A program made the translations under genes and the position numbers. From positions 4,695,001 to 4,759,000 of the forward strand of contig NZ_CP163443.1 of NCBI RefSeq assembly GCF_041053055.1: a DNA stretch of 64,000 nucleotides. Reading direction: 5' to 3'. Shown piece by piece: positions 1 through 64,000 of this stretch. The notes below the pieces were generated by a model, which was not told where the DNA came from, made no database searches, and saw only the letters and a list, made by a program, of their open reading frames with translations. Origin of the DNA: Streptomyces sp. R41. Its GTDB lineage: Bacteria > Actinomycetota > Actinomycetes > Streptomycetales > Streptomycetaceae. The stretch's first letter is position 1; the number at the start of each line of letters is the position of its first letter.

Positions 1-765
1 GTGCAGCTCCGGGTGCTGGAGCAGCGAGACGATCGCCATCGTCAGAAAGCCCGACGTGGAGATCACGCCCGCGCCGAACATCGTCACCCCCACCGTCGCG
101 AGCATCTCGTCGCTCAGGTGGGCGTACTCCGGGTCCTCGCGCAGGGCCGCCAGTTCGGACATGAGACCGGTCGTCGCCGGGTCGTCCAGGCGGGCGGTCA
201 TGTACGAGATGTCGCGGTCCCAGTTCAGCTTCGCGCCCGTGATCGGGCAGGCCGAGTTCATGAACGCGATGTCCAGGCTGCGCATCAGCCGGGGCGCGTC
301 CGCCTGCGGGATGCCGAGGATGTGACAGTGCATCGCCGCCGAGTACGGGTCGGCGAAGCCGCCGCGCAGTTCCGCGGGAGCGCCCTCGGCCAGCAGCCCG
401 TCGACGAGCTCGGCGGCGTACGAGCGCATCCAGTCCGCCAGACCCTCGCTCTTCGGGTTGAGCGCCTTGAGGACGGCCTTGCGCAGCCCGGCCCCGGTGA
501 TGTTGCCCATGTTGTTGACGACCTCGGGCGGGATTGTCAGGGCGTACTGGCGTGGCACGCCCGGTGCCGAGGTGTCCTTCAGGCTGAAACGGCTGTCCTC
601 CAGGACCTGCTTGCACAGGTCGTACGAGGAGACCAGCCAGGCCTCGTCGCCGGCGATGGTCCGCACCCGCCGAACGGGGGTCGAGGAGCGCAACTCCTCG
701 ACTTCGGTGGGCAGTTGGTCCCCGCGCCAGGAGAACGGGAAGTCGAGCAGGTTCTCAGCGAGCAT
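1..765 (-). CDS. Cytochrome P450 of a cyclodipeptide pathway (partial, C-terminus outside window)
   Basis: The first 255 codons of a P450 are visible, from ATG at 765 running off the left edge; the Cys heme loop is not in the window. Readable marks are the N-terminal family segment (residues about 20-60), a [13 protein letters not shown] B/C region, and an I-helix segment around residue 235 ([11 protein letters not shown]) in place of the usual AGxxT oxygen-activation motif. A strong GGAGGAAGG ribosome site precedes the start, which overlaps the end of the upstream cyclodipeptide synthase by 11 nt, so the two are translationally coupled. By family precedent (P450s next to CDPS genes), the enzyme should oxidise, couple or decorate the diketopiperazine ring. 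The exact reaction cannot be read from this fragment. Confidence 0.85.
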
Positions 766-1525
766 CGCCGTCCCCTTCCTCCGACGTGACGACGGGTGTG
801 ACGATCGCGTGGCCCTGGTTGCGGGACGCGCGCAGGCCCGAACCGCGCGCGTACAGCAGCTCGGCCATCGGCAGAAGCTGGTGGTAGCAGTTGAGGGAGG
901 ACGGGACGCCCAGGATGGCGGGCGTGTCCAGGAACAGCGGCGCCTCCGCGCAGACGTACTTCAGACACACCTCGCGCTGACGTTCGGTGCCCTCCCGTCC
1001 GTCAAGGACCTTCGAGGAGAGGTACGCCTCCACGAGGGTGTCGCAGGTCTCGCGGAACTCCCCATCGGCGTCGAGGAGTTCGCGGATGTGGTGGTGGATC
1101 CGTCGGTACGCCGGGTTGTCCGTGAAGTCCGACATGGCGTGGGCGGTGAGTCTCCCGGCACCGGCACCGGTGCCGCCGAAGGCTTCCACCGCCGCGGTCA
1201 CCTTGGCGCGTACGCCCCGCAGATTCTTCACCGCCTTGCGCCGGGCGTCGTCGGCGGTATAGCCCAACGCCTCGTACATCTCGGCGACATGGAGGTCGGT
1301 ATAGACGAAGTCGATCCGGTCGAAGTGCTCGATGCCCCAGCGGGCGAGGTCATTGATCCGGCGGGCGGAGAAGTAGCTGTTCCCCGGCGAGACGCCGATC
1401 ACGGCATGGTCGCCCGCGGCGTGAATGACCTGACAGTGGGGTGTGTAGGGCTGAACTCTGAAGAGGCCGGAAATGATGGGCCCGGGAGTGACGTGCTGGA
1501 TCTCGGGAACTGTCGCAGTCGTCAA
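755..1525 (-). CDS. Cyclodipeptide synthase (CDPS), NYH subfamily
   Basis: 256 aa enzyme that would take two aminoacyl-tRNAs and join the amino acids into a cyclodipeptide. The AlbC-type signature is intact: [10 protein letters not shown] at residues 44-53 with nucleophile Ser46 and Asn49, YVCAEAPLF with Tyr190 and Glu194, and CYHQ with Tyr214-His215. Asn/Tyr/His at the three diagnostic positions places it in the NYH subfamily. No ATG exists near the N-terminus; the TTG at 1525 has AAGGA about 9 nt upstream and is the only reasonable start. The next gene, a P450, overlaps its stop. Substrate pockets cannot be assigned to amino acids by eye. The gene is preceded by about 110 nt of apparently free promoter sequence. 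Confidence 0.93.
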
Positions 1526-1637
1526 CTGGAGAGTGTCCTTCGCGTCGCTAGTCCCAATGGAGCCTCGTGCTCCTGGTGTGGCGACGACGCCGTGAAGTTA
1601 GCGTTCGGACACGGAGAGTGTCAACGGGGGTCATGGC

Positions 1638-1664
1638 GGTGCCGTGGGGTAGCCCCACGGCACC
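1638..1664. terminator. Intrinsic terminator-type hairpin, 12-bp perfect stem
   Basis: GGTGCCGTGGGG and CCCCACGGCACC flank a TAG loop. It lies just past the stop of the RTX-like gene, which reads toward it, and upstream of the CDPS gene, so it separates the two units. There is no U tract, as is usual in Streptomyces. Confidence 0.7.
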
Positions 1665-1703
1665 TGGCGGGCGCTCCTCGCGCCGGCCCACGCCCCCGGT
1701 GAT

Positions 1704-2570
1704 TCAGTTCTGGTAGACCTTGTCGCTGCCCGGGCCGCCGGAGAGGTAGTCGTTGCCGGCACCCCCGTGCAGCAGGTCGTCGCCGCTGTTGCCGTACAGC
1801 TTGTCGTCGCTGGTGCCGCCGTACAGGGTGTCGTTGCCCCGGCCGCCCTGGAGGAGGTCGGTGCCGGCGTTGCCGTAGATCTTGTCGTTGCCGTCGTCGC
1901 CGTACAGGGCGTTGCCGTAGTCGGTGTACTCGGCGTTGGACTCGCTGATGCCGCCGCGCAGAGTGTCGTTGCCCGCGCCGCCGTGGCAGGTGTAACCGCA
2001 GGAGGTGAGGGTGTCGTTGCCCGCGCCGCCGAACGCGCCCTCGCTGTAGACTCCGCCGCCTCCGGAGAGGTGGTCGTTGCCGTCCTGGCCGTAGAGGACG
2101 TCCACGCCGTGGCCGGTCAGGGTGTCGTTGCCCGCTCCGCCGTAGATGCGCGAGTACCCGCTGTTGTCGGGGTCGACCGTCGCGGTGTCGTCGCCGTCGC
2201 CGAGGTCGACGATCAGGGTGTCGAGATCGGATGCCGAGGTGTTGGGCTCGGTGACCGTGCAGACCGCCTTGGTGTCGTCGCTCGCGTCCGGACGGACACA
2301 GCCGGCACCGAGGGAGATTTTCACGGTGTCGTCGAAGGTGTAGATGTAGTCGGCCAGTTGGGAGTCCGGGTCGGTCGCGCCGAGCGCCCAGGAGATCTTC
2401 AGGTGGTTCGTCTGACCGGCGGCCGCCGTGTAGTAGAGCTTCTGGCCGGTGGAGACCGCCGTCGCGCTCTTGGCGGTCGCGGCGTGCGCCGTCGGGACGG
2501 CGACCGCGGCGCACACGGCGGCGAGCGCCAGGGCCTTCGGCAGGGCGGCGACGGTACGGCGACTGAACAT
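1704..2570 (-). CDS. Secreted RTX-type calcium-binding repeat protein
   Basis: 288 aa. A signal peptide (MFSRRTVAALPKALALAAV... ending in AHA at about residue 30) is followed by about 90 residues without a recognised domain, then many GGxGNDxLxG nonapeptides to the C-terminus (GGAGNDTLTG, GQDGNDHLSG, GDDGNDKIYG, GGRGNDTLYG and others). Such repeats fold into a calcium-loaded beta-roll. No enzymatic domain is joined to them, so the role outside the cell is unknown: a structural, adhesive or calcium-responsive function are all possible. The ATG at 2570 has AGGGG 5 nt upstream and begins the signal peptide; an in-frame start at 2618 would put 16 residues before it and is less likely. Confidence 0.88.
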   Translation of the reverse strand: MFSRRTVAALPKALALAAVCAAVAVPTAHAATAKSATAVSTGQKLYYTAAAGQTNHLKISWALGATDPDSQLADYIYTFDDTVKISLGAGCVRPDASDDTKAVCTVTEPNTSASDLDTLIVDLGDGDDTATVDPDNSGYSRIYGGAGNDTLTGHGVDVLYGQDGNDHLSGGGGVYSEGAFGGAGNDTLTSCGYTCHGGAGNDTLRGGISESNAEYTDYGNALYGDDGNDKIYGNAGTDLLQGGRGNDTLYGGTSDDKLYGNSGDDLLHGGAGNDYLSGGPGSDKVYQN

Positions 2571-2678
2571 GATTACCCCTTGGTGTGTTTCTGCGCGCTC
2601 ATGTGCGCTTTCGGTCACCTCCTTCGACCCTGGTGACCGTGGGGTGGTTGTGACTCCGGTCGGACAACTTGGCTCAAT

Positions 2679-3911
2679 TCAGGGAGAGTTCACTCCGGAT
2701 TGCCTTTCTCTTGGCGCGGACACCTCCGGGTGTTGGCGATCCCGGGCCGCGGCACGGCCACGGAGGAGCGACGGCGCCAGCGCGAGGGTCACGGCGATCG
2801 AGGCGACGGCCATGACCGTCATCGCCGTTCCGGGCGAGGTGAGTTGGGCGACGCCGCCCGCCAACGCGGCGCTCACGCCCTGCATGGTCAGCATGCCCGC
2901 CGTGTGCAGCCCGAGGGCGTGGCCGCTCAGTTCGTCCGGGATCAGGGACACCAGCCGTTCCTGTTGGATCAGGCTCGCGCCGAAGCCGACGGAGGCCACG
3001 GCGACGGCGGCCGCCGCCACGCCGATCCCCGGCCGCAGCGCGAACAGCAGATACGGCGTCGCGAGGAGCAGCAGGAACGGGATGCCCAGGCGGGCGCGCA
3101 CCCGGGGCGGGAGGAAGCGGCCCGTGGTCACGTCCCCCACGAACATCCCGAACGCCGCGAAGGCGAACAGCGCGCCCGCCCGGCTCGGCGCGTACGACAC
3201 GTACAGCGACTCGCAGCCGACGATCAGGCCATTGGGGATCCAGAGCAGCAGGTAGAGGGTGCGGCGCTCGGGCGAGGACCACAGACGCGCGTTCGTGCGC
3301 CAGGTCTCCGCGACGGACGGGCGGCCGGCGGCACGCGGGGCGCGGCGGCTCAGGCCCAGGCGGGCGGTCAGGGCCGACGCCAGATACAGCGCCGCCGCCG
3401 AGAGCAGCGTGACCCGCGGGGACAGCAGCGCCACCAGGACGCCACCGGTCGCGTATCCCGTGATCTGCGCGACGCCGCTCATCATGTTGAAGACCGAACG
3501 CCCCAGCAGATAGCCCTCCTTGGCGAGGATCTCGTTCAGCAGGCCCCACAGGACTCCTCCGCCGAACGACTGGATCAGGCCGAGGAGCAGCAGCAGGACG
3601 AAGATCGTCCAGACCGGGAGACCCGGGGTCGCCATCGCCGCCGTACCGAGCGCGAAGGCGAGCGCGATGCCCATCGTCGTCGCGCGCGGCGGCAGCCGGT
3701 CCGCCGCCGACAGCATGGTCGTCGCGCCCACGACCTGCGCCAGCGATGGTCCGAACATGCTCAGTGCGGAGAGCAGGGGCGAGTCCGTCGCCCGGTACAC
3801 CAGGGTGGCCAGGGCCAGACCGCTCACCGTCGAGGCCGCGGTCTTGAAACAGGAGGACAGGAACAGCGGGGTGAACTCCCGTGTGCGGAAGAGGTCCGAG
3901 TAGCTGCGCAT
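2679..3911 (-). CDS. MFS transporter, probable exporter
   Basis: 410 aa protein with about 10-12 hydrophobic segments and the two-half layout of the major facilitator superfamily (short loop with LVYRATDSPLLSAL, then GLIQSFGGGVLWGLLNEI in the first half). It starts at ATG 3911, divergent from and only 82 nt away from a winged-helix regulator gene. Shared upstream DNA contains a perfect palindrome, so the transporter is likely repressed by that neighbour. Substrate unknown; regulator-exporter pairs of this kind usually deal with toxic small molecules. The first ATG in frame further upstream would run through the regulator gene and was rejected. Confidence 0.9.
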   Translation of the reverse strand: MRSYSDLFRTREFTPLFLSSCFKTAASTVSGLALATLVYRATDSPLLSALSMFGPSLAQVVGATTMLSAADRLPPRATTMGIALAFALGTAAMATPGLPVWTIFVLLLLLGLIQSFGGGVLWGLLNEILAKEGYLLGRSVFNMMSGVAQITGYATGGVLVALLSPRVTLLSAAALYLASALTARLGLSRRAPRAAGRPSVAETWRTNARLWSSPERRTLYLLLWIPNGLIVGCESLYVSYAPSRAGALFAFAAFGMFVGDVTTGRFLPPRVRARLGIPFLLLLATPYLLFALRPGIGVAAAAVAVASVGFGASLIQQERLVSLIPDELSGHALGLHTAGMLTMQGVSAALAGGVAQLTSPGTAMTVMAVASIAVTLALAPSLLRGRAAARDRQHPEVSAPRERQSGVNSP

Positions 3912-3948
3912 GTGCGGAGTCTCGGGGCCCTGCGAGGCGGTCGTTATT

Positions 3949-3968
3949 GTTTCGCGGGGAGGCGAAAC
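3949..3968. promoter_or_regulatory. Palindrome between MFS and winged-helix regulator genes
   Basis: GTTTCGC and GCGAAAC form a perfect 7-bp inverted repeat with a 6-nt spacer (GGGGAG), centred between the two divergent start codons (3911 and 3994). Position and symmetry fit an operator for the adjacent regulator controlling itself and the transporter. Confidence 0.6.
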
Positions 3969-3993
3969 CAAACCAAGGGGAAGGGGGCGGCGC

Positions 3994-4959
3994 ATGGGCT
4001 GGTGGCAGGTCAACGCCGACACCCTCGCCGGAAGCCGCTTCGTCCTGTCGCCGCTCGCCGAGACCTTCGCGAGCCTGAAGGTGCTGCACACAGGGGTCGG
4101 CGCGCATCCCGGGGAGCATGCCTGGCTGCGGGCCCATCTGCCTGCGTACCGGCGGCGGCTGGCCGCCGATCCGGTCACCGCGCTGCTCATCCGTTCCGGG
4201 CTCGGGCGGTCCTGGATCGCCGACTTCCTCACCCCGGCCCCCTACGGCGACGAGACCTTCGAGGACGAGGTCGCCCGGGTACGGGAGGCGTCACCGGACG
4301 ACGCGCGCGCCCACCTCGCCGTCTCCCTCCGCGGGCCGCTCCCCGACCGGCTGGCGGACCGCGACGACCTGCCCGAGCGCGCCGCCGAGCTCCTCACCTA
4401 CGTATGGGACGCGGCCGTACGACCGTACTGGGACCGGCGGCGGCGCATCCTGGAGGCGGATGTGGTCGCCCGTACGGCGCAGCTGAGCCAGGGCGGCTGG
4501 GCGGCGGCGCTGGACGCGCTGCGGCCGGGGACGCGATGGCTCGGCGGGAACCGGCTCCAGGTGAATCTCCAGGAGTATCCGCCGCGTGAGATCTCCGGCG
4601 CCCAGCTCCTCTTCGTGCCCGTCACCCCCAAGGCGGGGTGGGTGTCCTGGGAGGAGCCCCATCGATACGCCGTCGTCTATCCGTGCGCGGGCGCGCTGGC
4701 CGACGTACGCGCCGAAGCGGTGCCGGAGAGTCTCGGCGCGCTCCTCGGAACCGCCCGCGCCGGCGTCCTCGTCCTCCTCGACTCCCCCATGTCCACGAGC
4801 CAGCTGGTCGCCGTGACCGGGCAGGGTCTTGGCTCGGTCGGGCGGCATCTGAAGGTGCTGCTGGACGCGCGGCTGGTGGAGCGGCGGCGGGCCGGGCGGT
4901 CGGTGCTGTACTCGCGGACGGCGGCCGGTGAGGTGCTCGTCACAGCCCAGCGGGACTGA
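3994..4959 (+). CDS. ArsR-like winged-helix transcriptional regulator with long N-terminal domain
   Basis: 321 aa. The C-terminal 70 residues form a winged helix-turn-helix: MSTSQLVAVTGQGLGSVGRHL reads as helices 2-3, followed by a wing with VERRRAGRSVLYSRT. The N-terminal 240 residues match the DUF5937-type domain common before ArsR-like HTHs in Streptomyces. Start at ATG 3994, preceded by AAGGGGGCGG. Divergent to the MFS exporter with a palindrome between them, so it probably represses both until a ligand binds the N-terminal domain. No metal-binding Cys cluster of classical ArsR proteins is seen. Confidence 0.85.
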   Translation: MGWWQVNADTLAGSRFVLSPLAETFASLKVLHTGVGAHPGEHAWLRAHLPAYRRRLAADPVTALLIRSGLGRSWIADFLTPAPYGDETFEDEVARVREASPDDARAHLAVSLRGPLPDRLADRDDLPERAAELLTYVWDAAVRPYWDRRRRILEADVVARTAQLSQGGWAAALDALRPGTRWLGGNRLQVNLQEYPPREISGAQLLFVPVTPKAGWVSWEEPHRYAVVYPCAGALADVRAEAVPESLGALLGTARAGVLVLLDSPMSTSQLVAVTGQGLGSVGRHLKVLLDARLVERRRAGRSVLYSRTAAGEVLVTAQRD

Positions 4960-4993
4960 CGGTCACGTCATCCGCCGGAGTTAGCATCCGCTT

Positions 4994-5494
4994 ATGACTA
5001 CTGACAACTCTGTGCTTGACGTCGAAATCGGGGCCCTCCAGGGTGGTTCCGCCGATCTGGAGCAGTACAAGGGCAAGGCCGTGCTCATCGTGAACGTGGC
5101 CTCCAAGTGCGGACTGACCCCGCAGTACGCGGGCCTCGAGCGCCTCCAGGAGCGCTACGCCGACCAGGGCTTCACCGTGCTCGGCGTGCCCTGCAACCAG
5201 TTCATGGGGCAGGAGCCCGGGACCTCCGAGGAGATCGCCGCGTTCTGCTCGGCGACGTACGGCGTGACCTTCCCGATGACCGAGAAGGTCGAGGTGAACG
5301 GGGACGGGCGGCACGGGCTGTACCAGCGGCTGGTCCAGACCGAGGACGCCGAGGGGCACAGCGGGGACATCCGCTGGAACTTCGAGAAGTTCCTGATCGG
5401 GCGGGACGGCGCGGTCGTCGGCCGCTTCTCGCCGCAGACCGAGCCGGAGTCGGCGGAGGTCGTCGCGGCGGTGGAGAAGCAGCTCGCCGGCTGA
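4994..5494 (+). CDS. Glutathione peroxidase family thiol peroxidase
   Basis: 166 aa, normal for the family. Catalytic residues are in place: Cys39 in ASKCGLTPQY (cysteine, not selenocysteine), Gln69 in CNQF, and Trp128-Asn129 in RWNFEKF. Actinomycetes lack glutathione, so the enzyme probably reduces hydrogen and lipid peroxides with thioredoxin. It lies alone, 35 nt after the upstream regulator stop, with no clear own terminator before the following MerR promoter. Start chosen at the first ATG. Confidence 0.93.
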   Translation: MTTDNSVLDVEIGALQGGSADLEQYKGKAVLIVNVASKCGLTPQYAGLERLQERYADQGFTVLGVPCNQFMGQEPGTSEEIAAFCSATYGVTFPMTEKVEVNGDGRHGLYQRLVQTEDAEGHSGDIRWNFEKFLIGRDGAVVGRFSPQTEPESAEVVAAVEKQLAG

Positions 5495-5505
5495 CACCGA
5501 CTTGA

Positions 5506-5536
5506 TTGACCTTGCCCCTGGGGCAAGGGGGAACGT
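5506..5536 (+). promoter_or_regulatory. MerR-type operator/promoter
   Basis: CCTTGCCCC T GGGGCAAGG (5510-5528) is a perfect 9-bp inverted repeat directly after a TTGACC -35-like hexamer at 5506. A dyad filling a long -35/-10 spacer is the hallmark of MerR-controlled promoters. It precedes the MerR gene, implying autoregulation. The -10 (about 5531-5536) is a poor match. Confidence 0.65.
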
Positions 5537-5581
5537 CCTGTGTCACCGGGCGGAAATCGCCCGGTGACGGAGGATGGGTTC

Positions 5582-6481
5582 GTGCATCAGGAACACGCGC
5601 ATCAGGGACCGGGACCGGAGGCGGCTCGGGGACCGGATCAGGAACTGCTCACGATCGGCGCGTTCGCCGCTCGCGCGCGGCTCTCGCCGAAGGCGCTTCG
5701 GCTGTACGACCGGCTCGGACTGCTCGCTCCGGCACACGTCGACGAGGTCAGCGGCTACCGCTACTACCGCGCCGAGCAGGTCGAACGCGCCCGTCTGGTC
5801 GCCCTGCTGCGCCAGCTCGACATGCCGCTCGCGCGGATCGCGGAGGTGGTCGAGGCGCAGAGCCGTGCCGGCGCCGATCTCCTCGCCGCGTACTGGGCGG
5901 ACGCCGAGGCGCGGTTCGCTTCGCAGCGGACGCTCGCCGAGTACCTCCGTGGACGGCTGTCGGGAAGGAGTTCCGAGATGTACGGGAAGTTCGTGGTCGA
6001 GACGGTGGACGTGCCGGAGCAGGTGGTGCTGACGGAGACGCGGCACACCCTCGCGGATGAGCTGCCGGTCTGGATTCCGGCCTCGCTGGGGCGGCTGGAA
6101 GAGGGCGCGGAGCAGTGCGGCGGGATCACCGGGGCGCCCTTCGTCGTCTACTACGCCGAGGTCAGTACGGAGAGCGACGGGCCGGCGGAGACGTGCGTTC
6201 CCGTCGCCGACGCGGAGGCCGCGCGCGTCTGGGCCGGGAAGCAGGGGCTGCCCTGGCAGGCCAGGGTCCGCGTCGAGCCCGCCCGGCGGCTCGCCCGCAC
6301 CCGTATCACCAAGGCGCAGGTCGCCCACCCCCAGATCCTCGCCGCCTTCGAGGCCGTCGAGGCGTGGATCGCCGAGCAGGGGCTCTCGTACGACGGTCCC
6401 TGTCGCGAGGTGTACTTCGCGGACTGGGACGCGGCGGGGCCCCAGGACGCGGTGTGCGATGTGGCGTTTCCGGTGACGTGA
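5582..6481 (+). CDS. MerR family transcriptional activator with GyrI-like effector domain
   Basis: 299 aa. The MerR HTH lies near residues 20-90 (LLTIGAFAARARLSPKALRLYD and DEVSGYRYY), followed by a dimerisation helix and a C-terminal GyrI/effector-binding domain of about 150 residues (VVYYAEVSTESDG, AWIAEQG, REVYFADW). Such proteins sense small amphipathic or drug-like ligands. I chose GTG 5582 because GGAGG sits 8 nt before it; GTG 5540 is in frame and would add 14 residues, but it would lie at or before the transcription start predicted from the operator. No obvious target gene follows; self-control is the only target visible. Confidence 0.88.
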   Translation: MHQEHAHQGPGPEAARGPDQELLTIGAFAARARLSPKALRLYDRLGLLAPAHVDEVSGYRYYRAEQVERARLVALLRQLDMPLARIAEVVEAQSRAGADLLAAYWADAEARFASQRTLAEYLRGRLSGRSSEMYGKFVVETVDVPEQVVLTETRHTLADELPVWIPASLGRLEEGAEQCGGITGAPFVVYYAEVSTESDGPAETCVPVADAEAARVWAGKQGLPWQARVRVEPARRLARTRITKAQVAHPQILAAFEAVEAWIAEQGLSYDGPCREVYFADWDAAGPQDAVCDVAFPVT

Positions 6482-6498
6482 CTTCTCCGGGGGTGGGG

Positions 6499-6641
6499 TT
6501 TCTTCGCCCCCTCCGCCCCTACCCGTCCCGTACCTGGGGGCTGCGCCCCCAGACCCCCCTAAAAGACTGCGCAGTTCCCCGCGCCCCTGAAAAGGGGCGC
6601 GGGGAACTGCGCGAACGGGGTCTGGGGCGGAGCCCCAGGTA
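6499..6641. repeat. Palindromic Streptomyces intergenic element, copy A
   Basis: Core hairpin 6569-6612: GCGCAGTTCCCCGCGCCCC pairs perfectly with its complement around a short TGAAA loop. Outer arms CCTGGGGGCTGCGCCCCCAGACC and GGTCTGGGGC-GGAGCCCCAGG add a second pairing layer. It lies between convergent genes (MerR and membrane protein), where it can end both transcripts. Related copies are at 32911, 18308 and, as a half, 52097. Confidence 0.8.
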
Positions 6642-6645
6642 CGCG

Positions 6646-8481
6646 TCAGCGCAGCTCCTCCGGGCACGGGGTTCCCCGGGGGAGCTGGTACGGCGCCGAC
6701 AGGCGGTAGGTGCCCGGCTTCGGGGCCAGTAGCTCCGTCCACTTGTCGCCCGCCGCGGTCTCCTCCGTCGGCATCAGGCAACCGTTGAGGTTGTCGTACG
6801 TCTTCGGCGTCCCCTCGGCACGGTCCTTCGACCGCTCCGTCTCCTGCGGCGGCTTCACACTCTTGCCCTCGGCATCGACGATGCTGAGCCACGGGGAGTA
6901 CGGGATGCGGATGAGAATGCGACCCGCCTTCTTGACCTCGAGCGTCAGCTCGCCCTGTTCGGCACGGTCGACGACGGCGTTGGGCTCGGCGAGCTGAACC
7001 GGGTCCGTCACCGCGAAGAGCTGCCAGTTCGCGTCGCCCCAGACCTGGCGCAGGTAGGGCATCCCCCGCTGGACCAGTTCGCGCTCGCGCTCACCACCGT
7101 CGCCGTCCGGTTCGCCCTTCGGCAGCACCACGTAGTGGACGGCCCAGCGCTGCAGCCACTCGTGGTAGTTCGCGGAGTTGAGGGTGTCGTCGTAGAAGAG
7201 CGGGTTGCGCTCCATGTCGGCCTGGCGGTTCCAGCCGCGGGCGAGGTTGACGTACGGGGCCAGGGCGGAGGCCTCGCGGTGGGAGCGAGCCGGGACGACC
7301 TCGACACGGCCCTTCTCGGCGCCCACCACCTGGAGCTGGTTGACGAGCGGGGCCAGCTCGCGCGCCCAGGACGCGGCCGGAGTCGTATGCACGATGTCGT
7401 CGACCGACTTGAAGCCGATCCAGCCGACGAATCCGATGAAGGCGACGACGACGGCGTACCACTTGCGCGTCTTCGGCACGGTGAAGGGCAGGGCCGCCAG
7501 CAGCACGACGCCCGCGAACAGCATCGCCAGCCGTGTGATGTTGGAGCCGATCTGCGAGCTGATCAGCCAGACGCCGAGCACGGAGAGGCCGTACACCGCC
7601 GCCGTGATCCGTACGGTCTTCCACTCCTTGGGGACGAGGACGAAGACCAGGGCGGAGTACAGGAAGGGCAGGATGACCGAGTAGAAGGCCATCGGCTGGG
7701 TGCCGGAGAAGGGGAACATCCAGGCCGACACGGCGACCACGACGGCCGGCGCGATGCCGAGGGCGTACGCGCCGGGGCGGCGCTTCTGCAGGAACAGGGC
7801 CACCGCGACCAGGCCCACGAACAGTCCGGCGACCGGCGACGCGGCGGTCGCCAGCGCGGCGAGCGGCGCCGCGCACAGGGCCTTCGCCCAGCGTTTGTAG
7901 CGCCAGCGGTGGGGCCAGCAGAAGACGACGGCGGCCGCGGCGAGTGCGAACACCATGCCGAGGCCGTAGGTCACCCGGCCCGAGGCGGCGTTGCACAGGA
8001 GCGCGAAGACGCCCGCGAGGGCGGGCCACAGCGGGTTCTTCACCGCCCGGCTGCGGATCAGAATCATCGTCAGCAGACCCGCGGAGATCGTCCCCGCGAT
8101 CATCATCGTCGTACGGACGCCGAGCACCGACATCAGATACGGCGACACCACGCTGTAGGACACCGGGTGCATCCCGCCGTACCAGGCGAGGTTGTAGGCC
8201 GAGTCCGGGTGCCGTCCCACGAACTCCGCCCACGCGTCCTGCGCGGCGAGATCCCCACCGCTGTTCGCGAAGGTGAAGAACCAGACGACGTGGAGGACGC
8301 CGGAGAGGGCGGTGGCGAGGACGACGGGGTGCCGGAGGAAACGGCTCAGGCGGGTGCCGTGCTCCGACTTGGACTCTTCGTCCGGCGCTCTGTCAGGGAT
8401 ACGGGCACGCAGCGGTATTCGCGGGCCTGCTCCTGGGCCCGGATCGGCGTCGTCGGCGTGTGTCGGCTCCGCTGTCGCCAC
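6646..8481 (-). CDS. Large polytopic membrane protein, possible GT-C-like
   Basis: 611 aa with about 12 hydrophobic segments in the first 400 residues, then a soluble C-terminal domain of about 200 residues likely outside the membrane (LNQLQVVGAEKGRV..., PLFYDDTLNSANYHEWL). The first extracytoplasmic loop has acidic residues (GGDLAAQDAWAEFV) followed by a conserved YNLAWYGGMHP, a layout reminiscent of GT-C glycosyltransferases that use lipid-linked sugars. Databases often label such proteins MFS, which the topology does not support. Start GTG 8481 follows GGGAGAG; GTG 8553 is in frame but lacks a site. It is the gene downstream of a D,D-carboxypeptidase, hinting at cell-envelope work. Confidence 0.75.
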   Translation of the reverse strand: MATAEPTHADDADPGPGAGPRIPLRARIPDRAPDEESKSEHGTRLSRFLRHPVVLATALSGVLHVVWFFTFANSGGDLAAQDAWAEFVGRHPDSAYNLAWYGGMHPVSYSVVSPYLMSVLGVRTTMMIAGTISAGLLTMILIRSRAVKNPLWPALAGVFALLCNAASGRVTYGLGMVFALAAAAVVFCWPHRWRYKRWAKALCAAPLAALATAASPVAGLFVGLVAVALFLQKRRPGAYALGIAPAVVVAVSAWMFPFSGTQPMAFYSVILPFLYSALVFVLVPKEWKTVRITAAVYGLSVLGVWLISSQIGSNITRLAMLFAGVVLLAALPFTVPKTRKWYAVVVAFIGFVGWIGFKSVDDIVHTTPAASWARELAPLVNQLQVVGAEKGRVEVVPARSHREASALAPYVNLARGWNRQADMERNPLFYDDTLNSANYHEWLQRWAVHYVVLPKGEPDGDGGERERELVQRGMPYLRQVWGDANWQLFAVTDPVQLAEPNAVVDRAEQGELTLEVKKAGRILIRIPYSPWLSIVDAEGKSVKPPQETERSKDRAEGTPKTYDNLNGCLMPTEETAAGDKWTELLAPKPGTYRLSAPYQLPRGTPCPEELR

Positions 8482-8637
8482 TGCAAGGCTCTCCCGTGTC
8501 CCGTTGTCCGTTCTGCGCCGGGAGCCGCGGCCCACGACCAGCCCCGAGGCCACTCAGCGACGCTAGCACGCACCCCGTCGGGGAGCGCCCGGGTGGGTCT
8601 CCGCCGACGGGGTTCGGTGCGTTGCTTCGTACCCGGC

Positions 8638-8677
8638 GTACGTCACCGGTGCGTGCCGCGGTACGTCACCGGTGCGT
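8638..8677. repeat. 17-bp direct repeat
   Basis: GTACGTCACCGGTGCGT occurs at 8638-8654 and 8661-8677, separated by 6 nt, in the short gap between the carboxypeptidase stop and the next gene. Each copy contains the palindrome CACCGGTG. It could be a tandem binding site for the downstream membrane-protein promoter. Confidence 0.6.
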
Positions 8678-8685
8678 ACGTCCGT

Positions 8686-11676
8686 TCAGCTGACGCGGGT
8701 CAGCTTGGCGCCGAGGCCGGGCTCGGCGAGGTCCGACCGGAGCGCGACGGGGATCGTCACGGCGTGACGGGAACCGTCGCCGACGGTCAGTTGGCCGACG
8801 ACCGTGCCGGCCTTGCCGGAGTGCGGGACCGTTGTGCCGTCCTCGGTACCGATCGACAGCTTCGTCTTCAGACCGGGCCAGCCGACCGCCGACATGTTCT
8901 TGGTGGCGACGACCGGGGTCTGCCCGCCGAGCTGGTCGTCCACGTAGCCGACGACGTCGCCCTTCTTCACCACCGTGGCGGAGGTCAGGCTCTGCTGGAC
9001 CTTGTCGATCAGCTTCTGGCTGTTGGTCAGCGCCAGCTGGAGGCTGTCCCAGACCTTGCCCGTGCCGGCGTTCTGGCCGAGGACCGCGCCGTAGACCGTC
9101 TGCGTCTTGCCGTTCACGGTCTTGGTCGCCGCCCACACCAGGTTGCCGCCCGCGGGCGTCGACGAACCGGTCTTCAGGCCGATCACGCCGACCTGCTTCA
9201 CCAGCAGGTCGTTGTTGTTGTAGATGGGCTTGTCGAGGCCGGGGATCTTCGCGCTGGCCATCGAGACGATGCTGCGGAACACCTCGTTCTGCATGACCGC
9301 CTCGGCCAGCTTGAGCTGGTCGGTGGCGGTGCTCACCGTCGTCTTCTGCAGACCGCTCGGGTCCGTGTACGTCGACTTCGTCATGCCGAGCTTCTTCGCC
9401 GCGGCGTTCATCTTGCCGACGAAGGTCTCGTTGTCGGAGTCCCAACGGGCCAGCAGCCGCGCCGCGTTGTTGCCGGACGGGATCATCAGCATCTGGAGCA
9501 TCTCGCGCTCCGTGAACTGCTGCCCCTTCGACATGGCCGCCGTCGACTCGTCCGGCAGCTTCGACTCGTCCTCGGCCTGCTGGTCGACGGTGATCTTCTC
9601 GCCGCCCTCGTTCCCCTTCAGCGGGTGCTCCTGAAGGATGACGTACGCCGTCATGATCTTGGCGACGCTCGCGATGGGGGCGGGCGTCTGCTTGCCCTCC
9701 GTGCCGAGGCTGCCGACGCCCTCGACCTCGATCGCCGACTGCCCCTGCCCCGGCCAGGGCAGGTCGAGCTTGCCGCCCTCGAAGGTGTAGGTCTCGTCGG
9801 CGGTGAGCGCGAGCGCGGGGGTCGGGAGCGGGCGTACGGCCTGTACGACTGCAAAGATCACCGCGAGCAGCAGGACCAGTGGGGTCCAGATCTTGACCCG
9901 CCGCACGATCGTCCGGACCGGGGTCTGCGGGGGCGGCGGCGTATTCGTCAGCTCGGCCAGCAGGTCCAGCGGGGGCTTCGGCGGCAGCGGCTGCTGGGTG
10001 GTGCGCTCGGGACCGACCTGCGGGAGCGCGGCGGTGGCTGCCGCCGGCTTGTCCACGGGGGGCGGCGTCGGCCTGGGCGGGGCGGGCGGGGTCTTCGGCT
10101 TCGCCGGGGCGCCCGGTTCGTCGAGGGGCTTGAGGGCGATGAACTTGCTGGTGCGCTCGGCGTCGGACTCGGGCTTGGCCGCCGGCTTTTCGGTGGCCGG
10201 CTTGGTGCCGCCGCCCAACTTGAGCATGGTGGTGGGCTGGTCCACGGCCGGGAGCCGGGGAGCCTTGAAGATGGCGGTGGGCTGGTCGACCGGGGGCTCG
10301 GGGGCGGTGGAGTCCTTGGCGTCCGTCGAGGTGGCCTTCGGAGAGTCCTTCGGGGACGCCGCTGCGGTGCCCTTCGAGCGGGGGGTTGCGTCCTTGTCCG
10401 AGGTGTCGTCGCCGGACTTGGGCTCGGGCGCGTCGACGGAGGCGGACGCGGAACCGGAGTCCGCGGTGCGCGCGGCCCCGGCCGCAGAACCGGTCGCGGT
10501 CTCGGCCTTGCCCCCGGTCTCGCCGGCAACGGAAGCCTCGCCGGAGGCGGACGCGGCACCAGAAGCGGGCGCGGAGCCGGCGTCGGTTGCAGAACCGGTG
10601 GCGGTCTCGGCCTTGCCCTCGGACTCGCCGACGACGGAACCAGCGGCGGCCGCGGAGCCGGAGCCGACGTTGCCCGCGGGACCGGTCGCGGTCTCGGCCT
10701 TGCCCCCGGTCTCGTCGGCAACGGAAGCCTCGCCGGAGGCAGACGCGGAACCGGCGTCGGCCGCAGAACCGCCCGCGGTCCCGGCCTCGCCCCCGGACTC
10801 GCCGGCAACGGAAGCCTCGCCAGAAGCGGAAGCGGAAGCGGAACCGGACACAGACGCAGAGCCGGCCCCGGCCGCAGATCCGCCCTCGGTCCCGGCCTTG
10901 TCCCCGGTCTCGCCGGCAACGGAAGCCTCGCCGGAGGCAGGCGCGGAACCGGCCCCAGCCGCAGAACCGCCCGCGGTCCCGGCCTCGCCCCCGGACTCAT
11001 CGGCGACGGAAGCCTCGCCGACGGCGGAGTCCCGCCCCTCGACCGCTTCGGCGTCCGGAGCTGACGCCTCGTCGGACGCGTCCGAGTCGCTGTCCGCCTC
11101 GGGGGCCGACATGGACCCGGCCGACGCCGCCGCGCCGTCGGCAGCCGCGTCGGAGTCCTCCGCACGGGAGTCCCCCGCATCGCGCGCCGAGTCCTCGTCG
11201 GCCGCCGCCGCGTCGCCCTCATCGTCGACGGCATCGGTCGGTTCGGCGTCGCCAGCGGTCGCGTCGGAGCCCTCGGAATTCGCGGAGCGCTCCGCGTCGG
11301 AGTCCCGGTCGTCGCGGCCGGACTCCCCGGCCGCCGGGGAGTCGTCCCCGTCCGCGCCGGCCACCCACGCGGCCACGGCCGCCCGCAGTCGGGAGTCGCC
11401 GTCGGAGACCTTCTCGCCGGACTCGGCGGAGTCGCCCCGCTCGGCCGCCGCCAAGGCCTTCGTGGAGAACACCGCCGTAGCCTGATCCACCCGTACCGTG
11501 GCCGCCCGCTCGCGGGCCACCGCCATGCGGGGGTCGGCCGCAGCCGGGGCCGGGGTCGAGGCCGACGCGGCACCTCGCGCCGGACCCGGAACCGCGCCCG
11601 GGGTCCCCGGCGTCGGTTCTGCCGACGACGCCGACGACTCGTGCTGCTTCGACCTGTCGGGGGACTCGCCCGCCAC
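8686..11676 (-). CDS. D-alanyl-D-alanine carboxypeptidase (peptidase S11) with long repetitive cytoplasmic tail
   Basis: About 996 aa, some 600 longer than usual PBP5-type enzymes. Catalytic motifs are complete: SxxK (Ser670, Lys673 in ASVAKIM), SGN (Ser734) and KTG (Lys835). One transmembrane helix (IWTPLVLLLAVIFAVVQAV) precedes the enzyme domain, so it acts outside the membrane, trimming the fifth D-Ala of peptidoglycan stems. Everything before that helix, about 590 residues, is disordered, rich in Ala, Ser, Glu, Asp and Pro, with imperfect repeats (GEASVAGETGGKAETATGSA) between about 10430 and 11030. GTG 11676 has GGAGGAGG upstream; ATG 11691 and a GTG at 11700 are in frame. Confidence 0.9.
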   Translation of the reverse strand: MAGESPDRSKQHESSASSAEPTPGTPGAVPGPARGAASASTPAPAAADPRMAVARERAATVRVDQATAVFSTKALAAAERGDSAESGEKVSDGDSRLRAAVAAWVAGADGDDSPAAGESGRDDRDSDAERSANSEGSDATAGDAEPTDAVDDEGDAAAADEDSARDAGDSRAEDSDAAADGAAASAGSMSAPEADSDSDASDEASAPDAEAVEGRDSAVGEASVADESGGEAGTAGGSAAGAGSAPASGEASVAGETGDKAGTEGGSAAGAGSASVSGSASASASGEASVAGESGGEAGTAGGSAADAGSASASGEASVADETGGKAETATGPAGNVGSGSAAAAGSVVGESEGKAETATGSATDAGSAPASGAASASGEASVAGETGGKAETATGSAAGAARTADSGSASASVDAPEPKSGDDTSDKDATPRSKGTAAASPKDSPKATSTDAKDSTAPEPPVDQPTAIFKAPRLPAVDQPTTMLKLGGGTKPATEKPAAKPESDAERTSKFIALKPLDEPGAPAKPKTPPAPPRPTPPPVDKPAAATAALPQVGPERTTQQPLPPKPPLDLLAELTNTPPPPQTPVRTIVRRVKIWTPLVLLLAVIFAVVQAVRPLPTPALALTADETYTFEGGKLDLPWPGQGQSAIEVEGVGSLGTEGKQTPAPIASVAKIMTAYVILQEHPLKGNEGGEKITVDQQAEDESKLPDESTAAMSKGQQFTEREMLQMLMIPSGNNAARLLARWDSDNETFVGKMNAAAKKLGMTKSTYTDPSGLQKTTVSTATDQLKLAEAVMQNEVFRSIVSMASAKIPGLDKPIYNNNDLLVKQVGVIGLKTGSSTPAGGNLVWAATKTVNGKTQTVYGAVLGQNAGTGKVWDSLQLALTNSQKLIDKVQQSLTSATVVKKGDVVGYVDDQLGGQTPVVATKNMSAVGWPGLKTKLSIGTEDGTTVPHSGKAGTVVGQLTVGDGSRHAVTIPVALRSDLAEPGLGAKLTRVS

Positions 11677-11911
11677 CGATGCCTCCTCCATGCGGCACAC
11701 GCCCTCCGTGCGCCAACCGAACCGTCAAACCCTGCAACCGCCGCCCGGACACCGCTGTCCGAACCATGTACCAGTGTCCTGTGTGAGGGCTTAACCCCTG
11801 CGGTAGACGAGAACGACATACCTACTGGTTCCACTACATTCCGGTCACGCACCCTCGACAGACCAATGTGAGAGGGGTCACCCTGTCATTCATCCACGCG
11901 GGGAGGCATGG

Positions 11912-12667
11912 ATGGGCAGGAGCCGCAGAACACTTCCGGAGGAGCTTCTGCTGCTGGCGTTGGACCCGACCACGGGTACCACCGCGCAGCCGCAGTCGCT
12001 CGACCTAGGTCTGGCCGGAGCACAGCTAGTGGAGCTGGCGCTGGCCGGACGGATAGCCCCAGACGGGGATCGTATCGCCGTGGTGGCACCACGGCCGACT
12101 GGAGATCCAACACTGGACTGTGCGTTGGAACTGCTTCGCCGACGCGGAGCACCCGTACGCGCTGTGAACTGGATTGGCGGACCCCGACTGGGACTTCGCC
12201 AGACCTACCTCTCGCATCTGGAGAGGTGCGGCATGGTGCATGCCGTGGCCGGCCAGATGTGCGGGGTGCTGCCGACGACTCGCTACCAAGCGACGGACAC
12301 GGCGATCAGCCGGGAGATCAGGTCCCGGCTGGACAGTGCGATCCGCACCGGCGTCCCGCCGGACCCGCGGACCGCGGCGCTCGCCGCGCTGGCCCATGCG
12401 GTCGGACTCGGCAAGCACCTGTATCCGGGTAATGAGGGACGTTCGTCCCGCTCCCGGCTGCGGGACCTGATCAGGCACGACCCCATGGGCGGCCTCGTGG
12501 CCCACGCGGTCATGGACGTTCAGAACGGTGTGGCCGCACAGCCACGCCGCAGCCCGGCACCGGCAGGCCGTCCGGCCACTGCCGGAGTCAGGACCGCACC
12601 GGAACCCGCCCGCGGTGTTCCGATGCAACCGCGCCGCGGTTCCATGGCGCGCGCCGTGGCTCACTGA
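11912..12667 (+). CDS. GPP34 (GOLPH3-like) phosphoprotein
   Basis: 251 aa. The GOLPH3/Vps74-type fold is readable: LPEELLLLALDPTTG at the start, the LVELALAGRI helix, and APVRAVNWIGG. In eukaryotes the family binds phosphatidylinositol-4-phosphate at the Golgi; actinomycete members are numerous, and their role is not established. The C-terminal 40 residues are Pro/Arg-rich and likely disordered. ATG 11912 has GGGGAGG 6 nt upstream. It is divergent from the carboxypeptidase gene, sharing a 235-nt promoter region. A very large hairpin follows it. Confidence 0.85.
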   Translation: MGRSRRTLPEELLLLALDPTTGTTAQPQSLDLGLAGAQLVELALAGRIAPDGDRIAVVAPRPTGDPTLDCALELLRRRGAPVRAVNWIGGPRLGLRQTYLSHLERCGMVHAVAGQMCGVLPTTRYQATDTAISREIRSRLDSAIRTGVPPDPRTAALAALAHAVGLGKHLYPGNEGRSSRSRLRDLIRHDPMGGLVAHAVMDVQNGVAAQPRRSPAPAGRPATAGVRTAPEPARGVPMQPRRGSMARAVAH

Positions 12668-12786
12668 GCCGCAGTCCCACGGCACCCGGCACCACACGCA
12701 GTACCAGCACCGCCGGCATGACCAGCACCGCCAGCACCTCAGCGCCGCACCGCAGTCCCCAAGACCCGGTTCGGGAGCCGCTGGCT

Positions 12787-12844
12787 CGCGCGGGGCGATG
12801 AGGCCGTACGTCCGGACGACGACACGGCCCCATCGCCCCGCGCG
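12787..12844. terminator. Long hairpin downstream of GPP34 gene
   Basis: CGCGCGGGGCGATG (12787-12800) pairs perfectly with CATCGCCCCGCGCG (12831-12844); after a single unpaired base on each side, GGCCGT and ACGGCC extend the stem to about 20 bp around a 16-nt loop. In the 354-nt gap between the GPP34 and XRE genes it is the main structure. A terminator is the simple reading; a stable regulatory RNA element is possible. Confidence 0.6.
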
Positions 12845-13021
12845 GCCGCATCCGCGCGAGCCTCGACGCAGGCCGGGGCGGCCGCATATACACGCCGGTC
12901 CCCGAACTGGCGCCTACCCAGCGCATATCCGCTGTTTCCCAGCGGTAGAAAGCACCTTGGTGGCAGTCTGCTCAACAGCAGATACGCAAAGTTGAGGCCC
13001 GCAGCCGGAGGTGCACGTCCC

Positions 13022-13879
13022 GTGGCGTCCAATGTCAATCCCACCGTCCGGCGGCGCCGGCTGGGCCAGGAGCTGCGTCGGCTCCGCGAGCTCAAGGGCA
13101 TGACGGCCGAAGAGGTCGCCGAGCGGCTGCTGGTCTCCCAGTCGAAGATCAGCCGATTGGAGAACGGACGGCGCAGTATCAGCCAGCGCGACGTCCGCGA
13201 TCTGTGCGGGGTCTACGAGGTCGACGACCACCGGATCGTCGACTCGCTGATGCAGATGGCCAAGGACTCGCGCCAGCAGGGCTGGTGGCATTCCTTCGGC
13301 GACATCCCGTACAGCGTCTACATCGGGCTCGAGACCGACGCCGCGTCACTTCGCGTCTACGACCCCCAGGTCGTCCCCGGCCTCCTGCAGACCCGGCCGT
13401 ACGCCGAGGCCCTGATCGCGGGCGCCCTGCCGGAGACCGCGCCCGGCGACATCGACAAGCGGGTCCAGGTACGGCTCAAGCGGCAGGAACGAATCTCCGC
13501 CCCTGACAACCCGCTGCGTCTGTGGACCGTCCTCGACGAGGCCGCCCTGCGCCGGACCGTCGGCAACCGCTCCCTCATGCGCGACCAGCTGGAACACCTC
13601 GTCGAGCAGTCCCAACTGCCGCACGTCACCGTGCAGGTGATCCCCTTCGACATGGGGGCGCACCCGGGGCTGAACGGCCAGTACGCGATCCTCGAATTCC
13701 CCGACGCGGCCGACTCCAGCGTCGTCTACATCGAGGGCGTCACCAGCGACCTGTACCTGGAGAAGGCGAACGACGTCCAGAAGTACAGCGTGATGTACGA
13801 GCATCTGCGGGCACAGGCCCTGAACGTGGACCAGTCGCGTCAGTTCATCGCCGACATCGCGAAGGAGTACGCGCGCTGA
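13022..13879 (+). CDS. XRE-family regulator with DUF5753 sensor domain
   Basis: 285 aa. An N-terminal HTH_31/XRE domain (LRRLRELKGMTAEEVAERL, then VSQSKISRLENGRRS) is followed by a DUF5753 domain (residues about 100-275, with VYDPQVVPGLLQTRPYA and VQVIPFDMGAHPG). This architecture is that of WhiJ-like Streptomyces proteins, which act with a small DUF397 partner; the partner follows here. GTG 13022 has GGAGG 9 nt before it and is preferred over the in-frame ATG at 12992. The ligand of the DUF5753 domain is unknown. Confidence 0.92.
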   Translation: MASNVNPTVRRRRLGQELRRLRELKGMTAEEVAERLLVSQSKISRLENGRRSISQRDVRDLCGVYEVDDHRIVDSLMQMAKDSRQQGWWHSFGDIPYSVYIGLETDAASLRVYDPQVVPGLLQTRPYAEALIAGALPETAPGDIDKRVQVRLKRQERISAPDNPLRLWTVLDEAALRRTVGNRSLMRDQLEHLVEQSQLPHVTVQVIPFDMGAHPGLNGQYAILEFPDAADSSVVYIEGVTSDLYLEKANDVQKYSVMYEHLRAQALNVDQSRQFIADIAKEYAR

Positions 13880-14139
13880 GGCCGGGACGACGGTCCCGCC
13901 GAGGCGCATGACGGCAGTCCCGCCGGGAAGGTGCCGGACAATACACCTTCGCCACGCCAGTGCGGAAGACCCCATGGAATATGCCATCCAGTCGAGTGAA
14001 TAGTCGCTTCGTCAGCCGATGTTGGCGAGTAGCGTCGATCACGCCACCGAACAACAACGTTGGCGCAAACCGAGCAGCGGGTTCCGGACGAACCAGCAGT
14101 GCGGTGACAGCAACTCAACAACTCGCTACTGGAGCGAAC

Positions 14140-14337
14140 ATGGCAATTCAGCAGGGCGCCACCGACACGTGGACCAAGTCTTCCTACTCCACCGGCAACG
14201 GCGCCTGCGTCGAGGTCAAGTCCCCGGTTCTCACTGCGATGGCCGTACGGGACTCCAAGGTCCCCCACGGCCCGACGCTGGCCTTTCCCGCGGACGCGTG
14301 GAACGCCTTCGTGGCAGAGGTGAGCCGGGGAGCTTAG
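14140..14337 (+). CDS. DUF397 small protein, partner of the XRE regulator
   Basis: 65 aa with the family pattern: TWTKSSYSTGNGACVEV near the N-terminus, VRDSKVPHGPTLAF in the centre and AWNAFVAEV at the end. ATG 14140 has GGAGCG upstream. It lies 260 nt after the XRE-DUF5753 gene in the same direction, the usual pairing in Streptomyces, where such couples affect development or behave like antitoxin-type modules. The function is not settled in general. Confidence 0.9.
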   Translation: MAIQQGATDTWTKSSYSTGNGACVEVKSPVLTAMAVRDSKVPHGPTLAFPADAWNAFVAEVSRGA

Positions 14338-14467
14338 GCCTCATCTGACACATGACCACACACAACTTCATACGCATCACGTACAGAGCCCTCTCGACTG
14401 GCCCGCCGTCCCGGCCGAGGGGGCGCTCCCCTTTTTTTGAAGCTCGGTTCGCCTCCGGGGCGCAGAA

Positions 14468-14577
14468 GCCTGTGTCGAGACGGCGATCGTGCTCGACCCT
14501 CCTTCGTCGGGCCTCCGCGCTCCCCCACTCTCGGCTTCGCTCGAGCGGGGGGACCCCCATGGCCTCTCGACACAGGC
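14468..14577. repeat. Palindromic intergenic element (GCCTGTGTCGAGA arms)
   Basis: GCCTGTGTCGAGA (14468-14480) and its perfect complement (14565-14577) enclose a GC-rich inner segment that itself contains CCCCACTCTCGGCTTCGC-type short pairings. It fills the gap between the convergent DUF397 gene and the barrel-fold gene and could end both transcripts. Unrelated in sequence to the copy at 6499. Confidence 0.65.
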
Positions 14578-14615
14578 GCGCCCCTTCGGCTCACTCGCTG
14601 TAGGGCGCCGTCGGT

Positions 14616-15455
14616 TCAGCGCAAGCGATCCACGTACCGGTCCGTTCCCGGCACCGTCGGAATGAACGGCGCCACCAGCTCGACCCTCCCCAGTCCCACC
14701 TCACTCACCGCCGTATCCAGCCCCGCGAAGTACTCCTCCCAGCACTCCCGCGGATCCGCCTCCAGGAACCACAGCAGGGTCAGCCGGGTGTCCACGCCCT
14801 CGACCTGCTTGACGTACGTCATGCGGTCGCCGGGGAGGGGGGTCGGGCGGAAGACGGTGACCATGGCGGCGGGTGAGCCCGTGAGGCGTTTCGGCAGGTG
14901 GCGGGAGCGCAGCCATTCCAGCAACTCGGCGCGCTGCGCGGCGGATTCCGCGTCGACGACCTCCACCACCAGGCCCGCGTACGGGTGGTCGAGGGCGTGG
15001 AAGTCGCGGGGGCCGGCGGCCCCGTCCCGGTAGACGGTGGCCTCGTGGTCCTGGAAGGCCGTGAAGACGTGCGTACGGTCCTGGTAGACGCGGCCGTCAC
15101 GGTTGAGCCGCTTGTTGATGCCGACGGTCCACTTCATGTGGTCGTCGTAGCGGCCGTCGGTGACCCAGTACGTGGAGATGTAGCAGCCGGCGGTGACCGG
15201 CTGGGCGACCGCCGACTTCTCGGGGTAGCGCAGGAGTTGGAGGTCGCGGGTCGCAACCCATCGACGGCCCGCGTACATCCAGGGCATGGCCATCGCGCCG
15301 GCGTAGTAGTGGTCGTCCTCGTACCAGCGGTTGTACGCGTACTCGTGGCCCGGATGCGGTTCGACCATGGTGATCAGGGCGTGGCCCGGGTGGACGCCGT
15401 ACGGGCCGAGGGCGGCCAGTTCGGCGTACGTCTCGCTGCGGGTCTCCTCCGACAT
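14616..15455 (-). CDS. Conserved protein, tandem dimeric alpha-beta barrel (EthD-like) fold suspected
   Basis: 279 aa, no clear enzyme family. Two similar halves each carry patterns of ferredoxin-like barrel proteins: HALITMVEPHPGHEYAYN then RWYEDDHYYAG in the first, and YVKQVEGVDTRLTLLWFLE in the second. It is divergent from an SDR gene 81 nt away, with a perfect 17-nt palindrome between them that recurs at the promoters of the catabolic regulon. It may therefore act on a catabolic intermediate, for example as an isomerase, monooxygenase or binding protein. ATG 15455 has GGAAGGGG upstream. Confidence 0.7.
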   Translation of the reverse strand: MSEETRSETYAELAALGPYGVHPGHALITMVEPHPGHEYAYNRWYEDDHYYAGAMAMPWMYAGRRWVATRDLQLLRYPEKSAVAQPVTAGCYISTYWVTDGRYDDHMKWTVGINKRLNRDGRVYQDRTHVFTAFQDHEATVYRDGAAGPRDFHALDHPYAGLVVEVVDAESAAQRAELLEWLRSRHLPKRLTGSPAAMVTVFRPTPLPGDRMTYVKQVEGVDTRLTLLWFLEADPRECWEEYFAGLDTAVSEVGLGRVELVAPFIPTVPGTDRYVDRLR

Positions 15456-15491
15456 GACGATCCCCTTCCTTCTTCCGCCGGACGCCCATAC

Positions 15492-15508
15492 TCTGACGCT
15501 CCGTCAGA
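15492..15508. promoter_or_regulatory. Regulon operator site 1 (TCTGACG-CTC-CGTCAGA)
   Basis: A perfect 7-bp inverted repeat with 3-nt spacer, midway between the starts of the divergent genes at 15455 and 15537. Same motif as the sites near 37440, 39277, 42281, 49434 and 61204. TetR-type operator by symmetry and size. Confidence 0.75.
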
Positions 15509-15536
15509 CAATGCGCCAGAGCCGGGGAGGCTTGTG

Positions 15537-16322
15537 ATGTCACAGCTCGCGGGCAGGACCGTCGTCGTGTCGGGGGTCGGGGCCGGTCTCGGCCATCAGG
15601 TCGCGGCGGCCGTGGTGCGCGACGGGGGCAACGCGGTGCTCGGGGCGCGCACGGAGGCGAACCTCGCCAAGTCGGCGGCCGAACTCGATCCGGATGGCGC
15701 GCACACGGCCTACCGGGCGACGGACATCACGGACGAGGGGCAGTGCGAGGCACTGGCCGCACTCGCGACCGAGCGGTTCGGGCGGATCGACGCCGTCGTC
15801 CATGTCGCCGCCTGGGACAGCTACTTCGGCGGCCTGGAGGACGCCGACTTCGCCACCTGGCAGTCGGTCATCGACGTGAACCTGCTCGGCACCCTGCGGA
15901 TGACCCGCGCCTGTCTGCCCGCGCTCAAGTCGCGCGGCGGCTCGGTCGTCATCATCGGCACACAGTCGTCGGTGGCCGCGCCGAGCCAGGTGCGGCAAGC
16001 GGCGTACGCGGCGTCGAAGGGTGCCCTGACGAGCGCGATGTACTCCCTGGCGAGGGAGCTCGGCCCGCATCGGATACGGGTCAACACCGTGCTGCCGGGG
16101 TGGATGTGGGGCCCGCCCGTCGAGGCGTATGTCCAGTTCACGGCGCACACCGAGGGCCTGCCGGAGGCGGACGTACTGGCCCGGCTCACCGAGCGGATGG
16201 CCCTGCCCGAGCTGGCCACGGACGGGGATGTGGCGGACGCCGCGGTGTTCCTGGCGTCCGACCGGGCGCGCGCGATCACGGGGCAGTCGCTGCTCGTGAA
16301 CGCCGGCGAACTCATGCGGTAG
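15537..16322 (+). CDS. SDR family oxidoreductase
   Basis: 261 aa short-chain dehydrogenase. Nucleotide loop SGVGAGLG at residues 12-19, catalytic Ser144, Tyr157 and Lys161 (YAASK), and the closing GQSLLVNAGE motif in place of DGG. Preceded by GGGGAGG. The GTG at 15534 directly before the ATG is an equally possible start. The regulon palindrome at 15492 covers its promoter, so the substrate is probably an alcohol or ketone of the regulated pathway; NAD versus NADP is not decidable here. Confidence 0.9.
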   Translation: MSQLAGRTVVVSGVGAGLGHQVAAAVVRDGGNAVLGARTEANLAKSAAELDPDGAHTAYRATDITDEGQCEALAALATERFGRIDAVVHVAAWDSYFGGLEDADFATWQSVIDVNLLGTLRMTRACLPALKSRGGSVVIIGTQSSVAAPSQVRQAAYAASKGALTSAMYSLARELGPHRIRVNTVLPGWMWGPPVEAYVQFTAHTEGLPEADVLARLTERMALPELATDGDVADAAVFLASDRARAITGQSLLVNAGELMR

Positions 16323-16575
16323 GTACGGCCGTCGCGGCTCCCTTCCCAGCCGCACGGGACCCGCATCCCGTACGTCCGTCGTCTCTGTCGTCCTGCCGAC
16401 CGCCCTGCCGACCGTTGCCGGTCGTCCTGGCCGTCGTCGTGTCGATGTCCTGCTGACGAAGTGCCCGCTCATGGTGTGTTCCACGTCACGAGCACGACAA
16501 CAGGCCTACGGGTAAAGTAGAGGCAAAATCGTTCTGCTTTCTGATCTGTGTTCATATCTGTGACCGCGAGAGGTC

Positions 16576-16605
16576 TTGACCGGCTGGTCGAACCAGCGGT
16601 TCAAT
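16576..16605 (+). promoter_or_regulatory. Candidate promoter with internal palindrome, symporter gene
   Basis: TTGACC at 16576 and TTCAAT at 16600 are 18 nt apart. The spacer holds GCTGGT-CGA-ACCAGC (16583-16597), a perfect 6-bp inverted repeat, which could be an operator. Otherwise the 386-nt gap upstream of the symporter shows nothing I can name. Confidence 0.4.
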
Positions 16606-16708
16606 CCCCGAAGTCCCCGCTCCCGCACGGGGGCGCCGCCCATGTGCGTACTGGCGAAGTGCCGTCCGGTATCTGCAGGTTCACAAGGCGGACCCCTGGA
16701 GGGGGCAC

Positions 16709-18277
16709 ATGAACGGTCTCGACTGGGCCGTCCTGGTCGCGTACTTCGGCGTCATGACCGCGATCGGTGTCTGGTCCCACAAGCGTGTGGACGATGTCAG
16801 CGACTTCTTCACCGCGGGCGGCAAGATGCCCTGGTGGCTGTCCGGCATCTCGCACCACATGTCGGGCTACAGCGCGGTGATGTTCACCGGGTACGCCGGC
16901 ATCGCGTACACCTACGGCATCACGTCGTACGTCACCTGGGCGCTGCCCATCGCCATCGGCGTCGCCATCGGCGCCAAGGCCTTCGCGCCCCGGCTCAACC
17001 GGCTGCGCTCACGGCTGCACGTCGCCTCGCCCCTCGAATATCTGAAGGACCGCTACAACGTGCCGACGCAGCAGGCTCTCGCCTGGTCCGGCATCCTGCT
17101 GAAGATCGTGGACGTCGGTGCGAAGTGGGCCGCGATCTCCACCCTGCTCACCGTGTTCACCGGCGTCACCCTCACCCAGGGCATCATCATCACCGGTGGC
17201 ATCACGGCCGTGTACTGCACGATCGGCGGCCTGTGGGCCGACGCGCTGACCGAACTCGGGCAGTTCGTCATCCAGTTGCTGGCCGGTGTCTCGATGCTGG
17301 TCATCGCGCTGAACAAGATCTCCGACCAGGGCGGCCTGTCCAAGGCCCTCGACTCGCCGAAGCTGGACGGTCACGCGGACGGTTTCGCGGGTCCGTATCT
17401 GACGGTGTTCTTCATCGCGTACCTGTTCATCAAGCTGTTCGAGTACAACGGCGGCATGTGGAACCAGGCCCAGCGCTACATGGCGACGGGCAGTGCCAAG
17501 CAGGCCACGCGCTCGGCGTTCCTGTCCGCCGGGCTGTGGTTCGTGTGGCCGGTGATCCTCTTCATCCCCATGTGGCTGTCGCCGCTCCTCGTCACGGCGA
17601 AGAAGCCGGACGGGTCGGACGCGTACGGCCTGATGACCGAACAGCTCCTCCCCCACGGTCTGTTGGGCCTGGTCGTCGTCGGGTTCTTCTCGCACACGAT
17701 GGCCATGTGCTCGTCCGACGCGAACGCGATCGCCGCCGTGTTCACCCGGGACGTGATGCCGGTGCTGTCGAGGGCCGCGCGGGCGTGGGACACGCGGGCC
17801 GGGCTGATCGCGGGCCGCGTCACCACCGTCGCCTTCCTCGGCTTCTCCATGGCGGTGGCCACGCAGGTCAACTCCCCCACCTTCAAGGACATCATCACGG
17901 TCGTCATCAAGTGGGTGGCGGGGCTGATGGGCCCGATCGCGATCCCGTTCATCCTCGGCCTGCTCCGACCGTTCCGTAAGTCCGGTCCGACGGCGGCGCT
18001 CACCAGCTGGGCCTGCGGTCTGCTCGCGTTCTTCTTCGTCAACTACAACCTGGACTTCTCCCAGCGCACAGACGTGAAGCTGGAGTACCAGGTCTCCCTC
18101 CCGATGGCCATCTCCCTCGTGCTGTACATCCTCATCGGCTTCCTGAAGCCCGAGGACACGCCTGAGAGGGACGCGATCATCGAGAAGATCAACACGGATG
18201 ACGACGGGGCGGCCGCCGCGGCCGTTCCCGCGCCGGCGGGGGCGCCGGACGGGGTGGCGACCCCGGTCAAGGACTGA
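16709..18277 (+). CDS. Sodium:solute symporter (SSS family)
   Basis: 522 aa, about 13 hydrophobic helices. It has the family segments DFFTAGGKMPWWLSGISHHMS in the second helix region and GGLWADALTELGQF in the sixth, the conserved stretch of sugar/sialic acid type members. The tail is short, Ala/Pro-rich and cytoplasmic. GGAGGGGG precedes ATG 16709. Uptake of a small organic solute with sodium is expected; the substrate is not predictable. It ends before a palindromic terminator shared with the convergent ADP-ribosylglycohydrolase gene. Confidence 0.92.
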   Translation: MNGLDWAVLVAYFGVMTAIGVWSHKRVDDVSDFFTAGGKMPWWLSGISHHMSGYSAVMFTGYAGIAYTYGITSYVTWALPIAIGVAIGAKAFAPRLNRLRSRLHVASPLEYLKDRYNVPTQQALAWSGILLKIVDVGAKWAAISTLLTVFTGVTLTQGIIITGGITAVYCTIGGLWADALTELGQFVIQLLAGVSMLVIALNKISDQGGLSKALDSPKLDGHADGFAGPYLTVFFIAYLFIKLFEYNGGMWNQAQRYMATGSAKQATRSAFLSAGLWFVWPVILFIPMWLSPLLVTAKKPDGSDAYGLMTEQLLPHGLLGLVVVGFFSHTMAMCSSDANAIAAVFTRDVMPVLSRAARAWDTRAGLIAGRVTTVAFLGFSMAVATQVNSPTFKDIITVVIKWVAGLMGPIAIPFILGLLRPFRKSGPTAALTSWACGLLAFFFVNYNLDFSQRTDVKLEYQVSLPMAISLVLYILIGFLKPEDTPERDAIIEKINTDDDGAAAAAVPAPAGAPDGVATPVKD

Positions 18278-18307
18278 GCGGCTGCCTTTCGGCCGCGGAC
18301 CGGTGGG

Positions 18308-18364
18308 GGCTTTTCGCGCAGTTCCCCGCGCCCCTGAAGGGGTGCGGGGAACGGGCGAAAAGCC
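18308..18364. terminator. Bidirectional terminator, palindromic element copy D
   Basis: GGCTTTTCGC and GCGAAAAGCC form outer arms around GTTCCCCGCGCCCC and its near-perfect complement. It sits between convergent genes. The A/T runs give a U tract for both directions. Confidence 0.8.
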
Positions 18365-18369
18365 TGCCC

Positions 18370-19485
18370 TCACCCCCGCGGATACCTGGCCAGCCACCCC
18401 GGGGACGACCCCCCGGGTCCATGCAACGCGGGCCCCTGCGTCATCTCCATCGCGAAGTCGTCCGCGAGAACCAGCATCGTGGGACGGCCCTCCAGCTCGG
18501 CCAGCCAGGCCGGTGGAAGGGCCGTCTCGCCGTGCAGGGCGCCCAGCAGCCCCCCGGTGAGGGCGCCCGCCACCCCCGAGGGCCCGCCCTGGTTCACCGC
18601 GAGACACAACCCGTGCCGGATGTCCTCGCCGACCAGCGCGCAGTACACCGCGACGGCCAGCAACCCCGCCGCCGTACCGTCCCCGACGAGCTCCTCGACC
18701 CGTCCCGGCGACGGCATCCCCTGCCGCACGGCGCCCAGGGCGTGCTGGAGCGCGTCGGTGACGGGCTCGTGCCCCGGCCGCGCGGCGAGCATCCCGAGGG
18801 CCCGCTGCACGGCCGCGTCGAGGCTCTCGCCGCGGGCCAGCGCGTGCACGATCACGGCGTATGCCCCCGCCGACAGATACGCCGTGGGGTGCCCGTGCGT
18901 CTGCGCGGCGCACTCGACGGCGAGCTGCACCACGAGCTGCGGCTCCCAGCCGACGAGCAGCCCGAAGGGCGCGGAGCGCGCGGCGGCCTCGGGCCCGAGC
19001 TCGCCGGGGTTCTTGGGCGCGTCCAGCGTGCCCATCGTCTCGTCGCCGAAGCCGAGCAGACAGGAGCGGGCCGGGTCGCGGCGGGCGTACAGCCACTCCT
19101 CGCGGGCCAGCCAGCCGTCGTCCTTGCGGCGCTCGTCGGGCCCCCAGTCGCTCTGGGTGGCCGCCCAGCGGCGGTAGGCCCGGTGCAGATCGGTAGGCGG
19201 ATGCCAGGCGCCGGTGTCACGGCGCACCTGGGCGCGGATCAGCCCGTCGACGCTGAACAGCGTGAGCTGGGTGAGGTGGGTGACGGCGCCGCGTCTGCCG
19301 TGTCCGAAGGCCAGGTCGGTGAGGCCCTCCGCGCCGTAGGCCTCCCGGATCTCCGCCAGGCCGAGCCCGTCGACCGGCGCGCCCAGGGCGTCGCCGACGG
19401 CCGCGCCCAGCAGCGTCCCACGCACCCTGCTCCGGAAGTCCTGCTGTTCGGCACGGCCCCAGACGGCACCGGCTGTCGCACCCAC
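18370..19485 (-). CDS. ADP-ribosylglycohydrolase family protein
   Basis: 371 aa. Family marks: LLGAAVGDALGAPVDGL near the N-terminus (with the metal-binding Asp region), AVYCALVGEDIRHGLCLAVN and GVAGALTGGLLGALHG in the C-terminal half. Enzymes of this family remove ADP-ribose from proteins or small molecules with Mg ions. GTG 19485 has GGGGAGG 5-7 nt upstream; the ATG at 19578 in frame would add 31 residues without a site. Directly upstream in the same direction is a large NTPase-TPR gene. Confidence 0.85.
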   Translation of the reverse strand: MGATAGAVWGRAEQQDFRSRVRGTLLGAAVGDALGAPVDGLGLAEIREAYGAEGLTDLAFGHGRRGAVTHLTQLTLFSVDGLIRAQVRRDTGAWHPPTDLHRAYRRWAATQSDWGPDERRKDDGWLAREEWLYARRDPARSCLLGFGDETMGTLDAPKNPGELGPEAAARSAPFGLLVGWEPQLVVQLAVECAAQTHGHPTAYLSAGAYAVIVHALARGESLDAAVQRALGMLAARPGHEPVTDALQHALGAVRQGMPSPGRVEELVGDGTAAGLLAVAVYCALVGEDIRHGLCLAVNQGGPSGVAGALTGGLLGALHGETALPPAWLAELEGRPTMLVLADDFAMEMTQGPALHGPGGSSPGWLARYPRG

Positions 19486-19619
19486 CGAGACCTCCCCAGG
19501 AACCGTCCGTACGTCCGACAGCTCAGCACTGTAATCGAACGGGAACGGCCGGTTCTGGGCCCGGAACGGTATGCGCAATGTGACCCACCAGATCCCGACA
19601 GATCACTTATTGACGTCGT

Positions 19620-22600
19620 TCAGTCACCTCTTCCGGTCACACCTCCTTCCGTCCCGTGTCCCTCCGCGTAGCGCGCCCGGATGGCGTCCCGTGCCTCCCT
19701 CACGCGTTCCAGCCGGGGCGCGAGGCTGCCCCGGTCCGTGCCGGGACTCTCCATGAGCTCGCCGAGCAGATCGGCCAGCCAGGCCATGTCGACCCACTCG
19801 CGGGGCTCGGAGAGCAGCCGGGTGAGCCGGTCGTCGAGGGCGGGCCAGTCCGCCAGGCCCGCGTCGATCACGGCGTACAGGAAGTCGGAGACGCCGCTGG
19901 TCGGCTCCCAGCCGGAGGCCGGCTCGGCGGCCGCCTGCCACAGCGGCCGGGCGGCGGCCGCCCCCTCGTCGCCGCCGACCGTCATCGCGAGACAGAACGT
20001 GCCGCCCGCCGTGTGCCGCGCGCGCATCCGCTCGGCCGTGCGCCGCGCCTTCGCCCACTCCCCGGACTTGCGCTCCGCGCGCGCCAGCTCCTCGAGCCCA
20101 GCAGGCTCCTGGAGGCCGTGTGCGAAGGCGGCGGTCAGCGCGTCCTTCGCCTCCGCGGCGCGGCCGCACAGCAGATGGAGCCGGGCGAGCGTGTGGTGCG
20201 CCCAGGCCAGGTCGTCGGCCTCGTCCCACCTGCCGACGTACTGCTCCAGACCGGCCAGAGCGTCCTCCGGACGGCCCACCGCCAGCAGGGTGATGATCCG
20301 CCGCATCCGGTACCAGCTCCCGTCCGGGTCGAGGGCGACGGCCCGGTTCAGGTCGGCCAACGCCTCGTGGAACAGGCGCAGTTCGTGCAGGACGGCGCCC
20401 CGGCAGCCGTTCGTCCACGCGTTGTCCGGGTCGAGTTCGAGCGCCCGGTCCAGGTCGGTGCGGGCTTCCTCGAAGCGGCCGAGACAGCGCAACGCCTCAC
20501 CCCGGTTCCACAGCACCCACGCGTTGTCGGGCCACAGCTCCGCGGCCCGCTCGGCATCGGCGTACGACCGCTCGTGGGCGACGAGCCGGCGGTGCACCGC
20601 GGACCGCTGGACGAGCGCCCAGGCGTAGGAGGGGTAGAGCTCCAGGGCGCGGTCCAGATCCGCGAGCGCCTCCTCGTGGCGGCCGAGCCTGGTGCGGGAG
20701 ACACCTCGGCTCGCGTACGCCGACGCGTACGCGTCGTTGAGCGCGAGCGCCCGGTCGTAGTCGACGAGAGCCTCCTCGTCGCGGCCCGCCACCCGCAGCG
20801 CGTCGCCCCGCTCGCAGGCCACCCAGGCGAGGTCCGGGGCCAGCTCGACCGCCGTGTGCAGATCGGCGAGTTGCTCGTCGTGCTGCCCGAGGGAACGCCG
20901 CACCCGGGCGCGCCGCACGAGCGCCCAGATGTGCTCCGGGTCGAGTTCGAGCGCCCGGTCGAGGTCGGCGAGGGCGGCGGCGGGGCGGCCCATGCTGTGC
21001 CGGGTGACACCCCGGGAGGCCCAGGCACCCGCGAGTTCGGGGTCGATCGCGACGGCGCGGTCCAGGTCGTCGTCGGCCTGCTCGTAGTGGCCCGCGATCC
21101 GGTGGTAGTCACCGCGGACGAACAGGATCCGCGCCTTGCCCGGCCTGAGCGCGTCCGCGCGGTCCAGATCGGCGATGGCGCCCTCGTAGTCGCGCTGTTC
21201 GGCGCGCGTGACACCGCGCCCGTAGTACGCCCGCTCCAGTTCCGGATCGAGGGCGAGGGCCGCCTCGTACTCGGCGAGCGCCCGCTCGAAGTCGCGGTCC
21301 ACACGGTGGCCGAGCCCGCGCAGCATCCGGGCGACGGCCTGTCCGCGCGCGTCGAGGCCGCCCCGGTTCAGCAGCAGCCCGAGCGTCTCGTGGTTGCCGT
21401 CCTCCAACTCCTCCAGCAGGTCGCGTCCCCACTTCTCCACGGTCACCGCGTCCGCGTCCACGCCCGCCTCGACGAGCACCCGCGCCCACCGCCGGGCCAC
21501 GGCATCGCCCTCGCCGCAGGCGTCGACGACATCACGCAGGACGACCGGCAGCGCGCTCCGCGCCCCCGCGCACAGCAAGTGGTACGCCTCCGCGAGCCGC
21601 AGCTCGCGCCACCCCTCGTCGCCCCACAACTCGTCCTCGGCCAGACCCGCTTCGGCCTCGCTCCGCCACCCGGCGAAGGTCTCCGCGAGGCGGGAGTGCC
21701 GTTCGGACCAGCCGCGTGGGGAGCGCCTGCGTTGCAGGCGCAGCATCGGGGCGCGTACGACGTCGTGGTACTGGAGGCGGTCACCGCGGTCGCTGACGAA
21801 GGGGAGCCCGCGCAGCCAGGCGAACAGGGCGTCGGCCTCGGCGTCCGGGCAGTCCACGGCGGCCCGGAAGACGTCCGCGTCCAGGCGGCGGGGCAGGGCG
21901 CAGGCCAGCGCGGCGGACCGGCGTACCGGGTCCCGCTCCCACTTGAGGAAGCGTTCCACGGCCGTCGCGCTCGGGTCGCCGACGTCGTCGGGGTCGCCGG
22001 GCCGGGACTCGGCGAGCGTCGACACGAGGACGGGGAGGCCGCCGGTGAGCCGCAGCACCTCCTCGACGACCGGCTCCGCCACCACGCCCTTGTCGGCGAG
22101 CAGCCCCCGCGCCTCGGCCTCCGTGAAGGGCTCCAGGGGCACGTCCGTCACGAAGTCCGCGAAGCCGCCCCAGCGGGCGGTGTCGAAGGGCCGCTGCCCG
22201 GCCGTGACGACCACGACGTTCGCGGGCAGCGCGCCGTGCCGGTCGGTCGTCATCACCTCGTGCAGCCAGCCGTCCAGGAAGGGGCCGGTCCGCTCGTACG
22301 TGTCGAAGAACAACACGAGCCAGGGGGCGTCGTCGGCGGCCTTCGCCAGCTCGCCGAGCAGCACCGGCGTGAGTACGCGCTCGGGCGACAGGACGAGCTG
22401 GACGTCGTCCTGGTTGCGGAATCGGGCGCTGAGCCCGGCACGTAACCGGTCCGCGCCGTACGCGAGTTGGGCCGCGTCGAGGGCCCCCGCGAACGGGCCG
22501 ACGACAGGCACCAGGCCCAGCCCGACCAGACTGGCCCGGGCGGCGGTCATGCTCGCCGGCGACGGCTGCGGCTCCAGCGTCTCCACGACCGTCGACTCCG

Positions 22601-22958
22601 CCTCGTGGCGCCGCTCCCGATGCGCGGCCAGCAGCCGGTCCAGCTCCTTGAACCGGAGCCCCCGCCGGGCGAACTGCGCGCTGACAGCCGCCATCGCTTC
22701 GGGCACGCTGCCGACGCCTTCGTCGACGTACGCGGTGAGCGCCCCGCGTTCCTGCGCGACCTGCTCCAACTCCCTTACGAGGAAGGTCTTTCCGACCCCG
22801 GCGTTGCCGTGCACATGGAACAGGAACCGGTGCCGCTCGTCCTCGGGCCGGAGGTCGAAGTTCGCGCGGAACGCGGCCCGTTCCGCGCCCCGGCCCACGA
22901 ACCCGGCACGTCTGCGCTGCCGGATCAGCTCCTGCATCGACAGCCGCGCCTGTGCCAC
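19620..22958 (-). CDS. STAND-like NTPase with C-terminal TPR array
   Basis: 1112 aa. Walker A GNAGVGKT at residues 51-58, a Walker B-like strand PWLVLFFDTYE near residue 220, then a long helical region, then about ten 34-residue TPR units between about 560 and 900 (repeated A-x-ADLDRALELDP pattern). Nucleotide-binding plus TPR is the plan of signal-transducing STAND proteins; no effector (nuclease, protease, HTH) is fused at the N-terminus. Start GTG 22958, or an ATG 7 codons later. The ADP-ribosylglycohydrolase gene follows in the same direction, 134 nt away, with no terminator between them. Confidence 0.85.
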   Translation of the reverse strand: MAQARLSMQELIRQRRRAGFVGRGAERAAFRANFDLRPEDERHRFLFHVHGNAGVGKTFLVRELEQVAQERGALTAYVDEGVGSVPEAMAAVSAQFARRGLRFKELDRLLAAHRERRHEAESTVVETLEPQPSPASMTAARASLVGLGLVPVVGPFAGALDAAQLAYGADRLRAGLSARFRNQDDVQLVLSPERVLTPVLLGELAKAADDAPWLVLFFDTYERTGPFLDGWLHEVMTTDRHGALPANVVVVTAGQRPFDTARWGGFADFVTDVPLEPFTEAEARGLLADKGVVAEPVVEEVLRLTGGLPVLVSTLAESRPGDPDDVGDPSATAVERFLKWERDPVRRSAALACALPRRLDADVFRAAVDCPDAEADALFAWLRGLPFVSDRGDRLQYHDVVRAPMLRLQRRRSPRGWSERHSRLAETFAGWRSEAEAGLAEDELWGDEGWRELRLAEAYHLLCAGARSALPVVLRDVVDACGEGDAVARRWARVLVEAGVDADAVTVEKWGRDLLEELEDGNHETLGLLLNRGGLDARGQAVARMLRGLGHRVDRDFERALAEYEAALALDPELERAYYGRGVTRAEQRDYEGAIADLDRADALRPGKARILFVRGDYHRIAGHYEQADDDLDRAVAIDPELAGAWASRGVTRHSMGRPAAALADLDRALELDPEHIWALVRRARVRRSLGQHDEQLADLHTAVELAPDLAWVACERGDALRVAGRDEEALVDYDRALALNDAYASAYASRGVSRTRLGRHEEALADLDRALELYPSYAWALVQRSAVHRRLVAHERSYADAERAAELWPDNAWVLWNRGEALRCLGRFEEARTDLDRALELDPDNAWTNGCRGAVLHELRLFHEALADLNRAVALDPDGSWYRMRRIITLLAVGRPEDALAGLEQYVGRWDEADDLAWAHHTLARLHLLCGRAAEAKDALTAAFAHGLQEPAGLEELARAERKSGEWAKARRTAERMRARHTAGGTFCLAMTVGGDEGAAAARPLWQAAAEPASGWEPTSGVSDFLYAVIDAGLADWPALDDRLTRLLSEPREWVDMAWLADLLGELMESPGTDRGSLAPRLERVREARDAIRARYAEGHGTEGGVTGRGD

Positions 22959-23056
22959 TCGTACGTCCCCTCGTCCGCCCGCCTCAGACCTCGCGCGTCT
23001 TCATTCTGGCCGAATGTGCGTGGGCTGTACCGGACAGCACGGGGAAAGAGACCGGC

Positions 23057-23560
23057 ATGGCCACCCCCACCTCACGCACCCTCCCCCTCACCGCCACCCT
23101 CCTCACCGGCACCGTCGCCCTCTACATCGCCCTCGTCGCCTTCGGGAACATCACGGACTTCGGCACCAACCAGCAGTTCGTGCGGCATGTCCTCGCGATG
23201 GACACCACCTTCAAGGACGACGACCTGATGTGGCGGGCCGTCACGAGCAAGGGCCTTCAGGACGCGGCCTACATCGCCATCATCGCCTGGGAGGCCATCG
23301 CCGCCCTCGTCCTCGTCTACGGGACCTGGCTCTGGGCCCGTCGCGACCACCCCCGCGCCCGGCGGATCTCCACTTACGGTCTGCTGATGGTCATGCTGCT
23401 GTTCGGCGCCGGGTTCATCGCCATCGGCGGTGAGTGGTTCTCGATGTGGCAGTCGCAGGACTGGAACGGGCTGGAGGCGGCGACCCGGGTGTTCCTGCTG
23501 AGCGGGGTCGTGCTGCTGGTCGTCCACCTGCCGTTCGGACAGACCGGATCCGCTGCTTGA
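23057..23560 (+). CDS. DUF2165 small membrane protein
   Basis: 167 aa with four transmembrane helices (LLTGTVALYIALVAFGNI, AYIAIIAWEAIAALVLVYG, YGLLMVMLLFGAGFIAIGGEW and VFLLSGVVLLVVHLPF). Family pattern GNITDFGTNQQFVRHVLAMD between helices 1 and 2. Function unknown for the family. Start ATG 23057; the upstream site is weak. Divergent from the NTPase-TPR gene and convergent with fbiC. Confidence 0.85.
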   Translation: MATPTSRTLPLTATLLTGTVALYIALVAFGNITDFGTNQQFVRHVLAMDTTFKDDDLMWRAVTSKGLQDAAYIAIIAWEAIAALVLVYGTWLWARRDHPRARRISTYGLLMVMLLFGAGFIAIGGEWFSMWQSQDWNGLEAATRVFLLSGVVLLVVHLPFGQTGSAA

Positions 23561-23588
23561 CCAGGGCCGCCCTCGTGCCCGCCGTTCC

Positions 23589-26174
23589 TCACTCGAGCAC
23601 CGGCAGCAACTCCGGCAGATGGCCGTCCGAAGCCGCGGCCGCCCGCTGCCGCTCCTGCGGCACTTCCCCGTACAACGTCGTCCGCGGCTTCGCCGGGCGT
23701 CCCGCCGCCTCGGCCACCGCGATCAGGTCCTTGACGGACTTGTAGGAGCCGTACGACGAGCCCGCCATGCGGGAGATGGTCTCCTCCATGAGGGTGCCGC
23801 CCAGGTCGTTCGCGCCCGAGCGGAGCATCTCCGCCGCGCCTTCGCTCCCCAACTTCACCCAGCTGGTCTGGATGTTGGGGATGTGCGGGTGCAGCAGAAG
23901 GCGGGCCATCGCCACGACCGCGCGGTTGTCGCGGGTCGTCGGGCCCGGGCGCGCGATGCCGGCCAGGTAGACCGGGGCGTTGGTGTGGATGAAGGGGAGG
24001 GTCACGAACTCGGTGAAGCCGCCGGTCTGTTGCTGGATGCGGGAGAGCGTGCGGAAGTGGCCGAGCCAGTGGCGGGGCTGGTCCACATGCCCGTACATCA
24101 TGGTGGAGGAGGAGCGGATGCCCAGTTCGTGGGCGGTCGTGACGACCTCGATCCACGTGGCCGCGGGCAGCTTGCCCTTCGTCAGGACCCAGCGCACCTC
24201 GTCGTCGAGGATCTCCGCCGCCGTGCCCGGGATCGTGTCCAGGCCGGCCTCCTTCGCGGCGGTCAGCCACTCGCGGATCGACAGGCCGGTGCGGGTCGCG
24301 CCGTTCACCACCTCCATCGGGGAGAAGGCGTGCACGTGCATGCCGGGAACCCTGGATTTCACCGCCTTCGCGATGTCGAAGTAGGCGGTGCCGGGCAGGT
24401 CGGGGTGGATGCCGCCCTGCATGCAGACCTCGACCGCGCCGACGTCCCAGGCCTGGGCGGCACGGTCCGCCACCTGCTCAAGCGACAGCGTGTAGGCGTC
24501 CGCGTCCGTGCGGCGCTGGGCGAAGGCGCAGAAACGGCAGCCGGTGTAGCAGACGTTCGTGAAGTTGATGTTCCTCGTGACGATGTACGTGACGTCGTCG
24601 CCGACCGCCGACTTGCGGACGTCGTCCGCGATCCGGCAGAGCGCGTCGAGCGCCGGGCCGTCGGCGTGCAGCAGCGCGAGCGCCTCGTCGTCGGTCAGCC
24701 GCGTGGGGTCGTCGGCGGCCGTCGCGAGCGCCGCGCGTACGTCCGTGTCGATGCGGGAGGGCACCATCCCGGGCGCCGCGGCCTCGCGGAGCGCCTCCCA
24801 GTCGCCGTAGACGGCGTCGAAGTCCTCCCGGCGGTCGCCGGTGCGGCCCTCGGTGTCGATCGACACGTGCAGGTCGGTGCGGCCGGAGGAGGTGAAGGCC
24901 TCCTCCGGCTCCTGCCAGGGGTGCCCCTCGACCACCGCGTCCTCGCGGGCGAGGCCCGTCTCGGGGTCCGCCAGCGCGCGCACGTGCGGCAGCAGCCGCG
25001 GGTCCAGCCAGGGCTCGCCGCGCTGCACGAACTCGGGGTAGACGCAGAGCCGTTCGCGCAGTTCGAAGCCCGCGGCGGCCGACTCCGAGGTGAGCAGCTC
25101 GATCTGCGGCCAGGGCCGCTCCGGGTTCACGTGGTCGATGGTCAGCGGCGAGACCCCGCCCCAGTCGTCGATGCCCGCGCCGATGAGCCGCCCGTACTCA
25201 CTGTCGACCAGGTTCGGCGGCGCCTGGAGGCAGGCCGCCGGGCCCATGATGTGCCGCGCCACCGCGACCGTGGCCACCAGCTCGTCCAGCTCCGCGTCCG
25301 GCATCCCGCGCATCGCGGTGTCCGGCTTGGCGCGGAAGTTCTGGATGATGAGTTCCTGGATGCCGTGGTACGACCGCGACACGCGGCGGAGCGCGAAGAG
25401 GGACTCGGCGCGCTCCTCGTACGTCTCGCCGATCCCGATCAGCAGGCCGCTGGTGAACGGGACGGAGGAACGGCCCGCGTCCTCGAGAACCCGCAGCCGT
25501 ACAGCGGGCTCCTTGTCGGGCGACCCGTAGTGCGGCCCGCCCGGCTCGGACCACAACCGGGTGGCCGTGGTCTCCAGCATCATGCCCATGCTCGGCGCGA
25601 CGGGCTTGAGCCGCTGGAAGTCGGTCCACGACATCACGCCGGGGTTGAGGTGAGGAAGCAGCCCCGTCTCCTCCAGGATGCGGATGGAGATGGCCCGTAC
25701 GTAAGCGATCGTGTCGTCGTACCCGTGCGCGTCCAGCCACTCGCGGGCTTCGGGCCAGCGGTCCTCGGGCTTGTCGCCGAGGGTGATCAGAGCTTCCTTG
25801 CAGCCGAGTTCGGACCCCCGGCGGGCGATGTCGAGGACTTCGTCGGGGGACATGAACATCCCGTGGCCCGCCCGGCGCAGCTTGCCGGGGACCGTGACGA
25901 AGGTGCAGTAGTGGCACTTGTCCCGGCAGAGCCGGGTCAGCGGGATGAAGACGCTCTTCGAGTACGTGATGACGCCGGCGCGGCCCGCCGCCTCGAGTCC
26001 CGCGTCCCGCACCCGGGCGGCGGACGCGGCGAGGTCGTCGAGGTCCGCGCCGCGCGCCTGCAACAGCACCGCCGCCTCGGTGACGTCGAGCGCGACGCCG
26101 TCCCGCGCACGCTTGAGCGCGCGTCGCATGGAGTTCGCCGTCGGCCCGGTTCCGGGAGTCGCGGAAGTCGTCAT
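23589..26174 (-). CDS. fbiC: Bifunctional FO synthase (CofG/CofH fusion)
   Basis: 861 aa with two radical-SAM domains: CxxxCxxC at Cys83/87/90 (CRDKCHYC) in the CofG-like half and Cys542/546/549 (CYTGCRFC) in the CofH-like half. It joins tyrosine and a ribityl-pyrimidine to make FO, the deazaflavin core of cofactor F420. GAAGG lies almost on top of ATG 26174, so initiation may be leaderless. The window has several presumed F420 users (LLM proteins at 36284 and 38295, DDN-fold proteins at 32512 and 59044), though they are not in this transcript. Confidence 0.97.
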
Positions 26175-26360
26175 CCTTCGAGCATACGATCGCGTTGATC
26201 AGGCGTTCCAAGGCGTGGTCGTATTCCTCGCACCCGGCGGATCGTTACACAGTGGTACTGGTACCGGGTGAGCCGGTCCGGCAGCGCGTCGCGGCGGGGA
26301 GGAGCAGTCGGGCCTCCGCACAAGGCACAAACCGCAGCCGCGGGTTCAGCGTGAGCCGCG

Positions 26361-26432
26361 GCCGCCGGTCCCGTGCAAGCCGCCGGTCCCGTGCAAGCCG
26401 CCGGTTCCGCGCAAGCCGCCGATTCCCTTCCC
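26361..26432. repeat. 18-bp tandem repeat, four units
   Basis: GCCGCCGGTCCCGTGCAA occurs twice exactly (26361, 26379), once with two changes (26397) and once more diverged (26415). It lies in the 357-nt gap between fbiC and the PHP hydrolase gene, in what should be promoter or leader DNA. Confidence 0.7.
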
Positions 26433-26531
26433 GTGCACCGGCGTTCACGGCCGAATACCAGGGTTGTACGTGTCACATCCTCCCCCGACCATGTCATGTC
26501 ACTGTCACGCTCAACACCTGGGAGCAGCAGC

Positions 26532-28067
26532 ATGTGCGAGGACGACCACGGAAACGGGATGGCCAGACGCGCCCTGTTCGTGACGGGTGCCGCCGTCGCG
26601 CTTACGTTGGGAAGCGTGAGCTTCTCCAACGGCCCCGCAGCCGAAGCGGCAAGCAACCAAGAGACGAAGACGGTACGCGGCACCCTTCCCGTCGGGTCGC
26701 CGGACTTCGTGTACCTCCCGGTCGAAGTCCCGCACGGCGTACGGGAGATCAAGGTCGCGTACACCTACGAGAAGCCGTCCGTGCCGGCCGGCACCATGGG
26801 CAACGCCCTCGACATCGGCATCTTCGACGAGCGCGGCACCGAGCTGGGCGGCCGGGGCTTCCGCGGCTGGTCGGGCGGGGCGCGCACGGAGTTCTTCCTC
26901 CGCGGCGACGACGCGACCCCCGGCTACCTCCCCGGCCCGATCCGCCCCGGCACCTGGCACATCGCGCTGGGCCCGTACACGGTGGCGCCGCAGGGACTGC
27001 CGTACGAGATCACGATCACACTCACCTACGGGGAGCCCGGTGTCGTCGCGCAGCCGACGTACCCGCCCTCGCGGGCGAAGGGCCGCGGCCGCGACTGGTA
27101 CCGCGGCGACTGCCATCTGCACTCCTGGTACTCGGACGGCCGCCGCACCCCCGCCGAGATCGCGGCGCTGGCCCGCGCGGCAGGGCTGGACTTCATCAAC
27201 ACCTCCGAGCACAACACCCACTCCTCGCACGCGCACTGGGCGGACCAGGCGGGCGACGACCTCCTGATCATGCTCGGCGAGGAGGTCACGACGCGGAACG
27301 GCCACGTGGTGGCCCTCGGCACGGACCCCGGCACCTTCGTCGACTGGCGCTACCGGGCCCGCGACAACCGCTTCGGCAAGTACGCGCGCCAGATCCGCCG
27401 CGCCGGGGGCCTGGTCGTCCCCGCCCACCCGCACGCCACCTGCATCGGCTGCGGCTGGAAGTTCGGCTTCGGGGAGGCGGACGCGGTCGAGGTGTGGAAC
27501 GGCCCGTTCACCCCCGACGACGAGGTGTCCCTCGCCGAGTGGGACAACACGCTGGTCGCCGCCGTGCGCTCCGGCCACGACTGGATCCCGGCGATGGGCA
27601 ACAGCGACGCGCACCGCGATCCCGACCCGGTCGGCACCCCTCAGACGGTCGTCCTCGCCGACGACCTGACCCGCGAGGCCATCCAGGCCGGCATCCGCGC
27701 GGGCCGCTCCTACGTGGCCGAGTCGAAGCTGGTCTCCCTCACCTTCACGGCATCCGGCCCCAAGGGCGAACACGCGGGCATCGGCGAACGCCTCCGCGTG
27801 GACAAGGACACCCCGGTCACCATCCGCCTGGAGGCCACCGGCGTCCCCCGCTGCACGATCCGCTTCGTCACCGACCAGGGCGTCCTGTTCACGAGCGCGC
27901 CAGTGCCGGTCTCCGGCTCAGGCACGGCCGAGTGGCAGACGACGGCGGCGTACGCGGCGTACGTACGCGCGGAACTGCGCCACGAGGTGGCGGTGGGGCC
28001 GCTGCCGGGCGCGTTGGCGGCGTTCACGAATCCGATTTTCCTGGGGACGCCCGGGGAGCAGGAGTAG
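26532..28067 (+). CDS. Secreted CehA/McbA-type PHP-domain metallohydrolase
   Basis: 511 aa. A Tat-like signal (ARRALFVTGAAVALTLG, cleavage near AEAAS) precedes a beta-rich domain and a PHP hydrolase domain with metal motifs GDCHLHSWYSDG, TSEHNTHSSH, VPAHPH and GNSDAH. A further beta domain ends the protein. Secreted PHP proteins hydrolyse phosphoesters or carbamates; the natural substrate is unknown. ATG 26532 has GGGAG upstream; ATG 26559 starts closer to the RR pair and is a good alternative. It stands alone. Confidence 0.88.
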   Translation: MCEDDHGNGMARRALFVTGAAVALTLGSVSFSNGPAAEAASNQETKTVRGTLPVGSPDFVYLPVEVPHGVREIKVAYTYEKPSVPAGTMGNALDIGIFDERGTELGGRGFRGWSGGARTEFFLRGDDATPGYLPGPIRPGTWHIALGPYTVAPQGLPYEITITLTYGEPGVVAQPTYPPSRAKGRGRDWYRGDCHLHSWYSDGRRTPAEIAALARAAGLDFINTSEHNTHSSHAHWADQAGDDLLIMLGEEVTTRNGHVVALGTDPGTFVDWRYRARDNRFGKYARQIRRAGGLVVPAHPHATCIGCGWKFGFGEADAVEVWNGPFTPDDEVSLAEWDNTLVAAVRSGHDWIPAMGNSDAHRDPDPVGTPQTVVLADDLTREAIQAGIRAGRSYVAESKLVSLTFTASGPKGEHAGIGERLRVDKDTPVTIRLEATGVPRCTIRFVTDQGVLFTSAPVPVSGSGTAEWQTTAAYAAYVRAELRHEVAVGPLPGALAAFTNPIFLGTPGEQE

Positions 28068-28215
28068 AACTCGAGCGCGGCGTCTCGCCCCCACGCCCGG
28101 TCGGCCGAGCGGCCGCGGACGGTGGGCGGGCGCTCGGGCTTCCGGCGTCCGCGGGTTCGGGCAAGGAGTGAGGTCGCACGGCTTCCGATGCGGAGCCATG
28201 GCGGCGCAGGAGGTG

Positions 28216-28407
28216 TCAGCGGTCGGCGATGTCCTCGCGGAGGCCGTCGGAGAACTCCCACCACGACAAAGGAAGCCAGTCGCCGTTGACGAATGCGTCG
28301 ACAGTCGCGCCTCGACCGCGGACAGTCACGGTCGTCCCTGGCGGGTAAGTGGTACCGGAGAGCCCTGGTACGGGGACAAGCAGGGTTCCCAGTCGCTGTG
28401 CTGGCAC
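28216..28407 (-). CDS. Small hypothetical protein
   Basis: 63 aa, no family recognised. The sequence LGTLLVPVPGLSGTTYPPG, TVTVRGRGATVDAFVNGDW and ISWWEFSDGL-like end reads as a small beta-barrel rather than noise. GTG 28407 has GGGAGGG 7 nt upstream; a TTG at 28461 would add 18 residues without a site. Convergent with the PHP gene, divergent from the alcohol dehydrogenase gene. Confidence 0.5.
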   Translation of the reverse strand: MPAQRLGTLLVPVPGLSGTTYPPGTTVTVRGRGATVDAFVNGDWLPLSWWEFSDGLREDIADR

Positions 28408-28585
28408 GTTACGCCCTCCCTCTCCGGGAATTCCTCGGTACGGCGATGGCTGTTTATTCAACCTGAGATTACCGGGTTGTCCTATCGAGCAGGCCGGAGA
28501 ATCATGAGAGATAGGTCACGCGGCAAAAGTGGGGCGGGGAGCGTGGCGAATAGAGCACGTGCGTCACCGAGCGGAGGTGGCAGCC

Positions 28586-29719
28586 ATGAAGGCCGTCGTT
28601 TACAAAGGACCGTTCACCGTTGCGGTCGAAGAAGTTGAAAAGCCCAGCATCCAGCATCCGAACGATGTGATCGTACGGGTCACTTCCACCGCGATATGCG
28701 GCTCCGATCTGCACATGTACGAGGGCCGCACCGCTGCGGAGCCCGGCATTGTCTTCGGCCACGAGAACATGGGAATCGTCGAGGAACTCGGCCAGGGCGT
28801 CACCGGGCTCAAGGAGGGCGACCGTGTGGTCATGCCCTTCAATGTCGCCTGCGGTTTCTGCACCAACTGCGTCGAGCGATTCACCGGATTCTGTCTGACC
28901 GTCAATCCCGGCTTCGCGGGCGGAGCTTACGGCTATGTCGCCATGGGGCCCTGGAAGGGTGGCCAGGCCGAATATCTGCGCGTTCCCTACGCCGACTTCA
29001 ACTGCCTGAAGCTGCCGGAGGGAAACGAGCACGAGAGCGATTTCATATTGCTCGCCGACATCTTCCCCACTGGCTACCACGGCTGCGAACTCGCCCAGGT
29101 CCGCCCTGGCGAGAGCGTCGCGGTGTACGGAGGAGGGCCCGTCGGCCTCATGGCCGCCTACTCGGCTCTGCTCCGCGGTGCGAAGAAGGTGTTCGTGGTG
29201 GACCGGGTCCCCGAGCGGCTGCAGAAGGCCGAGGAGATAGGCGCGGTTCCGATCAACTTCGCCGAGGGCGACCCGGTCGAGCAGATCAAGGAGCAGACCG
29301 AGGGCATCGGCACGGACAAGGGCGTCGACGCCGTCGGCTACCAGGCGATGGCGCACGGCACGGACCGCGAGGAACCGGCGACCGTCCTGAACTCGCTCGT
29401 CGGCACGGTCCGGGCCACTGGAGCGCTCGGCATACCAGGCCTCTACGTCCCGTCCGACCCCGGCGGCCCGGACGATCAGGCCAAACACGGCATGCTCCTC
29501 GTCTCGATCGGCAAGCTCTTCGAGAAGGGCCTGCGGCTGGGTACGGGACAGTGCAACGTGAAGCGCTACAACCGTTACCTGCGAGACATGATCATCGAGG
29601 GCAGGGCGAAGCCCAGCTTCGTCGTCTCCCACGAACTGCCCCTGGATCAGGCGCCGTCGGGCTACGACAAGTTCGACAAGCGCATCGAGGGCTACACCAA
29701 GGTGGTGCTGCACCCGTAG
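28586..29719 (+). CDS. Zinc-dependent alcohol dehydrogenase, glutathione-independent formaldehyde dehydrogenase type
   Basis: 377 aa. Catalytic zinc ligands Cys38 (AICGSDLHMYEGR) and His59-Glu60 (FGHEN); structural cysteines 89, 92, 95 and 103 (CGFCTNCVERFTGFC); dinucleotide loop YGGGPVGLMAAY. The long insertion and PWKGGQAEYLRVPYADFN segment match the FdhA group that oxidises formaldehyde or dismutates small aldehydes with bound NAD. GGAGG lies 9 nt before ATG 28586. A strong hairpin follows the stop. Confidence 0.92.
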   Translation: MKAVVYKGPFTVAVEEVEKPSIQHPNDVIVRVTSTAICGSDLHMYEGRTAAEPGIVFGHENMGIVEELGQGVTGLKEGDRVVMPFNVACGFCTNCVERFTGFCLTVNPGFAGGAYGYVAMGPWKGGQAEYLRVPYADFNCLKLPEGNEHESDFILLADIFPTGYHGCELAQVRPGESVAVYGGGPVGLMAAYSALLRGAKKVFVVDRVPERLQKAEEIGAVPINFAEGDPVEQIKEQTEGIGTDKGVDAVGYQAMAHGTDREEPATVLNSLVGTVRATGALGIPGLYVPSDPGGPDDQAKHGMLLVSIGKLFEKGLRLGTGQCNVKRYNRYLRDMIIEGRAKPSFVVSHELPLDQAPSGYDKFDKRIEGYTKVVLHP

Positions 29720-29735
29720 GACCGGTAAGTCACTG

Positions 29736-29769
29736 CGGCCGTGCCCTCGCCCCGGCGGGGGCACGGCCG
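29736..29769. terminator. Terminator hairpin after alcohol dehydrogenase gene
   Basis: CGGCCGTGCCC and GGGCACGGCCG form an 11-bp perfect stem 17 nt after the stop. It also faces the convergent TetR gene. Confidence 0.75.
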
Positions 29770-29855
29770 TGCGGGCCCGGCGGCCGACGCCCTGGTGGGC
29801 CGGGGCACCGGTGGGTGGAAGCGGGCGGCTCCCACAGCCATCCGGAACCCCTGCC

Positions 29856-30596
29856 CTACTCGGGCGCCGTGTTCGAGAGCCGGTCCAGCCACTCGGAGAG
29901 CAGGGCGCCCTCGGCGGGAGTGAAGGCCGGGCTGGGGGCCTGGCGGAGGAGGGCGCCGAGCTGGGTCGCTGTGGCGGGGACGCCGGTTTCGGCCGGCGTG
30001 GCCGTGGACGGCGTACGGGATTCCGTCACGTCCGGAGTGAAGACCACCGCATGTACGGCGTCCCGTACCCGGCGGGAGACCGTCCTGTCGGTGAAGGTCG
30101 CCGGGCGGGAGACCAGCATCAGGGCGACGCCGACGTTGGCGGACATGATGATCTGGGCGGCCAGTTCCGGGGCGAGGCACAACTTGCCCTGTTCTGCGGC
30201 CCGTTGGAGGTCCGCGGTGAGGATCTGGTGGGACTCCAGGGCCGCGGCCGGCGGTGTGCGCATGGCCGGGGAGTTCATGAGGCGGTAGAGGTTGGGGTTC
30301 TGGAGGGCGAACTCGGTGTGGGTGTCCCAGCCGTCGCGCAGGTCCTGGACCGGGTCCGTGCCGGGGCGGCGTTCGCGCTTCGTGGCCAGGTACTTCTCCC
30401 AGCCGTGGTCGACGACGGCCGACAGCAGGCCCTCCTTGTCCCCGAAGTGGCGGTAGAGCGCCGGGGCACCGACCCCGGCGGCCTCGCAGACCGCCCGGGT
30501 CGAGACGTCCCCGTTCGGGGACTCTGCGACCAGGGCGGCCGCCACTTCGAGAATCCGCGCCTTCGTACTCACGGGAGCGACGCTATCCGAGGTCAT
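29856..30596 (-). CDS. TetR/AcrR family regulator
   Basis: 246 aa. The N-terminal HTH is clear (TKARILEVAAALVAES then STRAVCEAAGVGAPALYRHFGDKEGLL as two segments), with a ligand domain to about residue 205 and a C-terminal extension rich in Thr/Pro. ATG 30596 is followed by GTG 30572, which begins at the usual TetR start (STKARI) and is an alternative. It follows an SDR gene in the same direction with 47 nt between, so they likely form one unit with the second SDR, and the regulator probably controls them. Confidence 0.88.
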   Translation of the reverse strand: MTSDSVAPVSTKARILEVAAALVAESPNGDVSTRAVCEAAGVGAPALYRHFGDKEGLLSAVVDHGWEKYLATKRERRPGTDPVQDLRDGWDTHTEFALQNPNLYRLMNSPAMRTPPAAALESHQILTADLQRAAEQGKLCLAPELAAQIIMSANVGVALMLVSRPATFTDRTVSRRVRDAVHAVVFTPDVTESRTPSTATPAETGVPATATQLGALLRQAPSPAFTPAEGALLSEWLDRLSNTAPE

Positions 30597-30643
30597 GCGG
30601 CTGGTCATACGGCTGGTCCTGTGCCTGGCCATACCGCTGCTGG

Positions 30644-31552
30644 TCATACGGCCGTCTCGTGCGGGGCGAGGAGGTCCTCCAGGCCGATCCTCGTCAGGAA
30701 TTCCGCCCGGATGCGGTCCGCGACCCGGCTGACCTCCTCGGAGCCGTCGTTCGCCGGGTCGACGTGGACCCGGAAGGGCCGCTTCCCGTGCGGGGTGTCG
30801 ACGACCTCGACGATCGCGTCGGCCACGAGGGACACGTCCGCGTCGGCGGGCGCGAGGGCCGCCAGGCGCTGGGCGACCTGGTCCATCAGGCCCGCGTAGC
30901 GCTCCTCGTACGCCGGGATCACGGTTTGTTCGGAGGGGTGACCGCCCGTGGCGAAGTGGTTCGTGCCGGAGGTGAAGGCGCCCGGCACCACGATGGTCGT
31001 CTCGATGTCGAAGCGGGCCAGCTCGGCGGCGTACGACACGGCGAGCGCGTCCATCGCGGCCTTGGCGGCGAAGTACGGCGCGAGGTACGGCGGCGTGCCG
31101 CCCCTGCTGGACGTGGAGCCGACCCACAGCACCAGGCCGTGCCGCCGCGCGCGCAGGTGCGGCAGCGCGGCTCGGTTGACTCGCTGGGTGCCGAGCACGT
31201 TGGTGTCGTAGACCGCGGCCAGTTCCTCGGGGGTGAAGGCCTCGGTCGGGCCGGTCACCATGTGGCCCGCGTTGTGGACGACGACGTCCAGCGAGCCCGT
31301 CTGCGCCAGCACGGTGTCGACGGCGGCGTTCGCCGACTCCTGGGAGAGGACGTCCAGTTCGACCGTACGCAGTTCCACTCCGTGCTCGGCGGCGTACGCC
31401 TCGGCCTCCGCGACCCGGGACGCGTTACGGCCCGCCGTGTCGCGCATCGCCGCGTAGACCGTGTGCCCGGCGTGGGCGAGTGTGCGGGCGGACAGGGCAC
31501 CGAAGCCGGAACCGGCGCCGGTGATGAGGATCGTCTTGCCTGTGACAGACAT
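30644..31552 (-). CDS. SDR family oxidoreductase
   Basis: 302 aa, classical SDR with TGAGSGFG near residues 11-18, the HNAGHM motif, and YFAAKAAM carrying the catalytic Tyr and Lys. The long C-terminal part (SLVADAIVEVVDTPHGKRPFRVHVD) resembles SDRs often annotated as ketoreductase or polyol dehydrogenase. It sits between another SDR and a TetR gene, all on the same strand. The substrate is unknown. Confidence 0.9.
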   Translation of the reverse strand: MSVTGKTILITGAGSGFGALSARTLAHAGHTVYAAMRDTAGRNASRVAEAEAYAAEHGVELRTVELDVLSQESANAAVDTVLAQTGSLDVVVHNAGHMVTGPTEAFTPEELAAVYDTNVLGTQRVNRAALPHLRARRHGLVLWVGSTSSRGGTPPYLAPYFAAKAAMDALAVSYAAELARFDIETTIVVPGAFTSGTNHFATGGHPSEQTVIPAYEERYAGLMDQVAQRLAALAPADADVSLVADAIVEVVDTPHGKRPFRVHVDPANDGSEEVSRVADRIRAEFLTRIGLEDLLAPHETAV

Positions 31553-31587
31553 GGTTGAACTCCTTGGACGAGGAAGGGAGAGGGGAG

Positions 31588-32346
31588 TCAGGCAATGCCG
31601 CCGTTGGCCCGGACCACCTGGCCGTTGACCCAGCGCCCGGCCGGTCCGGCCAGGAAGGCGACGACCCCGGCGATGTCCTCGGGCGTGCCGAGGCGCTCCA
31701 GCGGCGGCTGGGCGGCCATCCGCGCGATGGTCTCCTCGTCCTTGCCGTCCAGGAACAGGGCGGTGGCGGTCGGCCCGGGGGCCACGGCGTTGACGGTGAC
31801 GTCCCGGCCGCGCATCTCGCGGGCCAGGATCAGGGTCATGGCCTCGACGGCGCCCTTGGTGGCGGCGTACGCGCTGTAGCCGGGGATGGCCAGCGCCAGC
31901 ACGGAGCTGGAGAAGTTGATGATCGCGCCGCCCGCGCGCAGCCGGCGCGCGGCCTGCTGGTCGACGACGAACGTGCCGCGGATGTTGGTGCGGTGCATCC
32001 GGTCGAGGGCGTCGAGGTCGAGGTCGACGAGCGGGGCCAGGGCCATGACGCCCGCCGCGTGCACGACGACGTCGACCCCGCCGTACGCGGACTCGGCCGC
32101 GTCGAAGAGGGCGGCCACCTCGGTCTCGTCGGCCACGTCGGCCCGGACGGCGATCGCCCGGCCGCCGGCCTCGGTGATCGCGGCGACGGCCTTGCCCGCC
32201 TCGGCCTCGTTGCCCGCGTAGTTCACCACGACGGCGTAGCCCTCGGCGGCGAGTCGCTCGGCGGTTTCCCGGCCGATGCCGCGGGATCCGCCGGTGACGA
32301 CGGCCACGCGGGGGGAGGTGTTCGACGGCTCGTACTGCTCGGTCAT
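31588..32346 (-). CDS. SDR family oxidoreductase (3-ketoacyl-ACP reductase-like)
   Basis: 252 aa. TGGSRGIG in the nucleotide loop, NFSSSVLALAIPGYSAYAATKG with the Ser-Tyr-Lys catalytic set, and the end motif VNGQVVRANGGIA. AAGGAG precedes ATG 32346. It leads the SDR-SDR-TetR unit. Its promoter carries a palindrome (32418-32432) and a second GGTAGCGGT half-site at about 32373, presumably the target of the TetR protein. Confidence 0.92.
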   Translation of the reverse strand: MTEQYEPSNTSPRVAVVTGGSRGIGRETAERLAAEGYAVVVNYAGNEAEAGKAVAAITEAGGRAIAVRADVADETEVAALFDAAESAYGGVDVVVHAAGVMALAPLVDLDLDALDRMHRTNIRGTFVVDQQAARRLRAGGAIINFSSSVLALAIPGYSAYAATKGAVEAMTLILAREMRGRDVTVNAVAPGPTATALFLDGKDEETIARMAAQPPLERLGTPEDIAGVVAFLAGPAGRWVNGQVVRANGGIA

Positions 32347-32417
32347 GGCGTTGCTCCTTGTCACTGCTGGGGTAGCGGTGATTCGCTCCCTGCCAAAAAC
32401 AACGCTAACACCAATAC

Positions 32418-32432
32418 GGTAGCGCCGCTACC
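32418..32432. promoter_or_regulatory. Palindrome GGTAGCG-C-CGCTACC in divergent promoter
   Basis: Perfect 7-bp arms with a 1-nt centre, between the divergent starts at 32346 and 32512. Further GTAGCG-type half-sites flank it (GGTAGCGGT near 32373 and ATCGCTACG near 32446). A likely operator for the TetR protein at 29856-30596. Confidence 0.55.
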
Positions 32433-32511
32433 CTCGGCCGTAACATCGCTACGCCCGGCCCACCGGGCCCGTGTAATTTCAGTGGCGACGCGCAGGAGAG
32501 GCGGCCCCCAT

Positions 32512-32907
32512 ATGACGCGCTACGCCGAGCTCAAGTACCGGATGGTCACGCCGTTCCAGCGGCGCATCGGTAACCCGGTCCTTCGCCGTCTGCCGATTCA
32601 GACCGTTCTGGAGACCACGGGGCGGAAGTCCGGGCTGCCCCGCCGTACGCCGGTGGGCGGCCGTCGTGTCGGCGACTCCTTCTGGCTGGTCTCCGAGTAC
32701 GGCGAGAGGTCCCAGTACGTGCGGAACATTCGTGCGGACGCGCGGGTTCGCGTCCGCATCAGGGGGCGCTGGCACAGCGGCACGGCCCACCTTCTCCCGG
32801 ACGACGACGCCCGGGCGCGCCTGAAGACGCTGCCCCGCCTGAACAGCGCGGCTGTCCGGGCGGTGGGGGGTCGGCTGCTTACGGTGCGGGTGGACTTGGA
32901 GGACTGA
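32512..32907 (+). CDS. Deazaflavin (F420)-type nitroreductase-fold protein, DDN family
   Basis: 131 aa split-barrel protein. Family marks: LETTGRKSGLPRRTPVGG and WLVSEYGERSQYVRNIRADARV, the segments around the F420 phosphate and the deazaflavin in mycobacterial Ddn-like proteins. It should reduce quinones or other acceptors with reduced F420. ATG 32512 follows GGAGAGG at a slightly long distance. Divergent from the SDR-SDR-TetR unit; a palindromic element follows. Confidence 0.88.
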   Translation: MTRYAELKYRMVTPFQRRIGNPVLRRLPIQTVLETTGRKSGLPRRTPVGGRRVGDSFWLVSEYGERSQYVRNIRADARVRVRIRGRWHSGTAHLLPDDDARARLKTLPRLNSAAVRAVGGRLLTVRVDLED

Positions 32908-32910
32908 GGT

Positions 32911-33082
32911 TTTTCGCCCCCGCCGCCCCTGCCCGTCCCGTACCTGGGGGCTGCCGCCCCAGACCCCCGCGAAAAGATTGCGCAGTTCCCCGCGCCCCTT
33001 TTCAGGGGCGCGGGGAACTGCGCGAACGGGGTCTGGGGCGGAGCCCCAGGGGACGGGAATGGGCAGGGGCGGCGGGGGCGAA
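32911..33082. repeat. Palindromic Streptomyces intergenic element, copy B (full length)
   Basis: About 170 nt, nearly palindromic throughout. Outer arms (TTTTCGCCCCCGCCGCCCC and the matching GGGCGGCGGGGGCGAAAG), middle arms (CCTGGGG... and CCCCAGG) and the core GCGCAGTTCCCCGCGCCCC pair in sequence. It lies between the convergent DDN and aldehyde dehydrogenase genes. Confidence 0.85.
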
Positions 33083-33087
33083 AGAAA

Positions 33088-34542
33088 TCACCCAGGCCAA
33101 ACGATCGCCTGCACCTCGCTGTACGCGTGCAGCGCGTACGAGCCCACGTCCCTCCCCACCCCGCTCTTCTTGAAGCCGCCGAAGGGGGCCTCCATGTTGC
33201 GGCCGACGGTGTTCACGCCCACCCCGCCGGCGCGGAGGCGACGGGCGACGCGGAAGGCGCGGGCGACGTCGCCGGACCAGACGTAGTCGATCAGGCCGTA
33301 GTCGCTGTCGTTCGCGAGGGCGACGGCCTCCTCCTCGTCCCCGAAGGGGACGACCACGACGACCGGGCCGAAGATCTCCTCGCGGACCACCCGCATGTCG
33401 GGGGTGCAGTCGGCGAGGAGGGTGGGGGCGACGTAGAAGCCGCGTTCGAGGGCGGGGCGCCCGCCACCCGTGACGACCCGTGCCCCTTCCTTCCGCCCCA
33501 GCTCGACATACGACTCGACGCGGTCCCGGTGGGCGGAGGAGATGACGGGCCCCACCACCGTCCCCTGCTCCCGCGGGTCGCCCACCTTCAAGTACCCGGC
33601 GTAAGCGGCCAGTTGCTCCACCAGGCGGTCATGCACGCCCCGTTGCACCAGCACCCGGGTCGGCGCCGTACAGATCTGCCCGCTGTAGAACGAGAACGTC
33701 GTGCCGATCCCCGACACCGCCGACTCCAGATCGGCGTCGTCGAAGACGACCGCCGCGCCCTTGCCGCCCAGTTCCATCAGCTGCCGTTTCATCCCACGGC
33801 CGCACACCTCGGCGATCCGCTGCCCGACGGCCGTGGATCCGGTGAAGCTCACCATGTCCACGTCGGCGCAGTCCACCGCGGCCTCGCCCACCTCCGGGCG
33901 CGAGCCGCTCACCACGTTGACGACCCCCGGCGGCGCGCCCGCCGCCTCCAGCGCCTCCGCCATGCGGTACACGGACAGCGGGTCCTGCGGGGCCGGCTTC
34001 ACCACCACCGTGTTGCCCATCGCCAGCGCGGGGGCGATCTTGCCGGCCGGGTTCGCCCAGGGATTGTTGTACGAGGTGATGCAGGTGACGACGCCGACGG
34101 GCTGGCGTACGGCCAGCGCGCCCATCACGGCCGCCTTGCCGAAAGGGCCGGCCTCGTTGATCTGCGGCGGCAGCGGCTGCTCTACGGGCTCGACCTTCGC
34201 GTAGCGCCGGAAGCGGGCCACCCCGACGCCCACCTGCATTCCGCGAGCCGTCCCCGTCGTCGCGCCGCTCTCCGCCTGGGCGAGGTCGGCGTACGGGACG
34301 AAGTTGCGCTGGATGATGTCCGCCGCCCGGCCGAGGACGGCGGCGCGCTCGTCGGCGGGCGTGCGCGACCACGTCTCGAAGGCCTCGCGGGCCGCGGCCG
34401 CCGCCGCGTGCACCTGCTCCCGCGAGGCCTCCGGCGCCCGCCCGACGACGCCCTCGGTCGCCGGGTCGATCACCTCGTAGAACCCGTTCTCGGGCGCCAC
34501 CCACGACCCGCCGATGAACAACCACTGCTCGTCACCGCTCAC
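33088..34542 (-). CDS. Aldehyde dehydrogenase
   Basis: 484 aa. NAD site (VVVKPAPQDP, SFTGSTAVG), catalytic Glu in MELGGKGAAVV and catalytic Cys in SGQICTAPTRV. GTG 34542 overlaps the upstream amidohydrolase stop as GTGA, so translation is coupled. Third gene of an LLM oxidoreductase, amidohydrolase, aldehyde dehydrogenase operon whose promoter has the regulon palindrome. It probably oxidises an aldehyde intermediate to the acid. Confidence 0.93.
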   Translation of the reverse strand: MSGDEQWLFIGGSWVAPENGFYEVIDPATEGVVGRAPEASREQVHAAAAAAREAFETWSRTPADERAAVLGRAADIIQRNFVPYADLAQAESGATTGTARGMQVGVGVARFRRYAKVEPVEQPLPPQINEAGPFGKAAVMGALAVRQPVGVVTCITSYNNPWANPAGKIAPALAMGNTVVVKPAPQDPLSVYRMAEALEAAGAPPGVVNVVSGSRPEVGEAAVDCADVDMVSFTGSTAVGQRIAEVCGRGMKRQLMELGGKGAAVVFDDADLESAVSGIGTTFSFYSGQICTAPTRVLVQRGVHDRLVEQLAAYAGYLKVGDPREQGTVVGPVISSAHRDRVESYVELGRKEGARVVTGGGRPALERGFYVAPTLLADCTPDMRVVREEIFGPVVVVVPFGDEEEAVALANDSDYGLIDYVWSGDVARAFRVARRLRAGGVGVNTVGRNMEAPFGGFKKSGVGRDVGSYALHAYSEVQAIVWPG

Positions 34543-36269
34543 TTGGTGCTCACCGTCCGCGTGTCCCGCCCGGAGCGCAGCACCTTCCCGGGCACCGCCC
34601 CCGTCACCACATCCCGCCGTAGCGCCTCGACCCCGTTGACCCACACGGCGCTCACCCCGATCGCCTTCGAGTCGAGGCGCGGACTGTCTCCCGGCAGGTC
34701 GTGCACCAGGGTGGCCTTCCCGGCGTCGATCCGTTCCGGGTCGAAGAGCACGAGGTCCGCATGCCACCCCACCTCGATCCGTCCGCGCTCGCGCAGCCCG
34801 AACAGCCGCGCCGGATCATCCGTCAGCATCTGCACGGCCCGCTCCAGCGTCACCAGCTTGCGCCCGCGCAGGCAGTCGCCGATGAAGCGGGTGGTGTACG
34901 GGGCTCCGCACATGCGGTCCAGATGGGCGCCCGCGTCGGAGCCGCCGAGCATGACGTCCTGGTGCTGCCAGGTCTCGGCGCGCAGGGCCCAGGAGTCGGG
35001 GTCGTTGTCGGTGGGCATGGGCCAAAGGACCGTACGCAGGTCGTCGCTCGCGCAGATGTCGACCAGGCACTCGAACGGTTCCTGGCCGCGCTCGGCGGCG
35101 ATGTCGTTCACGACCCGCCCGGTCAGCCCCTCGTTCGCCGCGCTGTAGGTGTCCCCGATGACGTACCGCCCGAAGTTGGCCAGGCGCCGGAAGACGCCCG
35201 CCTCCTTGGAGTCCGCGCGCCGCAGCATCTCGGCGCGTACATCCGGATCACGCAGCCGAGCGATCCGCTCGGGCACGGGCAGCCCCAGGATCGGCCCCCA
35301 GCCGGGGATCAGGTTCAGCGCGCAGAAGGTGCCCAGCGACATGTTCATCGGCGTGAGGATCGGCATGGTGAGCGCGACGATGCGGCCGCCGGCCTTGCGG
35401 GCGCGCTCGCTCGCCTCCAGCTGGCGGGGGACGCGCTCGGGGACGGCGGCGTCGATCGTCAGGACGTTCCAGTTGAGCGGGCGGCCGGCCGCCGTGCTCA
35501 TCTCCACGAACAGGTCGATCTCGGCGTCGCTGAACTGGTCGAGGCAGCCGGCCACGATCGCCTCGATCTGGGTGCCCTCGTGCTCCCCCACGGCCTTCGA
35601 CAGGGCCAGCAGCTCGGCGGGCTTCGCGTGCCGGGAGGCGACCGGCTTGCCGTCGCCGTCGGAGTGCGTGGAGGACTGGGTGGTGGACAGGCCCCAGGCC
35701 CCGGCGTCCATCGCCTGGTGGAAGAGGGCGAGCATCTGCGACAACTGTTCCTCGGTGGGCTGCCCGCCCACCGCGTCCGGGCCCATCACATACCGGCGCA
35801 GCGCGCAGTGCCCCACCATGAAGCCCGCGTTGACGGCGATCCGCCCCTCCAGGGCGTCCAGGTACTCCCCGAAGGTGTGCCAGTTCCAGGGCGCGCCCTC
35901 CTCCAGGGCGACCAGGGACATGCCCTCGACCTTGGACATCATGCGGCGCGTGTAGTCGGCGTCCTCGGGCCGCGCGGGGTTGAGCGGGGCGAGGGTGAAG
36001 CCGCAGTTGCCGCCCGCGACCGTGGTGACCCCGTGGTTCAGGGACGGGGTCGCGTACGGGTCCCAGAAGAGCTGGGCGTCGTAGTGCGTGTGCGGGTCGA
36101 CGAAGCCGGGGGCGAGGACGAGCCCGGCCGCGTCCTCGGTCGTACGGGACGACTCGGTGACCGTACCGATCACGGCGATACGACCGTCCCGTATCCCCAC
36201 GTCGGCGGTGTACGCGGGCGCGCCCGTCCCGTCCACGACGGTCGCGCCCTTGATCAGGTGGTCGAGCAT
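34539..36269 (-). CDS. N-acyl-D-amino-acid deacylase-like amidohydrolase
   Basis: 576 aa, amidohydrolase superfamily with two-part beta sandwich and metal sites: PGFVDPHTHYDAQLFWDP, GGNCGFTLAP and the late GGSDAGAHLDRMC. Such enzymes hydrolyse N-acyl D-amino acids or dihydropyrimidine-like rings; in catabolic clusters related proteins open lactams and lactones. ATG 36269 lies 15 nt after the LLM stop. Middle gene of the operon that starts at 37402. The substrate is not known. Confidence 0.88.
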   Translation of the reverse strand: MLDHLIKGATVVDGTGAPAYTADVGIRDGRIAVIGTVTESSRTTEDAAGLVLAPGFVDPHTHYDAQLFWDPYATPSLNHGVTTVAGGNCGFTLAPLNPARPEDADYTRRMMSKVEGMSLVALEEGAPWNWHTFGEYLDALEGRIAVNAGFMVGHCALRRYVMGPDAVGGQPTEEQLSQMLALFHQAMDAGAWGLSTTQSSTHSDGDGKPVASRHAKPAELLALSKAVGEHEGTQIEAIVAGCLDQFSDAEIDLFVEMSTAAGRPLNWNVLTIDAAVPERVPRQLEASERARKAGGRIVALTMPILTPMNMSLGTFCALNLIPGWGPILGLPVPERIARLRDPDVRAEMLRRADSKEAGVFRRLANFGRYVIGDTYSAANEGLTGRVVNDIAAERGQEPFECLVDICASDDLRTVLWPMPTDNDPDSWALRAETWQHQDVMLGGSDAGAHLDRMCGAPYTTRFIGDCLRGRKLVTLERAVQMLTDDPARLFGLRERGRIEVGWHADLVLFDPERIDAGKATLVHDLPGDSPRLDSKAIGVSAVWVNGVEALRRDVVTGAVPGKVLRSGRDTRTVSTK

Positions 36270-36283
36270 CGCGGCGGAACCCC

Positions 36284-37402
36284 CTAAGCGGCCTGGCGGA
36301 ACCGGGTCGTCCGATGCACCGGATCCGTGTCGATCTTCGGAATCACGTGCTCGCCGATCAGCTTGATCGTCTGCAGCGTGTACTCGGGCGGGACCCCGAC
36401 CGGCAGGCCGAAGGAGAGCTGGTCGGCGCCCGCCTGCTCCCAGCGCTTGCACTGGGTGAGCACCTCGTCCGGATCGCCGCAGATCAACAGCTCTTCCTCG
36501 ATGAGGAGTTCGACGAACTCCTCGTTGTACTCGGGGAGCGTCTCGGGCCAGACGGGGAAGCCCTCGGGGCGCGGGAAGGTGTCGTGGTAGCGGAAGACGA
36601 GGGAGGGCAGATAGTGCAGCCCGCCGCCGACCGCGATCCGGATGGCCTCCTCGTGCGTCGGCGCGCAGATCGCGGTCGTCGTCACCATCACGTTGTCGTT
36701 GACGAAGTCTCCGATCGGCTCGGCGTTCACGACCGCCGTCTTGTACTGCTCGAGGACCCACTCCATGTCGGAGACCTTCTGCACGCTGAAGCCGAGCACC
36801 CCGAGGCCCTTGCGGGCGGCCATGGCGTACGAGGGCGGCGACCCGGCGGCGTACCACATGGCGGGGTGCGACTTGCCGTACGGCTTGGGCAGCACCTTGC
36901 GCGGCGGGAGCTGCCAGTGCTTGCCCTTGAACCCGACGTACTCCTCCTGGAGCCACATCTTCGGGAACTCGGCGATGGTCTCTTCCCAGATTTCCTTGGT
37001 GTAGTTCATGTCGGTGATGCCGGGGAGGAAGCCGAGGATCTCGTGCGAGCCGGCGCCGCGGCCGCTGCCGAACTCGAAGCGGTTCTCGGAGAGATGGTCG
37101 AGCATGGCGACCTTCTCGGCGACCTTCACCGGGTGGTTGACCTGGGCGAGCGGGTTGAAGATCCCGGAGCCGAGGTGGATGCGGTCGGTCGCGTGCGCCA
37201 GATAGCCGAGGTAGACGTCGTTGGCCGAGAGGTGCGAGTACTCCTCCAGGAAGTGGTGCTCCGACGCCCAGGCGTACTTGAAGCCGGACTTGTCCGCCTG
37301 GATGACGTACTCGGTCTCCTCCATCAGCGCCTTGTGCTCCGCGAGCGGATCGGTCTCGGCCCGCTTGCCCACGTATCCCTGTACAAAGAGCCCGAATTCC
37401 AA
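36284..37402 (-). CDS. LLM-class (luciferase-like) F420- or flavin-dependent oxidoreductase
   Basis: 372 aa bacterial-luciferase-fold barrel. Early strand MEFGLFVQGYVG, then FKYAWASEHHFLEEYS, VAEKVAMLDHLSENRFEFG and GSGRGAGSHE are typical of the larger LLM proteins, including alkanal monooxygenase-like forms. It starts at TTG 37402; a stop 9 nt upstream in frame and no nearby alternative fix the start. First gene of a three-gene operon; regulon palindrome at 37432 lies 30 nt upstream. F420 use is inferred from context (fbiC, DDN proteins), not from a decisive motif. Confidence 0.85.
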   Translation of the reverse strand: MEFGLFVQGYVGKRAETDPLAEHKALMEETEYVIQADKSGFKYAWASEHHFLEEYSHLSANDVYLGYLAHATDRIHLGSGIFNPLAQVNHPVKVAEKVAMLDHLSENRFEFGSGRGAGSHEILGFLPGITDMNYTKEIWEETIAEFPKMWLQEEYVGFKGKHWQLPPRKVLPKPYGKSHPAMWYAAGSPPSYAMAARKGLGVLGFSVQKVSDMEWVLEQYKTAVVNAEPIGDFVNDNVMVTTTAICAPTHEEAIRIAVGGGLHYLPSLVFRYHDTFPRPEGFPVWPETLPEYNEEFVELLIEEELLICGDPDEVLTQCKRWEQAGADQLSFGLPVGVPPEYTLQTIKLIGEHVIPKIDTDPVHRTTRFRQAA

Positions 37403-37431
37403 GGAGGTTCACCGTCCCCAGTCCCTATGTT

Positions 37432-37510
37432 TCTGACGTACCGTCAGATTTACCTGTTCGCCGACTGTGGCACCGCCCGCATGGACCGTCAATACCTGAC
37501 AAGGAGTCAG
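37432..37510. promoter_or_regulatory. Regulon operator sites 2 and 3
   Basis: Site 2, TCTGACG-TAC-CGTCAGA at 37432-37448, is perfect and lies 30 nt upstream of the LLM start. Site 3, CTGAC-AAGGA-GTCAG at 37496-37510, keeps only the 5-bp arms and overlaps the stop codon of the next SDR gene; it may be coincidental. Confidence 0.7.
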
Positions 37511-38283
37511 ATGACGGAGACTCCCGCCAGCCACCCCCCGTCGATCACGAACGGCTGCCCGGTGATGTAGGACGAGTCGTCGGACGTGAGGAAGAGGGCG
37601 AGCCGCGCTACCTCCTCCGGCCTCCCGATCCGCCCCAGCGGCACGAGCTTGCTGTACAGCTCGTCGAGGGCCCGGGAGGTCTCCGTCGCGTCCGCGTGCG
37701 GGTCCAGCTGGGCCGGGTTGGACATCGCGGTGTCGATGGCGCCCGGACACATGGCGTTGACCCTTATGTTCTGGTGCGCCAGCTCCATCGCCGCGACCCG
37801 GGTGAGCCCGAGGATGGCGTGCTTGGTCGCCGCGTACGTGCCCACCGCCGCCATCCCGGTCATCGCGGTGTACGAGGCCGTGTTGACGACGGTTCCCCCG
37901 CCGGCCGCCGCGATACGCGGCGCCGCGGCCTTGATGCCGAGGAAGCAGCCGACCTGGTTGACGTGCACGACCTGCATGAACTCGTCGAGGGGCGTGTCGA
38001 CGAGGGAGTTGAAGCGCAGGATGCCGGCGTTGTTGACCAGCCCGTCGATACGGCCGTACGTCTTCTCGACGGCCGCCACGGCGGAGCTCCAGTCGCTCTC
38101 TTGACTCACGTCGAGGTGGACGTACAGCGCGCCCAATTCCTTGGCGACGGCCTCGCCCTGATCGTCGAGCACATCGGCGACGACGACCTTGGCGCCCTCC
38201 TCGGCGAACAGCCGTGCCTCCTGCTCGCCCTGCCCGCGCGACGCACCGGTGATGAGGACGACGCGTCCGTCCAGCTTGCCCAT
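37507..38283 (-). CDS. SDR family oxidoreductase, hydroxysteroid-dehydrogenase-like
   Basis: 258 aa. TGASRGQG at residues 12-19, LVNNAGI, YAATKHAILGL with Tyr and Lys, and ITGQPFVIDGGW. The pattern (ADVLDDQGEAVAKELGALYVHLDV) resembles the 3-alpha/20-beta-hydroxysteroid dehydrogenase group of Streptomyces, which also act on other cyclic alcohols. It follows the LLM gene at 38295 by 11 nt, forming a two-gene operon under regulon sites 4 and 5. Confidence 0.9.
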   Translation of the reverse strand: MGKLDGRVVLITGASRGQGEQEARLFAEEGAKVVVADVLDDQGEAVAKELGALYVHLDVSQESDWSSAVAAVEKTYGRIDGLVNNAGILRFNSLVDTPLDEFMQVVHVNQVGCFLGIKAAAPRIAAAGGGTVVNTASYTAMTGMAAVGTYAATKHAILGLTRVAAMELAHQNIRVNAMCPGAIDTAMSNPAQLDPHADATETSRALDELYSKLVPLGRIGRPEEVARLALFLTSDDSSYITGQPFVIDGGWLAGVSVI

Positions 38284-38294
38284 GCCCTGACTCC

Positions 38295-39236
38295 CTAGTT
38301 GAGGTGAGGCGCGACGTCCGCGCCGAACGCCGCGATCTGGTCGGTGAGTTCGCCGCGGCCCCTGCTGCGGAACCGCACCTGTATCTGGTGCACGCCCATC
38401 GCGCGGTACGCCCGCAGCGACTCGGCGAGTGCTTCCGGCGCCCCGTGCAGCGTGCGCCGCCCGACGTCCCAGCCGGGCTCACCGACGTAGAGGGGCTCGG
38501 TGATCGCGCCGACGACGATGGGCTCGGTGATCCCCGCGTCGTCCCTGATCCGGCGCAGCTTGGCGATCTGCTCCGGCAGCCGGTCGCGCGGATCCCCCTG
38601 CGGCAGCCAGCCGTCGCCCCGGAGCGCGGCGCGACGCACGGCGGCGGGCGAGGACCCGCCGACCCACACGGGCACCCGCTCCTGCGCGGGCCGCGGCCGC
38701 TGCCCGAGCCCCTCGAAGTCGTACAACTTGCCGTGGTGAACGGGGAACTCCTCCGGTCCGAGCGCGGCGCGCAGCGCGTCGATGGACTCGTCGAGGACCG
38801 CCCCGCGCCGCTCGAAGTCGGCCCCGACCGCCTCGAACTCCTCCTGTACATGTCCGGCGCCGACCCCGAGGATCAGGCGCCCCCCGCTCAGGTGGTCGAG
38901 GGTCGCGTACTGCTTGGCCGTGATGAGCGGATGCCGCAGACCGACGATCGCGACGTGGCTGAGCAGCCGTACGCGCTCGGTGACGCCCGCCAGGTAGGCG
39001 AGGGTGGCGACGGGGTCGTACCAGATGGTGCTCATCGCGGGGGCCAGGCGCCTCGGGATGGCGACGTGGTCGCAGCTCGCGAGGTACGCGAAGCCGGAGC
39101 GGTCGGCGGCGCGGGCGATCTCGACGAGGTCGTCGGGGCCGGCGGCGGCTTCCCAGGGTTCCGCGTAGATGGTGCTCTGGGACTGGACGGGGAGCTGGAT
39201 GCCGTAGGAGAGGCGTTCCTCGGACGGGACGGGCAC
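38295..39236 (-). CDS. LLM-class F420-dependent oxidoreductase
   Basis: 313 aa luciferase-fold barrel with YGIQLPVQSQSTIY, ARAADRSGFAYLASCDHVAIP, LSGGRLILGVGAGHVQEEF and VPVWVGGSSPAAVRRAA, matching actinobacterial F420-dependent LLM proteins. GTG 39236 has AAGGGGG 6 nt upstream; an in-frame GTG at 39302 would cross both operators and is unlikely. It leads an operon with the SDR at 37507. Confidence 0.88.
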   Translation of the reverse strand: MPVPSEERLSYGIQLPVQSQSTIYAEPWEAAAGPDDLVEIARAADRSGFAYLASCDHVAIPRRLAPAMSTIWYDPVATLAYLAGVTERVRLLSHVAIVGLRHPLITAKQYATLDHLSGGRLILGVGAGHVQEEFEAVGADFERRGAVLDESIDALRAALGPEEFPVHHGKLYDFEGLGQRPRPAQERVPVWVGGSSPAAVRRAALRGDGWLPQGDPRDRLPEQIAKLRRIRDDAGITEPIVVGAITEPLYVGEPGWDVGRRTLHGAPEALAESLRAYRAMGVHQIQVRFRSRGRGELTDQIAAFGADVAPHLN

Positions 39237-39268
39237 GACGACCCCCTTGCCTGACCGACGGCCGCCCG

Positions 39269-39328
39269 ACTGACGAACCGTCAGATTGAATGGGACTCGC
39301 ACATAGTCGTCGCTGACGCCGCGTCAGA
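39269..39328. promoter_or_regulatory. Regulon operator sites 4 and 5
   Basis: ACTGACG-AAC-CGTCAGA (39269-39285) and GCTGACG-CCG-CGTCAGA (39312-39328). The 6-bp arms are perfect in both, centres 43 nt apart (four helical turns). They cover the promoter of the LLM-SDR operon. Confidence 0.75.
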
Positions 39329-39336
39329 CAAGGGGA

Positions 39337-39365
39337 AGCCCCGGCGGAACATGTCCGCCGGGGCT
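39337..39365. terminator. Terminator hairpin, 12-bp stem
   Basis: AGCCCCGGCGGA and TCCGCCGGGGCT around ACATG, 32 nt beyond the stop of the FG-GAP gene, which reads toward it. Confidence 0.8.
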
Positions 39366-39396
39366 GTTGCCCGGGACAGGGTGCGTGGGCTGTGCG

Positions 39397-40884
39397 TCAG
39401 CGGGCGAAGCCGTAGCCGAACCAGGCGTCGGTGACGGGCGCGCCGATGTCGGCGGGCCCGAAGGAGACCGAGCCGGAGGCGGTCGGGCCGGTGCTGGTGG
39501 AGCGGAAGGCCCAGACGGCGCCGTCGTAGGTGTTCTCGCCGTGCGCGGCGACGTACAGCTCGGCACGGCCGTCGTGGTTGGCGTCGGCCAGCGCGGTGTG
39601 CCCGCCGAAGAGGTCGCCCTTCTCGGCGGTGCCGGGCACACCCGTGGTGTTCTGGCTGAAGGACACGGCGCCGCTGCCGGTGAGGCCGGACGCTCCGCCG
39701 CGCAGCACGGCCACGCCGCCCGCCTCGGCGACCGTGCCGATGTCCTCACCCGGGGAGCCGACGGCCACGTCCGCGTACCCGTCGCCGTTGGCGTCCCCGA
39801 TGGAGATGCCCAGGCCGAAGTCGTCGCCATACTCGGACACTCCGGGCACGCCCGCCGTGTCCTGGTTGATCACCGTCGTACGGGAGGTGTCGGGCCCGCT
39901 CGCCGAGCCGTACACCACGCCGACTTGCCCGCCGAGGAGCGTCGGTTCGACGGATCGCTCACCCTGGCCGTCGACAGGGCGTCCGACGACCAGGTCGGCG
40001 TACCCGTCCTTGTTCACGTCGCCGATGCCGAGGCTGGAGCCGCCGGGCATGTTGGTGCCGTCGGACCGCTTCAGGACGACCGGGTCGCTCAGCCCCTGCT
40101 TGGTGCCGTGGAGGTAGGCGATGCGATAGGCGGCGCCCGGCGGCCCCTCCTCGGTGGGGGTGTGGACGAGCCCGACGAGGTCGGTGATGCCGTCGTGGTC
40201 GACGTCCCCGGCGGCGACGTCGTCGATGGTGAAGCCGGCGTCTTCATAGCTGAGGTCGAAGGCGATGTCCGCGGTCGCCGCGGCACCGGCGGTGCGGGTG
40301 AACGGACCGGTCAGCAGGTGGTTGTCCGTGGCCACGTCGAGTCGGCCGTCGCCGTTGAAGTCGCCGACGGTGGCGTGCCGGGGCTTGACCTGGTCGAGCA
40401 TGGAGCCGGTCGCCACGACCTTGCCGCCGGACAGACCCGTCTTCCCGCCCCAGACGACGGTCAGGGTGCCCGCCTCCTGCACGGACCCGACGTCCTCGCT
40501 CGGGGCGCCGACGACCAGGTCCGTATACCCGTCGCCGTCCAGGTCGCCGAGGGACAGGCCCCAGCCGAACCAGTCGCCGGTCTCGGCGGCGCCGGGTATG
40601 CCGGCCGTGTTCTGGCTGATGACCTGCCGGTGCTTGGTGTCCAGCCCCTGCGAGGAGCCGTACACGACGCTCACGTATCCGGCACGGGCGTACCCGCCGA
40701 CCGTGCCCCAGGGGGCGGCGACGGCGAGGTCCGTGTACCCGTCGCCGTTGAAGTCGGCGCGCACGCTCGTCGCCCCGGCGCTCGCCGTACCGGCCGCGTG
40801 CGCGCTCACCGGGCCGACAACGGCTCCGGCGACGGCCACGGCGGCCACGAGTCCGAGGCGAGAACGAAACTTGCGTCTTCTCAT
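39397..40884 (-). CDS. Secreted FG-GAP/integrin-like beta-propeller protein
   Basis: 495 aa. Signal peptide (MRRRKFRSRLGLVAAVAVAGAVVG, cleaved near AHA). The rest consists of about seven FG-GAP repeats with calcium loops of the type DFNGDGYTDLAVAAP, DLDGDGYTDLVVGAP, DVNKDGYADLVVG and DANGDGYADVAVG. A calcium-stabilised propeller exported to the surface or medium, probably for binding; no catalytic domain. ATG 40884 starts the signal peptide; an in-frame start at 40944 would precede it by 20 residues. Confidence 0.9.
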   Translation of the reverse strand: MRRRKFRSRLGLVAAVAVAGAVVGPVSAHAAGTASAGATSVRADFNGDGYTDLAVAAPWGTVGGYARAGYVSVVYGSSQGLDTKHRQVISQNTAGIPGAAETGDWFGWGLSLGDLDGDGYTDLVVGAPSEDVGSVQEAGTLTVVWGGKTGLSGGKVVATGSMLDQVKPRHATVGDFNGDGRLDVATDNHLLTGPFTRTAGAAATADIAFDLSYEDAGFTIDDVAAGDVDHDGITDLVGLVHTPTEEGPPGAAYRIAYLHGTKQGLSDPVVLKRSDGTNMPGGSSLGIGDVNKDGYADLVVGRPVDGQGERSVEPTLLGGQVGVVYGSASGPDTSRTTVINQDTAGVPGVSEYGDDFGLGISIGDANGDGYADVAVGSPGEDIGTVAEAGGVAVLRGGASGLTGSGAVSFSQNTTGVPGTAEKGDLFGGHTALADANHDGRAELYVAAHGENTYDGAVWAFRSTSTGPTASGSVSFGPADIGAPVTDAWFGYGFAR

Positions 40885-41013
40885 GTGGAACCCAACTCCC
40901 GCGCTGAAAGTGCAGCTGCCCGACGGAGGAGTCAAGATCCTCACTCCGCCGCCAGTACGACTCCAGTGGTGGTGGCAGGGTTGCCCTGGAAGACGGCGGG
41001 AGTTCCCGAATCG

Positions 41014-42261
41014 TTAACCGGCGCCTCCCCGGGGCCACAGCCCGTCCTCCGTGAGCCCCAGCAGATCGATCGCGTTGCGCCGTACGATCCGGTCGACCAC
41101 GTCTGCGTCGAGGTGGCCCATCTGGGCCTCACCGACCTCCCTGGACTTGGGCCAGGTCGAGTCGGAGTGCGGGTAGTCGGTCTCGTAGAGGACGTTGGCG
41201 ACCCCGATGGCGTCGAGATTCTTCAGGCCGAAGGCGTCGTCGAAGAAGCAGCCGTAGACGTGCTCGGCGAAGAGCTCGGACGGCGGCCGGTGGACCTTGT
41301 CGGCGACGCCGCCCCAGCCGCGGTTCTCCTCCCACACCACGTCGGCGCGCTCAAGGATGTACGGGATCCACCCGATCTGCCCCTCCGCGTACATCACCTT
41401 CAGGTTCGAAAAGCGCTCGAACTTGCCGCTCATCAGCCAGTCGACCATCGAGAAGCAGCAGTTGGCGAAGGTGATGGTGGAGCCGACGGCGGGCGGGGCG
41501 TCGGCGGAGGTCGACGGCATGCGGCTGGACGAGCCGATGTGCATGGCGATGACCGTGCCGGTCTCGTCGCACGCGGCGAGGAAGGGGTCCCACTCGTCGG
41601 TGTGGATGGAGGGCAGCCCCAGATGGGGCGGAATCTCGGAGAAGGCCACCGCGCGTACGCCACGGGCGGCATTGCGCCGTACTTCCTCCGCCGCAAGTTC
41701 GGGGTCCCACAGGGGGATGAGCGTGAGCGGTATGAGCCGGCCGTGGGCCTGGGGCCCGCACCACTCCTCCACCATCCAGTCGTTGTAGGCCTTCACCCCG
41801 AGAAGGCCCAGCTCACGGTCCTTGGCCTCGGTGAACGTCTGACCGCAAAAGCGCGGAAAGGTGGGGAAGCAGAGGGCGGACTGGACATGGTTGACGTCCA
41901 TGTCGGCCAGACGCTGGGGGACGTCGTACGACCCCGGCCGCATCTGCTCGTACGTGATGACTTCGAGGCGTATCTCGTCCCTGTCGTATCCGACGGCGGT
42001 GTCGAGGCGGGTGAGCGGCCGGTGGAGGTCTTCGTACACCCACCAGTCGCCGATGGGGCCGTCGTCGCCCGGGCTGCCCATGACGGGTGCGAACTTCCCT
42101 CCCAGGAAGGTCATTTCCTTCAGGGGCGCGCGGACGATGCGGGGCCCGGTGTCCTGGTACTTCGCCGGCAGCCGGTCGCGCCAGACGTCGGGGGGCTCCA
42201 CCGTGTGGTCGTCCACCGAGATGATCTTCGGGAAGGTCCGGGATGTCTCCATGAGGTTCAC
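41014..42261 (-). CDS. Amidohydrolase_2 family metal-dependent hydrolase
   Basis: 415 aa. Early SVDDHTVEPPDVWRDRLP, central AMHIGSSSR and late YETDYPHSDSTWPKSRE carry the expected His and Asp ligands of the ACMSD-type amidohydrolase_2 family: decarboxylases or ring hydrolases. GTG 42261 is first; ATG 42252 is 3 codons in. Regulon site 6 lies 12 nt upstream, placing it with the catabolic set. The gene is divergent from afsR. Confidence 0.88.
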   Translation of the reverse strand: MNLMETSRTFPKIISVDDHTVEPPDVWRDRLPAKYQDTGPRIVRAPLKEMTFLGGKFAPVMGSPGDDGPIGDWWVYEDLHRPLTRLDTAVGYDRDEIRLEVITYEQMRPGSYDVPQRLADMDVNHVQSALCFPTFPRFCGQTFTEAKDRELGLLGVKAYNDWMVEEWCGPQAHGRLIPLTLIPLWDPELAAEEVRRNAARGVRAVAFSEIPPHLGLPSIHTDEWDPFLAACDETGTVIAMHIGSSSRMPSTSADAPPAVGSTITFANCCFSMVDWLMSGKFERFSNLKVMYAEGQIGWIPYILERADVVWEENRGWGGVADKVHRPPSELFAEHVYGCFFDDAFGLKNLDAIGVANVLYETDYPHSDSTWPKSREVGEAQMGHLDADVVDRIVRRNAIDLLGLTEDGLWPRGGAG

Positions 42262-42272
42262 GGTAGCGCTGA

Positions 42273-42289
42273 TCTGACGGTCCGTCAGC
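42273..42289. promoter_or_regulatory. Regulon operator site 6
   Basis: TCTGACG-GTC-CGTCAGC, perfect 6-bp arms and one outer mismatch, at 12-28 nt before the amidohydrolase start, in the region shared with afsR. Confidence 0.7.
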
Positions 42290-42465
42290 TAACCTGCCGG
42301 CACCTCCGGGTCGAGTGAATCCGCGCCAACGTGTGGGGAGACGTTGTGAGGGCCTTGTGGTGTACCGTGCGGCGCCCTGTGATCGAGGTCTCCCACAGCT
42401 GACGCATCCGCCATGAACAAGGCAAACTGGCCTCGTTGTACTGACGGTTCGGCAGGGGGACAGCG

Positions 42466-45417
42466 ATGGACGGTGTGCCGCGAGTACCGGAGCAGCGGCG
42501 TCCCGAGGAATCGGCGGCGTTGCGCTTCAGCGTGCTCGGCCCGGTGCGCGCCTGGCGCGAGGACGAACCCCTGCCGGCGGGGTCCCCCCAACAACGCGCC
42601 CTGCTGGCGGCGCTACTCCTGCGAGAGGGCCGCACGGCGACGGCGTCCGAGCTCATCGACGCCCTGTGGGGCGACGAGCCACCGTCCCAGGCGCTGGCCG
42701 CCGTACGCACCTACGCGTCCCGGCTCAGGAAGGCACTGGGCCCCGAGGTCCTGGTCAGCGAGTCGGGCGGTTACGCGATCCGCTCGCTCGGGGAGGGCGC
42801 GCTGGACCTGGCCCGGGCCCAGGAGCTGGCGGCGGACGCCGAGAAGGCGCGCGGCACCGGCGACCTCTGCCGAGCCCGCGAGCTGCTTCGGGACGCGCTC
42901 GGCCACTGGGACGGGGAGCCGCTGGCGAGCATCCCCGGCCCGTACGCGGAGACGCAGCGCGCGCGCCTGGAGGAGTGGCGACTGCAACTGCTCGAGTCCC
43001 GTCTCGACATGGACCTGGAGCAGGGCTGCCACGCGGAGGCGGTCTCCGAGCTGACGGCCCTGACCGCCGCGCACCCCCTCCGGGAGCGGCTGCGCGAACT
43101 CCTGATGCTGGCGCTGTACCGCTCCGGCCGCCAGGCGGAGGCCCTGGCGGTGTACGCGGACACGCGGCGCCTGCTGGCCGACGAGCTGGGAGTGGACCCG
43201 CGGGCGGGCCTGAAAGAACTCCAGCAGCGCATCCTCCAGGCGGACCCGGGCCTCGCGGAACCGTCGGCTCCGGCGGCGGAGCCCGCGGCGGCGCCAGTGC
43301 GTCCCGCCCAACTTCCGGCCACCGTCACGGACTTCACGGGCCGTTCCTCCTTCGTCCAGGAGCTGAGCGCCGTCCTGGCCTCCGCCTCCTCGGCGGAGGG
43401 CCGGGTGATGGCGGTTTCGGCGCTGGCGGGGATCGGCGGCGTGGGCAAGACGACCCTCGCGGTACATGTGGCACACCAGGCGCGCGGGGCCTTCCCGGAC
43501 GGGCAGCTGTACGTGGACCTGCAGGGCGCGGGGGCGCGGGCGGCGGAGCCGGAGACGGTGCTGGGAGCCTTCCTCCGGGCCCTGGGTACGGCGGACTCGG
43601 CGATCCCCGACTCCCTGGAGGAACGCTCGGCCCTGTACCGCTCGGTCCTGGACGGCCGCCGGGTCCTGGTCCTGCTGGACAACGCGCGGGATGCCGCACA
43701 GGTGCGTCCGCTGCTTCCCGGCACCGAGGGCTGCGCAGCGCTGGTGACGTCGCGGGTGCGGATGGTGGACCTGGCCGGGGCCCACTTGGTGGACCTGGAC
43801 GTGATGAGCCCGGAGGAGGCCCTCCAGCTCTTCACGAAGATCGTGGGCGAGGAGCGGGTGGCGTCCGAACGGGAGGCCGCGCTGGACGTGGTGGCGGCGT
43901 GCGGCTTCCTGCCCCTGGCGATCCGCATCGCCGCGTCGCGACTGGCCGCCCGTCGCACATGGACGGTGTCCGTCCTGGCGGCAAAGCTCGCCGACGAACG
44001 CCGCCGACTGGACGAACTCCAGGCGGGCGACCTGGCCGTCAAGGCCACCTTCGAACTGGGCTACGGCCAACTGGAGCCGGCCCAGGCCCGGGCATTCCGC
44101 CTGCTGGGCCTGGCGGACGGCCCGGACATCTCCCTGGCCGCCGCGGCCGCGGTCCTGGACCTCCCGGTCGAGGACACCGAGGACCTCCTGGAGTCCCTCG
44201 TCGACACCTCCCTGCTGGAGTCCGCGGCGCCCGGTCGGTACCGGTACCACGACCTCGTCCGGCTCTACGCGCGTGCGTGCGCGGAGCGGGATGAGCAGCC
44301 GCCCAGTGAGCGGGATGCGGCCATGTCTCGGTTGCTGGACTTTTACTTGGCGACGACTGCCGGGGTCTATGAGATCGACCGGCCCGGAGACCGGCTGGTG
44401 GATCACCTCGAGGTCACGGAATATCCGGGCCTCGTGTTCGTGGATCGGCACCAGGCTCAGGACTGGCTGTATGCCGAGGCGGTCTGCACGTTGGCCTGCG
44501 TACGGCAGTCGATGGGCCCGCTATCCCTGGCACGGGCCGTCGATCTCCTGTGGGCGGCCTGCGACCTGGCCGAATCAGGGGCGAACTCCAAGGAGTACGA
44601 GGCCATTGCCGAAGCCGCACGCACCGCAGCGCAGAAGATCGCGGCCCCGCGCGCCGAGGCCCGGGCTCTCACGACCCTGTCCTTCGTGCACCACATCACC
44701 GGACGCTTCGACTCGGCCGACCAAGCAGCCACGCGCGCCCTGGAACTGGCCCTCGCCACCGGTGACCCCCTGACCAGCTGCTGGTCGTCCAACATCCTCG
44801 GTGTGATCGCGCTGTACCAGAACCGGCACGAGGACGGAGAGGCGCACCTGACCCGCGCCATCGAGAACTTCCGCGCCTGCGAGGACCGCCCGGGCGAGGC
44901 AAGCGCTCTGTGCAATCTGTCCCGCATTCACCTCGCCGCCGGACGCACCGCGAGCGCGGTGGCTCTGGCCCAGCAGGGCACGGCCATGTACGACGACATG
45001 GGCCACGCGCTGAAGGGAGCCAACGGCCGGTACGCCCTGGGGCTCGCGCTCACGCAGAGCGGTCAGCTCTCCCAGGCTGTCGACCGCCTGCAGGAGGCCC
45101 TCGAAGTGTTCCGGGACAGTCGCCAACGGCTCTGGGAAGGCATGACCCTTTTCCGTCTCGCCGAGGCCGACCTCACCGCCCGGCGTCCCGCACAGGCCGC
45201 CGCGAACGCCGAGTTGGCGCTGACCGTTCTCCGCGGGATCGGCGGCGAGTGGCGACGCGGCAACGTTCTCACTGTGCTCGGTCGGGCCCTGAGCGGCATC
45301 GGGCAGATCGGTCGTGCGCAGGTCTGCTGGCGGGAAGCCCTGGATATCTTCGAGGCTTTGGGCGCACCTGAGGCCGCTGAGGTGCGAACTCTCCTCAAGC
45401 CACTCGCCGTCGCCTGA
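42466..45417 (+). CDS. afsR: Global antibiotic regulator AfsR (SARP-NB-ARC-TPR)
   Basis: 983 aa, close to the 993 aa of S. coelicolor AfsR, whose N-terminus it resembles as I recall it (PRVPEQRRPEESAALRF). Domains: OmpR-type winged helix (about 20-105), bacterial transcriptional activation domain (about 105-265), NB-ARC ATPase with Walker A GIGGVGKTT at 322-330, then TPR region from about 640. AfsR is phosphorylated by AfsK, binds DNA and activates afsS, raising antibiotic production. afsS follows, as in S. coelicolor. ATG 42466 has AGGGGGAC upstream. No TTA codon was noticed. Confidence 0.95.
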   Translation: MDGVPRVPEQRRPEESAALRFSVLGPVRAWREDEPLPAGSPQQRALLAALLLREGRTATASELIDALWGDEPPSQALAAVRTYASRLRKALGPEVLVSESGGYAIRSLGEGALDLARAQELAADAEKARGTGDLCRARELLRDALGHWDGEPLASIPGPYAETQRARLEEWRLQLLESRLDMDLEQGCHAEAVSELTALTAAHPLRERLRELLMLALYRSGRQAEALAVYADTRRLLADELGVDPRAGLKELQQRILQADPGLAEPSAPAAEPAAAPVRPAQLPATVTDFTGRSSFVQELSAVLASASSAEGRVMAVSALAGIGGVGKTTLAVHVAHQARGAFPDGQLYVDLQGAGARAAEPETVLGAFLRALGTADSAIPDSLEERSALYRSVLDGRRVLVLLDNARDAAQVRPLLPGTEGCAALVTSRVRMVDLAGAHLVDLDVMSPEEALQLFTKIVGEERVASEREAALDVVAACGFLPLAIRIAASRLAARRTWTVSVLAAKLADERRRLDELQAGDLAVKATFELGYGQLEPAQARAFRLLGLADGPDISLAAAAAVLDLPVEDTEDLLESLVDTSLLESAAPGRYRYHDLVRLYARACAERDEQPPSERDAAMSRLLDFYLATTAGVYEIDRPGDRLVDHLEVTEYPGLVFVDRHQAQDWLYAEAVCTLACVRQSMGPLSLARAVDLLWAACDLAESGANSKEYEAIAEAARTAAQKIAAPRAEARALTTLSFVHHITGRFDSADQAATRALELALATGDPLTSCWSSNILGVIALYQNRHEDGEAHLTRAIENFRACEDRPGEASALCNLSRIHLAAGRTASAVALAQQGTAMYDDMGHALKGANGRYALGLALTQSGQLSQAVDRLQEALEVFRDSRQRLWEGMTLFRLAEADLTARRPAQAAANAELALTVLRGIGGEWRRGNVLTVLGRALSGIGQIGRAQVCWREALDIFEALGAPEAAEVRTLLKPLAVA

Positions 45418-45430
45418 GCGCGCGCCTGCA

Positions 45431-45452
45431 CGTTCATCGTTCGTTTATCGCC
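45431..45452 (+). promoter_or_regulatory. Candidate AfsR-binding direct repeat in afsS promoter
   Basis: CGTTCATCGTT (45431) and CGTTTATCGCC (45442) are adjacent 11-bp direct repeats, the spacing of SARP half-sites, 14 nt after the afsR stop and about 180 nt before afsS. In S. coelicolor, AfsR binds repeats of this sort over the afsS -35. The -10 is not obvious. Confidence 0.65.
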
Positions 45453-45633
45453 ACCCGGCACTCTCAGGCGTGTCGATCCGTCGCGTCGGGGGGCAGACGG
45501 GATGACAAACGGCCGCGCCTTTAAGGTGAATCGGCCCAGAAGTGCCCGTCCGGCGACCCTCGGGGGAGTTGCCGGGCGGGCCCTTCCCGACTACCGCAAC
45601 CGCACCGATGAAGAACTGCCAGGGGAGCCAGTC

Positions 45634-45807
45634 ATGAGCGACACCAACAGCACCGACAACGTCCACGCCACCGACGAGCCGACGGCCACCACGGACAACG
45701 TGCACGCCACCACCGAGCCTCTCACCGGCAAGAACCCGATCGCCCCCGGCGAAGAGACCGGCGACGCGTCCACGGACAACGTCCACGCGACGGACGAGCC
45801 GGCCTAA
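45634..45807 (+). CDS. afsS: AfsS-like small activator with DNVHAT repeats
   Basis: 57 aa, hydrophilic, no signal peptide. Three copies of TDNVHAT-(D/T)-EP, at residues 7-15, 20-28 and 47-56. S. coelicolor AfsS is 63 aa, also built of short repeats with a DNH-type core, and lies directly downstream of afsR; size, repeats and position agree. It is the AfsR target that stimulates secondary metabolism by an unknown mechanism. ATG 45634 has GGGGAG 7 nt upstream. A hairpin terminator follows. Confidence 0.85.
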   Translation: MSDTNSTDNVHATDEPTATTDNVHATTEPLTGKNPIAPGEETGDASTDNVHATDEPA

Positions 45808-45827
45808 CCAGACCACACCACACGGGG

Positions 45828-45868
45828 ATCGGCCGCGGCGGCGCGGAGGGGGAGCCGTCGCGGCCGAT
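45828..45868. terminator. Terminator hairpin after afsS
   Basis: A 15-bp stem (ATCGGCCGCGGCGGC against GCCGTCGCGGCCGAT, one G-U) around an 11-nt loop, 20 nt after the stop. Confidence 0.8.
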
Positions 45869-45991
45869 GTGTGTCCGGTGCATGGCTCAGGTCATTCGGT
45901 GGCGCGAACTGTTCGATCCGCTCGAACTATGACCCCCCTGGCGCTACCGGCACTTGACGTTCGGAAGTTCAACTTTCTCGTAGGAGTCAGC

Positions 45992-46156
45992 GTGACTCGC
46001 GCCAAGAAGGCCCTGATTACCGTCGCCATTGCCGTCGCCGCAGCGGGCGGGGCGTCGGTCCCCGCATTCGCCGACAGCCATATCACGGTCACACCGAATG
46101 ACAGCCACATCACGGTCACACCGGACGACAGCCACATCACCGGCGTCGCGGAGTAG
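45992..46156 (+). CDS. Tiny secreted repeat peptide (DSHITVTP repeats)
   Basis: 54 aa. Positive start and hydrophobic core (MTRAKKALITVAIAVAAAGGAS) end at VPAFA, a standard signal peptidase I site, leaving a mature peptide of about 27 residues made of three DSHIT units: DSHITVTPN, DSHITVTPD and DSHITGVAE. GTG 45992 has TAGGAG 6 nt upstream. It follows afsS and its terminator, and has its own strong terminator. No family recognised. The repeats echo those of AfsS (short, His-containing, ending in a proline) but the peptide is exported. A secreted signal, metal-binding or structural peptide is possible. Confidence 0.75.
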   Translation: MTRAKKALITVAIAVAAAGGASVPAFADSHITVTPNDSHITVTPDDSHITGVAE

Positions 46157-46186
46157 CTCCAAAGCGAACCAGCCAGTTCACCGCGC

Positions 46187-46214
46187 AAGGGGCCGAGCAC
46201 AAGCTCGGCCCTTT
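46187..46214 (+). terminator. Rho-independent terminator of repeat-peptide gene
   Basis: GGGCCGAGC and GCTCGGCCC form a 9-bp stem with ACAA loop, flanked by AAG and CTTT, extending the stem and giving a short U run. Confidence 0.85.
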
Positions 46215-46485
46215 CGTCCGTCCCTCTACCGGAAACGCGCCCGCTCCCTCGGTCCACTCCGTCAAACGGCCACGGAGATCCGACAACCGCACGACAGTAG
46301 GGGCGGCTGAGCGGAATTCCGCTGACACGATGCGGTGATCCGTGGCGGCTTCGCGGGCGTATGGGCTGCATGGCAGAGGTGGGCGAGGATGCGGAATCAC
46401 CTCGCCTGGCTGCCACTGGAAGCCCTGCCGGACCGCCGCCTACCGGAGCCGGCCGCAAACAAGCCCCTTCCCCTCATTCAGGAGT

Positions 46486-46569
46486 GAGGGATTGGCAGAT
46501 TTGGGCCAGCCGCATCGCCGTTTCGCCAGGAAACAGTCGTCCCCGTTGGCCCAAATCTGCCAATCCCTC
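46486..46569. repeat. 23-bp perfect inverted repeat with 38-nt loop
   Basis: The arm 46486-46508 (begins GAGGGATTGGCAG) is the exact complement of 46547-46569. Base composition (ATTTGG) is poorer in GC than neighbours. It lies 280 nt after the repeat-peptide terminator and about 95 nt before the DUF559 gene, so it is not an ordinary terminator of either. Confidence 0.85.
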
Positions 46570-46662
46570 CTTCATCTACCCGAGGGGTGCGGTTATCCAC
46601 AGGGCCGAGGTGGTACGGCGCGGGTTCGGGATGCTGAGGGGGTGGAGCGACTGGAGTTGGGC

Positions 46663-47670
46663 GTGCTGGCCGAGCGGGGGGTGCTGCTCACCTCGCGTGC
46701 CCAAGCGGCCGGTTGGGCGCGGAGGTCCCTGCTCCGGGCGCTCGGGGATGAGGGGTGGACCCGGATCCAGGCTGGGGCCTGGGTCGAGCCGGGGCGGGAG
46801 GCGGATCTCTCCGCTCGGCTGCGGGCTGTGCAGTTGCTCAAGCCGAGGCTCGTCGTGAGTCACCGTTCGGCGGCCGCGCTGTGGGGAATTGAGACGCTCG
46901 GGCTGGTAGCCGCCGAGGGGCCCTTGGAGTTCGTCGATCCCGAGCTCGGCCTCCGATGCGAGGGGAAGGGCCTGGTCGTGCACCGTATGGCCCTGGGAGA
47001 GGGAGACGTGGTCCGGCGGGACGGGCTGCGGGTCACGTGTGTCGGGCGTACGCTCGCTGATCTCCTCCGGAGCGGGGCGCGGGACGATGCGATCGTCGCC
47101 GTGGAGTCGGCCCTCACCTGGCGGCGCGTCGGCGGCATCCGCCGCGCGCCCCTCGCGACCACTTCCCTCATCGCGCTCGCGCTCGAAGCTCCCGCACGCG
47201 GCGCGGAAATTGCCCGCCGCCAGCTGAGGCTCGCCGACCGGAGCTCCGGTTCGCCCGCCGAGACCATCGCCCGCCTGCGCTTCCACGACGCGGGCCTGCA
47301 CCCCGAGAGCCAGGCCGAACTACGTACGCCCGACGGCCGCCGTCGCTACCTGGACTTCCTCTTCCGGGCCGAGGGCCTGGCCGTCGAGATCGAGGGGTAT
47401 GCCTTCCACGGCACCCGGGAGTCACATCGGCGGGACATCGACCGCTTCAACCAGGTCCTCCAGTGCCCGGAGGTCCGGCTCCTCCTCCGCTTCACCGCGT
47501 TGGACGTCTTCAACCGTCCCGAGGTGGTGATCGGGGAGATCCGCGCCGCTCTGTCCAAGCTGCGCGGCACGCTCCGGCAGCCAACCCCAGCGCCGGCGCC
47601 TCGGCCACCGGCGCCGCGTACACCAGGGGGAACGGGATGTGCGAGTACCAGCGCGCCTGAGCCACCGTGA
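46663..47670 (+). CDS. AbiEi-like / DUF559 protein, possible PD-(D/E)XK nuclease
   Basis: 335 aa. N-terminal 60 residues resemble the winged helix of AbiEi-type proteins (LLTSRAQAAGWARRSLLRAL then WTRIQAGAWVEPG). Central part resembles transcription-linked AbiEi domains (VVSHRSAAALWGI). C-terminal DUF559 domain has a PD-(D/E)XK-like core: HPESQAEL, RRYLDFLFRAEGLAVEIEG with Asp and Glu-x-Glu, then FNQVLQ. The Pro/Ala tail is disordered. GTG 46663 has GGAG 6 nt upstream; GTG 46642 is in frame. Function unproven; nicking nuclease or regulator. Confidence 0.8.
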   Translation: MLAERGVLLTSRAQAAGWARRSLLRALGDEGWTRIQAGAWVEPGREADLSARLRAVQLLKPRLVVSHRSAAALWGIETLGLVAAEGPLEFVDPELGLRCEGKGLVVHRMALGEGDVVRRDGLRVTCVGRTLADLLRSGARDDAIVAVESALTWRRVGGIRRAPLATTSLIALALEAPARGAEIARRQLRLADRSSGSPAETIARLRFHDAGLHPESQAELRTPDGRRRYLDFLFRAEGLAVEIEGYAFHGTRESHRRDIDRFNQVLQCPEVRLLLRFTALDVFNRPEVVIGEIRAALSKLRGTLRQPTPAPAPRPPAPRTPGGTGCASTSAPEPP

Positions 47671-47792
47671 TCACCGCGCCGGTGGAATACAGCACCCGGG
47701 CGATCCGGCGGCGACTCCGACGACCGGTACGAGCAGGCCGACCACGAGACCCAGCGCCCCCGCGGCCGTGGCCGTACCCGGCCACGTCCCCC

Positions 47793-49394
47793 TCAGCGCC
47801 CCCGCAACTCCCCCTTGACCACCTTCCCGCTCGCATTCCGCGGCAGCTCCCCCACGAACTCCACCACCCGCGGCACCTTGTAATTCGCCATCTCGCGCCG
47901 CGACCAGGCGATGAGGTCGTCGGCGGTCAACACCGCCCCCGCCCGGCGGACCACGTACGCCTTGCCCACCTCCCCCAGCCGCCCGTCCGGAACGCCGATC
48001 ACCGCCACGTCGGCCACATCCGGGTGCAGGCCCAGCAGTTGCTCTATCTCCGCGGGGTACGCGTTGAAGCCGCCGACGATGAACATGTCCTTGATGCGGT
48101 CCGTGATGCGGAGGTTGCCGGCGTCGTCCAGGACGCCGACGTCGCCCGTGCGCAGCCAGCCGTCGGCGTCGAGGACGGCCGCCGTGGCCTCCGGGTCCTC
48201 GAAGTAGCCCTGCATGACGTTGAAGCCGCGGACCAGGACCTCACCGGGTGAGCCGGCCCCGAGGGGCGCCCCCGTCGCGTCCACCACCCGTACCTCCGTG
48301 TCCGGGATCGCCCGCCCGGAGGTCGAGGCGATCACCGGTGGCGCGTCTCCCCGGCGGCACATCGTGACGATGCCGCTCGCCTCGGAGAGGCCGTACGCCG
48401 TCAGCACCGTGTCCACGCCGAGTTCCGAACGCAGGCGTTCCACCAGGCGCAGCGGCACCACCGCCGCGCCCGTCACCACCAGGCGCAGGGCCGAGAGGTC
48501 GTGCGCGTCCCGGGAGGGGTGGTCCAACAGCGACTGGTGGAGGGTCGGCGGGCCCGGCAGGACGGAGATGCGTTCCGAGGCGACATTCGCCAGCACCGTG
48601 TCCACGTTGAACACCGGCTGCGGGATCATCGTCGCGCCGCGCATCAGGCAGGCCACGATGCCCGCCTTGTAGCCGAAGGTGTGGAAGAAGGGGTTCACGA
48701 TCAGGTAGCGGTCCCCCTCACGGAGGCCCGCGAGGTCGCTCCAGATCTCGTAGCCGCGGAGCGTCTGCGCGTGGGTGATCAGCGCGCCCTTCGGGCGGCC
48801 CGTGGTCCCGGACGTGAAGATGATGTCCGAGGGAGCAGAGCCTGAGAGGGTGTCCGCCCGTTGCCGTACGTCCGCCGCTCCCACGCCCTCCCCGTCCGCC
48901 AGGAAGTCCTTCCAGGTACGGAAGTCGGCGGGGGCGTCGTCCGAGAGCACCACCACCTGCTCCAGGTGCGGAAGGCCGGGCAGCGGGCCGGCGGAACCGG
49001 GACCCTCTCCGCACGCCCGCCGCAGCGACGCCACGTACGACGTCCCCAGGAAGGTTCCCGTCACGAACAGCAGTTTCGCGCGGCTGCGGGACAGGACGTA
49101 CGCCGCCTCCGTGCCTTTGAAGCGGGTATTGAGAGGGACCAGGACCGCTCCCGCCGACACCGCGCCGAGTGCGGAGACGATCCAGTCGAGGGTGTTCGGG
49201 GCCCAGATGGCGACCCGGTCGCCCCGTCGTACGCCGCTCGCCATACAGGCCGCCGCCGCGCGCTCCACGCGGGCGCCCAAATCGGCGTACGAGATGGGGG
49301 TACGGCCCTCGACGACCGCCTCGCGGTCCGCGAAGCGCGTCGCCGCCGAGCGCACCAGCCCCGGGATGCTGCCCCACTCCAGGTCCCCGCGCAT
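47793..49394 (-). CDS. Acyl-CoA synthetase, FadD3-like
   Basis: 533 aa AMP-forming ligase. P-loop FTSGTTGRPKGA, NPFFHTFGYKAGIVACL, adenylate motif YGLSEASG, GWLRTGDVGVLD and C-terminal lysine in PRNASGKVVKGEL. The NPFF(H)xFGYKAGI and TVLPGPPTxxQSLLDHP stretches match mycobacterial FadD3, which activates the steroid C/D-ring acid HIP; this homolog probably ligates CoA to an alicyclic or branched propionic-type acid. ATG 49394 has GGGGAGG; ATG 49409 would overlap that site. Divergent from the thiolase operon with regulon sites 7 and 8 between. Confidence 0.92.
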   Translation of the reverse strand: MRGDLEWGSIPGLVRSAATRFADREAVVEGRTPISYADLGARVERAAAACMASGVRRGDRVAIWAPNTLDWIVSALGAVSAGAVLVPLNTRFKGTEAAYVLSRSRAKLLFVTGTFLGTSYVASLRRACGEGPGSAGPLPGLPHLEQVVVLSDDAPADFRTWKDFLADGEGVGAADVRQRADTLSGSAPSDIIFTSGTTGRPKGALITHAQTLRGYEIWSDLAGLREGDRYLIVNPFFHTFGYKAGIVACLMRGATMIPQPVFNVDTVLANVASERISVLPGPPTLHQSLLDHPSRDAHDLSALRLVVTGAAVVPLRLVERLRSELGVDTVLTAYGLSEASGIVTMCRRGDAPPVIASTSGRAIPDTEVRVVDATGAPLGAGSPGEVLVRGFNVMQGYFEDPEATAAVLDADGWLRTGDVGVLDDAGNLRITDRIKDMFIVGGFNAYPAEIEQLLGLHPDVADVAVIGVPDGRLGEVGKAYVVRRAGAVLTADDLIAWSRREMANYKVPRVVEFVGELPRNASGKVVKGELRGR

Positions 49395-49425
49395 CGCACG
49401 CCTCCCCATGACCGACGAACCACTA

Positions 49426-49469
49426 GCTGACTGACCGTCAGATTAGCTGTAGCCTGACAGCCTGTCAGC
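49426..49469. promoter_or_regulatory. Regulon operator sites 7 and 8
   Basis: GCTGAC-TGACC-GTCAGA (49426-49442) and CCTGAC-AGCCT-GTCAGC (49453-49469), centres 27 nt apart, in the divergent promoter of the FadD3-like gene and thiolase operon. The 5-bp arms are perfect in both. Confidence 0.7.
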
Positions 49470-49497
49470 AGTCGGGACTCCATCGGGAGGTGCGCGC

Positions 49498-50646
49498 ATG
49501 GCGGGAATCAAGGACGCCACCGCCGTCGTCGGGATCGGGCAGACCCCCTTCGCCAAGCAACTCCCCGAATCCGAGAAGACCTTGGCCTGCCGTGCCATCC
49601 TCGCCGCCCTCGACGACGCCGGCATCGCGCCCGCCGAAGTCGACGCGCTCGCCTCCTACACCATGGAGGAGACCGACGAGGTGGAGGTGGCCAAGGCCGT
49701 CGGACTCGGTGACCTCAGCTTCTTCAGCAAGGTGGGATACGGAGGGGGCGGTTCCTGTGCCACCGTCGCGCATCTCTCCGCCGCCATCGCCGGCGGACAG
49801 GCGACGGTGGGGGTCGCCTGGCGGTCGCGGAAGAGGGGGTCAGGACCCCGACCGTGGAAGAACACCAGCGTCCAACTTCCCACCCCCGCCCAGTGGACCC
49901 GCCCCTTCGGGCTCCTCCGCCCGGCCGACGAGATCGGCATGCTGGCCCGCCGGTACATGCACGAGTACGGCGCCACCCGCGATCACCTCTTCAATGTCGC
50001 GCTCGCCTGCCGCAACCGGGCCAATCAGAATCCCGCCGCGATCATGTACGAGCGCCCGCTCACCCGGGAGATGTACATGACCTCCCGCTGGATCAGCGAA
50101 CCCCTCTGCCTCTTCGACAACTGCCTTGAGACGGACGGAGCGTTGGCATGCGTCGTCGTGTCGGCGGAACGGGCGCGGGACTGCCGCCGGCGGCCCGTGT
50201 ACGTCCACTCCGCCGCCCAGGGGCTGCCCGCCCAGCACCACGGCATGGTCAATTACTGGAACGACGACCCGCTCACCGGGCCGGCCTGGGCGGCCGCCCG
50301 ACACCTGTGGAAACACGCCGACTTCACGCCGGAGGACGTGGATGTCGCGCAGATCTACGACGCCTTCACGCCACTGATACCCCTGTCCCTGGAGGGATAC
50401 GGCTTCTGCGGGAGGGGCGAGGGCGCGGCCTTCACCGAGGGCGGTGCGCTGGAGATCGGTGGGCGGCTGCCGCTCAACACCGGGGGCGGCGGGCTCAGCG
50501 AGGCGTACGTGCACGGCTTCAACCTCATCAACGAGGGTGTGAAGCAGTTGCGGGGCACGAGTACGGCGCAGGTGCCGGGGGCGGCCACCTGCCTGGTCAC
50601 GGCAGGGGAGGGGGTCCCGACCTCCGCCCTCCTGCTGAGGGCCTGA
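49498..50646 (+). CDS. Thiolase-fold lipid-transfer-like protein (Ltp/SCPx type)
   Basis: 382 aa. Thiolase fold with VVGIGQTPFAK, a central YGGGGSCATV segment, AQIYDAFTPLIPLSLEGYGFCGRGEG and NTGGGGLSEAYVHGFN. The nucleophile Cys of degradative thiolases is not at its usual place; in steroid-type Ltp enzymes the fold instead performs retro-aldol cleavage together with a DUF35 subunit. A DUF35 gene follows 25 nt later and an enoyl-CoA hydratase after that, one operon. GGGAGG precedes ATG 49498. Confidence 0.9.
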   Translation: MAGIKDATAVVGIGQTPFAKQLPESEKTLACRAILAALDDAGIAPAEVDALASYTMEETDEVEVAKAVGLGDLSFFSKVGYGGGGSCATVAHLSAAIAGGQATVGVAWRSRKRGSGPRPWKNTSVQLPTPAQWTRPFGLLRPADEIGMLARRYMHEYGATRDHLFNVALACRNRANQNPAAIMYERPLTREMYMTSRWISEPLCLFDNCLETDGALACVVVSAERARDCRRRPVYVHSAAQGLPAQHHGMVNYWNDDPLTGPAWAAARHLWKHADFTPEDVDVAQIYDAFTPLIPLSLEGYGFCGRGEGAAFTEGGALEIGGRLPLNTGGGGLSEAYVHGFNLINEGVKQLRGTSTAQVPGAATCLVTAGEGVPTSALLLRA

Positions 50647-50671
50647 GTGGCTGAGTGGCTGAGGAGCTGAC

Positions 50672-51121
50672 ATGGAAACCGACATGAACGAGTCCCTGCT
50701 CTCCCCCGTCCTCGACGACGACGGCGGGCCCTTCTGGCAGTACGCCGCCCAGGGCGAGCTCCGGATCCAGGCATGCGCCGACTGCGGCGAACTCCGCTTT
50801 CCGCCCCGGCCGTGCTGCCCGCACTGCCACTCCTTCGCGAGCGAGTGGCGGAAGATGAGCGGGAAGGGGCGTGTGTGGTCGTACGTCATCCCGCATCCGC
50901 CGCTTCTGCCCGCCTACGCGGAGCAGGCCCCGTACAACGCGATCGTGGTGGAACTGGCGGAGGCTCCGCGGATACGGCTCGTGGGGAATCTGGTGAGCGG
51001 GCCCGAGGCGCCGCTCAACTCCGTTCCCCCGGAGCGGATACGGATCGGGGCGCGGGTGCAGGTGGTCTTCACGGAGGTGAACGGCATGTCCGTGCCGCGC
51101 TGGGTTCTGGAGCGACCGTGA
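50672..51121 (+). CDS. DUF35 OB-fold/zinc-ribbon protein
   Basis: 149 aa. Zinc ribbon CADC-x9-12-CPHC (Cys pairs near residues 35-53) then an OB-fold (GRVWSYVIPHPP, PYNAIVVELAE, VQVVFTEVNG). DUF35 proteins are obligate partners of Ltp-type thiolase-fold enzymes, often channelling or hydrating acyl-CoA. Overlaps the next gene as GTGA. Confidence 0.92.
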   Translation: METDMNESLLSPVLDDDGGPFWQYAAQGELRIQACADCGELRFPPRPCCPHCHSFASEWRKMSGKGRVWSYVIPHPPLLPAYAEQAPYNAIVVELAEAPRIRLVGNLVSGPEAPLNSVPPERIRIGARVQVVFTEVNGMSVPRWVLERP

Positions 51122-51903
51122 GCGGCGGCGGTGGTCACCTGAGCGTCAGCGCCGACAAGGACACCGGGGTCGCCGTCCTCACCCTCGACCGGCCCGGGAA
51201 GCTCAACGCCATCGACCTCGATACGGCCGCTGAACTCGCCGCCGCCTGGAGGGAGTTCCGGTTCGACGACTCGGTACGGGCCGTCGTGATCACGGGATCG
51301 GGTACGCGGGCCTTCTGCACGGGGATCGACCGGGACGTGGTCGTGCCGCAACCCAACTCGCCCTACATGGTGGACGATCCGCTCGTCGCGATCGGGCCGA
51401 AGGCGAACGACCTCTGGAAGCCGGTGATCGCGGCCGTGAACGGGATCGCGTGCGGGGGCGCCTTCTATCTGCTCGGGGAGGCCGAGTTCATCGTGGCGGA
51501 CGAGGAGGCGACGTTCTTCGATCCGCACACGACGTACGGGATGGTCAGCGCGTACGAGTCGATCTACATGGCGCAGCGGATGCCGTTCGGGGAGGTGGCG
51601 CGGATGGCGTTGATGGGGACCGCCGAGCGGATCTCCGCGCGGCGGGCGTACGAGATGGGGCTGGTGTCCGAAGTCACCGCCCCTGGTGGGGCGTTGGCGG
51701 CGGCCGTCGACTGTGCGGCCGTCATCGCCTCGTATCCGGCCGAGGCCGTGCAGGGGACCGTGCGGGCGCTGTGGCTGGCCAAGGAGGCGACCCGTGCGCA
51801 GGCGCTCGCGCACGCGCCGCAGCTCGTCTCGATGGGCAACCTTTCGGGGGAGCGCCAGGCGGGGCTCTTCATGGCCCGGCGGCCCGGCTTTCGGCTGCGC
51901 TAG
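51118..51903 (+). CDS. Enoyl-CoA hydratase/isomerase family protein
   Basis: 261 aa crotonase fold. LTLDRPGKLNAIDLDT, the oxyanion segment FCTGIDRDVV and VNGIACGGAFYLLGEAEFIVADEEATF. Usual second Glu position is replaced by a GMVSAYES segment, so hydratase versus isomerase or hydrolase is open. GTG 51118 overlaps the DUF35 stop. Last gene of the thiolase operon. Confidence 0.92.
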   Translation: MSGGGGHLSVSADKDTGVAVLTLDRPGKLNAIDLDTAAELAAAWREFRFDDSVRAVVITGSGTRAFCTGIDRDVVVPQPNSPYMVDDPLVAIGPKANDLWKPVIAAVNGIACGGAFYLLGEAEFIVADEEATFFDPHTTYGMVSAYESIYMAQRMPFGEVARMALMGTAERISARRAYEMGLVSEVTAPGGALAAAVDCAAVIASYPAEAVQGTVRALWLAKEATRAQALAHAPQLVSMGNLSGERQAGLFMARRPGFRLR

Positions 51904-52096
51904 GGCTACTCGGCGGTACCCGGGGGGTCGGGCAGCGCCGCGTGGCGGGGCCGTCGCACTCGGCGTAGCGTCTGCATCGAGAGCGGGGTCCGCGCCCGCG
52001 CTCCCCTGATCGACGGCCGCCGTACGGAGTCCCTTCCGTGGCCGGTACGACGGCCGTCACGGGTGCCGTGGGGGGTACGCGCTGGGGTGGGGTGGG

Positions 52097-52183
52097 TTTT
52101 CGCCCCCCGCCCCTACCCATTCCCGTACCTGGGGGCTGCGCCCCCAGACCCCCCTGAAAGATTGCGCAGTTCCCCGCGCCCCT
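52097..52183. repeat. Half copy of palindromic element, abutting afsK stop
   Basis: Left half of the element at 32911 (TTTTCGCCCC..., CCTGGGGGCTGCGCCCCCAGACC, ...GCGCAGTTCCCCGCGCCCCT) is present, the right half absent. It ends within the afsK stop codon at 52182-52184, which forms part of the CCCCTA junction. The rest of the 278-nt gap after the hydratase holds a GACGGCCG...CGGCCGTC hairpin (52012-52057). Confidence 0.8.
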
Positions 52184-54503
52184 ACGTCGTCCGCGCCGTC
52201 CCCGTCCCCTTTTCCGCGTCCAGCGCGTACACGCAGCGGTCCTTGCTGCAGGCGTAGACGACGCCGTCCTTGACGACGGGAGCCCCGGTGATCTCCCCGC
52301 CCGTCGCGAGCTTCCAGCGGAGCCGGCCGTCGTCCGCCTTGAGGGTGTAGAGGAGGTGGTCCGTGGAGCCGAAGTGGATGCGGCCCTCGGCCACGGCGGG
52401 CGCGCCCACCAGGTCGCCCCCTGCCTGGAAGCGCCACTTCGGCGTGCCGGTGACCGCGTCGAGCGTGTAGAGGCCCTTGCCGCTGCCCACGTGGACGTGC
52501 CCCGCGGCGACGAGGACCGGCTCGATGGAGGCGCGCGACTCGGTGGCGATGCGCCAGCGGTCGCGCCCGTCGGTGGCGTCGAGGGCGTACACCGTGCCGA
52601 GGTAGTCGGCCAGGTAGACGCCACCGCCCGTCACCGCCGGGCCCGGCACGAAGGTCGGCGGGCAGAGGAAGACGGCGGGCGCCTCGAAGTGCCAGCGGAC
52701 ATGGCCGCTCGCCACGTCGACGGCCAGCACACGGGTGCCGGCGGAGACGTACACGTAGCCGTCGGGCGCCTGCGTCAGACGGACCGGGACTCCGCCGCAC
52801 GACGCCGCGTCGCCGATCGGGTACGACCAGCGCTCCTCACCGGTACGCGCCTCGAGGGCGCGCAGCCGGGCGTCCTTCCAGACGTACACCGTGCCGTCGT
52901 GGACGGCGGGCCCGGCCTCCGGGGACTCGAAGTCCGTCTGGGCGCCGGTGATCTCCCAGAGCTTCTGCCCGTTGGAAGCCTCCCAGGCCTGTACGCCGCC
53001 CCCGCGCGTGCCGGTGACGACCGTCCCCCGGTCGGCCTTGAGCGAGTACACCCAGGCGTCTGTCGAAAGGCGCCAGAGGTCGCCTCCCTCGCGGGCGTCC
53101 AACGCGAAGAGCGTGGGGCCGTCCGAGGCGTGGATACGGCCGTCCGCCACCGCCATCGACCACGCCACGTCACGCGTCTTGAAGCGGCGCCGGCCGGTCG
53201 CCACGTCCAGCGCGTGGACCTCGAAGGAGGTGACGTAGACCAGGTCGTCCGCCACCGACGGCCTACCCCATACGTCGTTCGACATGCGGAAACGCCAGGG
53301 GCGCCAGCCCGAGGCCGACTCGGCGGGCGGGGGCGGTGCCACGGTGGGCGCGGGATCGGCGCCGTTCACGCCGGCGCGCGGCCGGGACCAGGACGCGGCG
53401 AGGCCCGCCTCGGGAGGAGGCGCCTTGACCGCGGCGGCACGGGCGTCGGCGACGCGCGGCCCGGGGCCGATGGGCACCTGGGCCCCCGCGAGCCGCACCG
53501 GACCGCTGTCGGGCGCCCCGACGGGCACGGGGGCGTGCGAGGGAGGCGGCGGCACGACCGGGCGCCCACCACTGCGCCCCCCGCCCGAAGACGGCTTCAC
53601 CGCGGGACGGCCCCCACGGCGCGCCTCGATCAGGCCCACAGCCCGCTCGGGCAGCCACGCCGACGCCGTACCGCTGTCGTCGGAGCCGGAACCGAAGAGA
53701 TGAGGCGCCAGCTGCGCCTGGAGGTCGGCCGGGTTGGGGCGTGCGGTCGCCTCCATCTGCATGCAGGACTCGATGAGCGGACGGAGTTCCTCCGGGAGTC
53801 CCTCCAGGTCCGGGCCCTCCCGCAGCAGCATGAAGACCGTCTCGACGGGGTTGGCGCCGTGGAAGGGCGCGTGCCCCGTGGCGGCGAACACCAGCATCGA
53901 GCCGAGCGAGAAGACGTCGCTCGCGCCGGTCACGCTGCGCGAGTCCTTGGCCTGCTCGGGCGACATGTACGCGGGCGTACCGACGGCGACGTTCGTCATC
54001 GTCAGGCGGGTGTTCGAGACGCCGGACGCGATGCCGAAGTCGATGACACGCGGTCCGTCCTCGACGACGAGGACGTTGGAGGGCTTGAGGTCCCGGTGCA
54101 CCAGACCCGCGCCGTGGATCGACTGCAAGGCCTCGGCCACACCCGCCGCCAGCCAGCGCACCGCCTGGGCCGGGAGCGGCCCGCACTCATTCACTATTTC
54201 CTCGAGCGAGGGCGCGGGCACGTACGCGGTGGCCAGCCAAGGCACGGCCGCGCGCGGGTCGGCGTCGACCACGGCCGCCGTGTAGAAGCCGGAGACCGCC
54301 CGCGCGGCCTCGACCTCCCGTGTGAAGCGGACCCGGAACAGCTGGTCCTCGGCGAGTTCCGTCCTGACCGTCTTGATCGCCACGCGCCGGCCGGAAGCCG
54401 AGCGCGCGAGATAGACCAGCCCCATGCCGCCGGCACCCAGCCGTCCCAGCACCTCGAACGGCCCGATCCGCCGCGGATCGTGCTGCGTCAGCTGATCCAC
54501 CAC
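52182..54503 (-). CDS. afsK: Serine/threonine protein kinase AfsK
   Basis: 773 aa (S. coelicolor AfsK is 799). Kinase domain at the N-terminus: GAGGMG 23-28, Lys44, HRDLKPSN from 136, DFG 155-157, activation loop [20 protein letters not shown] with Thr168, the known autophosphorylation position of AfsK. A Pro-rich linker (about 310-400) leads to a C-terminal PQQ/WD-like propeller (repeats [36 protein letters not shown]). AfsK phosphorylates AfsR and sits on the inner membrane face. Start GTG 54503 after GGGGAGG. The stop codon lies at the edge of a palindromic element. Confidence 0.95.
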
Positions 54504-54673
54504 TTGCCTGCCACCTCCCCGTACGGGCCACGTCATCCACGTATGAACGCGGCCCCGTGCAGCGTCTCACCACCGCACCGCCATGGCGGCACGCACCCCG
54601 ATTCTTCCTGGCTCGGCCACAGGTTGCGAACCCGGGGGCGAATCGGGGTGTCTCGGGACAAAAGGCCCAAGCC

Positions 54674-55399
54674 TCACCGCTCCAGTACGGCGAACGACGC
54701 CCCCTGATTGTCCGTGACCACGGCCACCCGTCCGTACGACGTGTCGAAGGGTGTCGCCTGGACACGTCCGCCGAGCCGGTTCACCGTCCCGAGTACCGCG
54801 TCACAGTCCTCGACGCCGAAGTGGACGAGGAAGTGCGGCGGCATTTCGGCCGGGTAGACGTCGGAGACGGGCGCGCGGCCGAAGTCGGGGGACGCGTCGG
54901 GACCGAAGAGGGCGTCGCGGAAGAGAGCGCCGTAGAACCGGTCGACGGCCGTGGTGTCCCGCGCGTACAGCTCGGCCCAGCAGAAGGAGTCCCGCTCGTG
55001 CCGTCTGCCGAAGCCGGCGTGGGTGCCGGCTTGCCAGAGGCCGAAGACAGCGCCCTCCGGGTCGGTCACGAGGGCCATGGTGCCCAGGGAATCGACCGGC
55101 GTCGGTACCGTGATGAGCTTCCCGCCCGCGTCGGTGATGCGCCGGGCGAGTGCGATGGCGTCGGGTGTCGCGAAGTACACCGTCCATACGGTGGGCATCC
55201 GGCCGTCCCGCTTGCGCGTGAGACCGGCGACGGGCTCACCGTCGAGGTGCGCCAGGCCGTCGGGGCCGTACCCCTGCGCGAAGGTCCAGCCGAAGAGCTC
55301 GCCGTAGAAGCGCTTGCCCGCCTCCACGTCGGGGAGCTGCGCGTCGACCCAGCAGGGCACGCCTTCTGGGAAATCAGAGGAAACGTCTGATTCGGCCAT
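54674..55399 (-). CDS. Tandem VOC (glyoxalase-like) protein, candidate AfsK-binding protein KbpA
   Basis: 241 aa with two VOC modules (VPCWVDAQLPDVEAGKRFYG and then SFCWAELYARDTTAVDRFYG), ending DNQGASFAVLE. Next to afsK on the same strand, 170 nt upstream. In S. coelicolor the similarly sized KbpA, which blocks AfsK autophosphorylation, is encoded next to afsK to my recollection; I infer the same here, without alignment. ATG 55399. A metal enzyme is the other reading. Confidence 0.75.
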   Translation of the reverse strand: MAESDVSSDFPEGVPCWVDAQLPDVEAGKRFYGELFGWTFAQGYGPDGLAHLDGEPVAGLTRKRDGRMPTVWTVYFATPDAIALARRITDAGGKLITVPTPVDSLGTMALVTDPEGAVFGLWQAGTHAGFGRRHERDSFCWAELYARDTTAVDRFYGALFRDALFGPDASPDFGRAPVSDVYPAEMPPHFLVHFGVEDCDAVLGTVNRLGGRVQATPFDTSYGRVAVVTDNQGASFAVLER

Positions 55400-55449
55400 G
55401 CGGTCAAGCTAACGGCCTTTCATCCACGGCGCGCGGCGGCCAATACTCC

Positions 55450-55700
55450 TGCAGCCCCGCACCCGCACCCGCACCCGCACCCGCACCCGCACCCGGCGGA
55501 ACGTCCTCAGCCCCGAGTCCGTCCCGCGGCCGCGAGCGCACGGGAGGGGCCGCGCCCGCAAGCCCCACGCACCCGCGGTCGCGTACGCGCGAAAGGGACC
55601 ATGCCGCAAGCCCCACGCACCCGAAGCCGCGAACGCACGGATGGGCCGCGCCGCAAGCCGCACCCACCCGCAGCCGCGAACGCACGGAAGGGGCCGTGCC
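55450..55700. repeat. Low-complexity and 55-nt imperfect tandem repeats
   Basis: CACCCG/CACCCG hexamers run from about 55453 to 55496. From about 55540 three imperfect units of about 55 nt repeat CGCAAGCC(C/G)CACGCACCCG...GCGAACGCACGGA. Further on, CGGCATCCACT is repeated at 55838-55860. No convincing gene; spacing between the VOC and TetR genes. Confidence 0.6.
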
Positions 55701-55922
55701 GGTACATCGAATGCCCGTCGCTTACGTCCGGATCTGGAAACGGCTCCCCACAACCCAACGTCTGATCCACCGGCGACGGGCGGATGTACCGGCACGGCCC
55801 CGACCCCCCACCGACCGCAGGCGCCCCATCGGCATCCACTCGGCATCCACTCGGCATCCACCCCGCACCCCATTTGCAGTCGGCCGAATCGCGCTCCGAT
55901 CACCCCTCGGTAAGCTGACGGC

Positions 55923-56570
55923 ATGACAGGACAAGTGCGTACCGTCGACGGCCGCGTGGCCGGACGGCGAGGGCAGGCGACCCGGCAGAAGCTGCTCGAC
56001 TGCCTCAGCGAGATGCTCAGCTCCTCGCCCTACCGGGACGTCAAAGTCATTGATGTCGCCCGGAAGGCGGGCACTTCACCCGCGACCTTCTACCAGTACT
56101 TCCCGGACGTCGAAGGCGCCGTCCTCGAGATCGCCGAGCAAATGGCCGCGGAGGGCGCGGGGTTGACCCAGCTGCTCGAAGGGCGTTCCTGGGTCGGCAA
56201 GGCCGGCTGGCAGACCGCACAGGAACTCGTCGACGGCTTTTTGGAGTTCTGGCGCAAGAACGACGCGATCCTCAGGGTCGTCGATCTGGGCGCCGCCGAG
56301 GGCGACAAACGGTTCTACAAGATCCGTATGAAGATCCTGAACTCCGTGAACAACTCCCTTACGGACACGGTCGCCGACCTCCAGTCCAAGGGCAAGGTCG
56401 ACAAGGACGTGAACCCGGCGGCGATGGCCGGTTCCCTTGTCGCCATGCTCGCGGCGGTGGCCTCGCACCAGAAGGGTTTCCAGACGTGGGGCGTCAAGCA
56501 GGCTGAACTCAAGCCGAATCTGGCGCTGTTGGTGCACCTCGGCGTGACCGGGAAGAAGCCGACGAAGTAG
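55923..56570 (+). CDS. TetR family regulator, candidate controller of the catabolic regulon
   Basis: 215 aa. HTH in residues about 20-65 (RQKLLDCLSEMLSSSPYRDV, then DVARKAGTSPATFYQYF), all-helical ligand domain with TVADLQSKGKVDKDVNPAAMAGSLVAML. ATG 55923; no strong ribosome site. CTGAC-GGCAT-GACAG at 55915-55929, a degenerate regulon site (one arm mismatch), overlaps its start codon, consistent with weak autoregulation. It lies between the two halves of the regulon. The other TetR (29856) has its own palindrome, so this one is the better candidate; unproven. Confidence 0.88.
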   Translation: MTGQVRTVDGRVAGRRGQATRQKLLDCLSEMLSSSPYRDVKVIDVARKAGTSPATFYQYFPDVEGAVLEIAEQMAAEGAGLTQLLEGRSWVGKAGWQTAQELVDGFLEFWRKNDAILRVVDLGAAEGDKRFYKIRMKILNSVNNSLTDTVADLQSKGKVDKDVNPAAMAGSLVAMLAAVASHQKGFQTWGVKQAELKPNLALLVHLGVTGKKPTK

Positions 56571-56664
56571 TACGCCCCTTCCTGTTGCCCGAACTCCTGT
56601 CATGCAGGCGGCAGTCCACCGGTGTGGACTGCCGCCTGCTGCGCTGTACGGACGGCCGGGACGG

Positions 56665-57117
56665 CTACGCGGGCAGCGGGCGGTCCGTCACCACGTGCTT
56701 CATCACCAGCGTCGACGTCAGCCGCTGCACACCTGGCAGCGTCGCCAGCCGGTCGTCGTAGAGCCGCTGGAAGGCCGCGAGGTCGGCGGTGGCGACCCGC
56801 AGCAGATAGTCCGGCTCCCCGAAGAGCCGCTGTGCGTCCAGTACGTGGGGGATGTCGGCCAGCGCGCGCTCGAAGTCGGCGACAGTGTCCCGGTCCTCCT
56901 GGCGCATCGAGACGAAGACCAGCGCCTCGAAGGTCAGGCCCACCGCGGCCGGGTCCACGACGGCGCGGTAACCCCGGATGGCACCGGACCGCTCCAGTTC
57001 CCGCAGTCGCCGATGACACGGCGAGACGCTGAGCCGCACCCGTGCGGCCAGCTCGGTCACGGTCAGCCGCCCGTCCTGCTGCAGCTCGGCAAGAATCTTC
57101 TGGTCCACGGCGTCCAT
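56665..57117 (-). CDS. Lrp/AsnC family regulator
   Basis: 150 aa. HTH (DQKILAELQQDGRLTVTELAARVRLSVSPCHRRL as two segments) and RAM effector domain (VFVSMRQEDRDTVADFERAL, DYLLRVATADLAAF). Divergent from a LysE-type exporter 82 nt away; such pairs usually mean that the Lrp protein activates amino acid export when its ligand accumulates. Confidence 0.93.
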   Translation of the reverse strand: MDAVDQKILAELQQDGRLTVTELAARVRLSVSPCHRRLRELERSGAIRGYRAVVDPAAVGLTFEALVFVSMRQEDRDTVADFERALADIPHVLDAQRLFGEPDYLLRVATADLAAFQRLYDDRLATLPGVQRLTSTLVMKHVVTDRPLPA

Positions 57118-57199
57118 GAGGCAGATCTTCCCCCGAAACCCACGATCATGGGCAAACTTCGGAAACACCTTTGGGGCAATCGCGCCTAATGTCCCCTGT

Positions 57200-57871
57200 A
57201 TGGACTGGGGACTGGATTGGGGAATGGTCACGGCGTTTCTCGCCGTGGATCTGCTGCTGGTGTGCGTACCGGGAGCCGACTGGGCGTACGCGATATCCGC
57301 GGGGCTGCGGGGCCGGTCGGTGCTCCCCGCCGTCTCGGGACTCGTCGCCGGGTACGCCGTGCACACACTGCTCGCGGTGGCCGGGCTGGCGGTCCTGGTC
57401 GCGGGGTCACCGGGACTGCTCACCGCGCTCACGGTGGCGGGGGCGGGGTATCTGGTGTGGCTGGGGTGGGGGGTGCTGCGGAGGCCGGCGACGCCGGGTG
57501 ACGCTGGAACCGCTGGAACCGCTGGAACCGCTGGAACCGCTGGCCGCGAGGCTGCCGCTCCGGGGGCGGCCCGAGCATTCCTCCGAGGCGCCGCCATCAG
57601 CGGCCTCAACCCCAAGGGCCTGCTGCTCTACCTCTCCGTGCTGCCGCAGTTCCTGAGGCCGGCCGCCGGGGCGCCGGTGGCGGCGCAGACCGCCGTGCTC
57701 GGCGCGGTCCACATGGCCTGCTGCGCCGCCGTCTACCTCGGCGTCGGCGTGCTGGCCCGTGTCGTCCTGGGGGCGAGGCCGGCCGCGGCCCGCGCGGTGG
57801 CCCGCACCTCCGGGGCCGCGATGCTCGGCATCGGCGGGTTTCTGCTGGTGGAGCGCCTGGCCACGCTGTGA
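57200..57871 (+). CDS. LysE family amino acid exporter
   Basis: 223 aa, six predicted helices, family motif GADWAYAISAGLRGR after helix 1 and GLNPKGLLLYLSVLPQFL before helix 4. A short repeat (four GTA units, 9-nt DNA repeats at about 57504-57541) lies in the loop. ATG 57200 has no ribosome site; TAATGT at 57187 is placed like a -10, so the transcript may be leaderless. Partner of the Lrp regulator. Confidence 0.88.
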   Translation: MDWGLDWGMVTAFLAVDLLLVCVPGADWAYAISAGLRGRSVLPAVSGLVAGYAVHTLLAVAGLAVLVAGSPGLLTALTVAGAGYLVWLGWGVLRRPATPGDAGTAGTAGTAGTAGREAAAPGAARAFLRGAAISGLNPKGLLLYLSVLPQFLRPAAGAPVAAQTAVLGAVHMACCAAVYLGVGVLARVVLGARPAAARAVARTSGAAMLGIGGFLLVERLATL

Positions 57872-57898
57872 GGCCGGACCGGCGGACGGCACGCTCCG

Positions 57899-58852
57899 TC
57901 AGACGGGGCGGACCAGCTCCCAGGTGTCGACGGCGAAGTCGAGGGCCATGCCGTGCCGTTCGTAGAGCGCGAGCGCGCCGCTGCTGTTGTCGGTGTCCAC
58001 GCCGAGGCCGATCCGGTCGCGACCCAGCGCCGCGTAGTGCCCGAAGGCATGGCGCAGGAGGTAGCTGCCGAGGCCCTGCCCCCGGGCCCCGCGCAGGACG
58101 CCGAGGTGGCCGATCCAGGCCATCGAGGCGCGGTCGTTGTGGGTGCGCAGCACCGCGGCGTCCCCGAGGCCGTCGACGTGGGCTATCCAGATCAGCGACC
58201 AGTCGGCACGCTCGGCGTCGATGTCGTCCAGCCACTGTTCGTACGTACGCGGCTGGAAGTCGAAGTGGTCGGCGAAGGATTCCTGGAGCAGTGCGTGGGC
58301 GCGCCGCCGGTCCGGCTCGGCGGGACAGGGCCGCAGGGTGACACCGGGCGGAGGCGTCGGCAGCCGGTCCGTCGCGCCGGACAGGTCACGGGCCAGCACG
58401 TTGTAGCGGCGGACCGGGCGCCAGCCTCGTCCGCGCAGTGCTCGCAGGTCCATGGTGGGGTCGATGTTGAGGTGCAGGTGCACCACCGCCCGCGACGCGC
58501 CGTTGCTGGCCGCCCGCTCCGCGGCCCTGGCCTCCATCAGGTCGAACAGGTGCAGCGCGGCCTGCGTCCGGTCGGGCAGCGTGTAGTGGTCCATGTCGAT
58601 CCGCTCGCCGCCGGAGTCGTCCCACAGCAGGCCGTATCCGATCAGCCGGTCCCCGTCGAAGAGCAGCCAGGAGTCGTGCTCCAACTCCACCTCGGGATGC
58701 TTCAAATCCGCCTGGACCTCGGCCAGTTCGGTGTCGGCGCGGCCGATTTCCAGCAGGTCGATCTCGTTGAGCAGCGCACACACCGCCGCCGCGTCATCGA
58801 ATGTCGCCGGGCGCACGGCCAGACCGGGCGGAGGGGTGGTGGGCAGGGTCAT
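57899..58852 (-). CDS. GNAT acetyltransferase, tandem domains
   Basis: 317 aa with two GNAT modules. The second has the acetyl-CoA loop LRGARGQGLGSYLLRHAF and LGVDTDNSSGALALYERHGM; the first is more degenerate. Resembles mycothiol-synthase-like tandem acetyltransferases but lacks clear signature for MshD. ATG 58852 follows a weak site. Convergent with the LysE gene. Confidence 0.88.
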   Translation of the reverse strand: MTLPTTPPPGLAVRPATFDDAAAVCALLNEIDLLEIGRADTELAEVQADLKHPEVELEHDSWLLFDGDRLIGYGLLWDDSGGERIDMDHYTLPDRTQAALHLFDLMEARAAERAASNGASRAVVHLHLNIDPTMDLRALRGRGWRPVRRYNVLARDLSGATDRLPTPPPGVTLRPCPAEPDRRRAHALLQESFADHFDFQPRTYEQWLDDIDAERADWSLIWIAHVDGLGDAAVLRTHNDRASMAWIGHLGVLRGARGQGLGSYLLRHAFGHYAALGRDRIGLGVDTDNSSGALALYERHGMALDFAVDTWELVRPV

Positions 58853-58940
58853 GGACCCACTGTCCGGTGACGGGGACCCGGCCCGCAACGGACTTTTCCG
58901 GGCGCCCGGGCAGGACTACGGGCGCTCGGGCGGAGTGGCA

Positions 58941-59039
58941 GCCGTCAACGCCGCCCGCCCGGGCGCGACTGCGACCGTCAACACCGCCCGCCCGGGCGCG
59001 GCTACGGCCGTCAACACCGCCCGCCCGGGCGCGGCTACG
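58941..59039. repeat. 33-bp tandem repeat, three units
   Basis: Units start at 58941, 58974 and 59007, each (A/G)CCGTCAACACCGCCCGCCC followed by GGGCGCGGCTACG, with few changes. It sits directly after the stop of the gene at 59044, filling the gap to the GNAT start. Each unit holds a CCGCCCGGGCG palindrome. Confidence 0.8.
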
Positions 59040-59043
59040 GCCG

Positions 59044-59916
59044 TCAGCGCCGCACGATCCGGAACAGCCTGATCTCGCGGTCGACCCGCGCCTGATACGT
59101 GGCGTAGGGCGGCCAGAACGCCAGCACCGCCTTCCACGCCGCGTCCCGTTCCTCGCCCTCGAGAAGATGAGCGGTTACGGCGATGTCCTCGCCCTTCCAG
59201 CTGATCTCGGCGTCGGGATGGGCCAGGAGATTGGCGGTCCAGGCAGGGTGGTCCGTACGCCCGAAGTTGGAGCCGATGAGGATCCAGCTTCCCGGGCCAC
59301 CATCAGGTGAGGCGCCCTCGGGCATGCAGGCCAGCGGCGTCCGCCGTTCCAGCCCGCTCTTCGCACCGCGCGCGGTGAGGATGACGCCCGGCAGCATCTG
59401 CGCGCTGAGCAGCACCTTGCCGCGGGTGAGCCGGTGCACGGCGCGGTCGAGGGCGGGCACGAGGTGCGGAGCGACCCGGGCGAAGGCCCGGGTCGAGGAC
59501 ACCTTCTGCACCAGCCGGACCCCGGGAATCCGCCTCGGCACCACACCCGGCCCCTTCCCCGGCCCCACACCTGCCCCCTTGCCCGATCCCCTACCTGGTT
59601 CTCTGTCCGACCCCGCACCTGATTCCTGGCCCGGACCCACACCCAGCCCCGCACCTGATTCCTCGCCCGGACCGACCCCCAGCCCCGCACCTGATTCCTC
59701 GCCCGGACCCACACCCAGCCCCGCACCTGATTCCTCGCCCGGACCGACCCCCAGCCCCGCACCTGATTCCTCGCCCGGACCCACACCCAGCCCCTCGCCC
59801 GAATCCATACCCGATCCCGCACCCAGCCCCTCGCCCGAATCCATACCCGATCCCGCACCCGGCCGCTCGCCCGATCCCACAGCCGGTTCCCCGCCCGGCT
59901 CCTCGTCCGCGGCCAT
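59044..59916 (-). CDS. Nitroreductase-fold deazaflavin-dependent protein with repetitive N-terminus
   Basis: 290 aa. The last 150 residues are a DDN-type split barrel (VILTARGAKSGLERRTPLAC, WILIGSNFGRTDHPAWTANLLAHPDAEI), likely F420-dependent. The first 130 residues consist of a 12-residue repeat (GAGLGVGPGEES) in about six copies, encoded by 36-nt units. ATG 59916 shares one base with the acyl-CoA dehydrogenase stop (TGATG). Second gene of that operon, under regulon site 9. The repeat is unusual for this family and may vary in number. Confidence 0.88.
   Translation of the reverse strand: MAADEEPGGEPAVGSGERPGAGSGMDSGEGLGAGSGMDSGEGLGVGPGEESGAGLGVGPGEESGAGLGVGPGEESGAGLGVGPGEESGAGLGVGPGQESGAGSDREPGRGSGKGAGVGPGKGPGVVPRRIPGVRLVQKVSSTRAFARVAPHLVPALDRAVHRLTRGKVLLSAQMLPGVILTARGAKSGLERRTPLACMPEGASPDGGPGSWILIGSNFGRTDHPAWTANLLAHPDAEISWKGEDIAVTAHLLEGEERDAAWKAVLAFWPPYATYQARVDREIRLFRIVRR
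59604..59870. repeat. 36-nt coding tandem repeat (minisatellite)
   Basis: Unit CCCAGCCCCGCACCTGATTC plus CTCGCCCGGACC(C/G)AC, about six copies. Variants ending ACCCACA and ACCGACC alternate, giving a 72-nt higher-order period. Encodes the 12-residue repeats. Confidence 0.85.
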
Positions 59917-61103
59917 CACACCGCCACCTCCCCGCCGTCGAAGAGCCGCGCGGCGTCGGCGGCGTACCCCCGCAGCCGGTGCACCGGCCCGAAGAGCAGT
60001 TCGTCGCCAGAGGCGCGCTTGAAGTAGAGATGGGCCTCGTGCTCCCAGGTGAAGCCGATGCCGCCGTGCAGCTGGATGCCCTCGGAGGCGGCGGTGCGCA
60101 GCGCCTCCAGCGCCTGGGCGAGCGCGAGCGCGCCCACCCGCTCTCCGCCCGCGCCGGCCGCCCACGCGGCGTAGTACGCCGCCGACCGCGCCGCCTGCAC
60201 CCCCACGTACACATCCGCGAGCCGGTGTTTCACCGCCTGGAAGGACCCGATCGCCCGCCCGAACTGCTCGCGCTGGCGCACATACTCGACGGTCCGCTCC
60301 AGCGCGCGGTCGGCGGCGCCCACGGCTTCCGTGGCGAGCACGGCGGCGGCCGTGTCCCCGACGGCGGCGAGCGCGGTGGGCACGTCGGAGCCGTCGTCGC
60401 CGAGCAACTCGGCGTCCACGTCCCGCAGTTCGATCCGGGCCTGCGGCCGCGTCTCGTCCAAGGACGTCTGTCGCACTCGTACGAGCCCCTGGGCGCCCTC
60501 TCGCAGGAGGAACAGCAGCGTCCGCGACCGAGCGAACCCCCCGGTGTGCGCGGCCACCACAAGCAGCCCCGCGCTGTGTCCGTCGAGCACCTGTGCCGCC
60601 TGCCCAAAGAGGCGCCAGGCACCCTCGGCCCGTCGCGCCTGTACGCCCCCGGCGCGCCCGTCGCCCGCCCAGTCCCCGCGGTTGTCGCCGACCAGCCCGA
60701 GCGCCGTCGCGAGCCCCGCGCCCGGTACGGCGAGGGCTGCGGTGAGCTCGCCGGAGGCGAGGCGTGGCAGCAGTTCGGTGCGCTGGGCCCGGGTGCCGAG
60801 GGCCAGGATCAGCGGTGCGGCGAGGACGGCGGTCGCGAGCAGCGGCGAGGGGGCGAGGGCGCGACCCGACTCCTCGCAGGCGAGGGCGAGTTCGGTCACC
60901 GAGCAACCAACACCGCCGTACGCCTCGGGAAGGGCGAGCCCGGGCAGGCCGAGCTGCTGCGCGAGCGCCTCCCACAGCGCCGGGTCGTACCCGGCGGGGG
61001 TCCGCACGGCGGCCCGCAGCTCCTCCGGGCCGCAGCGCTTGACCAGCAGCTCCCGCAGAGTGCGGCGGATCTCGTCCTGCTCGGCGGTGAAACGGGCGTC
61101 CAT
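59916..61103 (-). CDS. Acyl-CoA dehydrogenase
   Basis: 395 aa. N-terminal helical part, GLPGLALPEAYGGVGCSVTELAL, C-terminal VEYVRQREQFGRAIGSFQAVKHRLAD and GIQLHGGIGFTWEHEAHLYFKR. It belongs to the FadE type of steroid and branched acid clusters, often working as heterodimers of two subunits; no second one is adjacent. ATG 61103. Divergent from the second thiolase gene with regulon sites 9 and 10 between. Confidence 0.92.
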   Translation of the reverse strand: MDARFTAEQDEIRRTLRELLVKRCGPEELRAAVRTPAGYDPALWEALAQQLGLPGLALPEAYGGVGCSVTELALACEESGRALAPSPLLATAVLAAPLILALGTRAQRTELLPRLASGELTAALAVPGAGLATALGLVGDNRGDWAGDGRAGGVQARRAEGAWRLFGQAAQVLDGHSAGLLVVAAHTGGFARSRTLLFLLREGAQGLVRVRQTSLDETRPQARIELRDVDAELLGDDGSDVPTALAAVGDTAAAVLATEAVGAADRALERTVEYVRQREQFGRAIGSFQAVKHRLADVYVGVQAARSAAYYAAWAAGAGGERVGALALAQALEALRTAASEGIQLHGGIGFTWEHEAHLYFKRASGDELLFGPVHRLRGYAADAARLFDGGEVAV

Positions 61104-61121
61104 GGGTGGGCTCCTCCCGGA

Positions 61122-61212
61122 TCTGACGGGCCGTCATGTTAGGGCGAGGGGTGGCAGATGCACAGGGGTGCGACCACCTCCCGGCGGAGGACTTATCTGA
61201 TGTACCGTCAGA
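61122..61212. promoter_or_regulatory. Regulon operator sites 9 and 10
   Basis: TCTGACG-GGC-CGTCATG (61122-61138) and TCTGATG-TAC-CGTCAGA (61196-61212), each with one core mismatch. Site 9 lies 19 nt upstream of the dehydrogenase start, site 10 only 3 nt before the thiolase ATG. Confidence 0.65.
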
Positions 61213-61215
61213 TTC

Positions 61216-62412
61216 ATGACGCCAGGACAGGGGACAGGACAGCGGACAGGGCAGCGGAAAGTCGCCGTCGTCGGCGCAGCCCTCTCCGACTGCGGCCGGG
61301 TGGACGAGGCGACCCCGTACGCCCTGCACGCCCAGGCGGCCCGCCGCGCGCTGGCCGACTCGGGCCTGGACCGGTCGGTGATCGACGGCTTCGCGTCGGC
61401 GGGCCTGGGCACCCTGGCCCCCATAGAAGTGGCGGAATACATGGGCCTGAAGCCCACGTGGGTCGACTCCACCTCCGTCGGCGGTTCCACCTGGGAGGTC
61501 ATGGCGGCGCACGCGGCGGACGCGATCGCGGCGGGCCACGCGAACGCGGTGCTTCTCGTCTACGGCTCGACCGCTCGCGCGGACATCAAGGCGGGGCGGC
61601 GCACGGGAAATCTCTCCTTCGGCGCGCGCGGCCCGCTGCAGTTCGAGGTCCCGTACGGCCACACGCTCATCGCCAAGTACGCGATGGCCGCGCGCCGCCA
61701 CATGCACCAGTACGGCACGACGCCGGAACAGCTCGCCTCGGTCGCCGTCCAGGCCCGCGCGAACGCCTCGGCGAACCCGGAGGCGATGTTCCGCGACCCG
61801 ATCACCCTCGACGACGTCCTGTCCGGCCCGATGATCGCGGACCCCTTCACCAAGCTGCACTGCTGCATCCGCTCCGACGGCGGTGCGGCGGTGCTGCTCG
61901 CGGCCGAGGAGTACGTACGCGACTGCCGTACGACGCCGGTGTGGATCCTCGGCACCGGCGAGCACGTCTCGCACACCACGATGTCCGAGTGGGAGGACTT
62001 CACGGTGTCCCCGGCGGCGGTGAGCGGACGGCTCGCGTTCCAGCGGGCAGGGGTGCGCCCGGAGGAGATCGACCTCGCCGAGATCTACGACGCCTTCACC
62101 TACATGACGCTCGTGACCCTGGAGGATCTCGGCTTCTGCGCGAAGGGCGAGGGGGGTGCGTTCGTGGACGCCGGGAAGGGGCGGCTGCTGGTGGACGGGG
62201 AGCTGCCGGTGAACACGGACGGGGGCGGGCTGTCGGCTCAACACCCCGGGATGCGGGGGCTGTTCCTGCTGGTGGAGGCCGTACGGCAACTGCGGGGAGA
62301 GGCGGGCGAGCGGCAGGTGCGAAAGCGCGGCGGAGGCCTGCCGGAGCTGGCCGTGGCCTCCGGGACAGGCGGCTGGTTCTGCTCCTCCGGAACCGTGGTC
62401 CTGGGCCGTTGA
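61216..62412 (+). CDS. Thiolase-fold lipid-transfer-like protein (Ltp/SCPx type)
   Basis: 398 aa. VAVVGAALSDCGRVDEATPYAL, STSVGGSTWEVMAAHAADAI (no Cys nucleophile), LAEIYDAFTYMTLVTLEDLGFCAKGEGG, and NTDGGGLSAQHPGMRG. Same family as the gene at 49498 but only distantly similar. No DUF35 partner is adjacent, so it may share the one at 50672. ATG 61216 has no ribosome site within range; leaderless initiation or a further start is possible. Only the operator separates it from the upstream DNA. Confidence 0.9.
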   Translation: MTPGQGTGQRTGQRKVAVVGAALSDCGRVDEATPYALHAQAARRALADSGLDRSVIDGFASAGLGTLAPIEVAEYMGLKPTWVDSTSVGGSTWEVMAAHAADAIAAGHANAVLLVYGSTARADIKAGRRTGNLSFGARGPLQFEVPYGHTLIAKYAMAARRHMHQYGTTPEQLASVAVQARANASANPEAMFRDPITLDDVLSGPMIADPFTKLHCCIRSDGGAAVLLAAEEYVRDCRTTPVWILGTGEHVSHTTMSEWEDFTVSPAAVSGRLAFQRAGVRPEEIDLAEIYDAFTYMTLVTLEDLGFCAKGEGGAFVDAGKGRLLVDGELPVNTDGGGLSAQHPGMRGLFLLVEAVRQLRGEAGERQVRKRGGGLPELAVASGTGGWFCSSGTVVLGR

Positions 62413-62484
62413 GACAGGGCTGCCGCGCCCGGCGGCCCACGTCGCGCCACCTCCCTCACGGTGACAGGGGCTCGTGCGGTGGGC

Positions 62485-63474
62485 TCACCGGTCGTCCAGT
62501 CCCTCCTCGTCACGCAGCCTCCGCCAGATGCGGGTGCGGTGCAGCACGTAGAACGCGACGAACAGGACGGACACCTGCAAGCCCACGGCGAGCAGCCAGA
62601 AGACGGCCTTGCTCTCCAACTCGTCCGTCAAGTAGGTGAAGTTCATGCCGAAGAATCCGGTCAGGAACGTCAGCGGCAGGAAGATCGTCGACACGATGGC
62701 CAGCCGGTTGATCACGCCGTTCTGCTCTCCGGACACGAGAGAGGAGTAGCTGGCGAAGGTCCGCCGCGCGGCGTCCTGGAGAGTCTCGATGTCCGTCATC
62801 ACCATCCGCGCCGCGTGCTGGAACGCGTGGGCCAGCCGTTGGTGCTCCTCCGGGAAGCGGCCGCTCATCATCCTCCGTGTGACGATGTCATCCGTCACCT
62901 GGGCATAGGGCAGGAGCGTGCGGTGCAGGAGGGCAGCCTGCCGTCGTAGTTGCGCGAGCCGGTAGACCTGCTCGGGGCGTCGTCCCTGGAACATCTCGTC
63001 CTCGAGGCCCTCCACCGCCAACAGGGCCTGCACGGCGGACCGGCGAAAGGTCTCCAGTGCCTCCTGCAGCAGCAGGAACAGCAGGGCCACGGCGTCGGAC
63101 GGCCTTTCGTGCCGGAATCGTGCGGTCAGGCTTTCCGTCACTTCGGCCACCCCTCGGTGAACCGTGACCAGGTACCGATCGGTCGCCACGGCGTGGATAT
63201 GAGTGACCTGCCCCTGGTCGACCACGGGCACGACGAAACCGGCCCTGTCTCCGAGGAATTCGGCCCGCACGGGTTCGCCGTCCTTGCCGAGCCAGGTCAG
63301 CTCCTCGGCCTCCAGACCAAGCTGCTGGGCGATCGGCTGCTCCTCGATCGACGTCTCCTCGGGCAGCTCGACGTTGACAAGCAGGAAGGCGGACGCGGCA
63401 AGACGCTCACGTGCCTCCGACACGTGAGTACGAGTGACGATCCCCTCCGGCATCGACACCACCGATACGATCAT
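62485..63474 (-). CDS. CorA family magnesium transporter
   Basis: 329 aa. Soluble N-terminal domain, long helices, then two C-terminal transmembrane helices with the pore motif GMN in LTGFFGMNFTYL. Transports Mg or other divalent ions as a pentamer. ATG 63474 has GAGGGACG upstream. Convergent with the second thiolase gene. Confidence 0.92.
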   Translation of the reverse strand: MIVSVVSMPEGIVTRTHVSEARERLAASAFLLVNVELPEETSIEEQPIAQQLGLEAEELTWLGKDGEPVRAEFLGDRAGFVVPVVDQGQVTHIHAVATDRYLVTVHRGVAEVTESLTARFRHERPSDAVALLFLLLQEALETFRRSAVQALLAVEGLEDEMFQGRRPEQVYRLAQLRRQAALLHRTLLPYAQVTDDIVTRRMMSGRFPEEHQRLAHAFQHAARMVMTDIETLQDAARRTFASYSSLVSGEQNGVINRLAIVSTIFLPLTFLTGFFGMNFTYLTDELESKAVFWLLAVGLQVSVLFVAFYVLHRTRIWRRLRDEEGLDDR

Positions 63475-63665
63475 CGTCCCTCGCCGTTGGTCGCCGGGCC
63501 CGCAGGTCCCAGCCTGCGCACACTGCGGCGTCCGCGCACGCGGAGTCACTCACGCGCATCGCCGGCAGGCCCCGAACGGGTGACCACGACGACGGTCCGG
63601 TAAGTGTTTTCAGCGGACACAGCTCTCCCGCTTTCTCGGGCCACCCCGGCCCCGTCGTCCGCGAG

Positions 63666-63908
63666 GTGAGCGGATGCCGGAGGACGTACTTCCTCCTGGC
63701 GCCCAAAGAGGGCGGGGAACACGACTGGCCGCCAGGTGTCCGGAGGTTCGCCCGCCCCACGCAGGACGAGTGCCTCGGCGTACCGGCGCCAGAGGGCAGC
63801 ACGTACCGGCTGAGCCGGCGGGCCGGGGCGCCGGGGATCGGCGAGTTCGTGGACGCGGAGCCGCTGCTCGCAGTGCTGATGGCGCAGCTGTGTCAGACCC
63901 GCGAGTGA
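63666..63908 (+). CDS. Small hypothetical protein
   Basis: 80 aa, no family recognised. It has normal codon bias, with LLAPKEGGEHDWPPGVRRF and PLLAVLMAQLCQTRE. No clear ribosome site for GTG 63666. Upstream of and close to the gene at 63920; I cannot exclude a non-coding open frame. Confidence 0.4.
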   Translation: MSGCRRTYFLLAPKEGGEHDWPPGVRRFARPTQDECLGVPAPEGSTYRLSRRAGAPGIGEFVDAEPLLAVLMAQLCQTRE

Positions 63909-63919
63909 TACTCGGGGGC

Positions 63920-64000
63920 ATGGAACCGGATCTTCATGGGCTGCTGAGATCGCTGCGGGTGTGGGACACGGAGCTGCCCGGCTTCGAGCCGGAAGAGGCG
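63920..64000 (+). CDS. N-terminus of a probable pyridoxamine-phosphate-oxidase-like protein (partial)
   Basis: Only 27 codons are inside the window: MEPDLHGLLRSLRVWDTELPG then FEPEEA. LLRSLRVWxTELPxFxP is, to my recollection, the start of actinobacterial PdxH-like flavoproteins. Short GGGGG site before ATG 63920. A guess until the rest is read. Confidence 0.45.
   Translation, partial: MEPDLHGLLRSLRVWDTELPGFEPEEA

Follow-up and report, generated by a model that had tools for sequence, protein, structure and literature searches.

The analysed DNA is a stretch of 64,000 nt of Streptomyces sp. R41 (GCF_041053055.1, NZ_CP163443.1, positions 4,695,001 to 4,759,000 of the forward strand), in the following called the window, and all coordinates given here are window-based unless a genome position in Mb is stated. 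It carries genes for short-chain dehydrogenases (SDRs), LLM oxidoreductases, amidohydrolases, a FadD3-family acyl-CoA ligase, an Ltp-type thiolase/aldolase and an acyl-CoA dehydrogenase (ACAD), with copies of the palindrome CTGACN5GTCAG at or near gene starts (Table 1). The symmetrised consensus of the palindrome is ATCTGACGGNCCGTCAGAT. Two TetR-type regulator genes are present: one at 29856 (P0001) and one at 55923 (TetR38), the latter one gene away from a Ser/Thr kinase-PQQ (afsK-like) gene at 52182.

Table 1. Operator-like sites and associated genes in the window, with the match or profile on which each assignment is based.
Feature	Position	Strand or location	Basis
279-aa protein, site-flanked	14616..15455	-	no Pfam match; 85-89% identical in 5 other clusters
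Operator-like site	15493..15507	divergent promoter, 279-aa gene (-) / SDR (+)	exact match
Short-chain dehydrogenase (SDR)	15534..16322	+	PF13561
Aldehyde dehydrogenase, third gene behind LLM promoter	33088..34542	-	PF00171
Amidohydrolase family 3 protein	34539..36269	-	PF07969
LLM oxidoreductase, first gene behind 37433/37496	36284..37402	-	PF00296; 90-94% identical in 5 clusters
Operator-like site upstream of LLM gene	37433..37447	.	exact; conserved in other clusters
Second LLM-promoter site, overlaps SDR stop codon	37496..37510	.	exact core
SDR, upstream of LLM gene	37507..38283	-	PF13561
F420-dependent-type LLM oxidoreductase	38295..39302	-	TIGR03619 240 bits, cut-off 166.9; start could be 39236
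Operator-like site upstream of second LLM gene	39270..39284	.	exact
Operator-like site, 43 bp from 39270	39313..39327	.	exact
Amidohydrolase family 2 protein	41014..42261	-	PF04909; 89-91% identical in 5 clusters
Operator-like site between divergent amidohydrolase and afsR-like genes, 12 bp upstream of the former	42274..42288	.	exact
FadD3-family acyl-CoA ligase	47793..49409	-	NF005801 804 bits, cut-off 657
Operator-like site, FadD3/Ltp divergent promoter	49427..49441	.	exact
Second FadD3/Ltp operator-like site	49454..49468	.	exact
Ltp-type thiolase/aldolase	49498..50646	+	top hit among solved structures: 6ok1 lipid-transfer protein, E 2.7e-99
ChsH2-type DUF35 protein	50672..51121	+	PF01796, PF12172
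Enoyl-CoA hydratase family protein	51118..51903	+	PF00378
One-mismatch site over TetR38 start codon, possible autoregulatory site	55915..55929	.	
TetR38, TetR-family regulator with PF19352 C-terminal domain, proposed regulator	55923..56570	+	
F420H2-dependent quinone reductase family protein, following ACAD	59044..59568	-	PF04075
ACAD, IpdE2/PimD-like	59916..61103	-	PF00441; NF050027 214 bits, below cut-off 450
Operator-like site, ACAD side	61123..61137	.	one mismatch
Operator-like site, thiolase side, 4 bp from start codon	61197..61211	.	one mismatch
Thiolase-domain protein	61216..62412	+	PF22691

Eight exact copies of the palindrome were found in the window, whereas dinucleotide shuffles of the window contain 0.12 on average and never more than 1. 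The whole genome contains 51 exact copies versus 3 for the reversed control, and 13 of these 51 lie within 72,194 bp (binomial p = 3e-17). This site-rich stretch extends 24 kb beyond the window, where five further exact sites (window-equivalent positions 66297, 69513, 69537, 73883, and 87672) add four promoter regions to the six in the window, so that the 72-kb cluster comprises ten, besides distal loci. With up to two mismatches allowed, there was no enrichment in the window (32 found, 40 expected). Further one-mismatch matches in the window are located at 9016, 11061, and 42441; the last one lies just upstream of afsR and was rejected as a regulon site, having no counterpart at that place in the genomes G007, G009, G013, and G066.

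A preliminary description of the window had put forward a coherent regulon of catabolic genes, spread over 46 kb and apparently unnamed, with this palindrome at six promoters. The recurrence of the palindrome is real and the six regions are confirmed, while the span was underestimated: the regulon covers no less than 72 kb and, in addition, distal loci. The positions given there were right, though mostly one base too low. The site at 37496, listed there as degenerate, has all ten core bases exact; the one at 55915, likewise listed as degenerate, indeed has one mismatch and overlaps the TetR start codon; and the pair at 61122 and 61196 exists at 61123 and 61197, albeit with one mismatch each. 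Two tests of the regulon had been named beforehand, chance frequency in the genome and conservation upstream of orthologues: genome-wide the motif is far above chance, and it is conserved upstream of orthologous genes, as detailed below. Both results support a coherent catabolic regulon.

An exact site was found upstream of Ltp in 21/22 and of FadD3 in 19/19 scorable loci. With up to one mismatch allowed, ACAD has a site upstream in 51/52 and thiolase-2 in 48/53. No site was present upstream of afsK (0/62), DUF35 (0/37), ECH (0/36), or the F420 reductase (0/19) in the scorable loci. For this scoring, loci with sufficient gene similarity, an alignment from near the start and at least 120 nt of upstream sequence were used (n = 5-72 of 73). 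In the FadD3/Ltp promoters (n = 20), motif columns are 97% conserved compared to 67% elsewhere. As to the other promoters, the site at 15493 adjoins the orthologous 279-aa gene in G007, G009, G013, G066, and G026, and a site occurs at the place of 37496 in 5/5 other clusters (three exact, two with one core mismatch). The site at 42274 accompanies the amidohydrolase gene in 6/6 clusters and faces afsR in four of them. A counterpart of the pair at 39270/39313 stands immediately in front of the orthologous LLM gene in one of five other clusters (G007); for the remaining four, the lists contain no site in that position. The Streptomyces ipd-like operon (2.918 Mb in R41) was rejected as a target, since no site with up to one mismatch was found in the 3,780 bases scanned.

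TetR38 has an N-terminal TetR_N helix-turn-helix (PF00440, 26.7 bits, cut-off 24), and its all-helical structural model (pLDDT 88) matches TetR-family structures. A strong TetR38 match was found in 43 of 246 genomes, which have a median of 11 sites compared to 0 in the 198 genomes without; five genomes with weak matches (G140, G255, G275, G294, G346) belong to neither group. With Streptomyces and family f13 left out, the relation to site number holds for 16 versus 198 genomes (p = 8e-9), and a family-stratified permutation gave p = 1.5e-4 for the association. G263 (68% complete) has 10 sites and no TetR38 match. In families f12 and f14, the TetR38 gene follows an ipdF-like SDR gene in the same direction, and a site lies between this SDR and echA20-ipdA-like genes in all seven loci fetched, which come from the eight genomes there with a strong TetR38 match. 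In family f18, a one-mismatch site precedes the predicted start of TetR38 by no more than 40 bp in 6/6 loci, and a second site lies between TetR38 and the preceding gene, or at the end of that gene, in 5/6 (four exact, one with one mismatch); at such stringency, a stretch of 160 nt has a chance of roughly 0.004 of containing a site. Only three of six LLM/ALDH or thiolase promoters tested in f18 have a site. The TetR protein at 55923, one of the two candidates named in the preliminary description, is thus strongly supported as reader of the motif at the sequence level, by its presence tracking motif number across the class together with this co-location. In our preferred reading, to which we assign a probability of roughly 0.86, the palindrome would be the operator of TetR38, a putative self-limiting, ligand-released repressor of a steroid-like acyl-CoA regulon.

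It is improbable that the regulon is real but read in Streptomyces by another regulator encoded elsewhere, of the TetR or another family, with TetR38 a syntenic passenger there. Such a reading would account for the Streptomyces TetR38 promoter, which is without a clean upstream site: in 72 Streptomyces-type loci, the 160 nt in front of TetR38 contain a site with up to one mismatch just once. It would also fit four Streptomyces genomes in which TetR38 is kept (66-89% identical) and the fetched region is without FadD3, Ltp, ACAD, thiolase-2, LLM, and amidohydrolase genes, so that TetR38 may have another job there. Furthermore, genes that look TetR-like by eye lie near some distal sites, e.g. at L020 and L003. 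Against it stand the adjacency of TetR38 and site in all 7 f12/f14 and all 6 f18 loci and the TetR38 presence profile, which tracks the sites. The TSxATFYQYF segment is conserved in TetR38 across lineages, which also speaks against another regulator, but it fails to discriminate because relatives in G141 and G150 share it with 0 exact sites in these genomes.

That the repeats are hairpins, terminator-like or other repeated DNA instead of operators is very improbable. In six same-genus clusters, 60 exact sites comprise 30 divergent, 25 codirectional, 5 coding, and 0 convergent ones; 55/60 are therefore intergenic, compared to 83% coding for random positions. When one site was taken from each of 30 genomes, 28 were no further than 400 bp from a predicted start and 25 at promoters orthologous to the site-bearing ones of R41. 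Some predicted starts are uncertain because genes were called by a codon-usage script, which missed an SDR in L201 and L210 that was recovered by tblastn. In the R41 genome, 25 of 38 distal sites were classified, with 8 coding and 2 convergent. In favour of repeated DNA is a related palindrome, CTGACGN3CGTCAG, which occurs 109-218 times per genome in five f13 genomes. As 15 of 218 sites examined in one of these (G201) were convergent (6), coding (7) or codirectional (2) and none divergent, f13 was left out of the statistic relied on. Its site abundance inflated the raw correlation, part of the raw co-occurrence of TetR38 and motif is spurious for this reason, and f13 was dropped as support.

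P0001, the second candidate of the preliminary description, lies within the cluster, but the probability that it reads the motif is practically negligible, and it was excluded as general regulator because genomes with an intact site array lack it: full-length matches with at least 68% identity occur in 14 of 121 genus genomes including R41, with no match in G007, G009, G013, and G026 and G066 not among the matches, and no BLAST homologue was found in the clusters of these five genomes, all of which have the array.

Among known systems, KstR2 of mycobacteria and rhodococci is released by a CoA thioester of its pathway and has fadD3 in its regulon, while the operator of KstR is a different palindrome. 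KstR2 is described as a TetR repressor of CoA-thioester catabolic genes including ipdAB, ipdC, ipdF, and echA20 (PMC5380842), and in f12/f14 actinobacteria TetR38 adjoins an ipdF/echA20/ipdA-type gene set. However, the KstR2 motif reported in PMC3068626, AnCAAGnnCTTGnT, is unrelated to CTGACN5GTCAG, and no chain labelled KstR2 is among 32 PDB-sequence matches of the TetR38 profile, some of which are generically named. FadD3 and Ltp of R41 carry the site and the ipd-like operon is without it. KstR is reported to govern a large lipid degradation regulon (PMC1995591); a similarly large TetR-controlled catabolic regulon is proposed here for TetR38. A survey describes 55 of 57 Streptomyces genomes as being without the steroid pathway (PMC4810484). 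The solved fold nearest to the TetR38 model is EthR (TM 0.75-0.80 by query length, 17-18% identity), with FadR entries lower in the list; the motif reported for EthR is larger and more complex (PMC4482099), and TetR38 differs by its PF19352 C-terminal domain. Literature searches on the motif letters and on the afsK/TetR/acyl-CoA dehydrogenase context turned up no relevant regulon paper among the hits listed; the kind of system is already known (cf. KstR2), the regulon itself is not described in the literature searched.

Judged by gene position near afsK, TetR38 is apparently the orthologue of SCO4421 of S. coelicolor, and SAV3818 is presumably another. The closeness of SCO4421, a TetR gene, to afsK matches the arrangement of TetR38 in R41; its expression is reported to be lower in a whiA mutant, its promoter to be active in spores, and its deletion to be without phenotype, and the part of this source available to us gives no regulon or operator (PMC3878966). 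For this TetR, apparently an orphan whose deletion had no phenotype, the places to look would be sterol- or terpenoid-like compounds as carbon sources for growth, and the activity of the FadD3/Ltp promoter.

Under the TetR38 operator model, TetR38 dimers would bind the palindrome at or near gene starts in the ten promoter regions of the 72-kb cluster, as well as in a few distal operons. We infer dimeric binding from co-occurrence and co-location, the 15-bp palindrome being of typical size for the family. Bound TetR38 would keep these operons off, rather than activate them, and would also restrain its own gene; in Streptomyces, the start-codon site is the sole candidate for this, making autoregulation there a possible, predicted feature. 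A CoA thioester or related pathway intermediate in the C-terminal domain would then release TetR38. The operons are predicted to provide CoA ligation, dehydrogenation, hydration, and Ltp/DUF35-type cleavage together with LLM, F420-type, and amidohydrolase steps, i.e. probably a steroid-like acyl-CoA catabolism. For a large catabolic block around afsR/afsK that many Streptomyces carry, this yields a defined operator together with a candidate regulator and the list of genes concerned. The data also suggest that the last steroid-ring genes are controlled by a repressor different from KstR2 in some actinobacteria.

A tentative and rather doubtful extension is that TetR38 might be an intermediate-sensing switch of several actinobacterial families, which in Frankiales-type lineages takes the place of KstR2 at the steroid ring C/D genes. 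Streptomyces would have adopted it for another steroid-like substrate, and it would link this catabolism to the neighbouring afsK/afsR control of development and antibiotics. If so, TetR38 and its strongly conserved promoter in pathway-less strains would point to a second, developmental role (cf. the whiA dependence of SCO4421). CTGACnnnATG is present in 89 of 90 unique Streptomyces-type TetR38 promoters, most of the promoter being likewise conserved.

In the 10.46-Mb single-contig genome, of which the window covers bases 4695001–4759000, the palindrome CTGACN5GTCAG occurs 51 times versus 3 copies of the reversed motif used as control, and eight exact copies lie in the window versus 0.12 expected from shuffled sequence. 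Thus, the motif is above chance genome-wide. Enrichment in the window was not found when up to two mismatches were allowed and therefore near-perfect copies carry the signal. Thirteen of the 51 copies fall within one region (p = 3e-17; see table), so the cluster extends 24 kb beyond the window. The clustering proposed in the preliminary description was thereby confirmed, but its extent of 46 kb was too small, as the cluster runs past the window and distal copies exist. Beyond the window, sites adjoin a DUF35 gene, accompanied by one for a 150-aa protein and by a divergent FMO-like gene; a gene for an acyl-CoA synthetase with succinyl-CoA-ligase-like domains; a flavin reductase gene; and an amidohydrolase gene followed by two acyl-CoA dehydrogenase genes opposite a CoA ligase gene.

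Coordinates of sites, genes and regions considered in this analysis
Position	Reference	Feature	Remark
61123	window	one-mismatch site	1 mismatch
61197	window	one-mismatch site	1 mismatch
29856	window	other TetR candidate	
42466–45417	window	afsR-like gene (SARP-NB-ARC-TPR)	inside catabolic cluster
45634–45807	window	afsS-like 57-aa gene	inside catabolic cluster
52182–54503	window	afsK-like gene (kinase-PQQ)	inside catabolic cluster
55868–55922	window	TetR38 promoter	−55 to start codon
55923–56570	window	TetR38 gene	
4710493–4782686	genome	region with 13 of 51 motif copies	
1919578	genome	strong distal copy	precedes DUF35-lipid-transfer-protein pair
5214675	genome	strong distal copy	precedes acyl-CoA dehydrogenase
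3334699	genome	strong distal copy	beside large acyl-CoA dehydrogenase
625253	genome	distal copy	near divergent crotonase and CoA ligase (named by eye only)
3339405	genome	distal copy	near LLM gene (named by eye only)
3323928	genome	distal copy	near alcohol dehydrogenase with MaoC-like gene (named by eye only)
1871440	genome (locus L021 5441)	distal copy	between isochorismatase-like and pyridoxamine-oxidase-like genes (read by eye)
192, 35519	genome (loci L001, L002)	two copies sharing the flanks TCGATCTGACTATCTGTCAGAATC	near contig left end
about 665–749	locus L291 (genome 2918 kb)	promoter of ipd-like operon	divergent from SDR-like gene

The extended form TCTGACGN3CGTCAGA was present in 88 of 121 genus genomes, while the control gave one site in one genome. 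Five further clusters of the same genus were fetched, giving six genomes with that of the window, and many of the same promoters have sites in them. The 60 exact sites of the six genomes were divergent (30), codirectional (25) or coding (5) and never convergent, compared with 83% coding for random positions. Using the first listed site of each of 30 genomes, five of them those of the further clusters, 28 lay at most 400 bp from a predicted start, and for 25 the promoter has an orthologue with a site in the genome of the window. Around the TetR gene, 73 named loci were scored gene by gene where scorable, counting sites with at most one mismatch. The nearest named loci share the kinase–TetR order of the window and belong to Streptomyces, which was therefore taken as the genus. 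Upstream sites were found for FadD3 (19/19), Ltp (21/22), ACAD (51/52) and thiolase-2 (48/53), and none for afsK (0/62), DUF35 (0/37), ECH (0/36), F420 reductase (0/19) and AsnC (0/5). The KbpA-like gene had one in 16 of 62 loci, the four examples shown being the TetR start-codon site viewed from the opposite side. Alignment of homologous promoters revealed higher conservation of motif columns than of the rest for FadD3/Ltp (97% versus 67%; 20 promoters, p = 1.5e-7) and ACAD/thiolase-2 (74% versus 52%; 46 promoters, p = 6e-5). Hence, the motif is kept upstream of orthologues, as had been anticipated.

Two TetR proteins had been put forward as candidate regulators. The one at 29856 was ruled out by its rarity (full-length matches of at least 68% identity in only 14 of 121 genus genomes) and its absence from five clusters that have site arrays. 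The other, TetR38, contains a PF19352 domain, is presumably orthologous to SAV3818, and was retained as candidate because site number tracks its presence. Among 246 genomes of the class, 43 had strong matches (E < 1e-30), and five with weak matches were set aside. The median count of CTGACGN3CGTCAG was 11 in these 43 versus 0 in the 198 without TetR38, and at least five sites occurred in 32/43 versus 2/198. The association held when family f13 and Streptomyces were left out (16 versus 198 genomes, p = 8e-9) and upon permutation within families (p = 1.5e-4). In family f14, seven genomes with TetR38 have 6–14 sites each; five without it have 0, 0, 0, 1 and 10, the 10-site genome being 68% complete.

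The strongest links of TetR38 to the motif came from other actinobacterial families. In seven f12/f14 loci, its gene lies behind an SDR gene in the same direction and opposite a set of four genes. The interval from SDR to hydratase contains a site with no more than one core mismatch in 7/7; SDR, hydratase and IpdA-like genes were found in all seven, the SDR of locus L210 only in part. For L196, the only one of these loci with family searches on the whole gene set, the SDR matched NF005893 and the hydratase NF005925, and two proteins matched chains A (E 3e-95) and B (E 3e-76) of a solved CoA-transferase, 6co6, which we take to be IpdAB; the fourth protein is FabK-like, as described for IpdC. 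In f18, a one-mismatch site precedes the predicted start of TetR38 by at most 40 bp in 6/6 loci (chance per 160-nt stretch about 0.004), a second site (4 exact, 1 with one mismatch) lies further upstream in 5/6, before the end of the preceding gene or just past it, and an LLM/ALDH or thiolase promoter carries a site in 3/6. The segment TSxATFYQYF, presumably the recognition helix, is identical in all 18 aligned relatives, including two from genomes without exact site (G141, G150).

Family f13 was discounted as support. Its five genomes (G132, G154, G171, G186, G201; loci L146–L160) contain 109–218 copies of CTGACGN3CGTCAG per 4.3–5.5 Mb and 0–1 control sites each. Of 218 sites in G201, 15 were examined: six convergent, seven coding, two codirectional and none in a divergent promoter. 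These copies look like a repeated palindrome, at 3′ ends or of another kind, rather than an operator.

In Streptomyces-type loci, TetR38 itself had an upstream site (at most one mismatch) in 1 of 72 scorable cases. CTGACnnnATG was found in 89 of 90 unique promoters. Per-base conservation of this promoter was mostly 90–100% with dips to 54% (90 unique sequences), more than one operator would explain. Since most of it is conserved besides CTGACnnnATG, autoregulation in Streptomyces is possible. From five few-site genomes of the genus, 28–37 kb around TetR38 were fetched. In four (G246, G266, G347, G356), FadD3, Ltp, ACAD, thiolase-2, LLM and amidohydrolase genes were absent from this region, TetR38, afsK-like and afsR-like genes were kept, and the sole common site-like sequence lay over the TetR38 start codon, remaining one-mismatch matches being mostly intragenic. 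The fifth (G087) lacked the same genes there and kept a flavin reductase gene with a one-mismatch site ahead of it.

Some sites are very near to starts, for example 12 bp ahead of amidohydrolase and, for thiolase-2, 4 bp ahead of the start codon; such closeness suits repression, which TetR38 would exert. The best of five TetR38 models (pLDDT 88; others 68–77) was closest to EthR (TM 0.75–0.80), with weaker likeness to FadR structures, some with acyl-CoA; a CoA thioester might release TetR38 from DNA. Judged from the FadD3-family ligase (family match above cut-off), the Ltp related to 6ok1 and the ChsH2-type DUF35 protein, the operon content is steroid-like. KstR2 controls comparable mycobacterial genes, but its motif, AnCAAGnnCTTGnT, differs from CTGACN5GTCAG (available part of PMC3068626). 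The motif was not found at the genome's own ipd-like operon. As, moreover, steroid pathways were reported to be missing from 55 of 57 Streptomyces genomes (available part of PMC4810484), an ordinary sterol is an unlikely substrate. The ipd-like operon promoter in L291 carries a different palindrome-like sequence, AACAAACGTTTGGTG, which suggests another regulator. Among the hits listed in searches of open-licence papers, none was found to describe this operator or regulon.

The names afsR, afsS and afsK for window genes are our assumption from domain order and position. The available part of PMC3878966 describes SCO4421 as a TetR close to afsK with lower expression in a whiA mutant, activity in spores and a deletion without phenotype. 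The apparent orthology of TetR38 to SCO4421 is based on the location of both genes near afsK.

Of the 38 out-of-cluster sites, 25 were classified: five as divergent, nine as codirectional, eight as coding, two as convergent and one as lying at an edge. Thus, a sizeable share of the distal copies probably lies outside promoters. The copy at 1871440 has counterparts at the orthologous position in two further genomes (L042, L043), and its target has no obvious connection to acyl-CoA catabolism. The copies at 192 and 35519 possibly represent duplicated terminal sequence.
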